58,415 nucleotides of DNA from NCBI RefSeq assembly GCF_013294025.1, contig NZ_JABSNL010000001.1, positions 458,152 through 516,566 on the forward strand, read 5' to 3'. Each line of letters begins with the position of its first letter. Position 1 is the first letter of the stretch. This document shows, one piece after another, positions 1-58,415 of the stretch. Origin of the DNA: Flavobacterium aeripolare (GTDB taxonomy: Bacteria > Bacteroidota > Bacteroidia > Flavobacteriales > Flavobacteriaceae). The translations under genes and the position numbers were made by a program. Below the pieces are notes generated by a model. That model was not told the DNA's origin. It worked only from the letters and a program-made list of their open reading frames with translations, and did no database searches.

Positions 1-1830
1 TGAATTGTAAAGAACTTCGGTTGTAGCTGTTGCAGAATCATCCACTGCTACTGGAGCTGAATTCGTCGGAATTATAGCATTCACCGTAATAGTTAATGTT
101 CCTGTAGTAGTTACTCTTCCATCACTAACAGTATAAACATAAGTATCAGTTCCTATAAATCCAGTCGCTGATTGATAGGTGTAATTTCCATCGGCATCAA
201 TAATAATTTCTCCTCCTTGAGTGGTTGCAAATGTTCCGGCAGTAATAGTTAGAGTGTCGCCATCAGCATCAGTGTCATTCGATTGTAAAGTAGCAAGTGA
301 ATTGTACAACACATCTGAAGTTACATTCGCTGTATCGTTAACCGCTACTGGAGTAGAATTTGCTGGTATTGCAGCATTCACCGTAATAGTTAAAGTTCCT
401 GTAGTAGTTACTTGTCCATCTCCAATAGTATAAACATAAGTATCAGTTCCTACGAAAGCTGTTGGAGATTGATAGGTATAATTCCCATCTGTACCAATAA
501 TGATTTCTCCTCCTTCTACTGTTGCAAATGTTCCGGCAGTAACCGTTAAAGTATCACCATCAACATCTGTGTCATTGGATTGTAATGTAGCAATTGAATT
601 GTACAACACATCTGAAGTTACACTCGCTGTATCGTTCATCGCTACTGGAGCTGAATTTGCTGGAGCACTTACAGTGAACGTCACCGTTCCGGTACTAGTT
701 GCTTGACCATCTCCAACAGTATAAACATAAGTATCAGTCCCTATAAATCCAGTCGCTGACTGATAGGTGTAATTCCCATCTGCACCAATAATGATTTCTC
801 CGCCTTCTGCTGTGGCAAATGTTCCCGCCGTAACAGTCAACGTATCGCCATCAGCATCTGTATCATTTGATTGTAAAGTAGCAACTGAATTGTATAACAC
901 ATCTGAAGTTACATTCGCTGTATCATTTACCGCTACTGGAGCTGAATTTGCTAAAGCACTTACTGTGAACGTCGCCGTTCCAGTAGTACTTGCTTGACCA
1001 TCTCCAACGGTATAAACATAAGTATCAGTTCCTATAAATCCAGTCACTGATTGATAGGTGTAATTCCCATCTGCACCAATAATGATTTCTCCGCCTTCTG
1101 CTGTGGCAAATGTTCCCGCCGTAACAGTCAACGTATCGCCATCAGCATCTGTATCATTTGATTGTAAAGTAGCAACTGAATTGTATAACACATCTGAAGT
1201 TACAGTTGCTGTATCGTTCACCGCTACTGGAGTAGAATTTGCTGGAGCACTTACAGTGAACGTCACCGTTCCTGTAGTAGTTGCTTGACCGTCTCCAACA
1301 GTATAAATATAAGAATCAGTTCCTACAAAACCAATTGCAGATTGATAGCTGTAATTCCCATCGGAATCAATAATAATTTCTCCTCCTTCTACTGTCGCAA
1401 ATGTTCCCGCTGTTACCGCTAAAATATCGCCGTCAGCATCAGTGTCATTCGATTGTAAAGTAGCAACAGAATTGTACAACACATCGGAAGTTACACTCGC
1501 TATATCGTTAACCGCTACTGGAGCTGAATTTGCTGGAGCAGTTACAGTGAACGTAACCGTTCCGGTAGTAGTTGCTTGACCATCTCCAACAGTATAAACA
1601 TAAGTATCAGTCCCTATAAATCCAGTCGCTGACTGATAGGTATAATTCCCATCAGCATCGATAATAATTTCTCCTCCTTGAGTGGTTGCAAAAGCTCCGG
1701 CAGTAATAGTTAGAGTGTCGCCATCAGCATCTGTGTCATTTGATTGTAAAGTAGCAACTGAATTGTACAAAACATCTGAAGTTACACTCGCTGTATCATT
1801 CACCGCTTCTGGAGTGTTATTACAATCTAA
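1..1830 (-). repeat. Tandem 291-297 bp repeats inside the giant protein gene
   Basis: Six complete units and the start of a seventh are visible. The segment encoding DVLYNS recurs near 1765, 1474, 1183, 892, 601, 304 and 8, giving periods of 291 (four times) then about 297. The units at 771-916 and 1062-1207 are identical over more than 140 bp, including synonymous positions, which points to recent duplication or gene conversion. The 297-bp units carry six extra bases in the linker. Repeat number is likely to vary between strains, and assembly collapse here is possible. Confidence 0.9.
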
Positions 1831-4098
1831 ACTCAAGCCTGAATCATTGGCAGTTCTAGTGTCAACAAAAGCACCATAAATACGTATAGTATTTAGAACA
1901 CTCGCTACAGCAGCTGAACTAATCTTGATTTCGTCATAACGTTTAGTTGTTTTGAAGCCAACATTATAACGTCCTGTAGAGGAACCAAAGATATCAATGA
2001 TAACAGTTAGATCTAATAATTCTGTTCCAGTTCTAGATTCTTGTAAATTCCCATCTAAATAAGTGGTAATTTGTAAAGAGTTTAATAGATCTACAGCTAA
2101 CAAACCATTACTATTTTGGATAGCAAATCCTGCAACGCTACCAATAGGAAAAGTATTTAAAATATCTTTGATCGCTATAGAAGGTTTATTAAGAACTCCA
2201 ACAGCTGTACTGATAGTTGCATAGTCTTTGGTACTATTCGAAATTACATTTTGAGTATCACTAACAGAACATCCTACACAAGCCACACCATCTATTCCGG
2301 TATTTTGACTATTTATAATTACAGGAAAACCAGTAGCACCTTCATTTAAATAATAGGTGGCATCACATTGAATAGGTACTGAACAAACCTTTCTGACAAA
2401 AGCATTATACACTTTAACTATTCCCACATTTACTCCCAAGATAGGATTACTAACAACCAATCGTACTTCGTCAAATTCTTGAGTTGAAACAAATCCTATA
2501 GTTGAACGGTTACTTCCAGTCAATAAAACGCTATTAACCGAAATCAATCCTGAATCACTAGAAAACGTCTCTGTTTTAACGCCATTATTATATGCTTCTA
2601 TCGAATAGCCTTTCAGCAGGCCTACATCTAATAACGAGGTACTTTCAATATTAAAACCAGCATAAGTTCCTATGGGATAGGTTTCAAGAACATTTTGTAC
2701 AGCAATTGAAGCACTATAGTCTAATGCTCCAGCAACTAAATTTAGTGTTGCGAAATCTGTATCACTTTCAGTAAGTATTGCATCAGAGTTGCTTACCGAA
2801 CTTCCAACAGTCAAAACGCCAGAAATTCCCGTATTTTTACTATTAACAACTACTGGAAATGCAGGATTTGTAAGTTTCGTTTCAGTATTACAGGTTAGAT
2901 CAGCACCAATGCAAAATCGTTCTATCACCGCTCCATATATCTGGGAAGTAAATAATACACCTACAATAGAAGTATACTCGATTTTAATTTCGTCAAATTC
3001 TTTTGTAGTAACAAAGCCGAGAATAGCGTTACCACTACCGTCAATTAAACTAGAGTTTATACCTATAGTGGATGTAACTGCTGGGTAAGTTTCTTGTGGA
3101 ACTCCTTCTAGGTAAGTAATAATATCCACTTTAGCAGCTACCGAAGCTTGCAAAAGTCCAGCAGCACCAACTTTGAAACCTGCAAATGTTCCTGCAGTAT
3201 AATTAGTGATAACGTCCTTGACAGCAACTGCTCCCTTAGTACCAACACCTGCAGCTATTGTGAGTGTAGCAAAATCTGAAGTACTCGCCGAAATTACATT
3301 ATCAGTATTATTAACTGAGCAACCAACACATAGTCCAGTCAAAAATCCCGTATTTGCAGTACTTATTGCAACTGGGAAATTAGGGTTAGTCCAATCTGTT
3401 TTTGTATTGCATTCGAAATCAGTACTACTTGGAGCAGAAAATTGTTGAATTATAGCATTGTACACACGGTAATTACTAAGAACATCTAAAAGTAGTGATG
3501 TGTACTCAATTCTAATTTCGTCAAAAGCCGAACTTGTTATAAATCCTATTGTAGCTGTTCCGTCTGCGTTTAAAATATTTGCATTAATACGCACAAGAGA
3601 ATTAACCGCGTTATGTGTCTCTCTCAAAACACCATTTTGATACGTTCTAATTGTTACACTAGCACCTAAAGATGCCTGAATCAAACCAGCAGTTCCTATT
3701 CTAAATCCAGCATATGTTCCAGCTGCATAGGTATCGTTCGCATCTTTTACGCTTAAAATGGCATTACAACCTAGTCCAGTGAAATTAATATCAGTGAAAT
3801 TATTAAAATTACTATCGACGAGGTTACCTACATTTGCCACATTACCTACACAACTTAGAAATTCACTAACGTCATCTGTAACAGTGGCTTGCAGCTGATC
3901 GAATACAGCCCCATTCACTAAGGGTACTTTTACATTAGCTGGCGGACTTCCCGGATTAATTGTCGCAATACCGCTATTTAAATTCGTTTTAAAAGCGTGT
4001 GCTTGTGGTCCTAATAATAAGAGTAGCAATAATGCAAAGGCAAAACCCAATGACTTTACTCCATTAAAACTGACCTTTTTTAAAGTAGAATTACTCAT
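1..4098 (-). CDS. Giant exported repeat protein, N-terminal 1366 residues (runs off left edge)
   Basis: The reading frame opens with ATG at 4098 and stays open to base 1, so the gene continues outside the window. Residues 1 to about 32 form a signal peptide: a basic start, a run of Leu, then a cleavage motif ending AHA. After about 60 residues come four modules of about 175 residues, each with a YAGTYAGF-like segment, a FDEIRIEYTS-like segment near its end, and in several cases a CVGC pair followed by SV-N/D-T. From about base 1830 down, the protein consists of tandem repeats of 97 residues (DTDADGDTLT, IIIDADGNYTYQS and GTDTYVYTVGDG in each), which resemble bacterial cadherin/Ig-like (Big_9 or VCBS type) domains. 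Known relatives are cell-surface or secreted adhesins of Bacteroidota, often exported by the type IX system; a C-terminal sorting domain would lie outside the window. Function is inferred only from architecture. Confidence 0.9.
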   Translation of the reverse strand, partial: MSNSTLKKVSFNGVKSLGFAFALLLLLLLGPQAHAFKTNLNSGIATINPGSPPANVKVPLVNGAVFDQLQATVTDDVSEFLSCVGNVANVGNLVDSNFNNFTDINFTGLGCNAILSVKDANDTYAAGTYAGFRIGTAGLIQASLGASVTIRTYQNGVLRETHNAVNSLVRINANILNADGTATIGFITSSAFDEIRIEYTSLLLDVLSNYRVYNAIIQQFSAPSSTDFECNTKTDWTNPNFPVAISTANTGFLTGLCVGCSVNNTDNVISASTSDFATLTIAAGVGTKGAVAVKDVITNYTAGTFAGFKVGAAGLLQASVAAKVDIITYLEGVPQETYPAVTSTIGINSSLIDGSGNAILGFVTTKEFDEIKIEYTSIVGVLFTSQIYGAVIERFCIGADLTCNTETKLTNPAFPVVVNSKNTGISGVLTVGSSVSNSDAILTESDTDFATLNLVAGALDYSASIAVQNVLETYPIGTYAGFNIESTSLLDVGLLKGYSIEAYNNGVKTETFSSDSGLISVNSVLLTGSNRSTIGFVSTQEFDEVRLVVSNPILGVNVGIVKVYNAFVRKVCSVPIQCDATYYLNEGATGFPVIINSQNTGIDGVACVGCSVSDTQNVISNSTKDYATISTAVGVLNKPSIAIKDILNTFPIGSVAGFAIQNSNGLLAVDLLNSLQITTYLDGNLQESRTGTELLDLTVIIDIFGSSTGRYNVGFKTTKRYDEIKISSAAVASVLNTIRIYGAFVDTRTANDSGLSLDCNNTPEAVNDTASVTSDVLYNSVATLQSNDTDADGDTLTITAGAFATTQGGEIIIDADGNYTYQSATGFIGTDTYVYTVGDGQATTTGTVTFTVTAPANSAPVAVNDIASVTSDVLYNSVATLQSNDTDADGDILAVTAGTFATVEGGEIIIDSDGNYSYQSAIGFVGTDSYIYTVGDGQATTTGTVTFTVSAPANSTPVAVNDTATVTSDVLYNSVATLQSNDTDADGDTLTVTAGTFATAEGGEIIIGADGNYTYQSVTGFIGTDTYVYTVGDGQASTTGTATFTVSALANSAPVAVNDTANVTSDVLYNSVATLQSNDTDADGDTLTVTAGTFATAEGGEIIIGADGNYTYQSATGFIGTDTYVYTVGDGQATSTGTVTFTVSAPANSAPVAMNDTASVTSDVLYNSIATLQSNDTDVDGDTLTVTAGTFATVEGGEIIIGTDGNYTYQSPTAFVGTDTYVYTIGDGQVTTTGTLTITVNAAIPANSTPVAVNDTANVTSDVLYNSLATLQSNDTDADGDTLTITAGTFATTQGGEIIIDADGNYTYQSATGFIGTDTYVYTVSDGRVTTTGTLTITVNAIIPTNSAPVAVDDSATATTEVLYNS

Positions 4099-4887
4099 AA
4101 AAAATGTTTTAAATTATAAAAAATATCGTGGTATTTGTATGCGTATTGTTGGTATTTAAGGGAATTTAGCCATTAAACAACACATCAATAAGTCAGAGAT
4201 TGACAACTATGATTGTATTTGTACTAGTTTGTAACTAAAAACCGTATGAAAAGTATTGTTCAAAATACTATGTAAAAGCTATTGCAAAAAGTATAACATT
4301 TTAAATAATGTAATTTGGAGATATAAATTCATCCTTTAAAACTAGCTCCGTTTAAAAAAATGAAATTGGAATAGCGAATTGTAAAGAGGGATGTCGCATT
4401 CGAACTTATCTCTTTTTAAACTAAGAAATAAGCGAATTAATTGTTCGTACTTAATGAAGGACAGTAAATATCCAATGTACTTGTAAGAAGTACAACCTAT
4501 TCTTTTTTTGGGGGCAAAAAACGTCATAGTGCTTTATTTATATGTTAATATATAGGTATAATAGTAGGTTTATTACAATAATGACAAAGTTAAAAATAGT
4601 AAAATATATTTTAAAAATTGATATATGTCAATGATAAATCCATATTAATTATCATTCGAAAATAAAAAAGTCTTTTAAAATCTTTAAAACTATTGATTAA
4701 CAAACTCTTATAAAACCCTATTAATTTATGTACGTAAACATCACCCAAGTGGATTTAAAAATTTCAAAAAAAAGATAAAATTTAACATAAACTAGATTAT
4801 TCTTTCTGTTTTTGTACTACTTATAGCATATAATTCAGTCAATTTTAATATATTAGCACTTCCAAAAAACCAAAACTACATTAAATC
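4099..4887. other. AT-rich intergenic region, no convincing gene
   Basis: About 790 bp upstream of the giant repeat gene. It holds a palindrome TTGATATATGTCAA at 4618-4631, similar to the operators found further right, and a TAACTTTG box on the minus strand at 4585-4592. The spacing between them is 26 nt, not the 23 nt seen elsewhere. A 61-codon minus-strand frame (4342-4527) lies downstream of this box but has no recognisable features. Otherwise I see only AT-rich sequence. Confidence 0.4.
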
Positions 4888-5124
4888 GTGAAAGAAAAGC
4901 TACAATTACACAAAATGCAGCTCAAACGGGCAAAAGAAGTACTCGAAGTTCTTGAAGTACAGAAAAACCAAATAAATTTAAAATTAGAAAGCAATCCCTC
5001 TTGCCCTGTCTCTAATAAAGATTTAAGATTAGTATTACTAGATATTAGGATCACATTAAATGAAATAGAACAAGCTAAAAGTGACATTGAAAACACACAG
5101 GCTGAAATTTTGAAGGTTGTTTAG
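4888..5124 (+). CDS. Small coiled-coil hypothetical protein
   Basis: Starts at GTG 4888 (VKEKLQLHKMQLKRAK); an in-frame ATG at 4915 would give a 69-residue version. The sequence is rich in Lys, Glu and Leu with heptad spacing in two helices (residues about 3-34 and 45-76) separated by a short NPSCPVSNKD turn, so it probably forms a helical hairpin or coiled coil. There is no signal peptide or membrane segment. It stands alone, 255 bp upstream of the TlpA-type gene. The opposite-strand frame is a shadow. I do not recognise the family; the composition looks coding rather than random. Confidence 0.55.
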   Translation: MKEKLQLHKMQLKRAKEVLEVLEVQKNQINLKLESNPSCPVSNKDLRLVLLDIRITLNEIEQAKSDIENTQAEILKVV

Positions 5125-5344
5125 AAATTATAATTCTGATCCATTATAAAAAACCTGAAAAAGCATAGGTATTGATTTTTATGCTCACTACTTTGATAGG
5201 TTGCTATATTAGATAAACTATAAATCGCGAATTTTCTTAGAAAAATATCGTTCGCCCATTAATATGACAATTTTATAAGATATTAACTTTAAAATATAAC
5301 AAAAAATTAGCTGATAAAATTATTTATACTTTAATAAAATTAAA

Positions 5345-5352
5345 TACTTTTG
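5345..5352 (+). promoter_or_regulatory. Bacteroidota -7 box for the TlpA-type gene
   Basis: TACTTTTG matches TAnnTTTG and lies 28 nt before the ATG at 5380, which predicts a start of transcription near 5359 and a leader of about 20 nt. I see no CRP/FNR-like operator upstream. Confidence 0.5.
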
Positions 5353-5379
5353 CAGCTTAACTCAATTAACTAATTTATA

Positions 5380-6537
5380 ATGAAAAAATTAATTTTATTC
5401 CTTACTGCTGCAGTAGTATTTACTTCATGCAATAAAGATAAGTACACTATTTCAGGAACTGCTAAAGGAATTGAAAATGGTAAAACCATTATCGTTGAAA
5501 CACAAGATGCTAACGGTATGGGAATGATAGCTGTTGATACAGTTAAAGTTGAAAACGAAAAATTTGAAATTGAAGGTAAAGCAGTAGAGCCTATTTTCCA
5601 TACATTACAAGTTGAAGGTGTTCAAGGAAAAGTACCTTTCATCTTAGAAAATGGAGATATTACAGTTGTTATCGACAAAGACAGTATCCAAAAATCAAAA
5701 GTTTCAGGAACATACAACAATGATGAGTACGTTAAGTTTAACGAAGAAATCAAAGTAGTTCAAAAGAAACTTATGGACTTTCAAATAAACAACATGCAAG
5801 CTATGAATACGGCTCAGCAAAACAAAGATACTGCTGTTATTAATACCTTAATGCAACAGTTTTCTAAACTTCAAGAAGAAGTAGCTGTATCGTCAAAAGC
5901 AAAATACATTAAGTATGCAGAAACGCACCCAAAATCTTTAATTAGTGCATTGATTCTGCAAGGAATGGCTAACGACCCATCTGCAGATAGCAAGAAAACA
6001 GAAGCTATATACAATAGTTTTGATGAGTCTTTAAAGAACACAAAACCGGGTAAAGAGATTAAAACAAAATTAGACCAAATGAAATCGCCTACAACTGGAG
6101 CTGCTGCACCTGCTGTTGGTGACGCTAAATGAAGATCAGATTTTTCAGCGCCTAATCCAGAAGGTAAAATTGTATCTTTAAAAGAGAGTTTAGGAAAAGT
6201 TACAATTGTTGACTTTTGGGCATCGTGGTGCGGTCCATGCAGACAAGAAAACCCTAATGTAGTTGCCATGTATAATGAGCTACATAGTAAAGGTTTAAAC
6301 ATAGTAGGGGTTTCACTAGATAAGGATGCCGCTAAATGGAAAGAGGCTATTGCTAAAGACAAACTTACATGGACTCATGTATCAAACTTAAAATTTTGGG
6401 ACGAACCAATAGCTGCACAGTATAAAGTGGAAGCAATTCCAGCTACTTTTATATTAGACGCTACTGGTAAAATTGTTGCAAAAGACCTAAGAGGAGCCGA
6501 ATTAAAAGCTAAAGTCTTAGAGTTGCTAAATAAATAA
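5380..6537 (+). pseudogene. TlpA-type thiol-disulfide lipoprotein (DUF4369 + thioredoxin) broken by one in-frame TGA
   Basis: Residues 1-17 are a lipoprotein signal with lipobox FTSC, so the product would be tethered in the periplasm. Residues about 22-235 are the DUF4369 region usual in Bacteroidota TlpA proteins. The frame then meets TGA at 6130-6132, yet the same frame continues without another stop to 6537 and encodes a thioredoxin domain with the active site WASWCGPC. Without the stop the protein would be 385 residues, the usual length for the family. No ATG, GTG or TTG occurs between the TGA and the CxxC motif, and the first ATG downstream (6268) lies after it, so the catalytic half cannot be restarted usefully. 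It is either a nonsense-mutated gene, a read-through gene or a sequencing error. Intact relatives reduce periplasmic disulfides. Confidence 0.85.
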
Positions 6538-6564
6538 GATAGATTTAAACACTTCTATTTCACT

Positions 6565-6592
6565 AAAACCTCCCTTGCGGAGGTTTTTTTTA
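6565..6592 (+). terminator. Rho-independent terminator after the TlpA-type gene
   Basis: Stem AAAACCTCC / GGAGGTTTT around a 5-nt loop, followed by a run of eight T. It starts 27 nt after the stop codon at 6537. Confidence 0.85.
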
Positions 6593-6846
6593 TTTCAAAA
6601 AGTCACACACTCTTTTACAAATAATCTTATTTCTTATCAGCGATACGCACTCCTATGTACTAATTCATTCCAAAGACACTTTGAAAGACTATTTATAAGA
6701 TGCGAAAAGCCTTTGAAACTGCTGCAAAAGAAGACATCTAGACAGCAAACTTACGTTCATTTCTAAAATATTTTATTTTTATATTATTCACTTCCAATAG
6801 ATTAAAAATAATATCAAAAATAATCAAAAATTAACTCCAAAATTTG
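6593..6846. other. Non-coding spacer upstream of tRNA-Tyr
   Basis: AT-rich DNA between the terminator and the tRNA promoter. A 63-codon plus-strand frame starting inside the terminator is not credible. Nothing else was seen. Confidence 0.4.
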
Positions 6847-6877
6847 TTTGTAGAAACGAAAAGTGTTCCTATATTTG
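6847..6877 (+). promoter_or_regulatory. Promoter of tRNA-Tyr (TTTG-N19-TATATTTG)
   Basis: A -33 TTTG at 6847-6850 and a perfect -7 TATATTTG at 6870-6877 are separated by 19 nt, the standard Bacteroidota spacing. Predicted start near 6884, about 36 nt before the tRNA. Confidence 0.75.
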
Positions 6878-6919
6878 CCACCGCTAACAACAACAACAAA
6901 CGTTGTTATCAAAGGCCTC

Positions 6920-6994
<75 letters not shown>

Positions 6995-7001
<7 letters not shown>

Positions 7002-7012
7002 CTATAAGGGAT
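6995..7012 (+). repeat. Left attachment repeat (tRNA-Tyr 3' end)
   Basis: CTCCCCACTATAAGGGAT covers the last bases of the tRNA and the adjoining DNA. A copy with one mismatch is at 12185-12202. The similarity goes on for some 300 bp past both copies, into the two integrase genes, so these are probably att sites of two elements that integrated one after the other at the same tRNA. Confidence 0.7.
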
Positions 7013-7149
7013 GAAGATAAGAAAGTGAAAGCTTTTCAATATTTTCAAAAGTCCTCAAAAATAGTGTTAAGCCTGCAAATCTAACGATTTGCAGGCTTTT
7101 TTCATTTTCTGCACCTAGTCAAAATTTATAAAAGCGCTCAAAGTTTCTA

Positions 7150-7191
7150 TGGCACAATCGTGGCACATTTGCATTTTTAAAAAAGTGCCAC
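7150..7191 (+). promoter_or_regulatory. TGGCACA repeats upstream of the integrase
   Basis: Two direct TGGCACA copies (7150-7156, 7161-7167) and an inverted GTGCCA (7185-7190) lie about 100 bp upstream of the integrase start. The decayed copy keeps a degenerate version at the matching place (around 12346-12360). They may be integrase or excisionase binding sites, or an operator. This is inference from position and repetition. Confidence 0.4.
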
Positions 7192-7292
7192 AGAATATCA
7201 TCTAAAACCCCATTAACAAAGGGGTTAACGTGCTTAACGACTTGATTTTAATAACTTATAATTCTACATTTATTAACCTTAAAAGTCGAATT

Positions 7293-8597
7293 ATGTTAGA
7301 AAGCAGTTTTGGGCTGGTTTTCTTTTTGAAAATCCCCCGCAATGAAAATAAAATTAGAACTATTTATCTTCGAATCACTGTAGACGGAATTCCTAAAGAA
7401 ACATCTACAAAACGGAAGTGGGATATCTCACGTTGGGATCAAAAATTAGAAAGAGCAACTGGTTCGAAAGAAGATGCCAAATCTATTAACTTCTTCTTGG
7501 ATTCTCTTATTCTTAAAATTAATCAATATAAGACTGAGAACATGTATAGCGGTAAGCTTATAACTGCTCAAAAAGTTATGGATTACATTTTGGGTAAAAA
7601 TACTACCAGAGCTAAAGTACTTGAAGAGTTCCAAAAACATAACGATGAAATGACGGCTCTATTGGGTAATGGATACGCAAAAGGAACTCTAGATCGTTTC
7701 ACTATTACTATTAATCATTTAAGATCTTTTATTCGACTTAAATTTAATGCAGAAGATCTTGAATTTTCTGATTTGAATCTCGCATTTATAAAAGACTTTG
7801 AATTTTACTTACGATCAGTTCGTAATTGCAGTAATAATACGACCTTAAAATATATTGCTAACTTTAAAAAGATAGTACTACGTGCTATTGATCATGAAGT
7901 CATTTTAAAAGATCCGTTTAAAAACTTTAAAGGTAAAAAATCAAAAATTATAAAAAAACCACTTTCTACTCAGGAATTATATGAGCTAGAAAGGCACTAT
8001 TTCAGTACTGATCGGCTTAATGTAGTCAGAGACGTTTTCGTTTTTCAATGCTACACAGGACTAGCTTATATCGATGTGTATCAACTAAAGAAAACTGATA
8101 TCAAAGTGGGTATTGATAAACAATCATGGATCATGTCTGAAAGACAAAAAACAGGCTCTTCAACTAATGTTCCTCTCCTACCTCAAGCACTAAAAATAAT
8201 TGAAAAATATAAAGATCATCCGCTTTGTATACAACGTGGCAATGTCTTGCCTGTAGCCTCTAATCAAAAAATGAATGAATATTTGAAAGAGATCGCTTTA
8301 CTGTGTGCTTTCCCGTTTACTCTCAATACACACATGGCTCGTAGGACCTTTGGAAGTACCGTTACGTTGCAAAATAACGTCCCAATCAATGTTGTGAAGG
8401 AAATGCTTGGACATTCCTCTGTAAAGCAGACAGAAGCGTATGCTATAACGGAACAAGTTACAGTTGGACGAGAAATGGCATTACTTAATAAACGGATAAA
8501 TAAAACGGATCCTGTCATGTGTGAATCAGATCTAGCCATCCTCTCTAGATTAGAGAAAGAAATAAAAAAGATCAAGCAAAAGTATAACCTTTCTTGA
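7293..8597 (+). CDS. Tyrosine-type site-specific recombinase (integrase)
   Basis: 434 residues from ATG 7293. This start is supported by conservation of the bases around it in the decayed copy (12484) and by the usual Bacteroidota opening SFGLVFFLK; an upstream GTG at 7230 is less likely. Order: N-terminal arm-binding region, SAM-like core-binding domain (about 80-200), catalytic domain (about 220-400) with the box-II motif HMAR and GHSSVKQTEAYA carrying the His and the nucleophilic Tyr. The first catalytic Arg (normally TGLR) is replaced: the protein reads CYTGLAYIDV, as in the IntDOT-like recombinases of Bacteroidota, which also lack that Arg. It lies directly after tRNA-Tyr, so it probably integrates into the tRNA 3' end. 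A TACATTTA -7-like box lies about 20 bp upstream. Confidence 0.93.
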   Translation: MLESSFGLVFFLKIPRNENKIRTIYLRITVDGIPKETSTKRKWDISRWDQKLERATGSKEDAKSINFFLDSLILKINQYKTENMYSGKLITAQKVMDYILGKNTTRAKVLEEFQKHNDEMTALLGNGYAKGTLDRFTITINHLRSFIRLKFNAEDLEFSDLNLAFIKDFEFYLRSVRNCSNNTTLKYIANFKKIVLRAIDHEVILKDPFKNFKGKKSKIIKKPLSTQELYELERHYFSTDRLNVVRDVFVFQCYTGLAYIDVYQLKKTDIKVGIDKQSWIMSERQKTGSSTNVPLLPQALKIIEKYKDHPLCIQRGNVLPVASNQKMNEYLKEIALLCAFPFTLNTHMARRTFGSTVTLQNNVPINVVKEMLGHSSVKQTEAYAITEQVTVGREMALLNKRINKTDPVMCESDLAILSRLEKEIKKIKQKYNLS

Positions 8598-8664
8598 AAT
8601 CAAAGCAAATACTGTTTATTAACCAGAAATAAAGACTCCTAAAACATATTTATTCATATCACAA

Positions 8665-8698
8665 AAAAAGGTTGCTTCCATCATGGAGCAACCTTTTT
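8665..8698. terminator. Bidirectional terminator between integrase and 8681-8995 gene
   Basis: Stem AAAAAGGTTGCT / AGCAACCTTTTT around a 10-nt loop, with T runs on both strands. It serves the convergent integrase and the minus-strand gene ending at 8681, whose last codons and stop lie inside the hairpin. Confidence 0.85.
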
Positions 8699-8995
8699 GT
8701 CTATTAGACAGACTTCACTTCTAACACCTGGATGGTAGGAAGGAAAATATTCAATGTATCCTAAATTCTGTAATTCTTTGAAATACTTATGATAGGTCGG
8801 TAGTGTATTAATATGGGAAAGTGCCATGATTTTGCTTCGACTCACTTTAATATTTTGTATCTGCCCCTGCTTGTAGCCCAAGCTTACTATAGCTAGCAAA
8901 AGAGCGAAGTGCCAAACGTTTAGTCTAGGATCTTCCATATAAATTAGGAAATAATTCATCAACCGATCTTCTTTAAGTTTATTTGCTTCTTTCAT
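8681..8995 (-). CDS. Hypothetical helical protein of the mobile element
   Basis: 104 residues, basic, with a predicted helix-turn-helix-like segment (KVSRSKIMALSHINTLPTYHKYFKELQNLGYIEY) that looks like a winged helix: a helix, a conserved T-Y-HKY-KEL helix and a GYIEY strand. It overlaps the next upstream gene (8979-9266) by 17 bp, so the two are probably co-translated. Such pairs are common in integrated elements of Bacteroidota, where they are usually left as hypothetical. I infer a DNA-binding or replication-control role for the element. Its 3' end is within the terminator hairpin. Confidence 0.75.
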   Translation of the reverse strand: MKEANKLKEDRLMNYFLIYMEDPRLNVWHFALLLAIVSLGYKQGQIQNIKVSRSKIMALSHINTLPTYHKYFKELQNLGYIEYFPSYHPGVRSEVCLIDKKVAP

Positions 8996-9266
8996 CTGTG
9001 AAAAGTTTTAGAAGATCAGCCTTATTATAGTAATATGAGCCGACTATTTTCTTAAAACGTACCTTTTCGGTTACTCGTAGGTTTTGAACAGATCCTGGTG
9101 ACATATTCATCAATTTTCTGACTTGCCTACTTTTGATCCATTCTTGCTCCGTTACGTCGCTATGACCTTCTTTCGTCTGTGTTATTAAGTTTCCAATATT
9201 ACCTAGTAATTCCAAACCAAATTGCCTTAAATCCTCTTTTGTTACCATATCATTCATAATCTCCAA
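8979..9266 (-). CDS. Helix-turn-helix (excisionase-type) protein
   Basis: 95 residues; later in-frame ATGs at M4 and M7 are possible starts. The C-terminal half (WIKSRQVRKLMNMSPGSVQNLR, then KIVGSYYYNKADLLKLF) is the HTH_17/MerR-like fold of Bacteroidota excisionase-type proteins: a recognition helix followed by a YY-N beta hairpin. It is the first gene of a two-gene minus-strand unit, opposite to the integrase, and could act as a recombination directionality factor or as a repressor. It is named by fold only. Confidence 0.8.
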   Translation of the reverse strand: MEIMNDMVTKEDLRQFGLELLGNIGNLITQTKEGHSDVTEQEWIKSRQVRKLMNMSPGSVQNLRVTEKVRFKKIVGSYYYNKADLLKLFTDERSK

Positions 9267-9653
9267 TTATTAAAAATTTAAACAATAAATACTTTTAATC
9301 TTCAATCTCGAATAACTACTTACTATGCTCATGATTTTATTGAGATAGAAAACTATTCACAAATCCTTTTATGTAAATCATAATGCAATAAATAGCCCAA
9401 TTTTAGTTATTTTTCTCTAAAGTATATACTTAATACATTTCATATATTCAGCTGATCATCAATGGTTTTATTTGTCTTTAAATGGCCGTTTAAATACTAT
9501 TTATAAAAGGGCTTAAAACTTTCAGTGAAAATTATACATTCTTTGAAAGCGATTCATACTTCAATTAATTTGCAACCAATTCAGATCCTCAAAGCACATT
9601 TATACCTTCGCTATGCTACAGTATAAAAGAGCTTTTAGGATACGCAGCAAAGA

Positions 9654-9696
9654 ATCTTGAAAATTAAAGCCACTAACTACGTATAATTTTCAAGAT
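9654..9696. repeat. Perfect 13-bp inverted repeat
   Basis: ATCTTGAAAATTA (9654-9666) is inverted exactly at 9684-9696 with a 17-nt loop. No U tract follows on either strand, so it is more likely a protein-binding or structural site than a terminator. Confidence 0.6.
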
Positions 9697-9880
9697 CCTT
9701 TTCCATGGCTTATTTAGCCATAATATTACTTCAAACTATTAGCTGATTAGTACCCTCAAACAGTACTTTTAGTCGAGTACCTTCTTTCTTTACCATCACA
9801 AATAATACACAGGACAACCTTGCTTCCATCCTATCTGTATTCAAAAGCCAGTATGCTAATTGTCCCATTTCAAGAGCAAA

Positions 9881-10006
9881 GGTATACTAGTGTTTTTAAC
9901 GCAAAAAAAAGGTCTTGCCCTACGGGTTTATCAAAAAATCTCCATCCGCCGCGGCGAATAGTATTTATTTGATAAAACCTTGTTTTTGCTAAACACTAAC
10001 CTTTTA
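9881..10006. repeat. Long nested inverted repeat with a GC-rich palindromic tip
   Basis: Outer arms AAAGGT...TAGTGTTT...GCAAAAA...AGGT (about 9881-9913) pair with 9978-10006. An inner stem GGTTTATCAAA (9925-9935) pairs with TTTGATAAAACC (9968-9979) with one bulge. The tip contains CGCCGCGGCG (9948-9957 region), a perfect 10-bp palindrome and the most GC-rich spot in this AT-rich region. The whole could extrude as a cruciform of about 125 nt. Candidate origin of transfer or replication, or a recombination site; it does not match the attC consensus boxes. Confidence 0.6.
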
Positions 10007-10176
10007 TGCTCTCGAAACGAAACATAACATACTCCGACTCTTTGGACGAATAAAAAAAAATGTCAACAATGAAATGTATTACAATTTATATTGGATTTAG
10101 AGTGAAACAAAACAGCTCCTCCTCTCATTACCAAATAAATTAATTTAAAAAAAAATAATCCTAAAAACAGAAAATC

Positions 10177-10569
10177 ATGAACATCATCGGAAGATTAATA
10201 AAGGATGCGGAAATACACAGAACCACGCAAGACAAACAAGTAGTGAATTTTTCTGTAGCCATCAATGATAGCTACAAAAATAAGCAAGGCGAACGCATAG
10301 AGCAAACAAGCTATTTTGATTGCTCCTACTGGATAAGTCCAAATGTTGCAAAAATAGTCACCAAAGGCGCTTTAGTCGAGCTTACAGGTAGAGTAAGTGC
10401 AAGAGCCTAGACAGCTACTAACGGAGAATTAAAATCAAGTTTGAATTTTCATACATCGACAATAAAATTGCACGGAGGTAGTAAGAAAATTGAATTTACA
10501 CAAGGAATTACAAAACAGGATAATACAAAGATCATCACACCAGAACCTGTTGAAGATTTACCATTTTAA
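10177..10569 (+). pseudogene. Single-stranded DNA-binding protein broken by one in-frame TAG
   Basis: The frame starts MNIIGRLIKDAEIHRT and reads as an OB-fold SSB of about 130 residues. TAG at 10408-10410 stops it at residue 77, in RVSARA-stop-TATNGE. The same frame then continues through SLNFHTSTIKLHG to the acidic tip EDLPF and a TAA at 10569. Relatives have Trp at the stop position, so TGG to TAG is the simplest explanation. The truncated product would lack the last strands of the OB fold and the C-terminal tip that recruits partner proteins. SSB of this type is carried by mobile elements and precedes DUF932 here. Confidence 0.85.
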
Positions 10570-10623
10570 CACTAAACACATAATAATTTTTTCAACTTTT
10601 AAAACTTTAAAAACTTTAATATC

Positions 10624-11691
10624 ATGGCACACAATCTAAATTTCAACGAAAGAACGGGACGCTATTCATTTTTTAGCGTACAAGAAAAAGCTTGGCACGG
10701 CTTAGGGCAAATAGTAACAGACTATCCGACAAGTGCAGAAGCAATTAAACATGCAGGACTTGACTATGAAGTCATAAAAAGTCCTCTTTATTCCAAGGTA
10801 TCAAACGTAATTGATTCTAATGACTGTTTAGCAATTAGAGACAATGAACTAAAAGTGCCTAATTATTTTGCCACTACCCGTACCGATAACAATACTGTTT
10901 TGGGTGTAGTCGGTAAAGAGTATCATATTGTCCAAAATCGTGAAGCATTTGGTTTCTTTGATGCTATTGTAGGTGGAACAGATGGAATTATGTACGAGAC
11001 TGCAGGCGCATTAGGTAATGGAGAACGCATTTTTATTACAGCAAAATTACCTAACTATATTCGTGTTGGTAATGGTGATGATGTTACAGAAAAATATATT
11101 TTTCTCACGACTTCACACGATGGTAGCGGCAGTATTACTGCAGCTTTTACGCCTGTTAGAATTGTTTGCCAAAATACACTAAATGCCTCTCTTCGATATA
11201 TGAGTAATGTAGTAAGAATTCGCCACACTTCAGGAGCAAAACAACGTTTGGAAAATGCGCATAAAGTAATGGGATTAGCAAATGAATTTAGCAATCAATT
11301 AGAAAACATTTTTAATAATTGGGCAAAAGTAAAAGTGAATGATAATGAGGTTAAGAAAATGATACAACTCGCAATATGCCCTAACAAGGAAACGTTACAA
11401 TATCTCCAAACTGGAAATGATGCTGAATTGTCCACCGTATTTAAAAACACGGTTGAAGATGCTTTTGCCTACGCTATGACAAGCGACTCACAACAAATGA
11501 ACACCACAAAAGGAACTTTATTTGGCGCTTACAATGCTGTAACAGGATACTATCAAAATGTGCGAAGCTATAAGGACAATGAAGCAAAATTGCAATCTAT
11601 TATTTTGGGAGGTACTGCACAATTAAAATCTCAGAAGGCATTTGAAATCTGTACTAATTTTCAAAATATGGGTACAAATTGCTTTAATTAA
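10624..11691 (+). CDS. DUF932 (phage/plasmid-like) protein
   Basis: 355 residues. The N-terminus (MAHNLNFNERTGRYSFFSVQEKAWHGLG) and the HGSGSITAAFTPVRIVCQNTL segment are characteristic of the DUF932 family (phage/plasmid-like TIGR03299 group). The biochemical role is unknown; members occur in plasmids, phages and conjugative elements. It has no signal peptide or membrane segment. It lies 54 bp after the ssb frame, probably in the same transcript, and ends before a strong terminator. A decayed piece of a close relative is found at 58037-58190, at the other end of the window. Confidence 0.9.
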   Translation: MAHNLNFNERTGRYSFFSVQEKAWHGLGQIVTDYPTSAEAIKHAGLDYEVIKSPLYSKVSNVIDSNDCLAIRDNELKVPNYFATTRTDNNTVLGVVGKEYHIVQNREAFGFFDAIVGGTDGIMYETAGALGNGERIFITAKLPNYIRVGNGDDVTEKYIFLTTSHDGSGSITAAFTPVRIVCQNTLNASLRYMSNVVRIRHTSGAKQRLENAHKVMGLANEFSNQLENIFNNWAKVKVNDNEVKKMIQLAICPNKETLQYLQTGNDAELSTVFKNTVEDAFAYAMTSDSQQMNTTKGTLFGAYNAVTGYYQNVRSYKDNEAKLQSIILGGTAQLKSQKAFEICTNFQNMGTNCFN

Positions 11692-11707
11692 TATTCCCTT
11701 TTAAAAC

Positions 11708-11745
11708 TATAGACGGCCCACTTTGATAGTGGCCGTCTATTTTTT
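11708..11745 (+). terminator. Rho-independent terminator after DUF932
   Basis: Stem ATAGACGGCC(C)AC / GTGGCCGTCTAT with a single bulged C, followed by six T. It lies 17 nt after the DUF932 stop. Confidence 0.85.
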
Positions 11746-12014
11746 ATAAGTCTAATTTCTTTGTATTACTGAATACATTTGTTGCAATGTCGAACTTCAA
11801 AAAGACCTTCCCTTCCAAATGATCGGGAAAATCTTTTTGAAGAAACTAGTTGAACCACTTCAGAAAAAAGTAATCAGTACGCAACGCTTCCATCTATTTT
11901 TTCTGAAAAGGTTCGAGTTAAATGATAGGATATTCTTTATCCTATTACTTATTATCGCCTTCATTTCTTTCCACAAAAGCGTAAAAAGAAAAGAAGCAAA
12001 AGAATGCCGCCTTA

Positions 12015-12134
12015 TTATTGCAAATTTTCTACTTTGATTTGAGCTGGTTTCTTTTCGCTTGACTTCGTTTTTGAATAACTCCATAACATGAGTAGTCCAA
12101 AAATAATTAATCCAATGGAAATCCATTTGGTCAC
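12015..12134 (-). CDS. Possible 39-residue membrane peptide or gene fragment
   Basis: GTG 12134 opens a frame VTKWISIGLIIFGLLMLWSY followed by SKTKSSEKKPAQIKVENLQ and a stop. One hydrophobic helix followed by a polar tail looks like the N-terminus of a periplasmic adaptor (membrane-fusion protein) cut short. No ATG start or promoter was seen. A longer overlapping minus-strand frame (11860-12126) reads less like a protein. Remnant or chance. Confidence 0.25.
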   Translation of the reverse strand: MTKWISIGLIIFGLLMLWSYSKTKSSEKKPAQIKVENLQ

Positions 12135-12184
12135 TCTTTCAAAGAATGTTATTACTACTAATTTTTCGTAACTGGAAAACCCTT

Positions 12185-12202
12185 CTCCCCACTAAAAGGG
12201 AT
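12185..12202 (+). repeat. Right attachment repeat
   Basis: CTCCCCACTAAAAGGGAT, one mismatch from the tRNA-Tyr 3' end copy at 6995-7012. The following 280 bp also match the DNA after the tRNA (7013-7292), including TTTGCAGGCTTTT and the integrase leader. Confidence 0.7.
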
Positions 12203-12483
12203 TAAGATTAAAAAATGAAAGTTTTTCAATCTTTTCAAAAGTTCTCAAAAAAAGTGTTAAGCTTGAAAATCCAACGATTTGCAGGCTTTTATCATTTTCT
12301 GCACTTTGTCAAAATTTATAAAAGCACTCAAAGTTTCTATGGCAGAGTCGTGACACATTAGTATTTTTCAAAAACACACATTAAAATATGAGTTAAACTC
12401 TTATACACACAGAGATTAACGTACTTAACGACTTGATTTTTTGAAGTTATAATTCTACATTTATTAACCTTAAAAGTTGAATT

Positions 12484-12964
12484 ATGGTAGAAAGCAGTTT
12501 GGTGTTTATTATCTTTTTGCCCCTCCCCGCAATGAAAGTAAAATTAGAACCATTTCTGTTAGAAGTACAGTAGATGGGATACCTAAAGAAACATCTTCGA
12601 GATGCAAATGGGATGTCTCATGTTGTGATTAAAAATAGAAAGAGCAATCGTAACTAAGGAATATGCGAAAATTATTAATATGTTCTTAAAGTCTCTTACG
12701 TTGAAAGTTAATAAGTACAAAACCGCTAACATGTATAGCGGAAAGCAAATTGCTTCTCAGAAAGTGATGAATTACATTTTGGGTAAAAATGCTACGAGAG
12801 CCAAAGTAGTTGAAGAGTTCCAAAAACATAATGATGAAATGACGACTTTTCTGGGTAAAGGATATGGGAAAGGAACTCTCGATCGTTTCACTATCAATAG
12901 TAATCATTTACGAGCTTTTATTCGACTTAAATTTAATGCTGAAGATCTTGAATTTTCTGATTTC
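12484..12964 (+). pseudogene. Decayed integrase, N-terminal part only
   Basis: The sequence aligns with the intact integrase (7293-8597) from its ATG to about codon 161 (EDLEFSD), where similarity stops abruptly at about 12964, just before the minus-strand response regulator. There is an early frameshift (after VESSLVFI the frame moves to ESKIRTISVRSTVDG), an in-frame TGA/TAA in the WDVSCCD region, and then a readable stretch FLKSLTLKVNKYKTANMYSG to EDLEFSD. The core catalytic domain is absent. It marks an older element at the same tRNA and the left edge of the 44-kb gene block. Confidence 0.88.
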
Positions 12965-12986
12965 TTTTCAGCTGCTAGCAACTATT

Positions 12987-14039
12987 TTAATTTTTCATCC
13001 TGCTTATTTTATTGTAATCTAAAACTACAATGTAGCTTCCTTTTTTTTCGATTAAGCCTTCGTTTCTAAACTCCGTTAAAGTTCTGCTAACCGTTTCTGG
13101 AGCTGTACCAGACATGGCCGCAAGATCATCTCGCGTTATTTTAATGCTGTTCCCTTGAACCTCATCTTCAAATATGAAAATTTTAAGCAGTGATTCTGCT
13201 ACTCTTTTTCGAACAGATTGGTAGGCTATCAATAATAAATGGGTGTCCTTTGAACGAATTTCATTCGATAAAATTTTAATAAATTTCTCGGCTACATCTG
13301 GATACAATTTTATCAGTTCTTCAAATTGTTCTTTTGGAAAAAAACACAATTCGCTATCTTCAATTGCTGTTGCTGTATCTGTAAAAGTCGCATGACAAAG
13401 AATGGTGTTAATTCCCAAAAAATCATTGCATTGATAAATACCCGTCATCAGCTCCCGGCCATCTTCAGCCATTTTTACCGTTTTAATCTTACCTGAAATA
13501 ACGAGGTAAATTCCAACAGCACGATCACCTTCATAGTGAATAACTTGATTTTTTTTAAAAGGTCTGCGAGCATGCGTATCTATTATTTTTTTAAGTTCAG
13601 CTATTCCCTCTTTACTAGAACTTCCCGTTACATTCGTACCAATAGTATCTTTATAAAACTCTTGTTCTACTTTTTTTTTATTCAGTCGGCTCTCTATTGC
13701 TTGCAACAGTTCAATATCATCAAATGGTTTGGTCAGGTAATCGTCTGCTCCCATTTCCATCGCTTTTCTTAAATCTGGTCGCTCTGACTTTGCTGTAATA
13801 AATATAAATGGAATTGTGCTTGTTGCTGGATTTTTATTAAGCAAATATAAAACGCCGTAGCCGTCAAGCTCAGGCATCATAATATCACATAAAATTATGT
13901 CTGGCATGTTAAAAATTGCAGACTCTACTCCTACTTTACCATTATTGGCTTGAAAAACGGTGTACCCGCTCAAAGTAAGTATTTCTACAACGTTCTCTCT
14001 GATGTCATTGTGATCTTCTATAATTAATACTTTGCTCAT
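12987..14039 (-). CDS. Response regulator: REC domain fused to a CRP/FNR-type transcription factor
   Basis: 350 residues. REC domain at 1-118 with acidic pair ED (8-9), phospho-acceptor Asp52 (IILCDIMMPELDGYG) and the conserved Lys of YLTKPF. A cyclic-nucleotide-binding-type beta roll follows (about 150-265), then a Crp-type winged helix (about 285-345). The recognition helix reads PETVSRTLTEF: the E-xx-SR pattern is that of FNR, not of CRP, and fits the TGAY-N4-RTCA operators of this window. No N-terminal Cys cluster is present, so oxygen would be sensed by the partner kinase and not by an Fe-S cluster. It overlaps the kinase gene by 4 bp (ATGA). It combines the roles of FixJ and FixK in one protein (inference). 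Probable master regulator of the locus. Confidence 0.93.
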   Translation of the reverse strand: MSKVLIIEDHNDIRENVVEILTLSGYTVFQANNGKVGVESAIFNMPDIILCDIMMPELDGYGVLYLLNKNPATSTIPFIFITAKSERPDLRKAMEMGADDYLTKPFDDIELLQAIESRLNKKKVEQEFYKDTIGTNVTGSSSKEGIAELKKIIDTHARRPFKKNQVIHYEGDRAVGIYLVISGKIKTVKMAEDGRELMTGIYQCNDFLGINTILCHATFTDTATAIEDSELCFFPKEQFEELIKLYPDVAEKFIKILSNEIRSKDTHLLLIAYQSVRKRVAESLLKIFIFEDEVQGNSIKITRDDLAAMSGTAPETVSRTLTEFRNEGLIEKKGSYIVVLDYNKISRMKN

Positions 14040-15223
14040 AATAAAGGAAATTTTAATGTAAATAGTGTTCCGTCCTGCGTGTTACTTTTAAATTCAGCTG
14101 TACCATTCATCAAAGAAACATAGCGACTAACGATATTTAATCCTAGCCCTGTTCCTGGAATGCTACCAGTATTGTGCGCTCTAAAGAATGCCTGAAATAA
14201 ATATTTTTGTTCCTCTAATGGAATACCTATGCCATTGTCGTGAACAGATAAAATACAGTATGAATTCGTAATCTCTGTTACTAAATTAATACAACATTTA
14301 TCACCAGAATATTTGATGGAATTAGTAATTAAATTAATTGCACAATTTTTTAATAAATTGATATCTAAGGACACCATGGTTTCTTTACCTAAATGCTTAT
14401 AATTAATTTTCTGCTTGGCTTTTGCCAATAACTGCATCTCCTCGGTTACTTCTTTAGAAAATGTGGTTAAATCGAAACTCGTTAAACTAACCATCATTTT
14501 CCCTACTTCTAATTTTTCGACATAAAGAAAATCATTAAGAATAGCGGTTAAATTCATCACCGAATTTTTAATCTTACTCACATGTTTACTGATTGGATCG
14601 CTTTTAAATGGTTCGGCATACCTTTCAATCAACGAAGCAGAAAGTTGCACCGTACTTAGTGGCGTTCTAAATTCATGTGAAGCCATCGACAAAAATCTAT
14701 TCTTTAATTTACTAAGCTCCTTTTCTTTTTCTAATGAAATACTGACTTTTTCTTTAGCTTTTTCTAAAGCAAAAATCGTATCATTAAGCGACTTAGTCCT
14801 AACTTCAACTAATGCCTCCAACTCTGCAGCATAATTTTTAAAACGTTCTTCGTCGATTTTCTGCTGGGTGAGATCATGTATAAATCCTGCATACATTGTT
14901 TTTCCTGAATATTGAACCTCACTGACTCCCAGTTTCATTGGAAATTCTTGTCCCCCTTTGCGTAATCCTATCAGTTCTCTACCAGTGCCTATTATACTTG
15001 GCTTTCTTGTGTTTTTATAATCTCCTAGGTAGCCATCATGTTTTTCCTTATCGTTTGAAGGCATCAGCATAGCTATATTTTGACCTATAACTTCTTCTTC
15101 TAAGTACTCAAATAGAATACAACCCGCGGGATTAATAGATTCTACAATTCCTTTTTCGTCAATAGTGATGATTCCATCCAAAGCATTTTGCACAAGGGCA
15201 TATAAAAGAGCGGCGTTGTTCAT
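14036..15223 (-). CDS. FixL-like heme-PAS oxygen-sensor histidine kinase
   Basis: 395 residues, cytoplasmic, no membrane segment. PAS domain at about 5-122: the stretch IGQNIAMLMP, KHDGYLGDY, IIGTGRELIG, FPMKLGVSE closely follows rhizobial FixL. His62 (KHDGYL) corresponds to the heme-binding proximal His and Arg82 (GTGRE) to the distal Arg that contacts bound oxygen. A coiled-coil linker (125-175) leads to HisKA with phospho-acceptor His183 (SMASHEFRTPLS) and a HATPase with N, G1 (DNGIGIP) and G2 (GTGLGL) boxes. It is the first gene of a two-gene unit with the REC-CRP/FNR regulator. Expected behaviour by analogy: active when heme is deoxygenated. No operator was found directly upstream. Confidence 0.92.
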   Translation of the reverse strand: MNNAALLYALVQNALDGIITIDEKGIVESINPAGCILFEYLEEEVIGQNIAMLMPSNDKEKHDGYLGDYKNTRKPSIIGTGRELIGLRKGGQEFPMKLGVSEVQYSGKTMYAGFIHDLTQQKIDEERFKNYAAELEALVEVRTKSLNDTIFALEKAKEKVSISLEKEKELSKLKNRFLSMASHEFRTPLSTVQLSASLIERYAEPFKSDPISKHVSKIKNSVMNLTAILNDFLYVEKLEVGKMMVSLTSFDLTTFSKEVTEEMQLLAKAKQKINYKHLGKETMVSLDINLLKNCAINLITNSIKYSGDKCCINLVTEITNSYCILSVHDNGIGIPLEEQKYLFQAFFRAHNTGSIPGTGLGLNIVSRYVSLMNGTAEFKSNTQDGTLFTLKFPLL

Positions 15224-15503
15224 CTAATTTTTGATCAAATTATGATGATCTGGATAAAGAACGACTATTTAAACTCAGTAAAGGAATTAGGTGACTTTAA
15301 TGACAGCATAACTCGCACGTACTCTTTATTTTGATATAAAAAGAAATAATTAGGGTATTTTCTTTCAAATTAATAAAGTCTTTAAGTCGGTGATACATCC
15401 TTTTGATTTATAAAAGTGATTTACATCATAAAGCTAGATGTTTTTCGTCACGACTAATGATGCGCTTTTATCGCTCCTTTGCCATTATCAAATAATACAG
15501 TCT
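15224..15503. promoter_or_regulatory. Divergent intergenic region with an unpaired operator-like palindrome
   Basis: TGATTTACATCA at 15417-15428 fits TGAY-N4-RTCA, but no TAnnTTTG box lies 23 nt away on either strand. It may bind the regulator at a different position relative to the promoter, or be a chance match. Confidence 0.35.
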
Positions 15504-15956
15504 ATGATCTCGTATAAAACCCTCCCAGTACACCGACTTCTTCTCAAAGAAGATGCTGAAATATTAACCATTTTTCAAACAGCATTAACACATATGGGGT
15601 CAAGAACTCCCATTTCTTTATATCGAAATATAGAATCATGTCTGCAAAATTTGAAAGAGATGCCTATTATGGACACTCCTATTTTATTTTTCTACTTAAA
15701 TAAAAATGTGCAAAAATGTACCAAAGAAATCGCAACTATTAGAAAAAACTTAAAAAGTAAAGATCTCTCTATAATAGTGTATGATTCCAAGGCGTCCTCT
15801 TTTGATGAAGATATACTAGAGGCAGGAGCCAACATCTATATCAAGAAATCAAATAATATTATAGAGCGTAATAAAGTGTTGCAGCAAGTAATTAATAGAA
15901 ACTGGCAATTTGAACAAGGCCGGTATAATAGAGAAACGTATTTTTTATCGGTTTAA
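15504..15956 (+). CDS. Degenerate receiver-domain protein lacking the phospho-Asp
   Basis: 150 residues from ATG 15504 (MISYKTLPVHRLLLKED); an ATG at 15438 would add 22 residues. The fold pattern is that of a REC domain: LLLKEDAEIL in place of the acidic pocket, a PILFFYLNKN strand where the phospho-Asp normally sits, LSIIVYDSKAS, AGANIYIKKSNN with the conserved Lys. The Asp is replaced by an aromatic or Leu, so phosphorylation as usual is unlikely. It stands between the FixL-like kinase (divergent) and the fumarate operon. A pseudo-receiver could bind the kinase or act independently of phosphorylation; the function is inferred from fold only. Confidence 0.75.
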   Translation: MISYKTLPVHRLLLKEDAEILTIFQTALTHMGSRTPISLYRNIESCLQNLKEMPIMDTPILFFYLNKNVQKCTKEIATIRKNLKSKDLSIIVYDSKASSFDEDILEAGANIYIKKSNNIIERNKVLQQVINRNWQFEQGRYNRETYFLSV

Positions 15957-15996
15957 TTAAATTTTTACCAATGATCGAAAGTAAAATTTGAAAGAC

Positions 15997-16039
15997 TGAT
16001 CCACGTCATTTCGGATAACTTTTTATTTCTTCAAATTTG
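15997..16039 (+). promoter_or_regulatory. CRP/FNR-type operator and promoter of the fumarate respiration operon
   Basis: Operator TGATCCACGTCA (15997-16008), 23-nt spacer, then CAAATTTG (16032-16039), one of eight matching arrangements. Predicted transcription start near 16046, leader about 50 nt. There is no TTTG -33 box, as expected for an activator-dependent promoter. Confidence 0.75.
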
Positions 16040-16095
16040 TAAACAGCGGCATTTAAAAGAAGAACCACAAACCCTGTAACAAACTCAAAATAATT

Positions 16096-16407
16096 ATGGA
16101 AAAGGCAAACATGGATAGCTTAGTAACAATATTGGCATATGTAGAAAATTTAGGATTTACATCCCAATTTGAAGTAAATGGGAAAACGCTGATTTCGCTC
16201 AAAACCAATAATCATTTTGAACCTGAACAGATAAAAATAGTTCATTTTTATCGCTTTGAAGGTGATTCAAGTCAGGACGATAGTTCGATTATGTATGCCA
16301 TTGAAACCGATAATAACGAAAAAGGAACTTTGATCGATGGTTACGGAACCGCATCTGACACATCAACTGCCGATTTCATGCGTGCTGTCACCCACATTCA
16401 AAAATAG
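16096..16407 (+). CDS. Small conserved protein, first gene of the fumarate operon
   Basis: 103 residues, acidic, cytoplasmic (MEKANMDSLVTILAYVENLGF, then a RFEGDSSQDDSSIMYAIE segment and a GTLIDGYG segment). A paralog with about two-thirds identity is at 47048-47359. Short proteins of this type are often labelled phosphoribosylpyrophosphate synthetase in Bacteroidota genomes, but no PRPP synthetase motif is visible and I would not use that name. It is 33 bp upstream of the porin gene, so it is co-transcribed from the operator at 15997. Function unknown; both copies sit next to oxygen or stress genes. Confidence 0.85.
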   Translation: MEKANMDSLVTILAYVENLGFTSQFEVNGKTLISLKTNNHFEPEQIKIVHFYRFEGDSSQDDSSIMYAIETDNNEKGTLIDGYGTASDTSTADFMRAVTHIQK

Positions 16408-16440
16408 TGGTAATCGTTCATCATCTTTAAAATAAATTAT

Positions 16441-17610
16441 ATGAATTCAAAAAACAAACTGTCCTTTGTCTTTCTTGTGGTATTAGTCAACTTTAATTTT
16501 TTATTGGCACAACAGCGAGATAGAACCTCATCTACAGACAGCATTTCTAATTACTCTGCGTACAAAAGAGCCTTAAGTTTTGGTGGTGTTATGCAAACGC
16601 GATATGTATATTCAATAACTGATAATACTGATATTGACGGTAAAAATTATATATCAAGTGATGAAACGGCTATTACAAACACCTTTACAGTTAAAAGAGC
16701 CAGAATACTGGTTAAGGCCAATATTAATGATCACTTTTCAGCGAATATATTAGTGAACCTAGCAGATTTCAGTGGGAATCCTACCAATAAAGTCTTAGAG
16801 AATGCCTATATCAAATACAGTCAAAGCAACTATTTTCATGTACAGGTAGGACAATTTCGCCCCTCTTTTGGTGTAGAAGATGCCCTCTCAGTAGATGTTA
16901 TTCGAACTCTAGATTTTTCAAATCAATACTACTCTTTCGGTAAAAATGGCTGGCAAAGTTTTCAGATAGGGATGTCCGTTTTTGGAGATCTGACTAAGAA
17001 AGGAGATTTGCGTTATTTTATGGGCGTGTATAATGGTAATAATAAAACCCAGAAAAGTGACGATAATAACGGCAAAAATGGGTACTTAAGATTAGAAACT
17101 GATATAGTCAAAAATTTCACCCTAGGCGCAAATGTCGCCACAGGAAGCATCGCTACCAGCGGTACAGGATATGCTTATGGTGTCGATCTAACAGCTAGAT
17201 TACCCTTGTCTGATAAATTTCAGCTTTTGCTTATGGCTGAAGCAAAAACAGGGTCTAATTTCCTAGAGTATAATGGGGCACTTGCAGATAACACGGTAAT
17301 AATAAAATCAGCCTTATCAGACTATAACATGCACGGGTTTTATTTTCTCCCTACCCTCAAGTATGACTTACAGAGTAAGCGAATTCGTGCGATAGAATTC
17401 TCCTCTCGCTACGAGTATTTAGACGAAAGTTACAAAATGGACAGCAATGCCCGTCAAACCATCATTCCTAATCTTAGTTTAATATTTGCTGACGATTATT
17501 ATGCAGCATTACAAATGGGAGTATCAATTGATTGGTATAAAAACGAAATACCCTTAACAACAACAAATAACCATAATCTGGCCTACGTTCAATTACAAAT
17601 CCGATTTTAA
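16441..17610 (+). CDS. Outer-membrane porin (phosphate-selective porin O/P type)
   Basis: 389 residues with a signal peptide (residues 1-23, cleavage after LLAQ). The body has alternating amphipathic strands and typical features of the porin O/P family: FTVKRARILVKANINDHFSANI, then YIKYSQSNYFHVQVGQFRPSFGVED, and a C-terminal strand ending YVQLQIRF with a terminal aromatic for BAM-dependent assembly. As the second gene of the operon and directly upstream of a dicarboxylate carrier, it probably lets dicarboxylates cross the outer membrane (inference). The family is well known; the substrate is not visible. Confidence 0.88.
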   Translation: MNSKNKLSFVFLVVLVNFNFLLAQQRDRTSSTDSISNYSAYKRALSFGGVMQTRYVYSITDNTDIDGKNYISSDETAITNTFTVKRARILVKANINDHFSANILVNLADFSGNPTNKVLENAYIKYSQSNYFHVQVGQFRPSFGVEDALSVDVIRTLDFSNQYYSFGKNGWQSFQIGMSVFGDLTKKGDLRYFMGVYNGNNKTQKSDDNNGKNGYLRLETDIVKNFTLGANVATGSIATSGTGYAYGVDLTARLPLSDKFQLLLMAEAKTGSNFLEYNGALADNTVIIKSALSDYNMHGFYFLPTLKYDLQSKRIRAIEFSSRYEYLDESYKMDSNARQTIIPNLSLIFADDYYAALQMGVSIDWYKNEIPLTTTNNHNLAYVQLQIRF

Positions 17611-17624
17611 CACATAGCGAAAAC

Positions 17625-19055
17625 ATGAAAGAGATTAATTTTAAGTCCTTACTTATAACAACGATTATCGGGCTGACCATTTGGTTCATACCTGTTCCAG
17701 ACGGAGTTCAGCCGAATGCCTGGCATCTTCTTGCCATTTTTATTGCAACCATTGTTGGTATTATTTCAAAAGCAGCATCTATGGGAACGATGGCTATCAT
17801 AGGAATGACTTTATGTGCAACCACACAGGTTTTAGCTCCAGGTGATCCTAAAGCTTCGATTGTAAATGCCCTTAGCGGCTTTGGTAACTCGACCATTTGG
17901 CTTATCGGTTTGGCTTTTTTTATTGCGAGAGGTTTTATAAAAACGGGATTAGGTACTCGAATTGCCTATAACTTTATAAAGATCTTTGGTAAAAGCCCAC
18001 TAGGATTGGCTTACGGTCTTAATACTGCCGACTTGATATTGGCTCCAGCTATACCTAGTAACACGGCAAGAGCTGGTGGAGTTATTTTTCCTATTATGAA
18101 ATCCATCGCAGTAAATATGGGTTCGATCCCAGAAAAACCGGAAACGCATCGTAAAATTGGTGCATTTTTAACCTTAAGTAGTTACAATGCCAATATGATT
18201 ACATCGGTTATGTTTTTGACAGCTACAGCCAGTAATCCTATGGCACAAAAGTTTGCCGCTGATCAAGGAATTGTAATTACTTGGGGAAGCTGGGCTATCG
18301 CTGCTGCCGTACCAGGATTAATATGCTTTTTACTAGTACCCATATTTCTATATAAAGTATTTCCGCCAGAACTGAAAGAAACGAAAGAAGCACCTGCCAT
18401 TGCAGCGAAGCAACTTTTAGAAATGGGATCAATATCTAGTAAAGAATGGCTTATGGTCGCTACTTTTATTATCCTGCTGGTACTCTGGATTTTTGGTAAT
18501 CTTTTTTCTATTGATGCCACTACGGGAGCATTGATCGGACTTTGTATTTTGCTATTAAGTAGGGTGCTTACTTGGGATGATGTAAAGTCAGAAAAAGGTG
18601 CATGGGATACTATCGTTTGGTTTTCATCATTAGTAATGATGGGCTCGTATCTTAATTCATTGGGTTTTGTAGGATGGTTTGGTAATTTGGTTGGTAATGA
18701 GCTTTCTGGCCTAAGTTGGCAATTAGCTTTCCCTCTTATAATAATCGTTTATTCTTACTGTCACTATATGTTTGCTAGTGCCACCGCACAAGTAGCTGCC
18801 ATGTACTCTGTTTTTTTAGCAGTAGGTATTGCAGTAGGAGTTCCAGGAACTATGTTAGCTATATTTTTGGGTGCGTGTGCCACTTTGATGGGCTCTATTA
18901 CACACTATGCGCATGGACCTGCCCCTATCTTTTTTGGAAGTACTTATGTAGATTTAAAGGATTGGTGGAAACAAGGCTTTTTTATGAGTGTGTTGTTTCT
19001 ATTGGTTTGGTTCTTAATCGGAGGCGTTTGGTGGAAAGTAATTGGTTTATGGTAA
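17625..19055 (+). CDS. DASS-family dicarboxylate transporter/antiporter
   Basis: 476 residues with 11-14 hydrophobic segments. The SNTARAGGVIFPI motif and the second half (FASATAQVAAMYSVFLAVG, then LGACATLMGSITHYAHGPAPIFFGS) mark the divalent anion:sodium symporter family, closest in pattern to the CitT/TtdT/YbhI branch that exchanges C4-dicarboxylates. It lies 14 bp after the porin and 40 bp before the cytochrome b of fumarate reductase. In this context it most likely exchanges fumarate or malate for succinate during fumarate respiration. Direction and coupling ion cannot be read from the sequence. Confidence 0.9.
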   Translation: MKEINFKSLLITTIIGLTIWFIPVPDGVQPNAWHLLAIFIATIVGIISKAASMGTMAIIGMTLCATTQVLAPGDPKASIVNALSGFGNSTIWLIGLAFFIARGFIKTGLGTRIAYNFIKIFGKSPLGLAYGLNTADLILAPAIPSNTARAGGVIFPIMKSIAVNMGSIPEKPETHRKIGAFLTLSSYNANMITSVMFLTATASNPMAQKFAADQGIVITWGSWAIAAAVPGLICFLLVPIFLYKVFPPELKETKEAPAIAAKQLLEMGSISSKEWLMVATFIILLVLWIFGNLFSIDATTGALIGLCILLLSRVLTWDDVKSEKGAWDTIVWFSSLVMMGSYLNSLGFVGWFGNLVGNELSGLSWQLAFPLIIIVYSYCHYMFASATAQVAAMYSVFLAVGIAVGVPGTMLAIFLGACATLMGSITHYAHGPAPIFFGSTYVDLKDWWKQGFFMSVLFLLVWFLIGGVWWKVIGLW

Positions 19056-19095
19056 GAAAATTAGTTCCCGATAGAAATATTTACAAAAACAGAAT

Positions 19096-19755
19096 ATGAA
19101 AACAACCACACTTCAATACAAACTAATCATGGCTGCCACGGGATTATTCTTGTGCTTCTTTTTAGTCATACATCTTTTAGGAAACCTGCAGCTATTGTTA
19201 CCTGCAGCTCGTGCTCAGGAACAATTTAACTGGTACTCCCATCTCTTATCTGGAAATATCTTAATTAAAATAATCTCTTGGGTTTTGTACCTCTCTTTAA
19301 TAAGTCATGCTGTATATGCATTGCTTATTACTCGAAAAAGTAAAAAAGCAAATGCAAGTAGTTATTATTATGATAAACGCAAAGTGTCAAGTCCATGGAG
19401 CAGTCGCAATATGGGAATATTAGGAACTATCATTTTGATTTTCTTAGTGATTCATTTTAAAGATTTCTGGTATGTGTATATGTTTACCGATCTACCACTA
19501 GATGCTGCTGGCAACAAAGATCTATACACTATTGTTATTGCAACCTATGATCAACTTTGGTATGTACTAGTTTATGAAGTTTCATTTTTAGCTCTAGGAT
19601 TTCATTTACTACATGGCTTTTTTAGTGCCTCACGTACATTTGGTCTTTACCATCCTAAATATGTAAAAGCCGTCAAAGTTTTTGGTTGGATCTACACACT
19701 ATTGATCACTTTGGGTTTTATGGCCATTCCGCTATACATCCATTTTATAAAATAA
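19096..19755 (+). CDS. Fumarate reductase/succinate dehydrogenase cytochrome b subunit
   Basis: 219 residues, five membrane helices. Conserved His in [29 protein letters not shown] and [10 protein letters not shown] are the expected axial ligands of two b hemes, as in the diheme quinol:fumarate reductases and Bacteroidota-type SdhC. It anchors the flavoprotein and Fe-S subunits to the inner membrane and exchanges electrons with menaquinone. Only 5 bp separate it from the flavoprotein gene. Most flavobacteria have another copy for aerobic growth; this one, tied to C4-dicarboxylate uptake and an oxygen-type operator, is probably the anaerobic or microaerobic reductase. Confidence 0.93.
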
Positions 19756-19760
19756 ATATC

Positions 19761-21671
19761 ATGATGAATTCAAAAATACCAGAGGGAGCAATCAATGAGA
19801 AATGGAATAACTACAAGGCAAAAGCGCAACTTGTAAACCCAGCTCACCGTAAAAAACTAAATGTAATTGTCGTAGGCACCGGTCTTGCCGGGGCATCATG
19901 TGCAGCCTCCTTGGCAGAGCAAGGGTATAGCATACAATCTTTTTGCTTTCAAGACTCCCCTAGACGTGCACATTCAGTGGCAGCTCAAGGTGGTGTTAAT
20001 GCTGCAAAAAACTATAAAAACGATGGAGATAGCGTATTTCGCATGTTTTATGACACCATCAAAGGAGGTGATTTTCGCTCTCGCGAAGCAAATGTCTATC
20101 GATTAGCAGAATGTTCTGCAAATTTGATTGATCAAGCAGTGGCACAAGGAGTTCCTTTTGCAAGAGAATATAGTGGCTACCTAAACAACCGCTCTTTTGG
20201 AGGCGTACAGGTATCACGAACGTTTTATGCTCGCGGGCAAACGGGGCAACAACTAATGTTGGGTGCCTACCAAGCGTTCATGAGACAAGTAGGAAAAGGA
20301 AAAATAAAGTCTAACACGCGCCATGAAATGTTAGAACTGGTGGTGATTGATGGTAAAGCAAAAGGTATTATTGCTCGAAATCTTGAAACTGGCGTTTTAG
20401 AACGTCACGTAGCAGATGCTGTCGTGCTAGCAACGGGAGGGTATGGAAAAGTTTATTACCTTTCTACTCTTGCTATGGGATGCAATAGTTCTGCGATTTG
20501 GCGTGCGCATAAAAAGGGAGCTTATATGGCTGGAGTAAGCTGGATTCAGTTTCACCCTACCTGCCTTCCTCAAGTGGGAGCAACACAATCTAAATTAACC
20601 TTAATGTCGGAATCATTGCGAAATGATGGTCGCATTTGGGTACCTAAAAAAGTGGGAGATGATCGAATACCAAACGACATTCCAGAAGAAGAACGGGATT
20701 ATTATCTCGAACGCCGCTACCCTACTTTTGGTAATTTGGCACCTCGTGATATTGCCTCGCGTGCGGCTAAAGAACGAATTGATGCTGGTTGTGGCATTGG
20801 CCCAATGAAGAATGCGGTTTGCCTTGACTTTTCTAAAGCCATTGCAGAACAAGGCAAAGACGCTATAGAAGCCAAATACAGCAATCTATTTACTATGTAT
20901 TTGAAAATAAATGGCATCGATGCTTATAAAGAACCAATGCTTATTTCGCCAGCGGCACATTTCACAATGGGCGGTTTATGGGTAGATTATAATTTAATGA
21001 CCACTATTCCTGGTTTATTTGCACTTGGTGAAGCTAATTTCTCTGATCATGGTGCCAATCGACTTGGTGCCAACTCTTTACTTCAATCTTGCGTAGATGG
21101 TTATTTTATATCGCCTTACACAATACCGGATTATTTGGCAGGTGAATTAAAAAATGCCAAAGCCACCACTGAAGATCCCGCATTTATAGAAGCGGAAAAT
21201 GCCGTTAGAAAGCAGTTGAACCAATTTTTAAATACTGATGGACATCTTTCTGCGGATTATTTCCATAAAACAATAGGCAAATTATTATATGACAAATGCG
21301 GTTTATCTAGAACCAAAGAAAGCCTTGAACAAGCCATTATAGATATTGGTCAACTAAGGATTTCATTCGAAAAAGATTTAAAAATCACTGGAGACGACAC
21401 CTTAAATAGTGAACTCGAAAAGGCTGGTCGTGTAGCTGATTATCTAGCCCTTGCCGAATTGATGTGTTACGACGCGCTACAAAGAGAAGAATCTTGCGGG
21501 GCGCACTTTAGAGAAGAATTTCAAACTCCAGAAGGAGAAGCATTGCGTAATGATGATGACTTCTGTTATGTGTCTGCATGGGAATTTAAAGGTAAAGAAA
21601 TAGCACCGGAACTGCATAAAGAACCTTTGGTGTTTGAAGCTGTCAAACTAAGCGTAAGAAGTTATAAATAA
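19761..21671 (+). CDS. Fumarate reductase/succinate dehydrogenase flavoprotein
   Basis: 636 residues from ATG 19761 ([18 protein letters not shown] 19764 is equally possible). A longer in-frame extension upstream overlaps the cytochrome gene and is not used. The FAD-binding Rossmann motif is [14 protein letters not shown]; His71 in [10 protein letters not shown] is the covalent FAD site. The substrate-binding motifs FHPT, the catalytic Arg region (PRDIASRA), HFTMGG and the LGANSLLQ motif are present. Length is normal for the family. Sequence alone does not distinguish reductase from dehydrogenase; the neighbourhood (dicarboxylate exchanger, porin, FNR-like operator) favours fumarate reduction. 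Confidence 0.94.
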
Positions 21672-21688
21672 AAGAAAAGAGAAAAAGC

Positions 21689-22435
21689 ATGAAATTACAC
21701 TTAAAAATATGGAGACAGTTGAACGCTGCTTCAAAAGGAGAAATGACTGACTATGAAGTAAATGAGGTGTCTGAACAGATGTCTTTTTTGGAAATGCTTG
21801 ATATGCTTAATGAATCATTAATACAACGTGGGGAGCGCGTGATCGAATTTGATCACGATTGTCGCGAAGGTATTTGTGGTCAATGTGGTATTATGATAAA
21901 TGGTAGAGCACATGGTCCTTTAACGCACACTACAACGTGCCAACTCCATATGCGAAGTTTTAAGGATGGAGACACCATTTATTTGGAGCCATTCCGTGCG
22001 GCAGCTTTCCCCATTTTAAGAGATTTAAAAATTGATAGAAAAGCTTTCGACTCGATTATCGAAGCTGGAGGCTACATTTCGGTAGCGACAGGACAAGCTC
22101 CAGAGGCTAATAGTATACCCGTGAGTTATGGAGCTAGCGAAGCATCTTTTGATGCTGCAGCTTGTATAGGTTGCGGCGCATGTGTGGCCACGTGCAAAAA
22201 CTCTAGTGCGGCCTTATTTACTTCGGCAAAAATAAGTCATCTCGTTCAGCTTCCTCAAGGAAAACTGGAAGCAGCAAATCGAGTACTAAGCATGGTTAGT
22301 CAAATGGATGCTATGGGTTTTGGGAATTGCTCCAATACAGAAGCATGTGAAGTAGAATGTCCTCAGGATATTTCAGTTCTCAATATTGCTCGAATGAATT
22401 ATGAATATAATAAAGCATTGTTACTGCATAAATAA
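21689..22435 (+). CDS. Fumarate reductase/succinate dehydrogenase iron-sulfur subunit
   Basis: 248 residues. The N-terminal domain carries the [2Fe-2S] ligands in [12 protein letters not shown] with a further Cys in HTTTCQL. The C-terminal domain carries [11 protein letters not shown] and, later, [12 protein letters not shown], which supply the [4Fe-4S] and [3Fe-4S] clusters. It transfers electrons between the cytochrome b hemes and the flavin. It is 17 bp after the flavoprotein gene and completes the enzyme; no separate second anchor subunit is present, as expected for the b-type with five helices. Confidence 0.95.
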
Positions 22436-22506
22436 AAAACATTCGCACAATGTCAGTAGTGCCACCAAATCGCTTGTATTAAGCAAAATCAAATAAATAA
22501 AGTAAC

Positions 22507-22995
22507 ATGAAACACATCCTAATTTACATTTTGTTTGTTTTAACGGCAGCGTTAGTAGTACTTAACCGTTATACGTCACTCTATATCAATAGTTCCATTT
22601 TACACTTTATAGTGTTATTTATTGCTGCATCATCATTTGTAATAATTATAGGCCACTTGTTTGGGAAATTACGAATTGATAAATCAATATTAATCACTTT
22701 TCTAATTATAGGAGGCATCACGTTGGGTAAGGCGTTTTTTACTTGGGAAGGAGACTGGAAAACTCAGACTGTTATTTATAAAAACAGTCAAAACGGAAAC
22801 AAAACAATCGAGTTTCAACTGAAAGCCAGTAGGTTTGCTTTTGGGTATAGAGAGCGTATAATTGAACGTTTAAAAATAATACCACTTATCGATTGGACAA
22901 CCGCTGTTGATACTACTGCCTTAGATAAATCAACATGGAAAAGAGTAGACATCAGAATAAATGAGTTGAACTTACCTATGGAACCTGGTAATTAA
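22507..22995 (+). CDS. Hypothetical membrane protein, last gene of the fumarate operon
   Basis: 162 residues. Three hydrophobic segments (about 4-20, 30-53, 60-78) are followed by a soluble tail with a WKTQTVIYKNSQNGNKTIEFQ beta-like stretch and an RERIIERLKIIPLIDWTT segment. The tail is probably periplasmic. It begins 71 bp after the Fe-S subunit with no terminator between them. I do not recognise a family. It may be an accessory protein of the operon or an unrelated passenger. Confidence 0.75.
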   Translation: MKHILIYILFVLTAALVVLNRYTSLYINSSILHFIVLFIAASSFVIIIGHLFGKLRIDKSILITFLIIGGITLGKAFFTWEGDWKTQTVIYKNSQNGNKTIEFQLKASRFAFGYRERIIERLKIIPLIDWTTAVDTTALDKSTWKRVDIRINELNLPMEPGN

Positions 22996-23224
22996 AAATC
23001 TAAATCACTAGTTGTAAAGGTCTACATGGCTAAAGCTATTTCATATTATACGTACTATTTACTTATGTCTTTAGGACTCCATATTAGTATTAAAATGCAA
23101 TAAAAATATAAACTTAAAATAAAAGCACTTTAGATTCATAGGGGAAGTAAAGTTGTTCCGAAGGGTACATCACTAGAAGAATTCATATTCCAAGTACCTA
23201 TCCTCTTTCTTCACTAACCATTAG

Positions 23225-23256
23225 AAACCTCCAGTATCAGCTGATTTTGGAGGTTT
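23225..23256 (+). terminator. Terminator after the fumarate operon
   Basis: Stem AAACCTCCA / TGGAGGTTT with a 14-nt loop and four T. It lies 230 bp after the last gene and 21 bp before the next operator. Confidence 0.65.
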
Positions 23257-23276
23257 TACATTATAGATGGATAAGG

Positions 23277-23319
23277 TGACCAATATCATTTTTTAGAGTC
23301 AAACATTACTTTAATTTTG
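23277..23319 (+). promoter_or_regulatory. CRP/FNR-type operator and promoter of the MscS-LOV kinase operon
   Basis: Operator TGACCAATATCA (23277-23288), exactly 23 nt, then a perfect TAATTTTG (23312-23319). The predicted start (about 23326) is only a few bases before the ATG at 23329, so the mRNA may be leaderless. Confidence 0.8.
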
Positions 23320-23328
23320 TTAGACCAT

Positions 23329-24396
23329 ATGAATGTCACCCGGAAAATAACGTCACTCCCTTTTGATCCTATTATTACTTACTGCATAGTAATTTTAGGC
23401 TGTATACTATTGGGATTATTGCTCAGGTGGTTTTTATTTTGGCTGCTTAGCTATTCTAACCGAAAAAGTCCAACTGTTTTAAAAACACAGCTACTTAAGC
23501 ATTTAAAAAAACCTGCTCGATTTTTGTTACCATTCCTACTTATCTACGGTTCTTTTAATGTTATTGCATTAGATTCTTACATGCTAACAGTGGTAGAAAG
23601 TCTTATTATCATCAACTTTTCATGGATGTTAATTGCCTTATTAAATGCAGTAGAAGAAATTGTCCAAAAAAAATTTACTGTTGACGGCTTCCACCAAGCT
23701 AAAGAAAGAAGGGTCTTGACGCAATTGCGGTTCATGAAGAGTTTTTCAATTATCATCATTATTACGATCGCCATTGCAGTTGTTTTATGGAATATTCCTG
23801 CAGCAAGAAAGTTAGGCACAACTATATTAACATCTGCGGGTGTGATTGGTATCATCGCAGGTGTTGCTGCTCAAAAATCAATTGCCAATCTTATTACGGG
23901 CTTTCAAATCGCCTTTACACAACCTATAAAAATTGATGATGAGGTAGTAATACAAGGGGAATATGGCACTGTAGAAGATATCACGCTGACCTATGTAGTG
24001 ATCAAAACTTGGGATTGGAGGCGACTCGTTGTACCGCTTAACTTCTTTAGTGATAACTCATTTGTAAACTGGACTTTTAGTTCTAGAGAAATAATAGGTA
24101 GTGTTTTTATCAGTGTCGACTATACTTTTCCTGTTGCTATGCTACGAACAAAACTACTAGTACTTTTAAATGAAAATTCCTTATGGGATAAAAAAATAGC
24201 AGAACTTTTAGTTACTAAAAGCGATGACAGAGCAATGGAGTTACGCGCAACTTTTAGTGCTAAGAATGCTTCCGAGGTTTGGAATTTACGTTGCCAAGTA
24301 AGAGAACAACTTATAGCATTTATACAAGAAAATTATCCTGAATGCTTACCAAAATTAAGACAATTGGACCAATTTAAAAAAAGTGAAAATGATTAA
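23329..24396 (+). CDS. MscS-family mechanosensitive channel
   Basis: 355 residues from ATG 23329 (MNVTRKITSLPFDP); a TTG four codons upstream lies within the -7 box and is rejected. There are four to five membrane helices. The pore-lining TM3 and the beta domain are recognisable: TTILTSAGVIGIIAGVAAQKS, NLITGFQIAFTQPIKIDDEV, then GTVEDITLTYVVIKTWDWRRLVVPLNFFSDNSFVNW. It opens on membrane tension to relieve osmotic stress. It overlaps the LOV kinase start by 8 bp (ATGATTAA), indicating translational coupling. A channel in one operon with a light and redox type sensor is unusual. Confidence 0.92.
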   Translation: MNVTRKITSLPFDPIITYCIVILGCILLGLLLRWFLFWLLSYSNRKSPTVLKTQLLKHLKKPARFLLPFLLIYGSFNVIALDSYMLTVVESLIIINFSWMLIALLNAVEEIVQKKFTVDGFHQAKERRVLTQLRFMKSFSIIIIITIAIAVVLWNIPAARKLGTTILTSAGVIGIIAGVAAQKSIANLITGFQIAFTQPIKIDDEVVIQGEYGTVEDITLTYVVIKTWDWRRLVVPLNFFSDNSFVNWTFSSREIIGSVFISVDYTFPVAMLRTKLLVLLNENSLWDKKIAELLVTKSDDRAMELRATFSAKNASEVWNLRCQVREQLIAFIQENYPECLPKLRQLDQFKKSEND

Positions 24397-27300
24397 TAAT
24401 TTAGAAGACAACCTCCTTTTTAAAAGTATTTTTCAATCTTCTGTCGAAGGTATATTGGTAGTCGATGAGCAAGGCTACATCATTAAAGCAAATCCTGCTG
24501 GTGAAAATATGTTTGGTTACGCACCGCAGGAATTAATTAGTCAAAAAGTAGAAAGTCTAATACCTACAAAATTTAGAAACAACCATCAATCACATAGAGC
24601 ACATTATGCAGTAAAGCCAAAGGCGAGACGTATGGGGCACAATTTGGATTTATGGGGATTAAAAAAAGATGGTTCACAATTCCCTTTAGAAATAAGTTTA
24701 AGCCCAACAACTATAGACAGTAATCAAGTAGTCATTGTTTTTGTGATTGATACCACAATACGCAAGGCGACACAACAAGCGTTAGTCGATAGTGAGAGCA
24801 GAATGGCAGAAGCACAACAAATTGCACAAGTAGGAAACTGGTATTGGAACTTGAAAACAAACGAAAGAAGCTGGTCAAACGAATTCTATAGAATTTATGG
24901 CCTTTTACCTGGTGATGAACGGCTTACTAAAGCTTCTGTAAGTAATTTTATTCATCCAAATGATCGCGAAAATGAATTGAAAACAATTGCTCATGCCATC
25001 GAAAATCAAACAGACTATCAATATGAAAAGAGAATAGTAAGGCTTGATAATAGCATAAGATACGTTATTAGCAAGGGGGTGATAACATATGATGAAAATG
25101 GCAAACCTTTTGAAATGCTTGGGACTACACAAGATATTACCCAGCAGAAAGAAACCGAGAAAGAACTGAAGGATAGTGAAGATCGTAACAAAGTTATTCT
25201 AGAAGTGCTACCTGATATGATGTTTATTTTAAATAATCAAGGAGAATATTTGGACTTATTTGCTCCAGAGACCAGAAAATTACTAAAATTAAAAGAAAAT
25301 TTTATTGGTAAGAATATAAAAGAAATATTGCCTAAAGAAACGTATCAAGCCCTTAAAGTATCATTAAACGATGTCTCAGACAATAAAAAACCGCAACTTA
25401 TAGAGTTTTCTCTAAAGGATCAAAAAACATTTCGCTTCTATGAAGCACGGATCGTCCGTTTTGACGATAACCGACTATTGGCTATTGTTCGAGACATTAC
25501 ATCTAAAAAACAGTTAGACAATACTTTATCTATTAGAACTAGAGCATTATCCGCTGCATCAAACGGAATTATTATTGTTGATTCACTACTACCCGACTCG
25601 CCTATAGTTTATTCTAACGATTCTTTTTTTACTATGACAGGCTATAGTGAGAGTGACATTATAGGACATAATTGCCGGTTTTTGCAAGGAACTGATCATG
25701 ATCAAGAAGAAATTGGAATCATGTCTAATGCAGTAAAAAAAGGGGAAGCTTGCAATGTAGTATTACGTAATTATCGAAAAGATGGCTCTCTGTTTTGGAA
25801 CGAAATTTCCTTAACTCCTGTTTTTAATGATCAAAAAGTAATGACTCATTTTATTGGCGTCTTGAACGATGTCACCCTTCGTAAAAAGGATGATCTTTTT
25901 AAAAGTGCAAATAAGGATGTAATGGATATGATTATTCAGTATCTCCCGCTTGAGCTTATAGGTAAAAAAATAATAGAAACAATAGAAACAGCCATTCCCA
26001 ACTGTATGGTTGCCATTTTATTATTAAACAAAGAAACGAAGACGCTCTATAATTTAGCATCGCCTAGTATTCCAAAATCTTTTAGCGATGGATTGGAAGG
26101 AATTAGCATCCAAGAGAATACCTGTTCTTGTGGTACCGCAGTCAATGAAAAAAGAGAAGTCATTGTTGCCGATATTTCAATTAGTCCATTGTGGGAAGGA
26201 TATACTCCCTTAGCGCAAGATAGCGGCATAAAATCGTGCTGGTGTTTCCCTATTTATTCTACAGACCAAGAAGTATTGGGAATCTTTGCTATTTATTCTA
26301 ATACCATTCGGGAGCCATTGGCTATCGAGAAAGATATTATTCAAGATATTACCAGAATAGCTAGTGTAGCTATTGAGCAGCACAGCATTAGTAATGCATT
26401 AAGACAAAGTACAGAGAAATTAGCTGCCTACGCTGAACAACTAGAAAATAAAGTAAATGAACGTACGAATGCGCTTAATGTGATGGTAGAAAAATTAACA
26501 ACATCCAATTTAAATCTTAAAGATCAAATACTTGAAACCAAAGAGGCCGAAAATAGAGTCTTAATCAGTAAACAATTACTAGATGATGTTTCTCATAATT
26601 TCCCAGGGGGATTTATATCTGTTGTCGATTTCAATTTGCGAGTTGTATTTATAGGAGGAGAAGAGTTAGTTGCTTTAGGTTTTGAAAATTTAGCTAAAAA
26701 CGAAACATTACTTGACGATATTACTGGTGTTTCTGATTATTTAAAAACATTGATTAAAGATAAAATAGTGAAGACGCTTGAAGGCGAACACCTCTCTTTT
26801 GAAGTTGAGTATAGAGACAATTACTATTTAGTAAACACCACCCCTTTAGCAAACAACGAGAATAAGATCAAGCAAGTTTTATTAGTGTATAATAATATTA
26901 CTTTACAAAAGAAAGCAGAATTTGATATGTTCACTACCTTAAAGAAAGAACAAGAATTGAGCGAATTAAAATCACGTTTTATTGCTATGGCTTCCCATGA
27001 GTTTAGGACTCCATTGAGTGCAATACTTTCCTCTGCTATTTTAATCGAAAAGCAAAATGGTGTTGGTAAAGAAGAGAAAAGGACAAATTATGTATCGAAA
27101 ATTAGGTCAAATGTAAAGAACTTAGTGGTAATTCTAAATGATTTTCTATCCCTGAGCAAACTGCAAGAAGGAAAAGTAATTGTACAACCTGTATTATTTG
27201 ATATGGTTGCTTTTTCAAAATCTTTAATTGAAGAATTGGAAGATATAAAAAAGAATGGTCAATTTATAACACTAAAATATGATCATTTAAAAATTGAAGC

Positions 27301-27652
27301 TTTTTTGGACCTAAAATTATTGAAGCACATCATTTATAATTTACTGTCCAATGCCATCAAATATTCTGAAGAGAATCAGGAAATAACTATAGAAGTAAAA
27401 AGTAACGATCAGCAAGTTGCCATAGAGATAAGCGATCATGGAATTGGTATTCCAACCGAAGATCAAAAGAATATGTTCCAGCGTTTTTATCGCGCTAATA
27501 ATGCTTCAAATATTCAAGGAACAGGTTTAGGTCTCCATATTGTAAAGCAGTATACAGAATTGATGGGTGGTTCTATCCGTTTTACAAGCCAGTTAAAAGA
27601 AGGCTCCACTTTTTATATAACATTCCCATTACATAAAAAAACAAATGAATAA
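24389..27652 (+). CDS. LOV-domain multi-PAS/GAF histidine kinase
   Basis: 1087 residues, no membrane segments, from ATG 24389. Order: PAS (about 10-125), PAS_3 type (140-258), PAS (265-375), LOV (385-498), GAF (515-665), coiled coil, PAS (725-845), HisKA with MASHEFRTPLS, HATPase with DHGIGIP and GTGLGLH. The LOV domain has the flavin signature GHNCRFLQG, with Cys429 in the position that forms the photo-adduct, and NYRKDGSLFWN, which binds the flavin ring, so blue-light sensing is expected. The GAF domain has a CSCGTAV motif of the type found next to redox or gas sensing kinases. The first PAS resembles FixL in part, but lacks the HDGYL heme motif. It overlaps its response regulator gene by 8 bp. 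Confidence 0.93.
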   Translation: MINNLEDNLLFKSIFQSSVEGILVVDEQGYIIKANPAGENMFGYAPQELISQKVESLIPTKFRNNHQSHRAHYAVKPKARRMGHNLDLWGLKKDGSQFPLEISLSPTTIDSNQVVIVFVIDTTIRKATQQALVDSESRMAEAQQIAQVGNWYWNLKTNERSWSNEFYRIYGLLPGDERLTKASVSNFIHPNDRENELKTIAHAIENQTDYQYEKRIVRLDNSIRYVISKGVITYDENGKPFEMLGTTQDITQQKETEKELKDSEDRNKVILEVLPDMMFILNNQGEYLDLFAPETRKLLKLKENFIGKNIKEILPKETYQALKVSLNDVSDNKKPQLIEFSLKDQKTFRFYEARIVRFDDNRLLAIVRDITSKKQLDNTLSIRTRALSAASNGIIIVDSLLPDSPIVYSNDSFFTMTGYSESDIIGHNCRFLQGTDHDQEEIGIMSNAVKKGEACNVVLRNYRKDGSLFWNEISLTPVFNDQKVMTHFIGVLNDVTLRKKDDLFKSANKDVMDMIIQYLPLELIGKKIIETIETAIPNCMVAILLLNKETKTLYNLASPSIPKSFSDGLEGISIQENTCSCGTAVNEKREVIVADISISPLWEGYTPLAQDSGIKSCWCFPIYSTDQEVLGIFAIYSNTIREPLAIEKDIIQDITRIASVAIEQHSISNALRQSTEKLAAYAEQLENKVNERTNALNVMVEKLTTSNLNLKDQILETKEAENRVLISKQLLDDVSHNFPGGFISVVDFNLRVVFIGGEELVALGFENLAKNETLLDDITGVSDYLKTLIKDKIVKTLEGEHLSFEVEYRDNYYLVNTTPLANNENKIKQVLLVYNNITLQKKAEFDMFTTLKKEQELSELKSRFIAMASHEFRTPLSAILSSAILIEKQNGVGKEEKRTNYVSKIRSNVKNLVVILNDFLSLSKLQEGKVIVQPVLFDMVAFSKSLIEELEDIKKNGQFITLKYDHLKIEAFLDLKLLKHIIYNLLSNAIKYSEENQEITIEVKSNDQQVAIEISDHGIGIPTEDQKNMFQRFYRANNASNIQGTGLGLHIVKQYTELMGGSIRFTSQLKEGSTFYITFPLHKKTNE

Positions 27653-28715
27653 AGTACTGATAATCGAAGACAATCAAGACGTAAGAGAAAACACTGCTGA
27701 AATTCTTGAACTTGAAAATTATACAGTTATTACTGCTGAAAACGGTAAAATTGGTATTCAAAAAGCCCTAGAAAATAGTCCAGATATTATTATTTGTGAT
27801 ATTATGATGCCCCAAATAGATGGCTATGGTGTATATGATGCTTTAAGCAAAGATATCGTAACAGCTAATATCCCATTTATTTTTCTCACCGCTAAATCTG
27901 GAAAAACAGAAATTCGGAAAGGGATGAATTTAGGCGTAGACGATTATCTAATAAAACCATTTGAAGTGGAAGATTTATTAGGCGCGATTGAATGCAGACT
28001 TAAGAAAAAGGCCTTTTTGAAAAAGGAATATGCAAAAAATATAGATGGCGTTAGCGAATTCCTTACCGAAGCTTCTCAGTATTTAAATCTTGAAGATTTA
28101 TCTAAAAACCGAAATATAAAAAGATACAAAAAGAAAGAACAAATTTTTACCGAAGGTAACGCTGCCCATCAATTGTACTTTATTCAAAGCGGAAATGTAA
28201 AAACCTACAGAACGACGGAGGCAGGAAAGGAATTTGTTATTGCCTTATATGGCCCTGGAGATTTTATAGGGCAACTGTCCCTTCTTGCTAGTGCAGGAAC
28301 TTATGCGGAAACGGCTAGCGTCTTAGAGGATGCAGAAATTCTAGCGATTCCAAAAGATGATTTCACGCAACTACTCTACTTTAATAAAGAAGTATCCAAT
28401 ACGTTTTTTGGGATGATTTCTAATAATATCATCGAACTTCAGGAACAACTGGTCGATATGGCTTTTGCGACAGTACGACAACGAACTGCCAAAGTGCTTT
28501 TAGATTTAGACAAAAAAGGAATGACAAAAGATGAAAACCATATTGGAATAAGTATTCCTCGAGATGATTTTGCCGGACTTATAGGTACTGCCACAGAGAC
28601 TGCTATTAGAATGTTAACTGAATTTAAAAACGAAGGATTAATAGCTGTTGAAACTAACAAAAGATTTGTTTTATTAGATAAAAATAGACTAAAACAAGTT
28701 GCTGATAATCATTAA
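27645..28715 (+). CDS. Second REC-CRP/FNR-type response regulator
   Basis: 356 residues. REC domain with acidic pair ED (8-9), Asp52 (IIICDIMMPQIDGYG) and KPF Lys; cyclic-nucleotide-binding-type beta roll (about 155-270; GPGDFIGQLSLL); Crp-type winged helix. Its recognition helix reads TETAIRMLTEF, lacking the Ser of the E-xx-SR motif in the 12987-14039 paralog, so base preference may differ. The two proteins share the whole architecture. It is the third gene of the MscS - LOV kinase operon and is itself under the FNR-like operator, which would place it downstream of the oxygen pathway or in an autoregulatory loop. Confidence 0.93.
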   Translation: MNKVLIIEDNQDVRENTAEILELENYTVITAENGKIGIQKALENSPDIIICDIMMPQIDGYGVYDALSKDIVTANIPFIFLTAKSGKTEIRKGMNLGVDDYLIKPFEVEDLLGAIECRLKKKAFLKKEYAKNIDGVSEFLTEASQYLNLEDLSKNRNIKRYKKKEQIFTEGNAAHQLYFIQSGNVKTYRTTEAGKEFVIALYGPGDFIGQLSLLASAGTYAETASVLEDAEILAIPKDDFTQLLYFNKEVSNTFFGMISNNIIELQEQLVDMAFATVRQRTAKVLLDLDKKGMTKDENHIGISIPRDDFAGLIGTATETAIRMLTEFKNEGLIAVETNKRFVLLDKNRLKQVADNH

Positions 28716-28805
28716 AATTTTATTGAGTACTAAGAAAATAAATCTAGAATTACAAAATAACACTTTTATAATATAATCCTAGTTTAGGACAACACAGTTG
28801 CATTT

Positions 28806-28844
28806 AAAAAGGAGCTAAGACAGTACAAATGCTTTAGCTCCTTT
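28806..28844 (-). terminator. Terminator of the candidate small RNA
   Basis: Stem AAAGGAGCTAA / TTAGCTCCTTT with a T5 tract on the minus strand. On the plus strand only three T follow, so it is stronger for the minus-strand transcript, although it may also serve the regulator gene ending at 28715. Confidence 0.75.
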
Positions 28845-29000
28845 GAAAGTATCAGTCCTACTTTATAACTGTATTTTTAAATTTATAACAACCAATGGTT
28901 AATTTTAAAAAGATAAACAATTACAAACAACTTCTAATACTTTAGAGACTTTCATTACCATGGTGAAAATCAACATTTCAAGCAATACTTTTCATTCTCT
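28806..29000 (-). ncRNA. Candidate small RNA (or 23-residue peptide mRNA) driven by the CRP/FNR-type operator
   Basis: A perfect operator (29038-29049) and -7 box TATTTTTG (29007-29014) with 23-nt spacing point into a stretch with no annotated gene. It ends about 190 nt later in a hairpin with a T tract on this strand (28806-28844). Predicted start near 29000. The transcript contains a possible 23-codon frame (28976-28905, MLIFTMVMKVSKVLEVVCNC...), so a small protein cannot be excluded. By position and control it resembles FnrS of enterobacteria, an FNR-activated sRNA; there is no sequence relationship that I can see. Confidence 0.6.
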
Positions 29001-29006
29001 CTCCCA

Positions 29007-29049
29007 CAAAAATAGCTACTAATTACAATGTGATAAATGACCTGCATCA
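29007..29049 (-). promoter_or_regulatory. CRP/FNR-type operator and promoter pointing left (candidate sRNA)
   Basis: Reading the minus strand: TGATGCAGGTCA (29049-29038), 23 nt, TATTTTTG (29014-29007). On the plus strand no box fits at 23 nt (the nearest, TACTTTTA, is at 21 nt), so the leftward direction is favoured. Confidence 0.75.
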
Positions 29050-29162
29050 GTTGGTAATTTTTTTAAACTTTACTTTTACTTCCCTATTTCTTTAAATTAT
29101 TTTATGATAAATAAAATCGGTATTTAAAATTTAAGTGAATAACCTAATCAATTTTAAAAGAC

Positions 29163-29205
29163 TGACCTGTGTCATTTTAGGAAAAACAGTAACAGCATAT
29201 CTTTA
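29163..29205 (+). promoter_or_regulatory. CRP/FNR-type operator and promoter of the sigma factor gene
   Basis: TGACCTGTGTCA (29163-29174), 23 nt, TATCTTTA (29198-29205; last base differs from consensus). Predicted start about 29212, leader about 20 nt. Confidence 0.7.
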
Positions 29206-29231
29206 CAGTAAACTTCTTAAAACGATCTCTT

Positions 29232-29996
29232 ATGGAAACAAATATTTCGTATTACCAAAACAAACAGGAATTCCGTCATTTTGTAAGCAATACTTTTCTT
29301 GACCTGATCAAGCTAAAAAAAGAAGACAATAAATCATCTTTTAATGCACTGGTATTAAATATAATACCTGAAATAAAAAAGTACGTCAATGGCCAACTTA
29401 ATACTGTAATCAAAAAAGGACATTTTTCGAAAAATAAAATCAAAGCAGACGATATTATTGACCAACTTTTTATCGAAATCTACGATCATATTGATGAGGT
29501 AAAACAGCAAAAGGACTTTTATCTCTGGTTGTTTAAAAAAACAAATGAACTTCTAGATGATCTTACCATAGAAGAAGAATTTGATGAAATATTCTTTAAA
29601 AACATTGATGACTATACTAAACCCGAATGGGATGCAATGCAGGAAAATTTTAGCACAGATGGTGGTGGCGATCTTCTGATGATTGAAGAGCTAGATGATA
29701 TGTCTTACAACCATAACGACTATACTTTAAATCATGTATTTATAAAGGACAATCAAAAATCATTTATCGAAAAAATTGACAAAGATTTAAGTGCCCAAGA
29801 AATTCAAAATCACATTCAAATGGTGCTGTACAATTTACCTAATTCTATGCGCAATGTATTTGAATTATTCGCTATTGAACAACTAGAACTAGAGGAAATT
29901 GCAAAAATAAGAAACAACACACTAGAAGAGGTTTCCCAACTTTTAACCGACACTAAACAAGTTTTACAAGCAAGTTTTGTAAAAAGATTCATTTAG
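29232..29996 (+). CDS. ECF-like RNA polymerase sigma factor
   Basis: 254 residues. The N-terminal part (SFNALVLNIIPEIKKYVNGQLN, then ADDIIDQLFIEIYDHIDEVKQQKDFYLWLFKKTNEL) matches sigma region 2 in pattern, including the DDIIDQLFIEIYDH helix. An unusually long acidic linker (IEEEFDEIFFKNIDDYTKPEWDAMQ region, about 100-175) follows, then region 4 (LYNLPNSMRNVFELFAIEQLELEEIAKIRNNTLEEVSQLL). It lies directly behind an FNR-like operator, so it would relay the signal to a further set of promoters. No anti-sigma factor is adjacent; the next gene (30084) is a small protein of unknown role and might fill it. Confidence 0.8.
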   Translation: METNISYYQNKQEFRHFVSNTFLDLIKLKKEDNKSSFNALVLNIIPEIKKYVNGQLNTVIKKGHFSKNKIKADDIIDQLFIEIYDHIDEVKQQKDFYLWLFKKTNELLDDLTIEEEFDEIFFKNIDDYTKPEWDAMQENFSTDGGGDLLMIEELDDMSYNHNDYTLNHVFIKDNQKSFIEKIDKDLSAQEIQNHIQMVLYNLPNSMRNVFELFAIEQLELEEIAKIRNNTLEEVSQLLTDTKQVLQASFVKRFI

Positions 29997-30083
29997 ATAA
30001 TGACATTAATTTCCTCAATCACTAAACAAATAGCACAGCAATAAGTAAAAAACAATTCCTTATTAATTTAGAAACTTCAAGCC

Positions 30084-30443
30084 ATGCAAATATTACTATA
30101 CAAGAGAAAATACAAAGTAAATGAGAATATTCAAAATTTCATGCATTTTTACAATGCTGAAAACATGAAACATTTAGCTAGTGATTTATTAGATAAAGGA
30201 TTATCTCCAGATCAAATTGCAAATGCATTTACAACAGCTATCAAAGTAGCAAATGTTTCAGGAATTGAAGTCGAAAAACATTTCATGCCTATTTATAGCA
30301 GCATCAATAATGAAATAATTCAAGACTGTAAACTATCTGATTTAGGTTATGGGTTGGTCTTGATGAACGCCGATTCTAATTTATCTTCTGTAGGCGCTTT
30401 TCAAATAGATATTTTAAAGGGATATTTAAAAAAGCGTTCCTAA
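30084..30443 (+). CDS. Hypothetical protein downstream of the sigma factor
   Basis: 119 residues, no membrane segment or signal. Mostly helical, with a segment NMKHLASDLLDKGLSPDQIANAFTTAIKVANVSGIEVEKHF. It lies 87 bp after the sigma factor gene and before a strong terminator, so both are probably one transcript. A regulator of the sigma factor is possible by position only. I do not recognise the family. Confidence 0.75.
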   Translation: MQILLYKRKYKVNENIQNFMHFYNAENMKHLASDLLDKGLSPDQIANAFTTAIKVANVSGIEVEKHFMPIYSSINNEIIQDCKLSDLGYGLVLMNADSNLSSVGAFQIDILKGYLKKRS

Positions 30444-30459
30444 CTAATGAAATCAATAA

Positions 30460-30489
30460 AGGATAAACAGTATTGAACCTGTTTATCCT
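30460..30489. terminator. Terminator between convergent genes
   Basis: Perfect 11-bp stem AGGATAAACAG / CTGTTTATCCT with an 8-nt loop, followed by ATTTTACTTTT on the plus strand. It lies between the convergent genes ending at 30443 and 30536. Confidence 0.75.
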
Positions 30490-30535
30490 ATTTTACTTTT
30501 ACTTCAAATATCTAAGGGCTTTAATTATGTATAAC

Positions 30536-31432
30536 CTATTTTAAGAAATCCGGATTTTCATAAGCTGGATTCGGGTATTTATAAAAACCTTCACCAGTAG
30601 CAACACCTAGTTTATTTTTATCAATAAAATGCTCTTTCAAGTATTTCACCGTTTTTATTTTTAACTCATCTTGTGTTTTTTCGGCTGCTATTATGTTGAT
30701 ATTATAGGCAGTGGTAATCCCTACAACATCTAGAATTCCAAACGGTCCTACAGGAGCACCAGTTGCTTTTATCCATGTTTTATCTATCGTTTCCACATCG
30801 GCAACTTCATTCACTAGCAAATTAGTCGCAGCACTTAATAAAGGCACTAATAAAGAGTTTAGAATGTATCCAGGTTGCTCTTTCAGTACCGGCAAAGCAA
30901 GCATCCCTATAGCTTTAGCAAAGCTTACTACATCTTTAAAAACTTCAGGATCTGTCCCAGCATGTCCCATAACTTCGGCCGTGTTGTGAATCCAAATCGT
31001 ATTGGCAAAATGCAACGCTAAAAACTTGGATGGCCTTCCTGTAGCATCTGCAAAATCACTTGGTAAAAGCGTTGAAGAGTTGGTTGCAAAAATTGTTTTT
31101 TCGGGAGCAACTTTAGCCAACTTATGATAAAAATCAATTTTTATCGCTGGGTTTTCTGGAACCGCTTCAATTAATAAGTCGGCATTTGCAACAGCTAACC
31201 CCAAATCAGCATTGTAACTTAGATTTTTGAAAGTTTTATCCAATTGTTCTTGAGTTGCATTCAAATCTTTTTTGTAGGAAGCACCTAAATCTTTAAATTT
31301 CGCTTTTGCTTGGTCTAACACAGAATCATTTACATCATAAACAGTCACATTAAAACCATGAAATGCTGTTTGAAATGCAACTTGATACCCTAAAACACCA
31401 CTTCCTGCTACGGTAATATTTTTATAGTTCAT
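30536..31432 (-). CDS. 3-hydroxyacyl-CoA dehydrogenase (3-hydroxybutyryl-CoA dehydrogenase type)
   Basis: 298 residues. N-terminal NAD-binding Rossmann fold (ITVAGSGVLGYQVA), then catalytic motifs: SSTLLPSDFA, a His in ALHFANTIWIHN replacing the usual HFFNP motif, and QPGYILNSLL for the helical C-terminal domain that ends with GEGFYKYPNP. It would oxidise 3-hydroxyacyl-CoA or reduce acetoacetyl-CoA with NAD(H). The promoter carries the FNR-like operator, with a leader of about 125 nt. Under low oxygen a reductive role as an NADH sink is conceivable (inference). It stands alone, without partner thiolase or crotonase genes in the window. Confidence 0.9.
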   Translation of the reverse strand: MNYKNITVAGSGVLGYQVAFQTAFHGFNVTVYDVNDSVLDQAKAKFKDLGASYKKDLNATQEQLDKTFKNLSYNADLGLAVANADLLIEAVPENPAIKIDFYHKLAKVAPEKTIFATNSSTLLPSDFADATGRPSKFLALHFANTIWIHNTAEVMGHAGTDPEVFKDVVSFAKAIGMLALPVLKEQPGYILNSLLVPLLSAATNLLVNEVADVETIDKTWIKATGAPVGPFGILDVVGITTAYNINIIAAEKTQDELKIKTVKYLKEHFIDKNKLGVATGEGFYKYPNPAYENPDFLK

Positions 31433-31563
31433 TTTATAATAATTAAATTGTTACTCTTCTTTATCCCAAATTTCGCTTATTATTGTTTTTAGGATTTGGT
31501 GCACTGCATCCTCATTTATTGCAATACATGCTACTATTTTTCTCATAATAAGCAGGATTACTC

Positions 31564-31606
31564 CAAAATTAGTACTTTCAAGAGAAACAATAACTGATCT
31601 GAGTCA
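31564..31606 (-). promoter_or_regulatory. CRP/FNR-type operator and promoter of the hydroxyacyl-CoA dehydrogenase
   Basis: Minus strand: TGACTCAGATCA (31606-31595), 23 nt, perfect TAATTTTG (31571-31564). Predicted start about 31557. Confidence 0.82.
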
Positions 31607-31612
31607 GCTATG

Positions 31613-31650
31613 AAAAAGGCTCTAAACTTTGATAGTTTTAGAGCCTTTTT
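31613..31650. terminator. Bidirectional terminator downstream of the BON gene
   Basis: AAAAAGGCTCTAAA pairs with TTTAGAGCCTTTTT around a short loop, with T or A runs on both sides. It separates the BON gene (ending 31701) from the dehydrogenase promoter. Confidence 0.85.
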
Positions 31651-31700
31651 CTAACGGAAATTATCATGAGTAAATCCTCGCTACTACTAAAATAAATTTG

Positions 31701-32351
31701 CTATTCCACTTCCAACTTATTCTCTACTCTCCAAACTCCTGGGGCATAATAAGCTGTTGTTTTAGCTTTATCTTTTTCTTTCATAGAACGCACTTTACCC
31801 GTCAATTTAATGGTATGCCCGTCAGCTTTTACAGTAATATTTCCAGCATCAATATCAGCCGAACGTTCAAATGCTTTTTTTATTTTTTCCTTAATATCAA
31901 TCGGGTTCACTGTGTTTTTAAGGACTATATTGTTCATAACATAACGAACACCCGTTAGGTTTTCTATAGCTTTTTTAGCAGCATTTTTCTCAAAATCCCA
32001 CTCTACTTCACCATTTAAATACACCCAGCCATTGTCTACTTGTAGTTGTACTTTATTCTCTGGAACTGATATATCACATTTCAAAGCATTGACTGCTGCA
32101 GTAGCTATTTCAGTATCTGACTTAGCAGAGGTGGTGCCATATTTAACCTCAATATCTTCAGCTACTCCTTTTACTCCTACTACACTCCTGGCTGCCATTT
32201 CTGCTTCTTGTTTTTTTACATAACTGTCTACGATTCCTGATAGCGTTACAATTCCATCTTTTACAATTACACCAATTTGAATTTCGTCAATATTGGGTTG
32301 CCATTGTAATTCTTCCAAGACATTTTCTTTTATACTAAGATCTGTTCTCAT
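31701..32351 (-). CDS. BON-domain protein (OsmY-like), copy 1
   Basis: 216 residues with three BON domains (about 3-70, 78-145, 150-215), each with the pattern VKDGIVTLSGIVDS, NGWVYLNGEVEW, ADGHTIKLTGKVRS. No signal peptide is visible, so unlike E. coli OsmY it would remain cytoplasmic. BON domains bind phospholipid surfaces and appear in osmotic and stationary-phase stress proteins. A paralog is at 56153-56836. The FNR-like operator stands about 30 nt upstream of the predicted mRNA start. Role in envelope or general stress is inferred. Confidence 0.9.
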   Translation of the reverse strand: MRTDLSIKENVLEELQWQPNIDEIQIGVIVKDGIVTLSGIVDSYVKKQEAEMAARSVVGVKGVAEDIEVKYGTTSAKSDTEIATAAVNALKCDISVPENKVQLQVDNGWVYLNGEVEWDFEKNAAKKAIENLTGVRYVMNNIVLKNTVNPIDIKEKIKKAFERSADIDAGNITVKADGHTIKLTGKVRSMKEKDKAKTTAYYAPGVWRVENKLEVE

Positions 32352-32386
32352 AATTTCTATTATTTAAATTAAGAATGATTATGAAA

Positions 32387-32429
32387 CAAATGTATGATGG
32401 CTATAAAGCATTGACAATGATCTATATCA
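32387..32429 (-). promoter_or_regulatory. CRP/FNR-type operator and promoter of BON copy 1
   Basis: Minus strand: TGATATAGATCA (32429-32418), 23 nt, perfect TACATTTG (32394-32387). This operator has the full FNR core TGAT-N4-ATCA read from the plus strand. Leader about 29 nt. Confidence 0.85.
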
Positions 32430-32569
32430 GCACATATTTATTTCGTAAAAAATTAAAAGAGCATAAAAATTACTGGAAAATTTATTTTCTACAAAAAGAA
32501 AAAAACCAAACAGAATAATTCCTACTTGGGTTGATAAATTGCATTTCCATTTCCATTAAATTAGCAATC

Positions 32570-33046
32570 TTATTTTAGATGAGAACGCAACATCCAAGCT
32601 GTCTTTTCATGTTGCTCCATTAATCCTGTTATATAATCACTAATTCCATCTGCCTTCATTTTGTCGGCAATAGGTTTTATTTCTTCTCTAATGAAAACAA
32701 TAATACTTTCATGATCTTCTAACAATTCAGCAAAAATACTTTGACTGTCATTCTTACCTTTGATTTCTTCAGTAAGGTGTGTTAGTTCCAAATATTTTTT
32801 TAAAGTTGCTGGTACATAATGCCCCAAAGCACGTATTTTTTCGGCAACTGTATCAACTGTGCTTTGTTGCTCATGGTACAATGTTTCTAAATATAAGTGC
32901 ACTGCGTGAAAATCAGGCCCTTCAATGTTCCAATGGAAATTAAGTGTTTTTGAATAAAGAATAGATTCATCTGCCAATATCTTTGATAATTGGTCTGCGA
33001 TTGCTTGTCTATTCTCTACTGAAATTCCGATGTTTGGAGTTTTCAT
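32570..33046 (-). CDS. Dps-type ferritin, copy 1
   Basis: 158 residues, the usual Dps length. The ferroxidase signature is visible: KTLNFHWNIEGPDFHAVHLYLETLY and HEQQSTVDTVAEKIRALG. Dps dodecamers oxidise and store iron using peroxide and protect DNA. A paralog is at 48421-48897. Here Dps is controlled by the FNR-like operator and its neighbours are a peroxiredoxin and a DsbA-like protein, a coherent oxidative-stress group. The Lys-rich tail used for DNA binding in E. coli Dps is absent. Confidence 0.94.
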   Translation of the reverse strand: MKTPNIGISVENRQAIADQLSKILADESILYSKTLNFHWNIEGPDFHAVHLYLETLYHEQQSTVDTVAEKIRALGHYVPATLKKYLELTHLTEEIKGKNDSQSIFAELLEDHESIIVFIREEIKPIADKMKADGISDYITGLMEQHEKTAWMLRSHLK

Positions 33047-33074
33047 TTTTTTTGGTTTTAAATTTTTAATTACT

Positions 33075-33117
33075 CAAAGTTATTAAAGCATAAGAGCAAT
33101 TAAAATGACTTACGTCA
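33075..33117 (-). promoter_or_regulatory. CRP/FNR-type operator and promoter of Dps copy 1
   Basis: Minus strand: TGACGTAAGTCA (33117-33106), 23 nt, perfect TAACTTTG (33082-33075). Leader about 22 nt. Confidence 0.83.
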
Positions 33118-33146
33118 GTATTAAAACTATTTTTTTGAAAGGATTT

Positions 33147-33662
33147 TTATGCTCTGCTACCCTCAATTACCGCTAATAAATTAGCAGCATCTCCATCAAA
33201 TTTGTTTCCGTTAACAAAGAAAGAAGGCGTGCCATTTACACCGCTTCGAATACCGCTTTCAAAATCATTATCTATTTTTTCGGCTATACTACTAAGCTGC
33301 ATATCCTCTTTAAATTTGTCGATGTCTAATCCTAATTTCTCCGCATGCGCAATAAAATCACTGGATTGTAAATTTTCTTGGTTTTCGAAAATGCTGTTGT
33401 GCATCTCCCAATATTTACCTTGAATTGCAGCGGCTTCTGCTGCCATTGCCGCTTCACGAGCATTTTCATGCATTTCTGACAATGGAAAATTTCTAAAAAC
33501 AAAAGTAACTTGGTTACCAAATTCTTTTATTATTTTTTCTACAACTGGGTGTGCCGCCCCACAATGTCCGCACTGGAAATCCCCAAATTCTACGATTTCT
33601 AAATTAGCGCTTGAATCTCCTTTGATATGATCTTGTTTATTAACTTCTGGATGTAAACTCAT
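33147..33662 (-). CDS. DsbA-family thiol oxidoreductase, cytosolic
   Basis: 171 residues. Thioredoxin-like fold with active site FQCGHCGA, an inserted helical domain and the cis-Pro motif VNGTPSFFVNG, typical of the DsbA/FrnE-like group. There is no signal peptide, so it acts in the cytoplasm, unlike classical DsbA. It is 11 bp downstream of the peroxiredoxin gene, so it may be its reductase or a stress disulfide handler. No operator was seen before this pair. Confidence 0.9.
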   Translation of the reverse strand: MSLHPEVNKQDHIKGDSSANLEIVEFGDFQCGHCGAAHPVVEKIIKEFGNQVTFVFRNFPLSEMHENAREAAMAAEAAAIQGKYWEMHNSIFENQENLQSSDFIAHAEKLGLDIDKFKEDMQLSSIAEKIDNDFESGIRSGVNGTPSFFVNGNKFDGDAANLLAVIEGSRA

Positions 33663-33673
33663 TTTCTTGTTTT

Positions 33674-34132
33674 TTATTTATTCATATTTTCTAATGCTTC
33701 TAAAATACCATCCGCACCAGGGTTTTCTTCATTTGGAGAGACAAAACTCCATTCTATAACTCCTTCTTTATTAATTACAAATAAAGCTCTTTTAGATTGC
33801 CCTTCTTTCTCATCATAAGCTCCGTAAGCTTTTGAAACGGCCCCTTTAGGTTCAAAGTCGGCTAATAAAGGAAAATGTAGATTACGAGAATCTGTAAACG
33901 CCTTATGGCACCATACACTATCTACTGATATACCAAATATTTCAGCGTCATGTTTTTCAAAGTATTTGAGTGTTTCATTATATAAAGCCATTTGGTCGCT
34001 ACAAACAGGACTCCAATCAGCGGGATAAAAGGCAAGAATTACATTTTTCCCTTTCATATCAGCTAATGTTATTTCTTTGTCCGGTGTTGCGTATAAGGTA
34101 AAATTAGGTGCAGTATCGTTTTTATGTAACAT
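33674..34132 (-). CDS. Peroxiredoxin (AhpC/TSA family)
   Basis: 152 residues. The peroxidatic Cys44 lies in PADWSPVCSDQ, matching the PxxxS/TxxC motif of peroxiredoxins. A second Cys (SVWCHKAF) occurs where AhpE/BCP-like members may carry a partner Cys. Peroxiredoxins reduce hydrogen peroxide and organic peroxides. It is the first gene of a two-gene unit with the DsbA-like protein. The promoter has a TATATTTG box (34196-34203) but no FNR-like operator at the standard place. Confidence 0.92.
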   Translation of the reverse strand: MLHKNDTAPNFTLYATPDKEITLADMKGKNVILAFYPADWSPVCSDQMALYNETLKYFEKHDAEIFGISVDSVWCHKAFTDSRNLHFPLLADFEPKGAVSKAYGAYDEKEGQSKRALFVINKEGVIEWSFVSPNEENPGADGILEALENMNK

Positions 34133-34195
34133 AGTATGTACTGTTTAAATTAAATATTGGAATCAAATTTTCATTCGCACCGTTAAAATTATATT

Positions 34196-34203
34196 CAAAT
34201 ATA
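34196..34203 (-). promoter_or_regulatory. Putative -7 box of the peroxiredoxin unit
   Basis: TATATTTG on the minus strand. The 12 bases at the operator position (23 nt upstream) do not contain TGA or TCA half-sites, so this promoter looks independent of the FNR-like system. Confidence 0.5.
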
Positions 34204-34288
34204 ATCTTTGTAAGCCCTTTTAAGATTACGGATTTTTAAGCATATGTTATTTCATTGCCATGTATTTATAACTGATTGTTAAAGCTGA

Positions 34289-34326
34289 AAAAAACAGCCA
34301 ACCAATATAATGGCAAAGCTGTTTTT
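34289..34326. terminator. Terminator after the oleate hydratase gene
   Basis: AAAAACAGC / GCTGTTTTT inverted repeat with a 19-nt loop; the minus strand ends in seven T. It lies about 80 bp after the stop at 34408. Confidence 0.7.
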
Positions 34327-34407
34327 AAATCAAAATTGATGTTAATAAATTAATCTGATGCAGCGCCCTCTCTTCATTTTATAATAGGGTAGCAACATAC
34401 TTTCAGT

Positions 34408-36000
34408 TTATCTACTAATAGCTTTAGCTGCTTTAATAAGAGCTTCTGGACTATGGATTGAGTCGTATACAGGTAATACTTTTTTATCCGTTTTGAATAA
34501 GCCATAAACAGCAGTTTGTGCTGTTCTAACCGAATATTCGACCGTAAACACTACATCTTTTGGAACCTCAGCAAATTGTCCCAAAAAAGCAAAATTTGTA
34601 GCTCCTTTTGGTAATACTTTAGGTCGGTCGCCCTTTATACGTGGCATAAACAAACTATCAATAAAAGGCATCGCGGTAGGAATACAATTTACTTTTCCTG
34701 CTTCTGTAACGGGTTTCATTATCTCTTGAACCTTTAAATGAAACCATAGTTCCTCTAAGATTTCTGCTCCAGTACACTCCGCCATGGTTTTGTTAATGTA
34801 GTTGCCTTTTCGATCAGGGTACAAACCATATCCCCAAAAAATCTTTACATTGTCTGGTTGATTAGGAAAATGAGGTTGGCGCGCAATAACAATCGACATC
34901 AGCCAATTAGAATCGGTTGCTGTGACCAACCCTCCTGTTCCATCCGTATTTCCAGAAAAATTTTCCATATAATCATGAAACGTACTGTCTTTCAATGTAG
35001 CGGTAAAGGAATACCATTTTTGTAAATCGATAGCATCACAAAACGGACTTGGATTTCCGAACGCGCGGTCTTTTTCGGCAATTTTTTTCCATAGTTTCCA
35101 AGAACCAGATTCCTCCAGCCCCTTTAATTTTGCCGGTCTGTCCCAAGCACCATTATCTGTACTTACTGTAATGGAACCATTGGTTATAAAAACATAATCA
35201 TTCTTACTAAGTACAATTTCATTTTTATTTTTTAGATGCAGTACTGTAGCTGTTTTTTTATCAGCAGAGATATCAAAATCTACATCTACCACCTCAGAAT
35301 CCATCGTAAATTGAACACCTTCTTTTTCTAAATAACGCTTTAGCGGTACCACAACCGAATCGTACTGATTGTACTTGGTACGCAAAACGCCACCTAGCCT
35401 ATTCAATCCATCTAACATGTGAATAAAGCGTCGCATGTACCGTCGCATTTCGGCAAGACTGCTCCATTTTTGAAAGGCAAACATCGTAGACCAGATGTAC
35501 CAAAAATTAGTTTCAAAAAATTCCTGGTCAAACCAATCTAGAATTCTTTTCTTTCCTAATGATTTTTCAGATGCAAATAGTAACCTTAACAACTCCGCTT
35601 GTTCCATTAACGAAAGTCCATAAGAGGAGACATCCAATATTTTTCCCTCTTTTAAAAGTCGTGCTTGTCCGTTAGAAACAAACCGTTTATTGAATTCATC
35701 AGACTCTTCCGTTACCGTTACAAGCTGATCTTCTAGCGATGGGATTTTCGATAGTAAGTCCCAATAGCAGGTATAATGCGGTTCGTGCATGCGCCCACCG
35801 CGGACTACAAATCCATCATCTGTACTTCCTGCACCATCAAGTGCGCCACCAGCGATAGTATCTTTTTCAAGAATATGTATGTTCGACCCAAGAACTTTGG
35901 CATCTTTAATTAGGTAAACTGCGCTTGCTAATGACGCAATACCGCTCCCAATTAAATATACTTGTGCGTTTTGAGCTGTTTTATTTTTTTTAATTTTCAT
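34408..36000 (-). CDS. Oleate hydratase family protein (copy 1)
   Basis: 530 residues. FAD-binding motif GSGIASLASAVYLI, then GGALDGAG, the family signature RGGRMHEPHYTCYWDLLSKIPS, ETNFWYIWSTMFAF, RTKYNQYDSVV and a C-terminal VEYSVRTAQTAVYGL. Oleate hydratases (former myosin-cross-reactive antigens) add water to cis-9 double bonds of free unsaturated fatty acids with FAD as a structural cofactor. In the Elizabethkingia enzyme a Glu follows RGGR; here it is Met, as in some other subfamilies, so activity needs checking. Last gene of a four-gene unit beginning at 38114. Likely role: detoxifying free fatty acids or modifying lipids. Confidence 0.9.
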   Translation of the reverse strand: MKIKKNKTAQNAQVYLIGSGIASLASAVYLIKDAKVLGSNIHILEKDTIAGGALDGAGSTDDGFVVRGGRMHEPHYTCYWDLLSKIPSLEDQLVTVTEESDEFNKRFVSNGQARLLKEGKILDVSSYGLSLMEQAELLRLLFASEKSLGKKRILDWFDQEFFETNFWYIWSTMFAFQKWSSLAEMRRYMRRFIHMLDGLNRLGGVLRTKYNQYDSVVVPLKRYLEKEGVQFTMDSEVVDVDFDISADKKTATVLHLKNKNEIVLSKNDYVFITNGSITVSTDNGAWDRPAKLKGLEESGSWKLWKKIAEKDRAFGNPSPFCDAIDLQKWYSFTATLKDSTFHDYMENFSGNTDGTGGLVTATDSNWLMSIVIARQPHFPNQPDNVKIFWGYGLYPDRKGNYINKTMAECTGAEILEELWFHLKVQEIMKPVTEAGKVNCIPTAMPFIDSLFMPRIKGDRPKVLPKGATNFAFLGQFAEVPKDVVFTVEYSVRTAQTAVYGLFKTDKKVLPVYDSIHSPEALIKAAKAISR

Positions 36001-36054
36001 GAGTTTATTTTGATATTATATTTCAATTACGCTGCTATGCAGTATTTTTTCAGC

Positions 36055-36555
36055 TTATTTTACATTGTCTTTAAAAAGGTCTTTTATAGCAGTGCCCATC
36101 TCATCCATATCATGATTGAACTCTCTTTCAAATTTATTTTCTTCTTCTTTGGCTGAATCTTTCATTTCCTTGACATCTTCAGTAAACTCTTTCCCTCTTT
36201 TAACTAATTTTTCTTTTTGCACTGCGTTCTTTTTTTCTAGCTCATCTACTTTTACTGTCAATTTTACTTTTTCTGCTTTATCTGCTTTAGCAATTTTATC
36301 TCTAAGTGCTTTAATTTGAGAATCTGTATTTTCAATGGCTATTTTAGCCGAAGCTTCAAACTTTTTCCAATCTGCATGCACGGCTTCTTTGGTATCAACA
36401 CTAGTATCTTTTGCTCCTTCTAATAAATCTTGGTTTAGTTCTGTAACATCCTCTTTTACAGCTGATGCATCTTCTTTAGTTGTCTTTCCACAACTCGTTA
36501 AAATAGTTCCTGCCATCAATGTAATCATGGTTAAGGATAAAAATTTTGTTTTCAT
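36055..36555 (-). CDS. Small coiled-coil lipoprotein
   Basis: 166 residues. Lipoprotein signal with lipobox LTSCGK (Cys22), then an almost wholly helical, charged body (ASAKIAIENTDSQIKALRDKIAKADK and onwards) with heptad patterns. There are no enzymatic motifs. It is anchored to a membrane and resembles envelope-stress lipoproteins. It is 11 bp downstream of the phosphoglycerate mutase gene and 54 bp before the oleate hydratase. The function is unknown. Confidence 0.85.
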   Translation of the reverse strand: MKTKFLSLTMITLMAGTILTSCGKTTKEDASAVKEDVTELNQDLLEGAKDTSVDTKEAVHADWKKFEASAKIAIENTDSQIKALRDKIAKADKAEKVKLTVKVDELEKKNAVQKEKLVKRGKEFTEDVKEMKDSAKEEENKFEREFNHDMDEMGTAIKDLFKDNVK

Positions 36556-36566
36556 AATGGGTTGTT

Positions 36567-37271
36567 TTAAATGGTTATTTTTTGTTCTAATTTATATTGC
36601 TTTTTTAAAATCATGTTAGTATCAAATTCATAAATATTTACCATTCCTGTTTGCACCGTAACCTTTGGTATATCAGCAGAAGCAATATTTTCAATATGTG
36701 CCATTAGTGCTCTAATCGAATTTCCATGTGCAGCAACTAAGACAGTTTTTCCTTTGACTAGATCTGGTATAATGACCTCAAAAAAGTATTGTACTACGCG
36801 CACTTCTGTTTGTTCTAATGATTCACTTGCTGGCAAATCGTTGCTATTGATATTATCATACAAATGATCAAATTTGGGGTGTCTTTTATCAGTAAGTAAC
36901 AAACTGGGAGGTGGAGTGCTAAAACCTCTTCGCACTTTTAAAAAGAGTTCCTCTCCCACTGCTGCTTTTATCTCCTCTTTATTTTGACCTTGCCAAGCAC
37001 CATAATTTCGTTCGTTTAGTTTCCAACTTTTTATGAAATCGATGTGCATCATATTAGCATGTTCCAAGATAATTAGTCCTGTACGGATGGCTCTTTTAAG
37101 ATAAGAGGAATAACAAATATCAATAGCAATACGGTGTTCTTTGATGATTTTGCCCGCTATATTTGCTTCCACTATACCTTCGGGAGCAAGGTCGACATTG
37201 GTCCAGCCAGTAAATACGTTGGCTATATTCCACAAACTTTTTCCGTGCCTTACCAATATCAGTTTTCCCAT
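36567..37271 (-). CDS. gpmA: 2,3-bisphosphoglycerate-dependent phosphoglycerate mutase
   Basis: 234 residues. LVRHGKSLWN carries the catalytic His and the Arg of the RHG motif; SSYLKRAIRT, LNERNYGAWQGQNKEE and AAHGNSIRALM complete the active site of the cofactor-dependent mutase, and the insertion of about 90 residues is full-length. The more usual LRHGQSEWN is here VRHGKSLWN. It interconverts 3- and 2-phosphoglycerate in glycolysis. Its neighbours are stress genes, so it may be a second, condition-specific isozyme. Second gene of the 38114-34408 unit. Confidence 0.92.
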   Translation of the reverse strand: MGKLILVRHGKSLWNIANVFTGWTNVDLAPEGIVEANIAGKIIKEHRIAIDICYSSYLKRAIRTGLIILEHANMMHIDFIKSWKLNERNYGAWQGQNKEEIKAAVGEELFLKVRRGFSTPPPSLLLTDKRHPKFDHLYDNINSNDLPASESLEQTEVRVVQYFFEVIIPDLVKGKTVLVAAHGNSIRALMAHIENIASADIPKVTVQTGMVNIYEFDTNMILKKQYKLEQKITI

Positions 37272-37295
37272 ATAAGTTTACTTATGAAATGTTTA

Positions 37296-38114
37296 TTAAT
37301 CCCTTATTTCTTCGTATAAAACGTTAAGTAAGTGAGCTAATTTTTCTTGTTGTTTTTGTAGTCTCTTTTTTATTGAGTTTATTTTTGCTTTAGCAAATAC
37401 ATCTTCAACGGCATGTTCATAGTCTTTAAGACGGGATTCTAATTTCTTAATTCTATCTTTTGTTATGTCTTTTACTTCTTTTAAAGCCGATTTCCTTTTA
37501 CCTTCAAAAGCTGCTATTTTCGACTCTCTTTTTGATTTCAAATCGGTAATCTTAGCTTTAATTTTGTCTTTTTCTTTTGTAGTCGCTTTTCTCAGTTGCT
37601 CACGTTCTTCTTCAATTTTATCTTCGATGTCTTCTATATGCCCGTCGATATAATCGTCAAAATCAATCCCAGCTTCACTTCTAATAATTTCTGACGCAAA
37701 AGGTTTTACGACATCATCAATAAATAGCGAACTGTCTTCGCCAACCATGGCAATAATTGCTATAGTTCCTATATTCATTTTGTTACTCACTTTCTGGATA
37801 AGTGCTTCTCCAAAATCATGACGACTCACATCCCATGCTGCTCCTGCAACTACACCTGTATACAAGCCTACAATTAATCCTACAGGACCCGCAACAGAAC
37901 CTAAGAGCCCACCAAGAGCGATTACTGTTAACGTTCTCCAACCTTCCCCTTGCTCCTTGTAAAATAAAATTCCGTACTGATTGTGCTCTATTTTACGAAT
38001 CATTAAATGTTCATAAAGCGTTATATCACCATACCCATCTAACTCTTTGATCTTGTGCAAAGCCTTTATTGCATTTTCTTCTTCCGTGAACGGGATCACT
38101 ATTATATTTGTCAT
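37296..38114 (-). CDS. DUF1269-type membrane-associated protein with long coiled coil
   Basis: 272 residues. The N-terminal half (NIIVIPFTEEENAIKALHKIKEL, YKEQGEGWRTL, then a Gly-rich hydrophobic GGLLGSVAGPVGLIVGLYTGVVAGAA) matches DUF1269. The C-terminal half (about 150-270) is a charged coiled coil. The middle glycine-rich segment could insert into a membrane. Members are often found with stress genes, but the biochemical role is unknown. First gene of a four-gene unit. I found no operator upstream (38115-38262). Confidence 0.85.
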   Translation of the reverse strand: MTNIIVIPFTEEENAIKALHKIKELDGYGDITLYEHLMIRKIEHNQYGILFYKEQGEGWRTLTVIALGGLLGSVAGPVGLIVGLYTGVVAGAAWDVSRHDFGEALIQKVSNKMNIGTIAIIAMVGEDSSLFIDDVVKPFASEIIRSEAGIDFDDYIDGHIEDIEDKIEEEREQLRKATTKEKDKIKAKITDLKSKRESKIAAFEGKRKSALKEVKDITKDRIKKLESRLKDYEHAVEDVFAKAKINSIKKRLQKQQEKLAHLLNVLYEEIRD

Positions 38115-38262
38115 AATTTTCGATTATAAACTGTAGTTCTTTGCTTTTATATAATGAAATACTTTTACTGAGAATTCTTCGGTTCCCTACAAGCTCTTTC
38201 TATTTTTTAAAAACTGAAAGATGAAGATCCATATTTTTCCGAGGAAAGTACTTTGTGTTTAA

Positions 38263-39570
38263 CTATACGTTAATTTTATCTTTTTTAAGGCCAGTCTCAT
38301 TAATAAAGAAGCTTAGAATAAGTGCTACTACAATAGCTCCTATAAGAGGAAGAAGCGCTTCCTGAAACTGAGTTAAAGTTAGGGAGCTGTCTGGTGTAGG
38401 TCCCATTAAAAAAGAGACAAAAGGTGACAATAATCCAGTTGTTCCAAAAACAATAAAATTCATGGAACCTGCTGCTGTCCCTTTTACCTCAGGTGGATTT
38501 GCTTCTTTAATCATAGAAAAAGGAATCATAGCTGCTCCTGAAGCAATACCTAAAATTAGTGCTACGGAATATCGCATCCAGATGGTGCTTTCTGCAGGCA
38601 TATAAACAGCTGTAATTCCGACAACCAACATAACAAGAGCTCCCCCAATTAAGACAGGTTTCCTTTTACCCATTTTATCCGAAATATAACCGAGCAAAGG
38701 ACACCCTATTACCCACCCAATAGGGACTATTGAGGCAATTGAAGCTGCATCCGACATGGGTAAATTCTCGCCGGAATGTAGAAATGAAGTTGCCCAAACA
38801 AGAGCTCCAATAGTGGTTGGAACAAAAAGAAGCCCACCGATAATTCCAGCGTACCAACTCTGGGGATTCCCAAAGACAATTTTGAAAGGTGAAACTAAGC
38901 TTTTTATAGAAAGTGAGCCATGATGCGTTGCGCTATCACCAGAGTCCTTGGGCATCACGAACCATGTCGCAATCGCCAGCACAAACCCAATAAAACCAAA
39001 CGTGATCCACACTGTTTGCCAAGGTACTTGAAAACTTCCAGTAGGATCTATTGCCATGTGAACAGGTTTAGAACCAAACGCTGCACCAGCCATACCTAGA
39101 CATTGTGTCAAGCCTATAAATATGGCGAGCATTCTTGCTGGAAGATATCTCGCAGCTACATAAGATGCTCCTATAAATCCAAATATCGCCCCGATAGCCT
39201 GAAGTACAAATCCTATCATTCCAGCGATTTCACTACCCTGCGCAAATAGTAAACAACCAACACCAACTACTGCGATACCAGCTGGAATAGTACGATGAGC
39301 TCCGTAACGATCTAATAAAACTCCCGCTACTAGTGCCATTATCGCGTAGGCTATATAATATGCCGAAATAATTGACCCTATTTCATTTTCGCCCCAAGCT
39401 GCTGTCAATTCTGACTGCATGACTCCTGGTGCAGATCGCACAGCATATTGATAAAAATAGAAAAGCGCGCAAAGAAACCAAGCTAGAAGATAAACCTTCT
39501 TTAACTTTAATGGGGGGGATTTTGCCGTTCCCATGTTAGTACTAGTGGAGTTAGACTCGTTTGTCGTCAT
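38263..39570 (-). CDS. Major facilitator superfamily transporter
   Basis: 435 residues with 12 membrane helices. MFS motif A-like loop DRYGAHRTIPAG between TM2 and TM3 and its counterpart SDKMGKRKPVLIGG in the second half. The N-terminus has a Ser/Thr-rich soluble tail of about 25 residues. The nearest pattern is the group of organic-acid (hexuronate or oxalate/formate type) porters, but the substrate cannot be read. It is the third gene of the oleate hydratase - pyruvate decarboxylase - MFS unit, so it could export or import an organic acid linked to pyruvate metabolism. Confidence 0.85.
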   Translation of the reverse strand: MTTNESNSTSTNMGTAKSPPLKLKKVYLLAWFLCALFYFYQYAVRSAPGVMQSELTAAWGENEIGSIISAYYIAYAIMALVAGVLLDRYGAHRTIPAGIAVVGVGCLLFAQGSEIAGMIGFVLQAIGAIFGFIGASYVAARYLPARMLAIFIGLTQCLGMAGAAFGSKPVHMAIDPTGSFQVPWQTVWITFGFIGFVLAIATWFVMPKDSGDSATHHGSLSIKSLVSPFKIVFGNPQSWYAGIIGGLLFVPTTIGALVWATSFLHSGENLPMSDAASIASIVPIGWVIGCPLLGYISDKMGKRKPVLIGGALVMLVVGITAVYMPAESTIWMRYSVALILGIASGAAMIPFSMIKEANPPEVKGTAAGSMNFIVFGTTGLLSPFVSFLMGPTPDSSLTLTQFQEALLPLIGAIVVALILSFFINETGLKKDKINV

Positions 39571-39642
39571 ACTGTTATTTTTTAATTATTTAATGAATTT
39601 TAAATGCTCTTAATTGACTTATTAGTCATTGAGAATTCTTTT

Positions 39643-41343
39643 CTAACGTAAACTTGGCGGACGACCATTTGCCTTAGCGACTAGATGTCCCCATGATATA
39701 AGTTCTGCTGTACAATCGTCACGATCAATCACACATTCTATTAAAGTTGGACCCTCTTGATTAGCGAGTGCCTTCTTAATAGCATCCGCTAGTTCCCCTC
39801 CTGTTTGCGCTTTAAAACCAAGCCCTTTTCCGTCCTCAGCATTGAAAGCTTTGATAAGACCTGCATAGTCCCAATTTTTGATATTATTATAAGGACCATC
39901 ATGGATTTCGACTTCAATGGTATATCCTCGATTGTTAATTAAAAAAATAATAACAGGTAGTTTACGACGAATCATTTGTGCTACTTCTTGCGCTGTTAGT
40001 TGAAAAGAACCATCTCCAGTTAATGAAATAATGCGTCGTTGATTTGATGCTGAAACAGCATATCCAAAAACTGAAGGTATGGACCATCCAATATGTCCCC
40101 ACTGCATTTCTACCTCAAAACGAGCACCATCAGGCAGATAAAGCGCAACACCACCAAACCAAGAGTCGCCAGTCTCAGCAAAAATGGTTGTTTGCGGTGT
40201 GATCAATTGTTGGACTTGTCTGAACAATTCGCTTCGCATTAGCTTTGTATCTGGAGCCGCCTCTTTTACTGCTTCTCTCTTGTATTTGATACGTTCAAAC
40301 TCAACCATTGTAGCTGGCTTTTTTTCTACCTTACGAGCAAGCGCCGAAAGAAAGTCACGTAAGTGAAGGTCTGAAAAATCGTGTCCTAACATACGAACGT
40401 TCTTCTGATCCGCAATCATTACGTTCGGACCTTCTGGCATTGCAGTCCAACCAACAGTAGAATAATCATTAAAGAGTGGCGCTAGACATATAATACTGTC
40501 TGACCAGTCTACAATTTCTTGTGCACCCGGAGCGCTAACTTCTCCCCAATATACACCTACAAATTGTGGATGCTCTTCTGGGAAGAAGCTTTTTGCTGCA
40601 GCCATCACCGCTACAGAACACCCAAGTGCTTCTGCAAGTTGTATCGCTTCTTTTTCTGCACCAGCTGCTCGTAGCTTACTACCAATCAATAGTACAGGTT
40701 TTTCTTTACTAGCCAAGAATGCTACAGCCGTTTCTACTGCTTTATCTAATGTTTCTTTATCACTTGGAATTTCACTAAGGACAGCACTTGCAGGTCCAGG
40801 TGCAGCACACGGAAGTCCAGCTACATTACAAGCAATCTCAATATATGCAGGCTTCTTTTCGCGTAAAGCGGTACGAATAGCATGATCTATCAGCGATGGT
40901 GCCTCTTGTGCTGATGTAATAGATACTGCAGCACACGTGATGTGTTTGGCCATTTCAAGTTGGTAACTAAAATCATGTGTTCCTAGTGTATGATGTAATA
41001 AATGGTTTGTTCCATAATCATTGCTGTTTGGTGCTCCCACTATCAGAATCACTGGAAGGTTCTCAGCATAAGCCCCTCCAATGGCATCAAAAGCAGATAG
41101 TGCTCCAACACTAAAAGTTACTACTGCAGCTGCAGCTCCGTTTGCACGTGCGTATCCTTCAGCACTAAAGCCACAATTTAATTCATTAGTGCAATACACT
41201 TGATCCATTTCTTTGTTTGCTAAAAGCTGATCAAGCAACACAAGATTGTAGTCACCTGCGACAGCAAAATGGTGTTTCAAACCGATATCTTGTAAACGTT
41301 TGGCTAAATAAGTTCCAACCGTGTATTCTTTTTCTTTTTTCAT
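39643..41343 (-). CDS. pdc: Pyruvate decarboxylase (Zymomonas type)
   Basis: 566 residues, close to the 568 of Zymomonas mobilis PDC and very similar along most of its length ([63 protein letters not shown]). The catalytic set is complete: Asp31 (AGDYN), Glu54 (NELNCG), the double His117-118 (LLHHTLG), the ThDP motif GDGSFQL...INN, and the Glu in GYTIEVEIH. It converts pyruvate to acetaldehyde and CO2. Indolepyruvate decarboxylase is a less likely reading given the resemblance to PDC. It sits in an operon behind the FNR-like operator, which makes sense for a fermentative enzyme. True PDC is rare in bacteria, so acquisition by transfer is likely. No alcohol dehydrogenase is in the window. Confidence 0.93.
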
Positions 41344-41411
41344 GTTTCTATTATTTTATATTAAAGTCTTCACTTTTGCTCTAATAAGTATTTGTATTTC
41401 AGAGTTATTTT

Positions 41412-43016
41412 TTAATGAAATGCTTTTACTAAGGTTTCTATTTCAACCTTTATACTTTTATCAAATTTTGTAATTGGCGGAATTTCAAGATCAATTTCTA
41501 GTAGTTCATAAACCGCCATTTGGGCAGCTCTTATCGAGTATTCCACAGTAAAAACTACATCATCTGGAATCTCAACAAACTGACTTACAAACGCGAGGTT
41601 TTTTGAGTTTTTAGGCACTGGCAGCGGCCTGTCAGTAGATAATCGCGGCATGAACATACTGGTGATGTACGGCATTCTACAAGGAATGCAAATGGCATTA
41701 GCAAACACCACATTGTAATCAAATTTTAAGTGCCCGCATAGTTCACGAAGAATTTCTTCTCCTGAACAATCTGTCATGGGTTTCCCTACAAAATTCCCAA
41801 CGCGGTCAGGATGTAAACCATAAGTAAAAAACACCTGCACATTCTCTGGTTGCTCTCTATAGTGAGGTTGCTTGTTTAATGAAAAACTCATGAACCAATT
41901 AGAATCTTTAAGTGTAACCTGACTTCCTGTTCCTGCTTTGTTACCAGAAAATTTTTCCATTTGATCAAAGAAAACAGTGTCTTTTAATGTAACTGTAAAA
42001 GATTCCCAGAACGATTCTGCTATATTGGAGTTAAACACTTCTGGTTTACCAAATCCAGGATATTTTTTAGCTAGTTTTTCCCAAATTGCCCAGCCTTGAC
42101 TGTCTTCTTTTGTATAGAATTGAGGAGCTGTTGTCATAGATCCATAACTAGAAGCGTCTGTCATAGATCCATTTTGAAGGAATACCAGGTTATCGGCATC
42201 AATACCAACTGAGGTACTAGCTCCATCATTTTCATAAAAAAGGTTTTTAACGACCACTTTTTCGGTTCCAGTTTTTGAATCCAATTCGTAAGCAGTATCT
42301 AAATCCATTACCGTGTAATTCTTCATAAAATTCACTCCACGCGACTTCAACCAAACAACCAACGGAAGAATCATAGAGTCATATTGGTTATAAACGGTAC
42401 GTTTTACGCCTGTCATTGTCTCTACATTAGGAAATTCTTGCATGAATCGGTGCAAATAACGTTTGAACTCTACTGCGCTATGCCAAGGTGAAAAAGCAAA
42501 ACTAGTACGCCACATGAACCAAAAATTAGTCTCAAAAAACGAAGGTGAAAACCAATCAGAAATACAGCTATTGCCCAATTTTTCTTCACTAGCTTCACTT
42601 AGTTTCAACAATTCTGCACGATTTTCCATCGAGAAATCAAGTTTAGAGGCATCAACTATTGCGCGGTTTTTGTCAATTAAACGAGCTTTTGCATTTGATT
42701 TTACGCGCTCATTAAATGCAACTGTTTCTTCATAAACAGAAGTATTAGGATCTGTAAGCGATGGAATAGACTTGAATAAATCCCAAGTGCATTCATAGAT
42801 ATTTAAAGTCAGCATGCGCGATCCACGCAGTGTATACCCTTTTTCAGGGTTTCCACCTGCGTCTAGACTTCCGCCTAAAACGGGTAAACTTTCATAGATC
42901 GTAATATTTTCACCGGCTACTCCACCATCACGAATTAAAAATACTGCTGCTGCTAATGATCCTATTCCGCCACCTATGAAATAGGCTTTTTTATCTTTAT
43001 TACTTTTCATAATCAA
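41412..43016 (-). CDS. Oleate hydratase family protein (copy 2)
   Basis: 534 residues, paralog of 34408-36000 (shared ETNFWFMWRTSFAF, YNQYDSMILPL, VEYSIRAAQMAVYELL). FAD site GGGIGSLAAAVFLI and the signature RGSRMLTLNIYECTWDLFKSIPS, again with Met instead of Glu after the Arg. It is the first gene of the operon with pyruvate decarboxylase and MFS and follows the FNR-like operator with a leader of about 114 nt. Hydration of membrane-derived unsaturated fatty acids under low oxygen is plausible, since the reaction needs no oxygen. Confidence 0.9.
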   Translation of the reverse strand: MIMKSNKDKKAYFIGGGIGSLAAAVFLIRDGGVAGENITIYESLPVLGGSLDAGGNPEKGYTLRGSRMLTLNIYECTWDLFKSIPSLTDPNTSVYEETVAFNERVKSNAKARLIDKNRAIVDASKLDFSMENRAELLKLSEASEEKLGNSCISDWFSPSFFETNFWFMWRTSFAFSPWHSAVEFKRYLHRFMQEFPNVETMTGVKRTVYNQYDSMILPLVVWLKSRGVNFMKNYTVMDLDTAYELDSKTGTEKVVVKNLFYENDGASTSVGIDADNLVFLQNGSMTDASSYGSMTTAPQFYTKEDSQGWAIWEKLAKKYPGFGKPEVFNSNIAESFWESFTVTLKDTVFFDQMEKFSGNKAGTGSQVTLKDSNWFMSFSLNKQPHYREQPENVQVFFTYGLHPDRVGNFVGKPMTDCSGEEILRELCGHLKFDYNVVFANAICIPCRMPYITSMFMPRLSTDRPLPVPKNSKNLAFVSQFVEIPDDVVFTVEYSIRAAQMAVYELLEIDLEIPPITKFDKSIKVEIETLVKAFH

Positions 43017-43136
43017 AATATATTATTCGTTTTGTTATTTTGTCATTATTGCTTCCTATAGTGAGTTATTACTACACCATTTTTTAAAATTCTGTTTACC
43101 GTTATGGAAGAGTTCACTTATCAAAATTTCAAATTT

Positions 43137-43179
43137 CAAAATTAGGTGGTTAGAAAGACTGTTGCACTGACCTAGATCA
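43137..43179 (-). promoter_or_regulatory. CRP/FNR-type operator and promoter of the oleate hydratase - PDC - MFS operon
   Basis: Minus strand: TGATCTAGGTCA (43179-43168), 23 nt, perfect TAATTTTG (43144-43137). Predicted start about 43130. Confidence 0.84.
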
Positions 43180-43230
43180 GCTAGGTTAAAAAAGACGAAA
43201 TCAATTTAATTTTGAGGATTAACAATGATC

Positions 43231-43333
43231 GTGCGTGAGGGATTGAAGTGAAAATCCCACAGCAAACTCCCAATTTTTATTGGGAGTGCAGCAAGGAATT
43301 GTAGCGGAAAGCCCGACCCTTGTGGTCACGCCC
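43231..43333. repeat. Structured intergenic element (flavobacterial repeat-like)
   Basis: About 103 bp that is more GC-rich than its surroundings. The ends GTGCGTGA (43231-43238) and TCACGCCC (43326-43333) nearly pair. Inside are two hairpins: GGGATT / AATCCC (43239-43258) and a perfect 8-bp ACTCCCAA / TTGGGAGT (43266-43287), then a GCGGAAAGCCCGACCC stretch. It resembles repeats I associate from memory with intergenic regions of flavobacteria; this was not verified. It could be a REP-like mobile repeat or a structured RNA. Confidence 0.5.
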
Positions 43334-43394
43334 AAACAATTTTTACAGTTTATCTATTCCTGAATTTATAAGTCTTACATTTTTGCCACAAAAA

Positions 43395-43433
43395 AAAGGT
43401 TGGCTACCAAATTAAAATTAGTAGTCAACCTTT
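43395..43433. terminator. Terminator after the 43479-43865 gene
   Basis: AAAGGTTGGCTAC pairs with GTAGTCAACCTTT (one G-T pair). The minus strand ends in a run of eight T. It lies 45 bp after the stop at 43479. Confidence 0.8.
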
Positions 43434-43478
43434 GTTTTTATCATTCTATTTAGGAAAATAAAATAGTGATCTTTAGAA

Positions 43479-43865
43479 TTACATATACTTTTCAAGAAAT
43501 CTAAAAAATTCTTTCTTTAATTCAGCATAAATATGTCTTTGCGTTTCTATTTTATCTCTAAATTCTAAATGCTGTTTAGTTGATTGAATATCTAACGCAT
43601 CCTCACCAATCATGCTTTGTCCAGCGATACGCTCTTCGTGTTTTTCAATAAGTTCTTGTAGATCTTCGATGACACCACCGTGCAACACAAATTCGTTTTG
43701 ATAGTGCTCTAATTGAGCCAATACGTCCTTGTCTGTCCAGCGCGTTACGAGTTCGCTCAGTTTATTGTTGAAGAATAGTAGTTCGCCCTTCCATAAGGCA
43801 AGTTCCCCTTTCCATTGTTCGTGTTCAAAATGCATATTGGAGTTGTATAAAACTTCTTTTTTCAT
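43479..43865 (-). CDS. Hypothetical helical protein under the CRP/FNR-type operator
   Basis: 128 residues, acidic, helical throughout (MHFEHEQWKGELALWKGELLFFNNKLSELV, then QLEHYQNEFVLHGGVIEDLQELIEKHEERI and KIETQRHIYAELKKEFFRFLEKYM). A three-helix bundle or coiled coil is likely; the His and Glu pairs could bind metal but no known motif is complete. Soluble, no signal peptide. It is alone between a strong operator-promoter and a terminator, so it is a dedicated target of the regulon. I do not recognise a family. Confidence 0.82.
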   Translation of the reverse strand: MKKEVLYNSNMHFEHEQWKGELALWKGELLFFNNKLSELVTRWTDKDVLAQLEHYQNEFVLHGGVIEDLQELIEKHEERIAGQSMIGEDALDIQSTKQHLEFRDKIETQRHIYAELKKEFFRFLEKYM

Positions 43866-43909
43866 GATTTAGGCTTTTAATGTTAATACTGTGTGCAGTA
43901 AATATTTAT

Positions 43910-43952
43910 CAAAAGTATTTCATATCAAGGTTATTGTAAATGACCTAGGTCA
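43910..43952 (-). promoter_or_regulatory. CRP/FNR-type operator and promoter of 43479-43865
   Basis: Minus strand: TGACCTAGGTCA (43952-43941), a perfect 12-bp palindrome, 23 nt, perfect TACTTTTG (43917-43910). Leader about 38 nt. Best-matching example in the window. Confidence 0.85.
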
Positions 43953-44409
43953 GCTAATGCACAACATTCTCAATTTGCCAGTATATAATAGTTTTTTACT
44001 GCAAAAGTCTTTTTATGATTCCGTTTGATTGGTAAATAATTACACTAACTTTTTGTCAAGTAAAACGAAAAAAAACACTGTCCTACACCTAATAAAAATA
44101 AGGCCTAAACACATAAAACTATATCACTTTTATCTACTACTTATTAAAAAACATCGTTAAATGATTAAAGATAACTGCAAGCTTTAATCTAATTGCCGCA
44201 TCCCAAAAAACTAGACAAACACACTTACTTATTTAGCTAAACAGTACTACGTAATTAGAGTAAAAATACTTGAGTACACCACTTTGTATTTTGGCTTCAC
44301 TTATATTTGGGTATGCAATGGGTTGCGTTCCATCAAATTTTATGAGTAGCTGAACACCCTTTCTTTTTCCCGCCCCAAAGTAATTATCCAATTATAACTA
44401 ATAAGTCAT
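43953..44409. other. Gene-free stretch
   Basis: About 450 bp of AT-rich DNA between the operator at 43941 and the P-type ATPase tail. I see no open frame, operator or clear terminator. Confidence 0.4.
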
Positions 44410-46914
44410 CTAAATCGCTTTAAAATTCCGCATCCAAATTTTAACTAATTCGTACCAAAGCACCGAAACGATTCCTGTACCGATAGCGAGCCCTACTTGC
44501 TGCAAATTTAGTTTTGTAAATAAGAAAAAATCAATTAGTGGCTGCACGGTGAGCAGTAGTCCTGTAATAACAATCGTAATTCCGGTAATGATGAACACTA
44601 AATTATTTTTGTACTGCATCGTAGTAAAAATGGAATAATAAAATGAACGATTGATTAAGGTTAGAAAAATATTGGCAGTCACCAAAACCAAGAAAACCAT
44701 AGTTCGCGTTACTTGCTCATTAAAACCTTAATACACCGAAAACTGATAGATAAATAACGTCCCAATAGTGATTACTATTCCTTGAATGATACTAGTGGAA
44801 AGTTCTTTCCAACTGAAGAAAGTATTTGTAAAAGGTCTTGGTTTTAATGACATTGCATTCTTTTCTATAGGTTCATTTTCGTACACGATAGAACAAGTGG
44901 GTCCCATAATTAATTCTAAAAATATAATATGTATTGGTGAAAAAATGTTAGGATAAATCCAGCCTAAAGCCAACGGTATAAATACGGTGAAAATGATGGG
45001 AATATGAATAGAAATGATAAATTGTATGGCCTTTTTTAAGTTGGCATATATTTTTCGACCTGCAGCAACCGCATCGACCATTTTAGCCAAATCATCATTT
45101 ATTAGAATTAGAGAAGCCGCTTGCTTGGCAATTTCGGTTCCTTTTTTACCCATGGCGATACCTATGTGCGCCGCTTTGAGTGCGGGGCCATCGTTGACAC
45201 CATCGCCCGTCATGGCCACAATTTCTTGATTCGCTTTTAGGGCATTGATGATTTTCAGTTTGGCTTCGGGATACATTCGGGTGAATAAATTGATTTCTCC
45301 CACTTGTTTTTGAAGTTCCTCATCGGATAACTGCAGTAATGCATCACCAGAAATACTTTTTTCGTAGCCAACAAATCCGATTTGTTTGGCTATAGAACCC
45401 GTTGTTTCGGCATTGTCTCCTGTGATTATTTTTACTTTTATTCCTGCTTTGTAAAACGCTTGTAAAACCGATTTAATATTCTTTTTAGGGCGATCATAAA
45501 AGGCCAATAATCCTATGAATTCAAATGAAAAATCTTGTTGCTTTTCTGGAAAATTATCTCCTTCAAATAATGCTTTCCCAACAGCCAAAGTGCGGTAGCC
45601 TTCTGTTGATAATAAGTGTATAGCTTTTTCAATTGCTGCTTTTTCTTTTTCAGTAAGCTGTGAAATTACAGTTATAGCTTCAGCACCACCTTTGGCGGCA
45701 ATAATACGTTCTCCCGCTTTATTTTCAAAAATGTGGGTCATCATAGGCGGTTTGCCTGATAGTGGATATTCATGCACCATTTTAAATTGACAACGTTGAT
45801 CTTTTTCAATTTCTGCTGCGTAGACTTCATGCAATGCAATTTCCATAGCATCAAATGGAACAGGCTCACTCGCCCACATGGAGATTGTAATTAACTGCTT
45901 TTCATCGGCTGACAAATCGTTTCCTATGTCGTTTATTTTTTGAGATTTCAGCGTGAATATTTTGGCTAAACTCATTTTGTTCTCGCTAATTGTTCCTGTT
46001 TTATCCACACAAATTATAGTTGCGCTTCCTAGGGTTTCGACCGTTTTCATTTGCTTGACGATAATACCGTTCTCCATCATACGCCAAGCGCCAAGTGCCA
46101 TAAAGGTGGTAAAGGCAATCGGAATTTCTTCGGGTAACACGCTCATGGCGAGCGTTAAAGCTTTAAGTAAACTATCAAACAAAAGGTAGGAGTTGAAATA
46201 ATTTATTGCCCAAACAACAAAAAAGACCAAAGCTCCCGCTATAGTCATCTTTTTGACAAAACTATTAATCTGTAATTCTAGTGGTGTTTTTTCCTCTTTA
46301 ATTTCTTCGAGACTTTTGCCTATTTTTCCTAAGTTGGTTTCACTTCCAATGGCTGTAATAGTTGCAATAGCCAATCCGCTGGCAACGGTGGTTCCTTGAA
46401 AAATAGTGTTATCCTTTGTCGACTTGTCTTTGGCAACAGCCATAGATTCCCCCGTAAGAATAGATTCATTCACCGAGAAATCATTCGAATGTACAATGGT
46501 TCCATCCGCTGCAATTGCGTTTCCTTCTTCGACCAATAAGCTATCCCCTACTACTAATTCTTCGGTTTTAATTTCTATGGTAGCACCATTTCTAATGACT
46601 TTGCATTTAGGCTTAGTAAAATCTTTTAATTTGTCTAAAGCATTGCGGCTTCTGGCATTTTGATACGATGATATTACGGCGATTAAAATAATAGCCCCAG
46701 CTAGAAAAATTCCATCTGAAGTTTTTCCACTCACTAAATAGATAGTAGAAGCCACAAATAATAAAATTGTCATAGGCTCAGTGACAATTTGAATCAGCCC
46801 CTTTAAGAATTGGTTGGATTTTTTATAGCTAATTCTATTCTCTCCATGTTTTTCCCTTGCAGCACGTACTTCGGCACCGGTTAGACCTTTGATTTTAAAA
46901 TTATTTTGGGACAT
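44410..46914 (-). pseudogene. Cation P-type ATPase broken by one in-frame TAA near its C-terminus
   Basis: The frame encodes 834 residues if one stop is ignored. It contains the actuator motif LTGES, the membrane motif LPEEIP, the phosphorylation site CVDKTGTIS (Ser where Thr is usual), the KGGAEA nucleotide-binding motif and TGDGVNDGPALKAAHIGIAMG. This is the Ca2+/Mn2+-type (P2) pattern. TAA at 44728-44730 stops it at 728 residues, after FIYQFSVY. The same frame then reads GFNEQVTRTMVFLVLVTANIFL and the rest of the C-terminal membrane helices to 44410. CAA to TAA is the simplest cause. The truncated pump would lose about three of its last membrane helices and is probably inactive unless read through. 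Confidence 0.88.
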
Positions 46915-47047
46915 AAAATCTATGTATTATCAAGAAGTGTCATTATACCGTATCACTAATGGTCTATTTAGTAGTGAAGTTACGCAAAAAAAGCAGCTAT
47001 TAAATACTTATTTTTTCTAATTTTTTAATGGTTATTTCTATTGCAGA

Positions 47048-47359
47048 TTATTTTTCTATGTTCTCTACTGTAGTGATAAAATCAGCTGTTTCAAGACTAG
47101 CGCTAGGACCGTAACCATTAATTAGCGTTCCTTTTTCCCCATCACTGCACTCAATTGCGTACATTATTGAACTGTCATCAGGATTGGATTCGCCTTCAAA
47201 ACGGTAATAATGTGCTATTTTCACTTCGCTCGATAAAAAATGTTTACCTGTTTTTAAAGAAACTAGATTTTTTCCATTGATTTCAAATTGCGATTGAAAG
47301 CCGAGTTTTTCTACCTCGGCTAATACTGTAACTAAGCTATCCATATTTGTTTTTTCCAT
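47048..47359 (-). CDS. Small conserved protein, paralog of 16096-16407
   Basis: 103 residues, same length and layout as the first gene of the fumarate operon (MEKTNMDSLVTVLAEVEKLGFQSQF; RFEGESNPDDSSIMYAIE; GTLINGYGPSASLETADF). No enzymatic motif. It lies 60 bp after the eRF1-like gene and 133 bp before the P-type ATPase. The presence of two paralogs, each with redox or stress genes, suggests a shared regulatory or sensing role. Function unknown. Confidence 0.85.
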   Translation of the reverse strand: MEKTNMDSLVTVLAEVEKLGFQSQFEINGKNLVSLKTGKHFLSSEVKIAHYYRFEGESNPDDSSIMYAIECSDGEKGTLINGYGPSASLETADFITTVENIEK

Positions 47360-47419
47360 AATTATAATTGTTAGAGTAGTAATATGGCCCCTCTTTGCCC
47401 GCTTTAAAATAATTTTATG

Positions 47420-47800
47420 CTATTGTTTATCAAAATGATTTCTAACAAATGCATCGAGTTGGTTGTCGGTCATTTTATCTGCTGCTTCCACATCAATTTG
47501 TATGTCTTTAAAATGTAAATCTTTGTCTAAGTAATTCTGCAGTTCTGTTTTTGCATTGGTTGGACCAAATAAAAGTACGTGATCATATTTCAAAATCTTT
47601 TCTGAAATCTTCTTGTAGAAGGCTTCTGTCATTTGCTCCTCTTTATTGTGCATGGTAAACTCACTTCTTGATAGCACTTCTTCTTTTGTATCTGTAGTGA
47701 ATTTTGAATCAATAGATTTGCTGTTTTTCTCTGAATTTAAATCGATAAAATTGGCAGTTGAATGATCCATCCAAATGCCTAAGTTTTTTTGTGTTTCCAT
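47420..47800 (-). CDS. Small eRF1/pelota-like (baeRF-type) hypothetical protein
   Basis: 126 residues. The opening KNLGIWMDHSTANFIDL and the later KYDHVLLFGPTNAKTELQNYLDKD follow the pattern of the bacterial archaeo-eukaryotic-release-factor-like proteins: a beta strand with D/H-S/T, then a GP-NAK-EL helix. Such proteins are thought to act on ribosomes or nucleic acids under stress. The middle is acidic and low in complexity. The assignment is by pattern and moderately sure. Confidence 0.7.
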   Translation of the reverse strand: METQKNLGIWMDHSTANFIDLNSEKNSKSIDSKFTTDTKEEVLSRSEFTMHNKEEQMTEAFYKKISEKILKYDHVLLFGPTNAKTELQNYLDKDLHFKDIQIDVEAADKMTDNQLDAFVRNHFDKQ

Positions 47801-47959
47801 TTCTGCTTTTGTTTAATGGTTATAAAATAGATAAGGGCTTACGTGTTCATCTGACTAAATCCCTTCTAGTCCTTTTGGGAATTCGGGAGGAGTAGCAACG
47901 GTTATCATGCTATGTAATAAAGTCATAGTAATTACTAGCTCGTTATCAGAAGTTTCTGT
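47801..47959. other. Short gene-free gap
   Basis: About 160 bp with no operator at the standard spacing. It may hold a promoter for the 47800 gene. Confidence 0.3.
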
Positions 47960-48178
47960 TTACGTTCTGTCTTCCATTCTTTTATTCGAAAAGAATCCAA
48001 ACGGATAATACAACGGACAAAAACTTATAAAACTAGTAAGGATAAAAACTCCAGCAAACATTAAAAGAGCGATACCCACTGTTCCTGTAATTACATTGGC
48101 GAAGTATAAACCTATGAAAACTACTGCAATTAGGACTCTTACTGCTTTGTCAACTGTTCCCATATTTTTTTTCATCAT
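47960..48178 (-). CDS. DUF2892 inner-membrane protein
   Basis: 72 residues with two membrane helices (about 12-29 and 33-50), starting MMKKNMGTVDKAVRVLIA and ending FCPLYYPFGFFSNK. This is the YgaP-tail/DUF2892 type; the CPLY Cys is characteristic. Function unknown; often beside sulfur-transfer or stress genes. It is 20 bp downstream of the SHOCT gene in the second Dps operon. Confidence 0.85.
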   Translation of the reverse strand: MMKKNMGTVDKAVRVLIAVVFIGLYFANVITGTVGIALLMFAGVFILTSFISFCPLYYPFGFFSNKRMEDRT

Positions 48179-48198
48179 AATACTGTTTGGTTTTGTGA

Positions 48199-48417
48199 TT
48201 ATTTAAGTTCAAGTGTTTTTTTGATTTCCTGATACTTTTCTCTACCAATTTCTCCTGATGCTAAACGTTTCTTTAATACATCAAGTGGTGTATCTTTTCT
48301 GGCTCTTTGTCCAGGTATGTTAAATGGGCTAGCAAAAATCCAAAATAATAATACCATCCAAACAAACCACCATATCAAGTGCATTCCTACGTAACTGTAA
48401 TTGTTATATTCCATCAT
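48199..48417 (-). CDS. SHOCT-domain small membrane protein
   Basis: 72 residues. One membrane helix (HLIWWFVWMVLLFWIFASPF) followed by a SHOCT motif (DVLKKRLASGEIGREKYQEIKKTLEL), a short C-terminal helix pair. SHOCT domains are thought to mediate oligomerisation. It is 3 bp downstream of Dps copy 2, so co-translated. Confidence 0.9.
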   Translation of the reverse strand: MMEYNNYSYVGMHLIWWFVWMVLLFWIFASPFNIPGQRARKDTPLDVLKKRLASGEIGREKYQEIKKTLELK

Positions 48418-48420
48418 AAT

Positions 48421-48897
48421 TTAATTATTTAAATGTGAGCGTAAAAACCAAGCCATTTTTTCATGCGTTTCTACAAGTCCTATAATAAAATCGCTGTTAT
48501 CTAAGTCATGGTACTCGTTAGCAAAAACAGGAATATTATCTCTTAAGGACATGATTAATGTTTCATGGTCTATTAATAATTCTTTTAAGTAGCCTTGACT
48601 GTCATTCTTTTCTCGCTTTTGTGCAGTAAACTGTGTCACGCTGAGAAATGCTTTGAGCATCGCATCTACATAATGCCCTAAAGTGCGTATGCGTTCGCCA
48701 ACGTTATCAATCATGCCATTTAATTCGCCAAACTGAGCTTCAAAGAATTTGTGCTTGTCAAGAAAGTTAGGGCCTTCAATATTCCACTGTGCGTGTCTAG
48801 TTTTGGTATATAATACATATTCATCTGCCAAGATCTTTCCTAGATCTCCTGCAACACCTTCTCTATTTTGGGCTGTGATTTCAATACTGTTTTTCAT
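48421..48897 (-). CDS. Dps-type ferritin, copy 2
   Basis: 158 residues from ATG 48897 (MKNSIEITAQNREG). An upstream ATG at 48921 gives eight more residues but would leave only about 8 nt of leader, and the shorter start matches the length and alignment of copy 1. Ferroxidase motif TRHAQWNIEGPNFLDKHKFFEAQF and NVGERIRTLGHYVD. Iron oxidation and DNA protection under stress. First gene of a unit with SHOCT and DUF2892 proteins. The promoter has a half-operator at the standard spacing. Confidence 0.92.
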   Translation of the reverse strand: MKNSIEITAQNREGVAGDLGKILADEYVLYTKTRHAQWNIEGPNFLDKHKFFEAQFGELNGMIDNVGERIRTLGHYVDAMLKAFLSVTQFTAQKREKNDSQGYLKELLIDHETLIMSLRDNIPVFANEYHDLDNSDFIIGLVETHEKMAWFLRSHLNN

Positions 48898-48935
48898 AAT
48901 ACTGTATTTAAAGCTCTTCATTTTGAATTCATGAA

Positions 48936-48978
48936 CAAAGATGCGCCTTAAAGACTACTCATGAAATGACACAGCGTG
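48936..48978 (-). promoter_or_regulatory. Half-operator and promoter of the second Dps operon
   Basis: Minus strand: CACGCTGTGTCA (48978-48967) keeps the TCA half-site but not TGA; 23 nt later is CATCTTTG (48943-48936). The conserved geometry suggests a weakened or diverged site. Confidence 0.5.
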
Positions 48979-49243
48979 GTTAAAAAAGTGATATTCATTA
49001 CTTTAATTTGGTAAAAAAAATCAATAAAAAATATGAGTCTACATTCTTATTATTTCCTCTGTCCCTCTTAGGTAAAAAAGGCTTGATTTGAATGATGAGC
49101 AAATTATTAAAAGGTATAAACCTTTCAATGAAGCCGTCATTGCGATAAGTAAGCCGATGCCTAAAATTAGCATTATATCATCAAGATAATCGCGTTCGTA
49201 ATAATTACATTAAAAAGGCTATTTCTATGATTAAAAAATAACA
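48979..49243. other. Gap with a possible 44-residue hydrophobic peptide
   Basis: On the minus strand ATG 49173 opens a short frame to 49039 (MLILGIGLLIAMTASLKGLY...) that could be a single-pass peptide. No promoter or start signal supports it. Otherwise nothing was seen. Confidence 0.2.
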
Positions 49244-50191
49244 TTAGTGATTTTTATTGGCTTCCATTTTATCTTTGGCTTTTTCTTTTTTTCTAAAAAA
49301 ACCTCTTAGAAGAAAATTATGTTTTGCAGCTTCTTCTAACTCATTCAGTTTTTCTGTTGCTGTTCTCGTGTTTGTTACAATTGAATCTAGATCATTAGCC
49401 ATTTTTTCATCTGAAAGCAATTTGGACACGATCCCTTTATCATTCTTTAACTTGGCTGTAAAAACATTTATATCGGCAGCACTTTTTTCAAATTTTGATA
49501 AAGTTTTCTTTAGACTGTTAGCATAAACAGGATCAGTCATAACTTTAGACAAAGAACCATTTTTATCGTTCATTTTTGTAGTAAAAACTACAAATTCGTC
49601 AGTTCCGGTTTCGAGATTTTGCAATGTTCGATCTATGCTTTTAGAAAACTCTTCATCGGTTAGCACCTTTGATAAAGCACCTTTGCCGTTATTGATTTTA
49701 TAACTGAATTCTGATAACTCTTTGGTGATAATCTCGGCATTATCAATACTCTTTTTGAGTCCGTTCATCAAGTCCTCCATTCCTACGGCTTCAGTAGATT
49801 TTATTAGAGAATGATCTTTTACAATTTCTTGTGATGCACTTCCTGCAGCAATCATCAATACTTTGTCGCCCATCAATCCATCAGAACCAATGGTTGCAGA
49901 GGCATCTGTCTTGATATACTGTTGAATTTCAGAACGTATCACCATATTAACCATTACAATAGAATCAGACACGAATTCAATTTCTTTCACCGTTCCAATG
50001 TTGATTCCTGAAAGTTGTACATTATTGCCTATTTGGAGACCGCTTACATTCTTAAATTTTGCTTCCAAATGGAAGGTTGTTCCAAAAAGATTTTGGCTTT
50101 TGCCAATGAAATAAATAGCAACCAAGAACACCGTAAGCGATAGCACTACAAACATCCCAAGTTTCCAAGCTTTAATAATTTTATTTTCCAT
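49244..50191 (-). CDS. MlaD-family (MCE) substrate-binding protein
   Basis: 315 residues. One N-terminal membrane helix (LGMFVVLSLTVFLVAIYFIG), one MCE domain (about 38-115; VSGLQIGNNVQLSGINIGTV and IGSDGLMGDKVL), then a long helical part with repeated KGALSKVLTDEEF-like motifs (about 170-290). It tethers to the inner membrane and forms the periplasmic part of a lipid transporter of the Mla type. The repeated helical segment is longer than in E. coli MlaD (183 residues), as in other Bacteroidota. Third gene of the unit after MlaE-like and MlaF-like genes. Confidence 0.92.
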   Translation of the reverse strand: MENKIIKAWKLGMFVVLSLTVFLVAIYFIGKSQNLFGTTFHLEAKFKNVSGLQIGNNVQLSGINIGTVKEIEFVSDSIVMVNMVIRSEIQQYIKTDASATIGSDGLMGDKVLMIAAGSASQEIVKDHSLIKSTEAVGMEDLMNGLKKSIDNAEIITKELSEFSYKINNGKGALSKVLTDEEFSKSIDRTLQNLETGTDEFVVFTTKMNDKNGSLSKVMTDPVYANSLKKTLSKFEKSAADINVFTAKLKNDKGIVSKLLSDEKMANDLDSIVTNTRTATEKLNELEEAAKHNFLLRGFFRKKEKAKDKMEANKNH

Positions 50192-50230
50192 TAGATTTAT
50201 TTTAAAAACTATATTTATGCTATTTGTAAT

Positions 50231-50971
50231 TTATTCATATTCAAAAAAAGAACGCACCCATTCATCAGAACTGTTTTTAAGTTCTTCAAAACTTCCTTCT
50301 ACATGTATCAATCCATCTTTTATAATTATGATCCTATTGGCGGTCATTTTTGCACAAATTATGTCATGTGTTATAACTATCGAAGTGGTTTTGTATTTTT
50401 CTTGGACCGATAGGATTAATTCACTAATTTCTTTACCAGTTATGGTATCCAGTCCTGCCGTAGGTTCATCATAGAGAATAATTTCTGGTTTAATGACTAA
50501 AGTTCTTGCCAGACCGATACGTTTAATCATACCTCCCGATAATTGAGAAGGCATTTTATCTATAGCTTCTTCAAGACCAACATTTTCTAATACCTCGATG
50601 ATCTGTTTTTCAACCTCCTCTTTTGGTAAATCCTTAGTATGATGTTTTAACGTAAAAGCTAAATTGTCTCTTACAGACATCGAATCATATAAGGCACCAT
50701 TTTGAAACAAAAACCCAATTCTCAACCGTATTTTATTGAGTTCCTTGTAGTTTAATTTTGTTACATCGGTTCCAAAGACGTCTATTATTCCCTTATCAAC
50801 TTTTAGCAATCCTACTACACATTTGATCGTTACTGATTTACCAGAACCTGAACGACCAAGAATGACTAAATTATCTCCTTTGTTCACAGTTAAGTCAATG
50901 CCTCTCAATACGTTGTTTTTACCAAAGGATTTAGTGAGTTTTTTGATATTTATGATGGGTTGTTCTTGCAT
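50231..50971 (-). CDS. ABC transporter ATPase, MlaF type
   Basis: 246 residues. Walker A GRSGSGKSVTIKCV, signature LSGGMIKRIGLART, Walker B IILYDEPTAGLD and H-loop VITHD. The LSGGM signature and overall pattern match MlaF-type ATPases. It powers phospholipid transport between the two membranes. It is 4 bp downstream of the permease gene. Confidence 0.94.
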   Translation of the reverse strand: MQEQPIINIKKLTKSFGKNNVLRGIDLTVNKGDNLVILGRSGSGKSVTIKCVVGLLKVDKGIIDVFGTDVTKLNYKELNKIRLRIGFLFQNGALYDSMSVRDNLAFTLKHHTKDLPKEEVEKQIIEVLENVGLEEAIDKMPSQLSGGMIKRIGLARTLVIKPEIILYDEPTAGLDTITGKEISELILSVQEKYKTTSIVITHDIICAKMTANRIIIIKDGLIHVEGSFEELKNSSDEWVRSFFEYE

Positions 50972-50975
50972 AGTT

Positions 50976-51734
50976 TTAAAAAAATAAATCGGTTATTTGT
51001 ACTGCTAGCATATCCAAAATAAAAATTGACAGTGAAGCGGTGACTACTGCCGAATTAGCTGCTTGGCCTACACTTGCGGTTCCGCCTGAAGCATTAAATC
51101 CTTTGTAACAACCTATAACACCAATGAAAAATCCAAAAAAGAAAGTTTTTATGGTTGCTGGTAAAAGGTCTATAAAATCAAGATGCTCAACAACATCTGA
51201 GAAATAGCGCATTAAGCTAATACTGCTGTGCACGTTATACCCAATATAACCACCATAAATCCCTACTAAATCAGCAATAATAACAAGTAAAGGAACCATT
51301 AAAGAGGTGGCTAAAATTCTAGTAACCACTAGATATTTAAAAGGATTTATTGCAGAAACTTCCATAGCATCGAGTTGTGAAGTAACTTTCATAGATCCAA
51401 TTTCAGCACCAATGGCAGAAGCAATCTTCCCTGCACAAATTAAAGCTGTAATCACTGGTGCAATTTCTCTTATTAGTGAAAGTGAAACCATACTGGGCAA
51501 CCAAGATTCTGCACCAAATTTTGTCATTGTTGGTCTTGACTGTATGGTCAGTACTAAACCCATAATAAAACCTGTAATACTAACAAGGGGTATGGATTTG
51601 TACCCAATGGTATAGCATTGTCTTACAAATTCATTAAACTGAAAAACAGGAGTAACTAGTTCTCTAAAAAATCTTGCAATAAAAAAGGAAAATTTTCCAG
51701 CTTGAGTGAACTGCTCTTTTATAAAAGCTACCAT
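50976..51734 (-). CDS. ABC transporter permease, MlaE family
   Basis: 252 residues, five to six membrane helices. MlaE signature features: IGYKSIPLVSITGFIMGLVL, GAEIGSMKVTSQLDAMEVSAINPFKYLVVTR, KTFFFGFFIGVIGCYKGFNASGGTASVG. First gene of the three-gene Mla-type unit, which maintains outer-membrane lipid asymmetry or scavenges lipids. MlaB and MlaC partners are absent, as is common in Bacteroidota. Confidence 0.94.
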   Translation of the reverse strand: MVAFIKEQFTQAGKFSFFIARFFRELVTPVFQFNEFVRQCYTIGYKSIPLVSITGFIMGLVLTIQSRPTMTKFGAESWLPSMVSLSLIREIAPVITALICAGKIASAIGAEIGSMKVTSQLDAMEVSAINPFKYLVVTRILATSLMVPLLVIIADLVGIYGGYIGYNVHSSISLMRYFSDVVEHLDFIDLLPATIKTFFFGFFIGVIGCYKGFNASGGTASVGQAANSAVVTASLSIFILDMLAVQITDLFF

Positions 51735-52038
51735 GATTATTTTTTTAAATAGATAAATATTATTTGGTTAGGACCTAACTGATTTGAAATTTTTAGGTGA
51801 ATTTTAATCTCTTGGAGCAAATAATATTATATTCATATGAATTGTAATACAGCTTATTACGTGTCGTATTTGATTTTATTTGCAACCTTAATACGAGTCT
51901 AGTAAATTTGAAAACCACATGATACATTTGTATATTCTCGATAAGGAGTGCTTCCTAATGATGATAGACTGTTGTATTTAATTAAAAACATAAATGTTAA
52001 GTTTTCTTATCTTTAAAAACAAGACGCTATTGATCTAT
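51735..52038. other. Gene-free gap upstream of the Mla-type unit
   Basis: About 300 bp. It contains an imperfect palindrome GGTTAGGACCTAAC near 51770, but no TGA-N6-TCA operator and no TAnnTTTG box on the minus strand. Promoter not identified. Confidence 0.3.
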
Positions 52039-52368
52039 TTAATCTTCGTCCAAATCATTGTGCGCATCGCCGCCCAAACTATACCCATTATTTTCTTCGT
52101 CTTCACTACCAATTTGTTCCATTGCATCGTCGAGTTCAGAACCGAGATTATCTAAGTCAGAACCGGAAACATCTTCAATAAAGTCCTTTTCGTTCCATTT
52201 GTTGTTTCTAGGCTTAATAATGAACTTTTTTTTCAAAATATTTTCTGGATCAATATCTTGTTCCTCTGTAAGTTTATTAAAGATATCATCGCTTGGTGTA
52301 TAGTGTATTCGATCTAAATTACTTTGCTGTGATTCTGGTGATTTGAAAATATTTCTTGTTGATTTCAT
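52039..52368 (-). CDS. Acidic hypothetical protein
   Basis: 109 residues. Basic N-terminal half (RIHYTPSDDIFN, then KKKFIIKPRNNKWNEKDFIEDV) and a strongly acidic, Gly-containing tail (SDLDNLGSELDDAMEQIGSEDEENN). Probably partly disordered. It lies 69 bp after the glycosyltransferase gene. I do not recognise a characterised family. Confidence 0.75.
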   Translation of the reverse strand: MKSTRNIFKSPESQQSNLDRIHYTPSDDIFNKLTEEQDIDPENILKKKFIIKPRNNKWNEKDFIEDVSGSDLDNLGSELDDAMEQIGSEDEENNGYSLGGDAHNDLDED

Positions 52369-52437
52369 ATTACTAATTGTATTGACAAATTATTGGTACC
52401 TGATTATTTAAAATTCTTACTAGGAATTACCCATTTT

Positions 52438-54801
52438 TTAATTGGTTAACATTACACTTCGATTTTTAATCGCCATGCTCTTATCATGCATCTCCCTTTT
52501 AAATTTTTCCATGGTTAGTCTTGCCATTAAATAACTTACTGTTGACTCTGCTCCTTGATTAAGATTGACATAACTATCTTCTAGTCCATCATAACAACCT
52601 CCTGTGCACGGGTTATAAATAATTTTGTGCAGATGATTGTTACCTAAAAACCAACTAAATGCCATTTCCATAGCTTGCTGATAGCGATTACACCTAAAAG
52701 TTTCATAGAATTTTGCTAGAGCTAGAATGGTGTAAGCCACATCGATGGGTTGCTCACCGCCAAGTATTTTCTCTTTCACTGGAGCATTATGGTGTAACCA
52801 CCCTTTATTTGAAATAACTGTAATGTTATCATCTGACATAATTTTAGTTAATAAAAAATCAAACGACGTTTTTGCTATCTCTTTATAAACTATTTCTCCA
52901 GTAGCAAGGTAAGCACAGAGCATGGCTTCTGGTAAAATACTATTGCCATACGTCATATAGCTTTCAAACCAATGCCAAGTTGGTTTTAATTCGTGCTTGT
53001 ACATTTGCATCAAGCGATTGGCTAATAACTTTATCAATGCCTTATATTCAAAACTCATTACTTTTTTATTACTGTAATAAATTCCTTTTATCGTAAAAGC
53101 CATAGCTCTTGTGGAATGCATGGATACGGCACCTATCAAGGCAGCTTGCATGGTATGCTTTGCATTTATGATTAATGATTTTGGCAGTATTTCGTGCATC
53201 GAAAGCAAAAATCCCAAAGCCCATATCGCCCGACCATTCGAATCTTCAAGATTTTCACTATTTTGTTCTGTAAATTTTTTATCTGTAGCTACATAATTTA
53301 AAAAAGTACCGTCTTTTTGTTGGCAAAAATGAATAAACTCATAATATCGGTTGATATAAGTTAAGTCTTCAGGATCATTTGTTAATTCAAAATGCTGGCA
53401 CAGTGCTACTAATGCTCTCGCATTATCATCAAGCGTATACCCACTTTTATAATCGGGTTTGTTAATTACTGAGAATTGAATCATAGCAAATGATGTAGTC
53501 AGTTCTTTCAAATGATTTAAATTGATCTTGGGAGTAATATATTGCAGTCTAATTTTTCTATTAATAAATCTTTTGAATAAAGTAGCATGTGCAATTGCAG
53601 AGTTTTCCCAAGCTGTTGGCGCCATTTTATGAATACCATTGCTTGAAATTTCCTTACGCAACTTTGGATTATCGAGCAATAAGGTTACTTGTTTAGCTAA
53701 TTGATTTGAGTCACCAAAATTGATTGTCAATCCTCCTTTGTTTTTGATTAACTCATTTGCATGTGGTATTGGCGTTGAAATTACAGGACAACCACAACTT
53801 ATTGCATACGAAAACGTACCACTAACCGCCTGATTAGGATCATTTGACGTGAATAGATAAATATCTGTAAGTTGTAAATAATCTAACAATTCATCAAGTG
53901 GCAGAAAAGAATTAATAAATTTCACATGTTCTTGCAGCCCTAAGGTTTCAATTTTATGTTCTAAACCCTCACGGTATTTTTCTCCCTCTTCCAAAACGAC
54001 AGAGGGATGCGTTTTACCTATAATCAAAAACACAACATTTGGACTTTTTGCAATGATGGCAGGCATTGCATCTAGCGTTGTTTCGATAGATTTACCTGAG
54101 CTTAATAAACCAAATGTAGAGATTACCTTCCTGCCTAATAAATTGTATTTTTCTTTTAAAATTTCCTTATCTATGTACTTCACTAAGTGGATGCCGTGAG
54201 GAATAACAGTAATTTTATCCATTGAAATTCCATAATCCTGATGCAGTAATTTTGCTGAGTTTTTTGTCATTACTATAAATGAGTCAACACTTGCATTAAT
54301 TTGTGCAACATTCTCTCTCAATGCCGCATCAGGATTAGGTAAAACCGTATGAAAAACAATGATATTACTCTTATTTATAGACTTTAAAAAATCAATAAAA
54401 TCAGCTTCGTTTGATCTAAATAGTCCAAATTCATGCTGAATAAGAACTAATTCTAGCGATGTGTTTTTGTTGATTTGCGCTGCAAGTTCACGATAGGAAT
54501 TTTCATTATCTGTTTCTAAAACAGTGACCACTTTTTTTCCATAGCTGTATTTATGTTTCTTTGTTTCTAATGCTGCTATTTTTATATCAAATGTGTTTTC
54601 GAATTTGTTATTTAATGCAAAAATTAAATCTTGTGAATAGGTAGCAATGCCGCACTCGCGTGGCGGATAAGAAGTTATAAATAATACTTCAGATCTACTG
54701 CCGGCCTTAACTATTTGTTTAGTAGTCGCTATCGAGTTAATTAGAGGTTCGTTTACAACTACAAATGCATCATTATGCTTTGATCTTACGTTATTTATCA
54801 T
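52438..54801 (-). CDS. Glycosyltransferase family 4 fused to an alpha/alpha-toroid domain
   Basis: 787 residues. The first half (about 30-410) is a GT-B glycosyltransferase: TSYPPRECGIATYSQDLIFAL at the N-terminus, TFGLLSSGKSIETTLDAMPAI, and SGTFSYAISCGCPVISTPIPHANELI at the nucleotide-sugar site. The second half (about 420-770) is helical (TLDDNARALVALCQHF, GRAIWALGFLL, DVAYTILALAKF), like (alpha/alpha)6 barrels of glycoside hydrolases. It overlaps the GH130 gene by 11 bp, so the two are translationally coupled. Probably builds or remodels a mannose-type glycan or compatible solute (inference). Confidence 0.85.
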   Translation of the reverse strand: MINNVRSKHNDAFVVVNEPLINSIATTKQIVKAGSRSEVLFITSYPPRECGIATYSQDLIFALNNKFENTFDIKIAALETKKHKYSYGKKVVTVLETDNENSYRELAAQINKNTSLELVLIQHEFGLFRSNEADFIDFLKSINKSNIIVFHTVLPNPDAALRENVAQINASVDSFIVMTKNSAKLLHQDYGISMDKITVIPHGIHLVKYIDKEILKEKYNLLGRKVISTFGLLSSGKSIETTLDAMPAIIAKSPNVVFLIIGKTHPSVVLEEGEKYREGLEHKIETLGLQEHVKFINSFLPLDELLDYLQLTDIYLFTSNDPNQAVSGTFSYAISCGCPVISTPIPHANELIKNKGGLTINFGDSNQLAKQVTLLLDNPKLRKEISSNGIHKMAPTAWENSAIAHATLFKRFINRKIRLQYITPKINLNHLKELTTSFAMIQFSVINKPDYKSGYTLDDNARALVALCQHFELTNDPEDLTYINRYYEFIHFCQQKDGTFLNYVATDKKFTEQNSENLEDSNGRAIWALGFLLSMHEILPKSLIINAKHTMQAALIGAVSMHSTRAMAFTIKGIYYSNKKVMSFEYKALIKLLANRLMQMYKHELKPTWHWFESYMTYGNSILPEAMLCAYLATGEIVYKEIAKTSFDFLLTKIMSDDNITVISNKGWLHHNAPVKEKILGGEQPIDVAYTILALAKFYETFRCNRYQQAMEMAFSWFLGNNHLHKIIYNPCTGGCYDGLEDSYVNLNQGAESTVSYLMARLTMEKFKREMHDKSMAIKNRSVMLTN

Positions 54802-55837
54802 CTTCTTTTTTATAAAGTATTAATTCATTTAGCAATCCTGAAAAGGAAACAGAGGCACAGGCAATTCTTTCGTCTGCAGCGCCATAATAGATATATAAAG
54901 TATCCTCAAAAAGTGCTGTACCTGTTGGAAAACAAACATTATTAACTTCGCCGTTTAATTCCCAATCTAATTCTGGCTTAAAAAGTGGATAAGGAAGTCT
55001 AGCAATCTCTTTTTGTGGGTTTTCGAGATCCAATAAGGCAGCACATCCTGCATAAATGAAACCATCAGCACCATCTTTCACGCCATGGTAAATTAACAAC
55101 CATCCTTGCGCCGTTTCTATGGGTGGACAACCTCCACCAACATAACTGATTTCATGATCAAATTTAGAACTGAGCACTACATAATCATTAAAATGTCTCA
55201 GATAATCTTGATAAAACACTTCTGTCAAATCTTTTAAATCTTTGACCCCTACAACAATCTGAACTTCAGGTCGAATGCGATGCAAAAAATAAAAATTTTC
55301 ATTTATTTTTCGCGGAAAAAAAATCACGTTCTTATCCCAAACTAGATATTTATTATTGTCTTTTTCTAAGCTATTTGTGTGTTCATTGTATCGAAAATAT
55401 TTTGGGTTTATGGCTGTTTCTTCTTCGGCCAATCTATCAAACTCTTCGAAACTGATTTGTGGTACTATAACCCCTTTTTTTTCAAAATGAATCAAATCCT
55501 TAGAAATAGCAAGACATCCTAGAGCATTGATTCCATCAAAACCGGTATACGTTAAATAATAGAGGTCTTCAATTTTTACAATTCTAGGATCTTCCATACC
55601 TTGGCACTCATAATCAAACTCAGTAATCAAAAGAGGTTTTCTATCTATTTCAAACAATGTCAAAGGACCATCGAATTTGCAATAACCAATGGTCGAATGA
55701 TTTCCTTCAGCCACAGCACGATAGAACATATGAACAAAATTGCCTTCTTTTATGACAGCAGGATTTAGTACACCTTCGTTTTCAAACGGAAGTATTGTTT
55801 TACTTAATACCACACCTTCTTTCTTTACTTGTATCAT
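54791..55837 (-). CDS. GH130-family glycosidase/phosphorylase
   Basis: 348 residues, five-bladed beta-propeller pattern. The N-terminal NPAVIKEGNFVHMFYRAVAEG, then CQGMEDPRIVKIEDLYYLTYTGFDG (the conserved Glu-Asp-Pro-Arg), VWDKNVIFFPRKI, YVGGGCPPIETAQGWLLIYHGV and YYGAADERI follow family GH130, which contains beta-mannoside phosphorylases and mannosidases. No signal peptide, so cytoplasmic, which favours a phosphorylase. The partner gene is the coupled GT4 fusion. The exact substrate is not readable. Confidence 0.88.
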   Translation of the reverse strand: MIQVKKEGVVLSKTILPFENEGVLNPAVIKEGNFVHMFYRAVAEGNHSTIGYCKFDGPLTLFEIDRKPLLITEFDYECQGMEDPRIVKIEDLYYLTYTGFDGINALGCLAISKDLIHFEKKGVIVPQISFEEFDRLAEEETAINPKYFRYNEHTNSLEKDNNKYLVWDKNVIFFPRKINENFYFLHRIRPEVQIVVGVKDLKDLTEVFYQDYLRHFNDYVVLSSKFDHEISYVGGGCPPIETAQGWLLIYHGVKDGADGFIYAGCAALLDLENPQKEIARLPYPLFKPELDWELNGEVNNVCFPTGTALFEDTLYIYYGAADERIACASVSFSGLLNELILYKKEDDK

Positions 55838-56152
55838 TGTCTATCGTGTCTTAAATTAGTTTTTGTCTCTTTATCTGAAATACAGCCTCCGCAGAGGCAA
55901 TGTTTATTGTTGCATATACATCTAAAAGACAAAAAAAGGTGCAGCGAATCCCAGAACTCGAGAGAATTTTTTTGCATCAATTGTTTCTAGAAATTTGTAA
56001 GGTGTAAGTACAATAATTATTTTCATGATAATTTTAGTTTAATTTTCGAAAATGCATTTATGGGTATAGTGGTGGGCAAGTCTGGCAACATTAATAAGGC
56101 TGGCTCAGTCTTCATATTATTCTGTATGTACTAATCATATAGCATGTATATT
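55838..56152. other. Gene-free gap
   Basis: About 315 bp upstream of the GH130 gene. A small hairpin GCCTC / GAGGC (55886-55899) occurs; no operator or clear promoter box was found. Confidence 0.3.
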
Positions 56153-56836
56153 CTAAATTATTTTGCTTTGATCAACAAATGCATAATCATATTCTACTAC
56201 TAATCTATTATTCACTGACAATACTCCTGGGGTATTCCAAGCAATACGCCCAGCCTCTTCCTTTTGGTATAGCGAAGTCACATCACCTGTTAAGGTAACC
56301 ATAGCACCTAAAACCGTAACAGTAATATCTTTGGCATTGATAGACCAGTGGCGTGCCAATGCATTTTCAACATGTTTTTTCTCAATACCATCAGGAACTT
56401 GAGATTTAATTTTGATATTGCAAGTAACACCTTTAACTCCCATAAGATAATTTACTGCACTTTTGGCTGCATCTCTTTCATAGTTACAGGATAATTCTCC
56501 ATCAAGAGTAACCCAGCCTCTTTCTACTTTGACCTTCACTTTATCTTTAGGCACTGACCAGTTACTATCTAAGGCATATACAACCTCAACAGCAATCTCA
56601 TTGTCATCTTTGACAAAATCATTATTGATAACTGTAATGTTTTCAACTACAGCTTTTACACCTGCCACGTTTTTGGTTGCATTTTCTACTTCTATCTTCT
56701 TGTAATAGCGATCGACATTTCCTGTTAAGGTTACAATACCATCTTTTACCATCACTCCTATTTCTGCAGCATGCATAAGGGGTTCAAATTGAATAGCATT
56801 CTGAACATCTCTTTGTAACTCTTCATTTGTTTTCAT
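56153..56836 (-). CDS. BON-domain protein (OsmY-like), copy 2
   Basis: 227 residues, three BON domains, parallel to copy 1 (VKDGIVTLTGNVDRYYKK, ERGWVTLDGELSCNYERDAAKSAVNYLMGVKGV, LGAMVTLTGDVTSLYQKEEAGRIAWNTPGVLSV). It ends with a short extra tail DYAFVDQSKII. No signal peptide. A TGACCTGCACTA sequence about 50 bp upstream has one good half-site, but no -7 box stands at 23 nt. Role in general or osmotic stress inferred from the family. Confidence 0.9.
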   Translation of the reverse strand: MKTNEELQRDVQNAIQFEPLMHAAEIGVMVKDGIVTLTGNVDRYYKKIEVENATKNVAGVKAVVENITVINNDFVKDDNEIAVEVVYALDSNWSVPKDKVKVKVERGWVTLDGELSCNYERDAAKSAVNYLMGVKGVTCNIKIKSQVPDGIEKKHVENALARHWSINAKDITVTVLGAMVTLTGDVTSLYQKEEAGRIAWNTPGVLSVNNRLVVEYDYAFVDQSKII

Positions 56837-57833
56837 ATCTGTAGTGCTTTAATTTAATTGCTTTTATCACTAGCTTAGTGCAGGTCACTTTTAATAAATT
56901 ATTTGACAAAGTTGAGGTACTTTTTTTCGAATGGAAATGATTGTAGGACTATCTAAAAGTGATGTGAAACACTTTTTTCAATATCAGTCCGTGAAACTCA
57001 TAGTATTTGTTTTCATTACAAGTATTTAAATTGATTTACAATGTGAAGAAAAACTAAGTATATTCTAGGTAATACACTCAGCAGTTCCTTTATGATACAA
57101 TGAATTAAAGATTCTTTTCAATAAAATAATTCGAAACTAGTGAAGCTACACTACTATTATTCGAAGTTATTTTCCCATTATTTTAATGTAATCTTGCCTG
57201 CCGCTTTTTTTATTATTTACTAGAACACAATTGATATAATCACTTTCATTATTATAACTGCATAATCAGGAAGAATGGATATGCGAAAAGGAATAGAAAT
57301 GGGTGTTGCTGATTGTCCAACAAACCATTTTATTGATTTAGACTTTCAAATGCTATTAAAACTCAGCTAAACAAAAAAAGAAATGCAACATTATCACATA
57401 GTGAGTGATTCATTATCAGGTTCTACTATAAAACATACACTGGAGATTATGTGGCCATTTGCAATTTCATAATCCAAATTCTGTAACGAAGCCGCAATTT
57501 TTACTTTCGAAAAATCGTAATTTTCAGTAGTATAATTCGAAAATGGCGGCGCCAAAAATATGTGCTTTTTCCTAGGATAAAGACCAAAAGACTTTAGCTA
57601 ATTTAAGATTCCCTAGTAACTCAATTTAATAAGATATGATGAAATAACGAGTGATTCTTCCATTTCTAGATCTACTTTATGAAAATTGGCTTGACTACAA
57701 ATCGCTAGGCTTTTACCATTTTGCCCCATAAAATCACTTTTGCCAGAATCTTGTGCAAAGGAGCTTGAAGGATCAGGATTTTTTATGATTATAAAGAACG
57801 AAATTCTATATCCCCTTGGTATTGCTTCAGAAT
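56837..57833. other. One-kilobase gene-free region at the right edge of the block
   Basis: No gene of convincing length. A 30-codon frame near 57282-57369 (MRKGIEMGVADCPTNHF...) may be a remnant. The region becomes decayed mobile-element DNA at 57834. Confidence 0.35.
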
Positions 57834-58190
57834 AAAACAGGCTCTGCAGCTAATGTTCCTTTTCTACCGCAAGCCCTTATAATAATCGATAAATATATGG
57901 ATCATCCTCTTTGTATGCAACGTGGCACTGTCCTGCCTGTAGCCTCAAATCAAAAAATAAACGAATATTTGAAGGAGATTGCTTTATTGTGTGCTTTTCC
58001 GTTTGCTCCCGATACACAGATGGCTCGCATGACCTTTGATTGGTACGTACAAAGCTGTAAGAGGCTACTATCAAAATGTACGAAGCTATAAGGATAGCGA
58101 AGCTAAATTACAATCAATTATTTTGGGTGGTACTGCACAATTAAAATCTTAAAAAGCTTTTGAAATCTGTACTAATTTTCAAAATAGGGG
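57834..58190 (+). pseudogene. Chimeric remnant: integrase catalytic core joined to the DUF932 C-terminus
   Basis: 57834-58036 aligns with integrase codons about 285-352 (KTGSAANVPFLPQALIIIDKYMDH to MARMTF, including the HMAR-like box as QMAR). At about 58037 the similarity switches to the C-terminal part of DUF932 (GYYQNVRSYKDSEAKLQSIILGGTAQLKS, stop, KAFEICTNFQN) in another frame, with a TAA where the intact copy has CAG. It is a deletion-fusion of an element related to 7002-12202. Confidence 0.85.
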
Positions 58191-58251
58191 TTATTTTAGC
58201 CCCTTATAAGTTCAGAGTGATATTCTAAATTTCAAATAGTACATTTGAGAT

Positions 58252-58415
58252 ATGAAATACAAGAAATGGAGTTTAGAAGAGAAGTTGGAAATTTTATCTT
58301 CTTGCGAAGAATTAGGCGTTGTAGAAACCTGTCGTAAATACAGTGTTAGTACAGGAAGTTTGTATAGTTGGAAGAAGAAGCATGAGAAACAAGGAGAGGC
58401 AGGCTTAAAAGTTAC
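58252..58415 (+). CDS. IS3-type transposase OrfA, N-terminal 54 residues (runs off right edge)
   Basis: ATG 58252 opens MKYKKWSLEEKLEILSSCEE, then LGVVETCRKYSVSTGSLYSWKKKHEKQGEAGL, the HTH_Tnp_1 helix-turn-helix of IS3-family OrfA. The stretch of about 50 bp before the ATG (TGATATTCTAAATTTCAAATAGT region) may be the left terminal inverted repeat, but the right end is outside the window. Confidence 0.85.
   Translation, partial: MKYKKWSLEEKLEILSSCEELGVVETCRKYSVSTGSLYSWKKKHEKQGEAGLKV

Follow-up and report, generated by a model that had tools for sequence, protein, structure and literature searches.

Class II activation by CRP/FNR proteins is represented by FNR and CRP of E. coli, FixK and Anr, FixL-FixJ-FixK forms a rhizobial cascade, and in mycobacteria the NarL/LuxR-type regulator DosR controls a dormancy regulon comprising Usp, HSP20 and PfkB proteins. 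LOV proteins are tied to general stress in the YtvA-sigmaB system of B. subtilis and in LovK-LovR of Caulobacter, where, in the accessible part of the source, LovK acts negatively on the general stress pathway, apparently without light (PMC4844311). Among the CRP/FNR-type regulators of Bacteroidota are Bacteroides Crp (BT4338), whose palindrome is given as TATGTTnTAnAACATA (PMC3878776, accessible text), and Porphyromonas HcpR; the accessible parts of PMC12750200 and PMC3878776 mention no receiver domain for these two.

With regard to these systems, we describe a locus of Flavobacterium aeripolare lying in a stretch of 58,415 nucleotides, hereafter the window, in which palindromic operators are followed at a fixed distance of 23 nt by the promoter box TAnnTTTG. 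Judged from the DNA, this layout is likely a switch by which a LOV-type sensor kinase turns on general stress genes. As in class II CRP/FNR activation, the palindrome is placed at -41.5, over the place of the upstream element, and has TGA..TCA half sites; in contrast, the box is the TAnnTTTG of Bacteroidota, and the activator carries a receiver domain and a CRP-like part without a cysteine cluster. The cAMP contacts of CRP, compared by eye, are presumably missing from it as well. The resemblance to FixL-FixJ-FixK lies in a FixL-like haem-type PAS kinase adjoining one of the regulators (clade A) and in an FNR/FixK-like output. Here, however, receiver and FixK-like output are fused in one protein, so the cascade would be one step shorter, and the clade given the window sites is a different one. 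As for YtvA and LovK, a LOV protein would be coupled to a general stress regulon, but in place of an alternative sigma factor the output would be a response regulator of CRP type that acts on TAnnTTTG promoters. In the DosR regulon, too, a single two-component system controls targets such as Usp, HSP20 and PfkB, whereas the operator differs and the output domain here is HTH_Crp_2 (Pfam) instead of a NarL/LuxR-type HTH. Bacteroides Crp and Porphyromonas HcpR share the CRP/FNR type and the phylum; the receiver domain would set the present regulator apart from both. The window encodes two regulators of this REC-CRP type, each adjoined by the gene of its partner kinase:

23329..24396, plus strand: MscS-type channel, first gene of the operon; the start is the first ATG behind the box
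24383..27652, plus strand: sensor kinase P0004 with PAS domains, LOV (about residues 386-503, GHNCRFLQ), GAF, HisKA and HATPase
27645..28715, plus strand: REC-CRP response regulator P0002, clade B, helix ETAIR; likeliest regulator of the window sites
12987..14039, minus strand: REC-CRP response regulator P0001, clade A, helix ETVSR; less likely for the window sites
14036..15223, minus strand: sensor kinase P0003 with a FixL-like haem-type PAS (His62, Arg82)

The response regulators combine, according to Pfam, a receiver with its Asp, acidic pair and Lys intact, a cNMP_binding fold and HTH_Crp_2. Among the best 60 solved-structure matches of each of P0001 and P0002, every match covers one half only. 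P0002 lacks the N-terminal cysteine cluster of an Fe-S FNR, its two cysteines being located within the receiver domain or beside it, and it scores 66 bits against the NCBIfam Fnr model, whose cut-off is 228. P0004 contains the LOV motif GXNCRFLQ; its best solved-structure match is a phototropin LOV domain (1.5e-32), and it matches the NCBIfam model YtvA_fam at 2.9e-46, below the whole-protein cut-off. Flavin binding and light-dependent kinase activity are predicted for P0004. Pattern search resolved 20 of the 28 clade-B kinase-regulator pairs; 11 of these 20 kinases carry the LOV motif, which the two nearest relatives lack, and among the other eight pairs the motif is found in open frames of four genomes. 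P0003 has the proximal His and distal Arg aligned to FixL, residues whose roles in the haem PAS we take to be as in FixL, and 71 of 72 clade-A kinases, counting that of the window, retain the pair. Haem binding by this PAS is predicted, and P0001 probably belongs to a separate, oxygen-sensing branch. Judged by P0001, Flavobacterium frigidarium is the closest relative that bears a name.

The sites of the window, each given as operator, N23 and box, are as follows:

15997..16039, plus strand: TGATCCACGTCA + N23 + CAAATTTG, box with one mismatch; upstream of 16096-22435 (small ORF, porin, Na/dicarboxylate-type symporter, succinate dehydrogenase/fumarate reductase-type flavoprotein and Fe-S subunits)
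23277..23319, plus strand: TGACCAATATCA + N23 + TAATTTTG; upstream of the mscS - LOV kinase - REC-CRP operon
29007..29049, minus strand: TGATGCAGGTCA + N23 + TATTTTTG; no ORF downstream, candidate RNA
28804..29002, minus strand: candidate untranslated transcript of about 200 nt with a 3' hairpin and T run, ends inferred
29163..29205, plus strand: TGACCTGTGTCA + N23 + TATCTTTA, box with one mismatch; upstream of 29232-29996
31564..31606, minus strand: TGACTCAGATCA + N23 + TAATTTTG; upstream of 3-hydroxyacyl-CoA dehydrogenase 30536-31432
32387..32429, minus strand: TGATATAGATCA + N23 + TACATTTG; upstream of triple-BON protein 31701-32351
33075..33117, minus strand: TGACGTAAGTCA + N23 + TAACTTTG; upstream of ferritin/Dps-like 32570-33046
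43137..43179, minus strand: TGATCTAGGTCA + N23 + TAATTTTG; upstream of 41412-43016 (MCRA family, oleate hydratase type) and 39643-41343 (TPP enzyme)
43910..43952, minus strand: TGACCTAGGTCA, a perfect palindrome, + N23 + TACTTTTG; upstream of 43479-43865
48936..48978, minus strand: half-site GTCA (48970-48967) + N23 + CATCTTTG; upstream of ferritin/Dps-like 48421-48921, weak

An earlier note on this DNA had listed nine palindromes, each with a -7-like box exactly 23 nt on; all nine are present, and all nine boxes stand in the direction given, although its title counted eight promoters. The box is an exact TAnnTTTG at seven sites (23277+, 29038-, 31595-, 32418-, 33106-, 43168- and 43941-) and has one mismatch at 15997+ and 29163+. 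The claim that each site faces a gene or transcript holds with the exception of 29038-, downstream of which no ORF of at least 50 aa starts within 350 nt. The half-site at 48967 does have the layout described for it, but is too degenerate to serve as evidence. Overall, the palindrome TGAYN4RTCA occurs 17 times in the window, compared with 4.2 +/- 2.1 times in 100 shuffles, and the 8 remaining palindromes have no exact box at spacing 23. When spacings from 10 to 40 are considered, seven of the nine strict pairs fall at 23, one at 26 and one at 27, with zero at the other 28 spacings (binomial p 1.2e-9 for the excess at 23). With one mismatch permitted overall, there are 10 pairs at 23 and a mean of 0.8 per other spacing. 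The tenth pair, on the minus strand at 16263 with TATTTTTA at spacing 23, lies within a gene on the opposite strand and is probably a chance match.

In the start-site map of F. psychrophilum, the -7 box extends from -12 to -5 (PMC9723704, accessible part), and the operator would therefore be centred at -41.5. This agrees with the class II position proposed earlier, the starts being predicted from that map; 23 nt is the dominant spacing in every set examined. The -33 TTTG is indeed nearly always missing, as had been claimed: among 103 clade-B sites, TTTG lies 19 nt ahead of the box in 5 and 18 nt ahead in 3, and a T-rich stretch takes over the position of this element. Polymerase contact and transcriptional activation by the regulator are predicted for these promoters.

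The same layout recurs beyond the window. In its own genome, 17 of 34 strict pairs at spacings 10-40 are at 23; ten of these 17 sites fall outside the window, which does not fit the description of the regulon as compact, and six of the ten carry the other operator flavour. A scan of flavobacterial genomes gives 918 pairs in 120 Flavobacteriaceae genomes, against 18 for the reversed pattern, and at least one match to the rule in 107 of 120 genera. Around 27 clade-B loci besides the window (1.006 Mb), 103 of 120 pairs at spacings 10-40 are at 23, a density of about 102 per Mb compared with 2.7 per Mb in the window's own genome outside the window. At least one strict site is present in the fetched stretch of 25 of the 27 clade-B genomes, three of which have one each; the stretches of G202 (an 8-kb contig) and G360 have none. 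Where an ORF is present, the distance from box to start of the longest nearby ORF is at most 59 nt for 72 of 103 clade-B and window sites; 10 further sites have no ORF near. A site lies within 1.5 kb upstream of the kinase gene in 10 of the 20 resolved clade-B pairs, window included, and the 12-mer of the 23277 operator recurs in G108 (L204), 170 nt ahead of the kinase gene. Site 23277 is accordingly placed for autoregulation of the mscS - LOV kinase - REC-CRP operon, a prediction from its position.

Across the 120 genera, genomes with both regulator kinds average 13.1 sites (27 genomes) and those with neither 0.9 (22); G048, which has neither and is 82 percent complete, holds 9. In 22 of the 27 REC-CRP-only genomes (G007, G056, G063, G108 and G113 being left out), 168 sites are present, of which 67 are no more than 50 kb away from a REC-CRP gene (measured to the end of the matched gene part) where a uniform distribution would give 6.4, and 18 of the 22 have a co-oriented site right behind the REC-CRP gene. 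Stress-gene islands read by another CRP/FNR protein could account for part of this clustering. Among the matches listed for REC-CRP-only genomes, spacing 24 is the next commonest, with at least 23 rows.

The recurrence of the sites around REC-CRP genes supports the view that a REC-CRP regulator with a CRP/FNR-type operator is involved. The earlier note had named the protein at 12987-14039; the window operators instead fit the clade of 27645-28715 (E-TA-IR) and not the E-TV-SR clade. Based on operators and gene neighbourhood, we consider it fairly probable that the nine sites are class II activator promoters of 27645-28715. For all nine, the clade-B matrix outscores the matrices for clade C (75 operators), clade A (23) and FNR-only genomes (63 operators from 8 of the 10 such genomes listed, later 80 when G033 and G026 were added). 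The least clade-B-like operator, at 32387..32429, leads by 0.25 bits against clade C. Against the 15 operators of G033 alone, 8 of 9 window operators still favour clade B; this genome has an FNR-like protein, no REC-CRP match and TAGGTCA-type operators. When the 103 clade-B operators are compared with the 80 FNR-only operators, just 71 have a positive score. Because the operator flavours overlap, the assignment to clade B is likely rather than proven. At least one clade-B stretch, that of G289, holds a further REC-CRP gene, so some of the 103 sites may belong outside clade B. The regulator tree includes 29 of 81 clade-A rows and 27 clade-B rows representing 25 different proteins, and was built without the clade-B proteins of G211, G384 and G254.

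The E-xx-SR helix had also been offered as an argument for FNR-type specificity. We reject it as an operator predictor, since E-TA-IR and E-SL-IR proteins and the stand-alone FNR-like P0005 (E-SC-IR) accompany the same TGAY half sites. Selection of TTGA..TCAA flanks by SR helices was also considered and not retained; 84 percent of 25 clade-A-near sites have T after TCA.

A shared geometry, overlapping operators and the presence of clade A, clade B and FNR-like proteins in this one genome would all suit a competition of several CRP/FNR proteins for identical sites, the promoters integrating light, oxygen and redox signals. As average flavour and neighbourhood differ by clade, we regard this as possible but rather unlikely.

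It is improbable that P0005, encoded on contig C5, reads the window sites within one large oxygen regulon. The 44 genomes with an FNR-like protein and no REC-CRP match do average 6.9 spacing-23 sites, in the window's own genome such sites stand ahead of genes for a cbb3 oxidase, a HemN-like radical SAM protein, a cytochrome c and others, and the TAGGTCA-type operators of G033 occur without REC-CRP. Nevertheless, the window operators are of the other flavour in 9 of 9 comparisons with pooled sets, and the 27 REC-CRP-only genomes, defined as lacking a P0005 orthologue at E 1e-40 and in several cases carrying more distant stand-alone CRP/FNR proteins, still average 9.0 sites. By the same threshold, the clade-B genomes G054, G056, G063 and G108 have 10-24 sites without a P0005 orthologue, some of them again with more distant stand-alone CRP/FNR proteins.

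Regulation of the nine sites by the clade-A protein 12987-14039 is favoured by the location of its gene, which the window also contains, some 2 kb away from the 15997 site. Clade A, too, seems to make use of this arrangement, because in eight of its 81 rows a spacing-23 site closely follows the regulator gene (distances to the stop codon); around 80 clade-A loci, 25 of 41 pairs are at spacing 23. In contrast, no orthologue of this protein is found in 27 of 27 other clade-B genomes (best identity at most 47 percent, compared with at least 53.9 percent in clade-A rows), 25 of which have sites. The Flavobacterium loci L038-L041, with clade-A proteins 77-79 percent identical, have no strict site within 10 kb, and the clade-B matrix wins for 9 of 9 operators against a clade-A matrix of 23 operators of unproven ownership. 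We therefore hold this reading to be quite improbable. As to chance or base composition, the DNA is AT-rich and TAnnTTTG common, but the shuffle, spacing and reversed-pattern controls refute this origin, leaving it a negligible probability.

If 27645-28715 is the regulator, kinase 24383-27652 would phosphorylate this protein, encoded right after it, in response to blue light and/or redox perceived via LOV, PAS and GAF. Once phosphorylated, the protein would occupy operators that resemble TGAYCTARGTCA and have their centre at -41.5, bringing RNA polymerase to a TAnnTTTG box without -33 TTTG. The effect would be activation and not repression, with positive feedback through the 23277 site. The stand-alone FNR-like protein likely acts with identical geometry on TGATA-type operators of cbb3 oxidase and HemN-like genes. 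Targets around clade B, first named by eye and then run through Pfam, include Usp, HSP20, Dps, BON, FtsH, PfkB and Pta-AckA, which suggests a general stress or survival regulon.

The open-access literature, in its accessible parts and including PMC8510549 and PMC6365647, yielded no description of the operator-box pair or of a Bacteroidota REC-CRP regulon, in keeping with the earlier note, to which no such regulon was known. We tentatively propose, at somewhat less than even confidence, a general stress and low-oxygen response of Bacteroidota without a dedicated stress sigma factor. LOV- or haem-PAS-driven CRP-type regulators would replace the -33 element, and paralogous clades would have diverged in the inner operator letters (TGACC..GGTCA vs TGATA..TATCA) with the 23-nt spacing frozen. 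The rule of operator, 23 nt and TAnnTTTG is searchable in a phylum with few mapped regulons, and gives an idea of how CRP/FNR activation may be accommodated at the atypical promoters of Bacteroidota. It also allows a test of whether the general stress response receives blue-light or oxygen input via a CRP-type response regulator, and the parallel clades, which share one spacing while their operators diverge, offer a natural set for the evolution of regulator specificity.

With regard to the candidate RNA at 28804..29002, Rfam gives no match, one tRNA being the sole match of the scan. A conserved RNA at 29038- was not retained; in the compared loci there is no copy beyond its own genome, save one 28-nt match. 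The gene behind the perfect palindrome, 43479-43865, encodes 128 aa and belongs to a cluster whose 8 genes, that of the window among them, all follow spacing-23 sites.

Spacing is the strongest test of the pairing between operator and box. All nine palindromes and boxes of the earlier note were reproduced at the same coordinates, and its rule (TGAYN4RTCA-N23-TAnnTTTG) holds exactly for seven of them, the other two having one mismatch in the box. When strict pairs were counted at spacings of 10-40, the spacing was exactly 23 in 7/9 pairs in the window and in 17/34 in the whole 3.75-Mb genome. This genome encodes four HTH_Crp_2 proteins above the family cut-off, listed here with the two kinases of the window (REC-CRP, receiver domain plus CRP-type output):

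12987-14039, minus strand: P0001, REC-CRP response regulator
14036-15223, minus strand: P0003, kinase
24383-27652, plus strand: P0004, kinase just before the P0002 gene
27645-28715, plus strand: P0002, REC-CRP response regulator
contig C5: P0005, FNR-like protein without receiver
contig C9: P0006, HTH_Crp_2 protein

With the same range of spacings, 23 was found in 25/41 pairs within at most ±10 kb of 80 relatives of the P0001 gene, and in 103/120 pairs in the surroundings of 27 relatives of the P0002 gene (1.006 Mb in total). A scan of 120 Flavobacteriaceae genomes (one per genus) yielded 918 pairs versus 18 with the reversed pattern, with at least one pair in 107 genomes.

The TAnnTTTG box occupies -12 to -5 in Flavobacterium psychrophilum according to PMC9723704, so a 12-bp operator ending 23 nt earlier would span -47 to -36, with its centre at -41.5, in agreement with the class II position previously suggested. 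The -33 TTTG is indeed rare in the clade-B set (19 nt ahead of the box in 5/103 sites, 18 nt ahead in 3/103) and is replaced by a T-rich stretch, T representing 91, 63, 62, and 50 percent at the first four post-operator positions. Spacing, average operator flavour, gene neighbourhoods, domain content, and clade structure are observed in the sequences; we propose that the kinase would phosphorylate the receiver and that the regulator dimer would bind the operator at -41.5, substitute for the absent -33 contact, and activate transcription; the 23277 site would provide positive feedback. Class II activation, CRP/FNR proteins, LOV kinases, and FixL kinases are already known, whereas neither their combination nor the 23-nt rule was found described in the open-access literature searched.

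Across the 120 genera, regulators were called present from matches to P0001 (REC-CRP) or P0005 (FNR-like) at E 1e-40, several REC-CRP-only genomes still carrying more distant stand-alone CRP/FNR proteins. Genomes with both kinds have 13.1 sites on average (n=27), those with REC-CRP only 9.0 (n=27), those with the FNR-like protein only 6.9 (n=44), and those with neither 0.9 (n=22), with one exception (G048, 9 sites, 82 percent complete). From these means, both kinds of protein seem to use the layout. In the 27 REC-CRP-only genomes, spacing 23 accounts for 242/374 pairs (spacings 17-29), 24 being the second commonest among the matches listed. In the 22 of these genomes that are fully listed, 67/168 sites have a REC-CRP gene at a distance of 50 kb or less (uniform expectation, 6.4), and a co-oriented site stands directly behind this gene in 18 genomes. 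At 18 inspected loci (17 of these and one from another genome), the site always starts 9-64 nt after the stop codon and is always followed by a universal stress protein gene (Pfam).

The REC-CRP proteins examined form three clades, each with support of 100/99 or better:

clade A: contains P0001; helix ETVSR in 76/81 rows; kinase with FixL-like PAS
clade B: contains P0002; helix ETAIR in 22/25 different proteins; large multi-PAS kinases
clade C: helix ESLIR in 13/18; then Usp

Clade B, delimited at E ≤ 1e-105, is present in 28/397 Flavobacteriaceae genomes. Its neighbourhoods contain about 102 spacing-23 sites per Mb, versus 2.7 per Mb in the F. aeripolare genome outside the window. At least one such site was found in 25 of 27 clade-B genomes, and none at the clade-B locus of G202 (8-kb contig) and G360.

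The average operator is TGACC-TA-RGTCA for clade B, and TGATA-WW-TATCA in FNR-only genomes and around clade C. Each of the nine window operators matches clade B better than clade C, the set pooled from FNR-only genomes (63 or 80 operators), or clade A, the smallest margin being that of the 32418 operator (+0.25 bits, B versus C). Elsewhere in the genome, this score is below zero for 6/10 operators, among them those preceding a cbb3 oxidase (COX1-FixO fusion), a HemN-like radical SAM gene, a metallo-beta-lactamase-rhodanese protein, a cation ATPase, and Usp. As the window operators fit clade B and a clade-A orthologue was found in none of the 27 other clade-B genomes, the earlier note, in favouring P0001, probably chose the wrong REC-CRP protein. 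Nevertheless, the flavours overlap, 71/103 clade-B operators scoring positive against the 80 FNR-only operators; a second REC-CRP gene lies in the clade-B stretch of G289; G033, without REC-CRP match, has TAGGTCA-type operators; and at eight clade-A loci a site lies just behind the regulator gene. At five of the clade-A loci with such a site (L090, L092, L093, L105, L114), the next gene is presumably ATP-cone-like or D-lactate-dehydrogenase-like, as named from sequence starts. The G033 operators, which lie on several contigs, perhaps reflect a further CRP/FNR subfamily that uses this spacing too; the sequence behind several of them is A-rich, not T-rich.

Light sensing by P0004 and oxygen sensing by P0003 are predictions from sequence. 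The LOV domain of P0004 (amino acids ~386-503, GHNCRFLQ) matches phototropin LOV among solved structures (1.5e-32) and the YtvA family (2.9e-46, under the whole-protein cut-off). As the LOV motif is found in 11/20 resolved clade-B kinases, the window included, and not in those of the nearest relatives (G346, G168), light would be at most one among several inputs. The best solved match of the P0003 PAS is the FixL haem PAS (1.9e-24); His62 and Arg82 are present, and both are retained in 71/72 clade-A and 14/16 clade-C kinases. At 14036-15223, this FixL-like haem-type PAS kinase adjoins a fusion of receiver and FixK/FNR-like output. P0003 and P0001 are a possible one-step version of FixL-FixJ-FixK, differing from it in that receiver and output are fused in P0001.

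Predicted clade-B targets, taken as the first or second gene behind a site (protein clusters and Pfam), comprise Usp, YtxH, carboxymuconolactone-decarboxylase type, patatin, HSP20, pyridoxamine-oxidase type, PPDK-type enzyme, PfkB, Pta, AckA, FtsH, dodecin, BON, ferritin/Dps, MscS, and, from its sequence start only, a peroxiredoxin-like protein. The kinase-regulator operon itself is also a predicted target, with a site within 1.5 kb in 10/20 resolved clade-B cases, the window included. Predicted window targets are MscS-kinase-regulator, BON, ferritin/Dps, 3-hydroxyacyl-CoA dehydrogenase, and MCRA-TPP genes, a porin-symporter-flavoprotein-FeS operon of succinate dehydrogenase/fumarate reductase type, and a conserved 128-aa protein. 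We read both lists as a stress and survival set that would operate in the manner of the DosR regulon of mycobacteria or of the sigmaB regulons, the machinery being unrelated to theirs.

An extra palindrome, TGATTTACATCA (15417-15428), lies just ahead of 15438, between the divergent kinase and a 172-aa gene; a box at 23 is absent. Behind the 29038 site, about 200 nt without ORF (28804-29002, minus strand), with a hairpin and T run at the end, are a candidate regulated RNA. At 44410-46914 (minus strand), a P-type cation ATPase extends over two open frames, of 728 and 96 aa, with Cation_ATPase_C split between them; either the gene is broken or the sequence contains an error.
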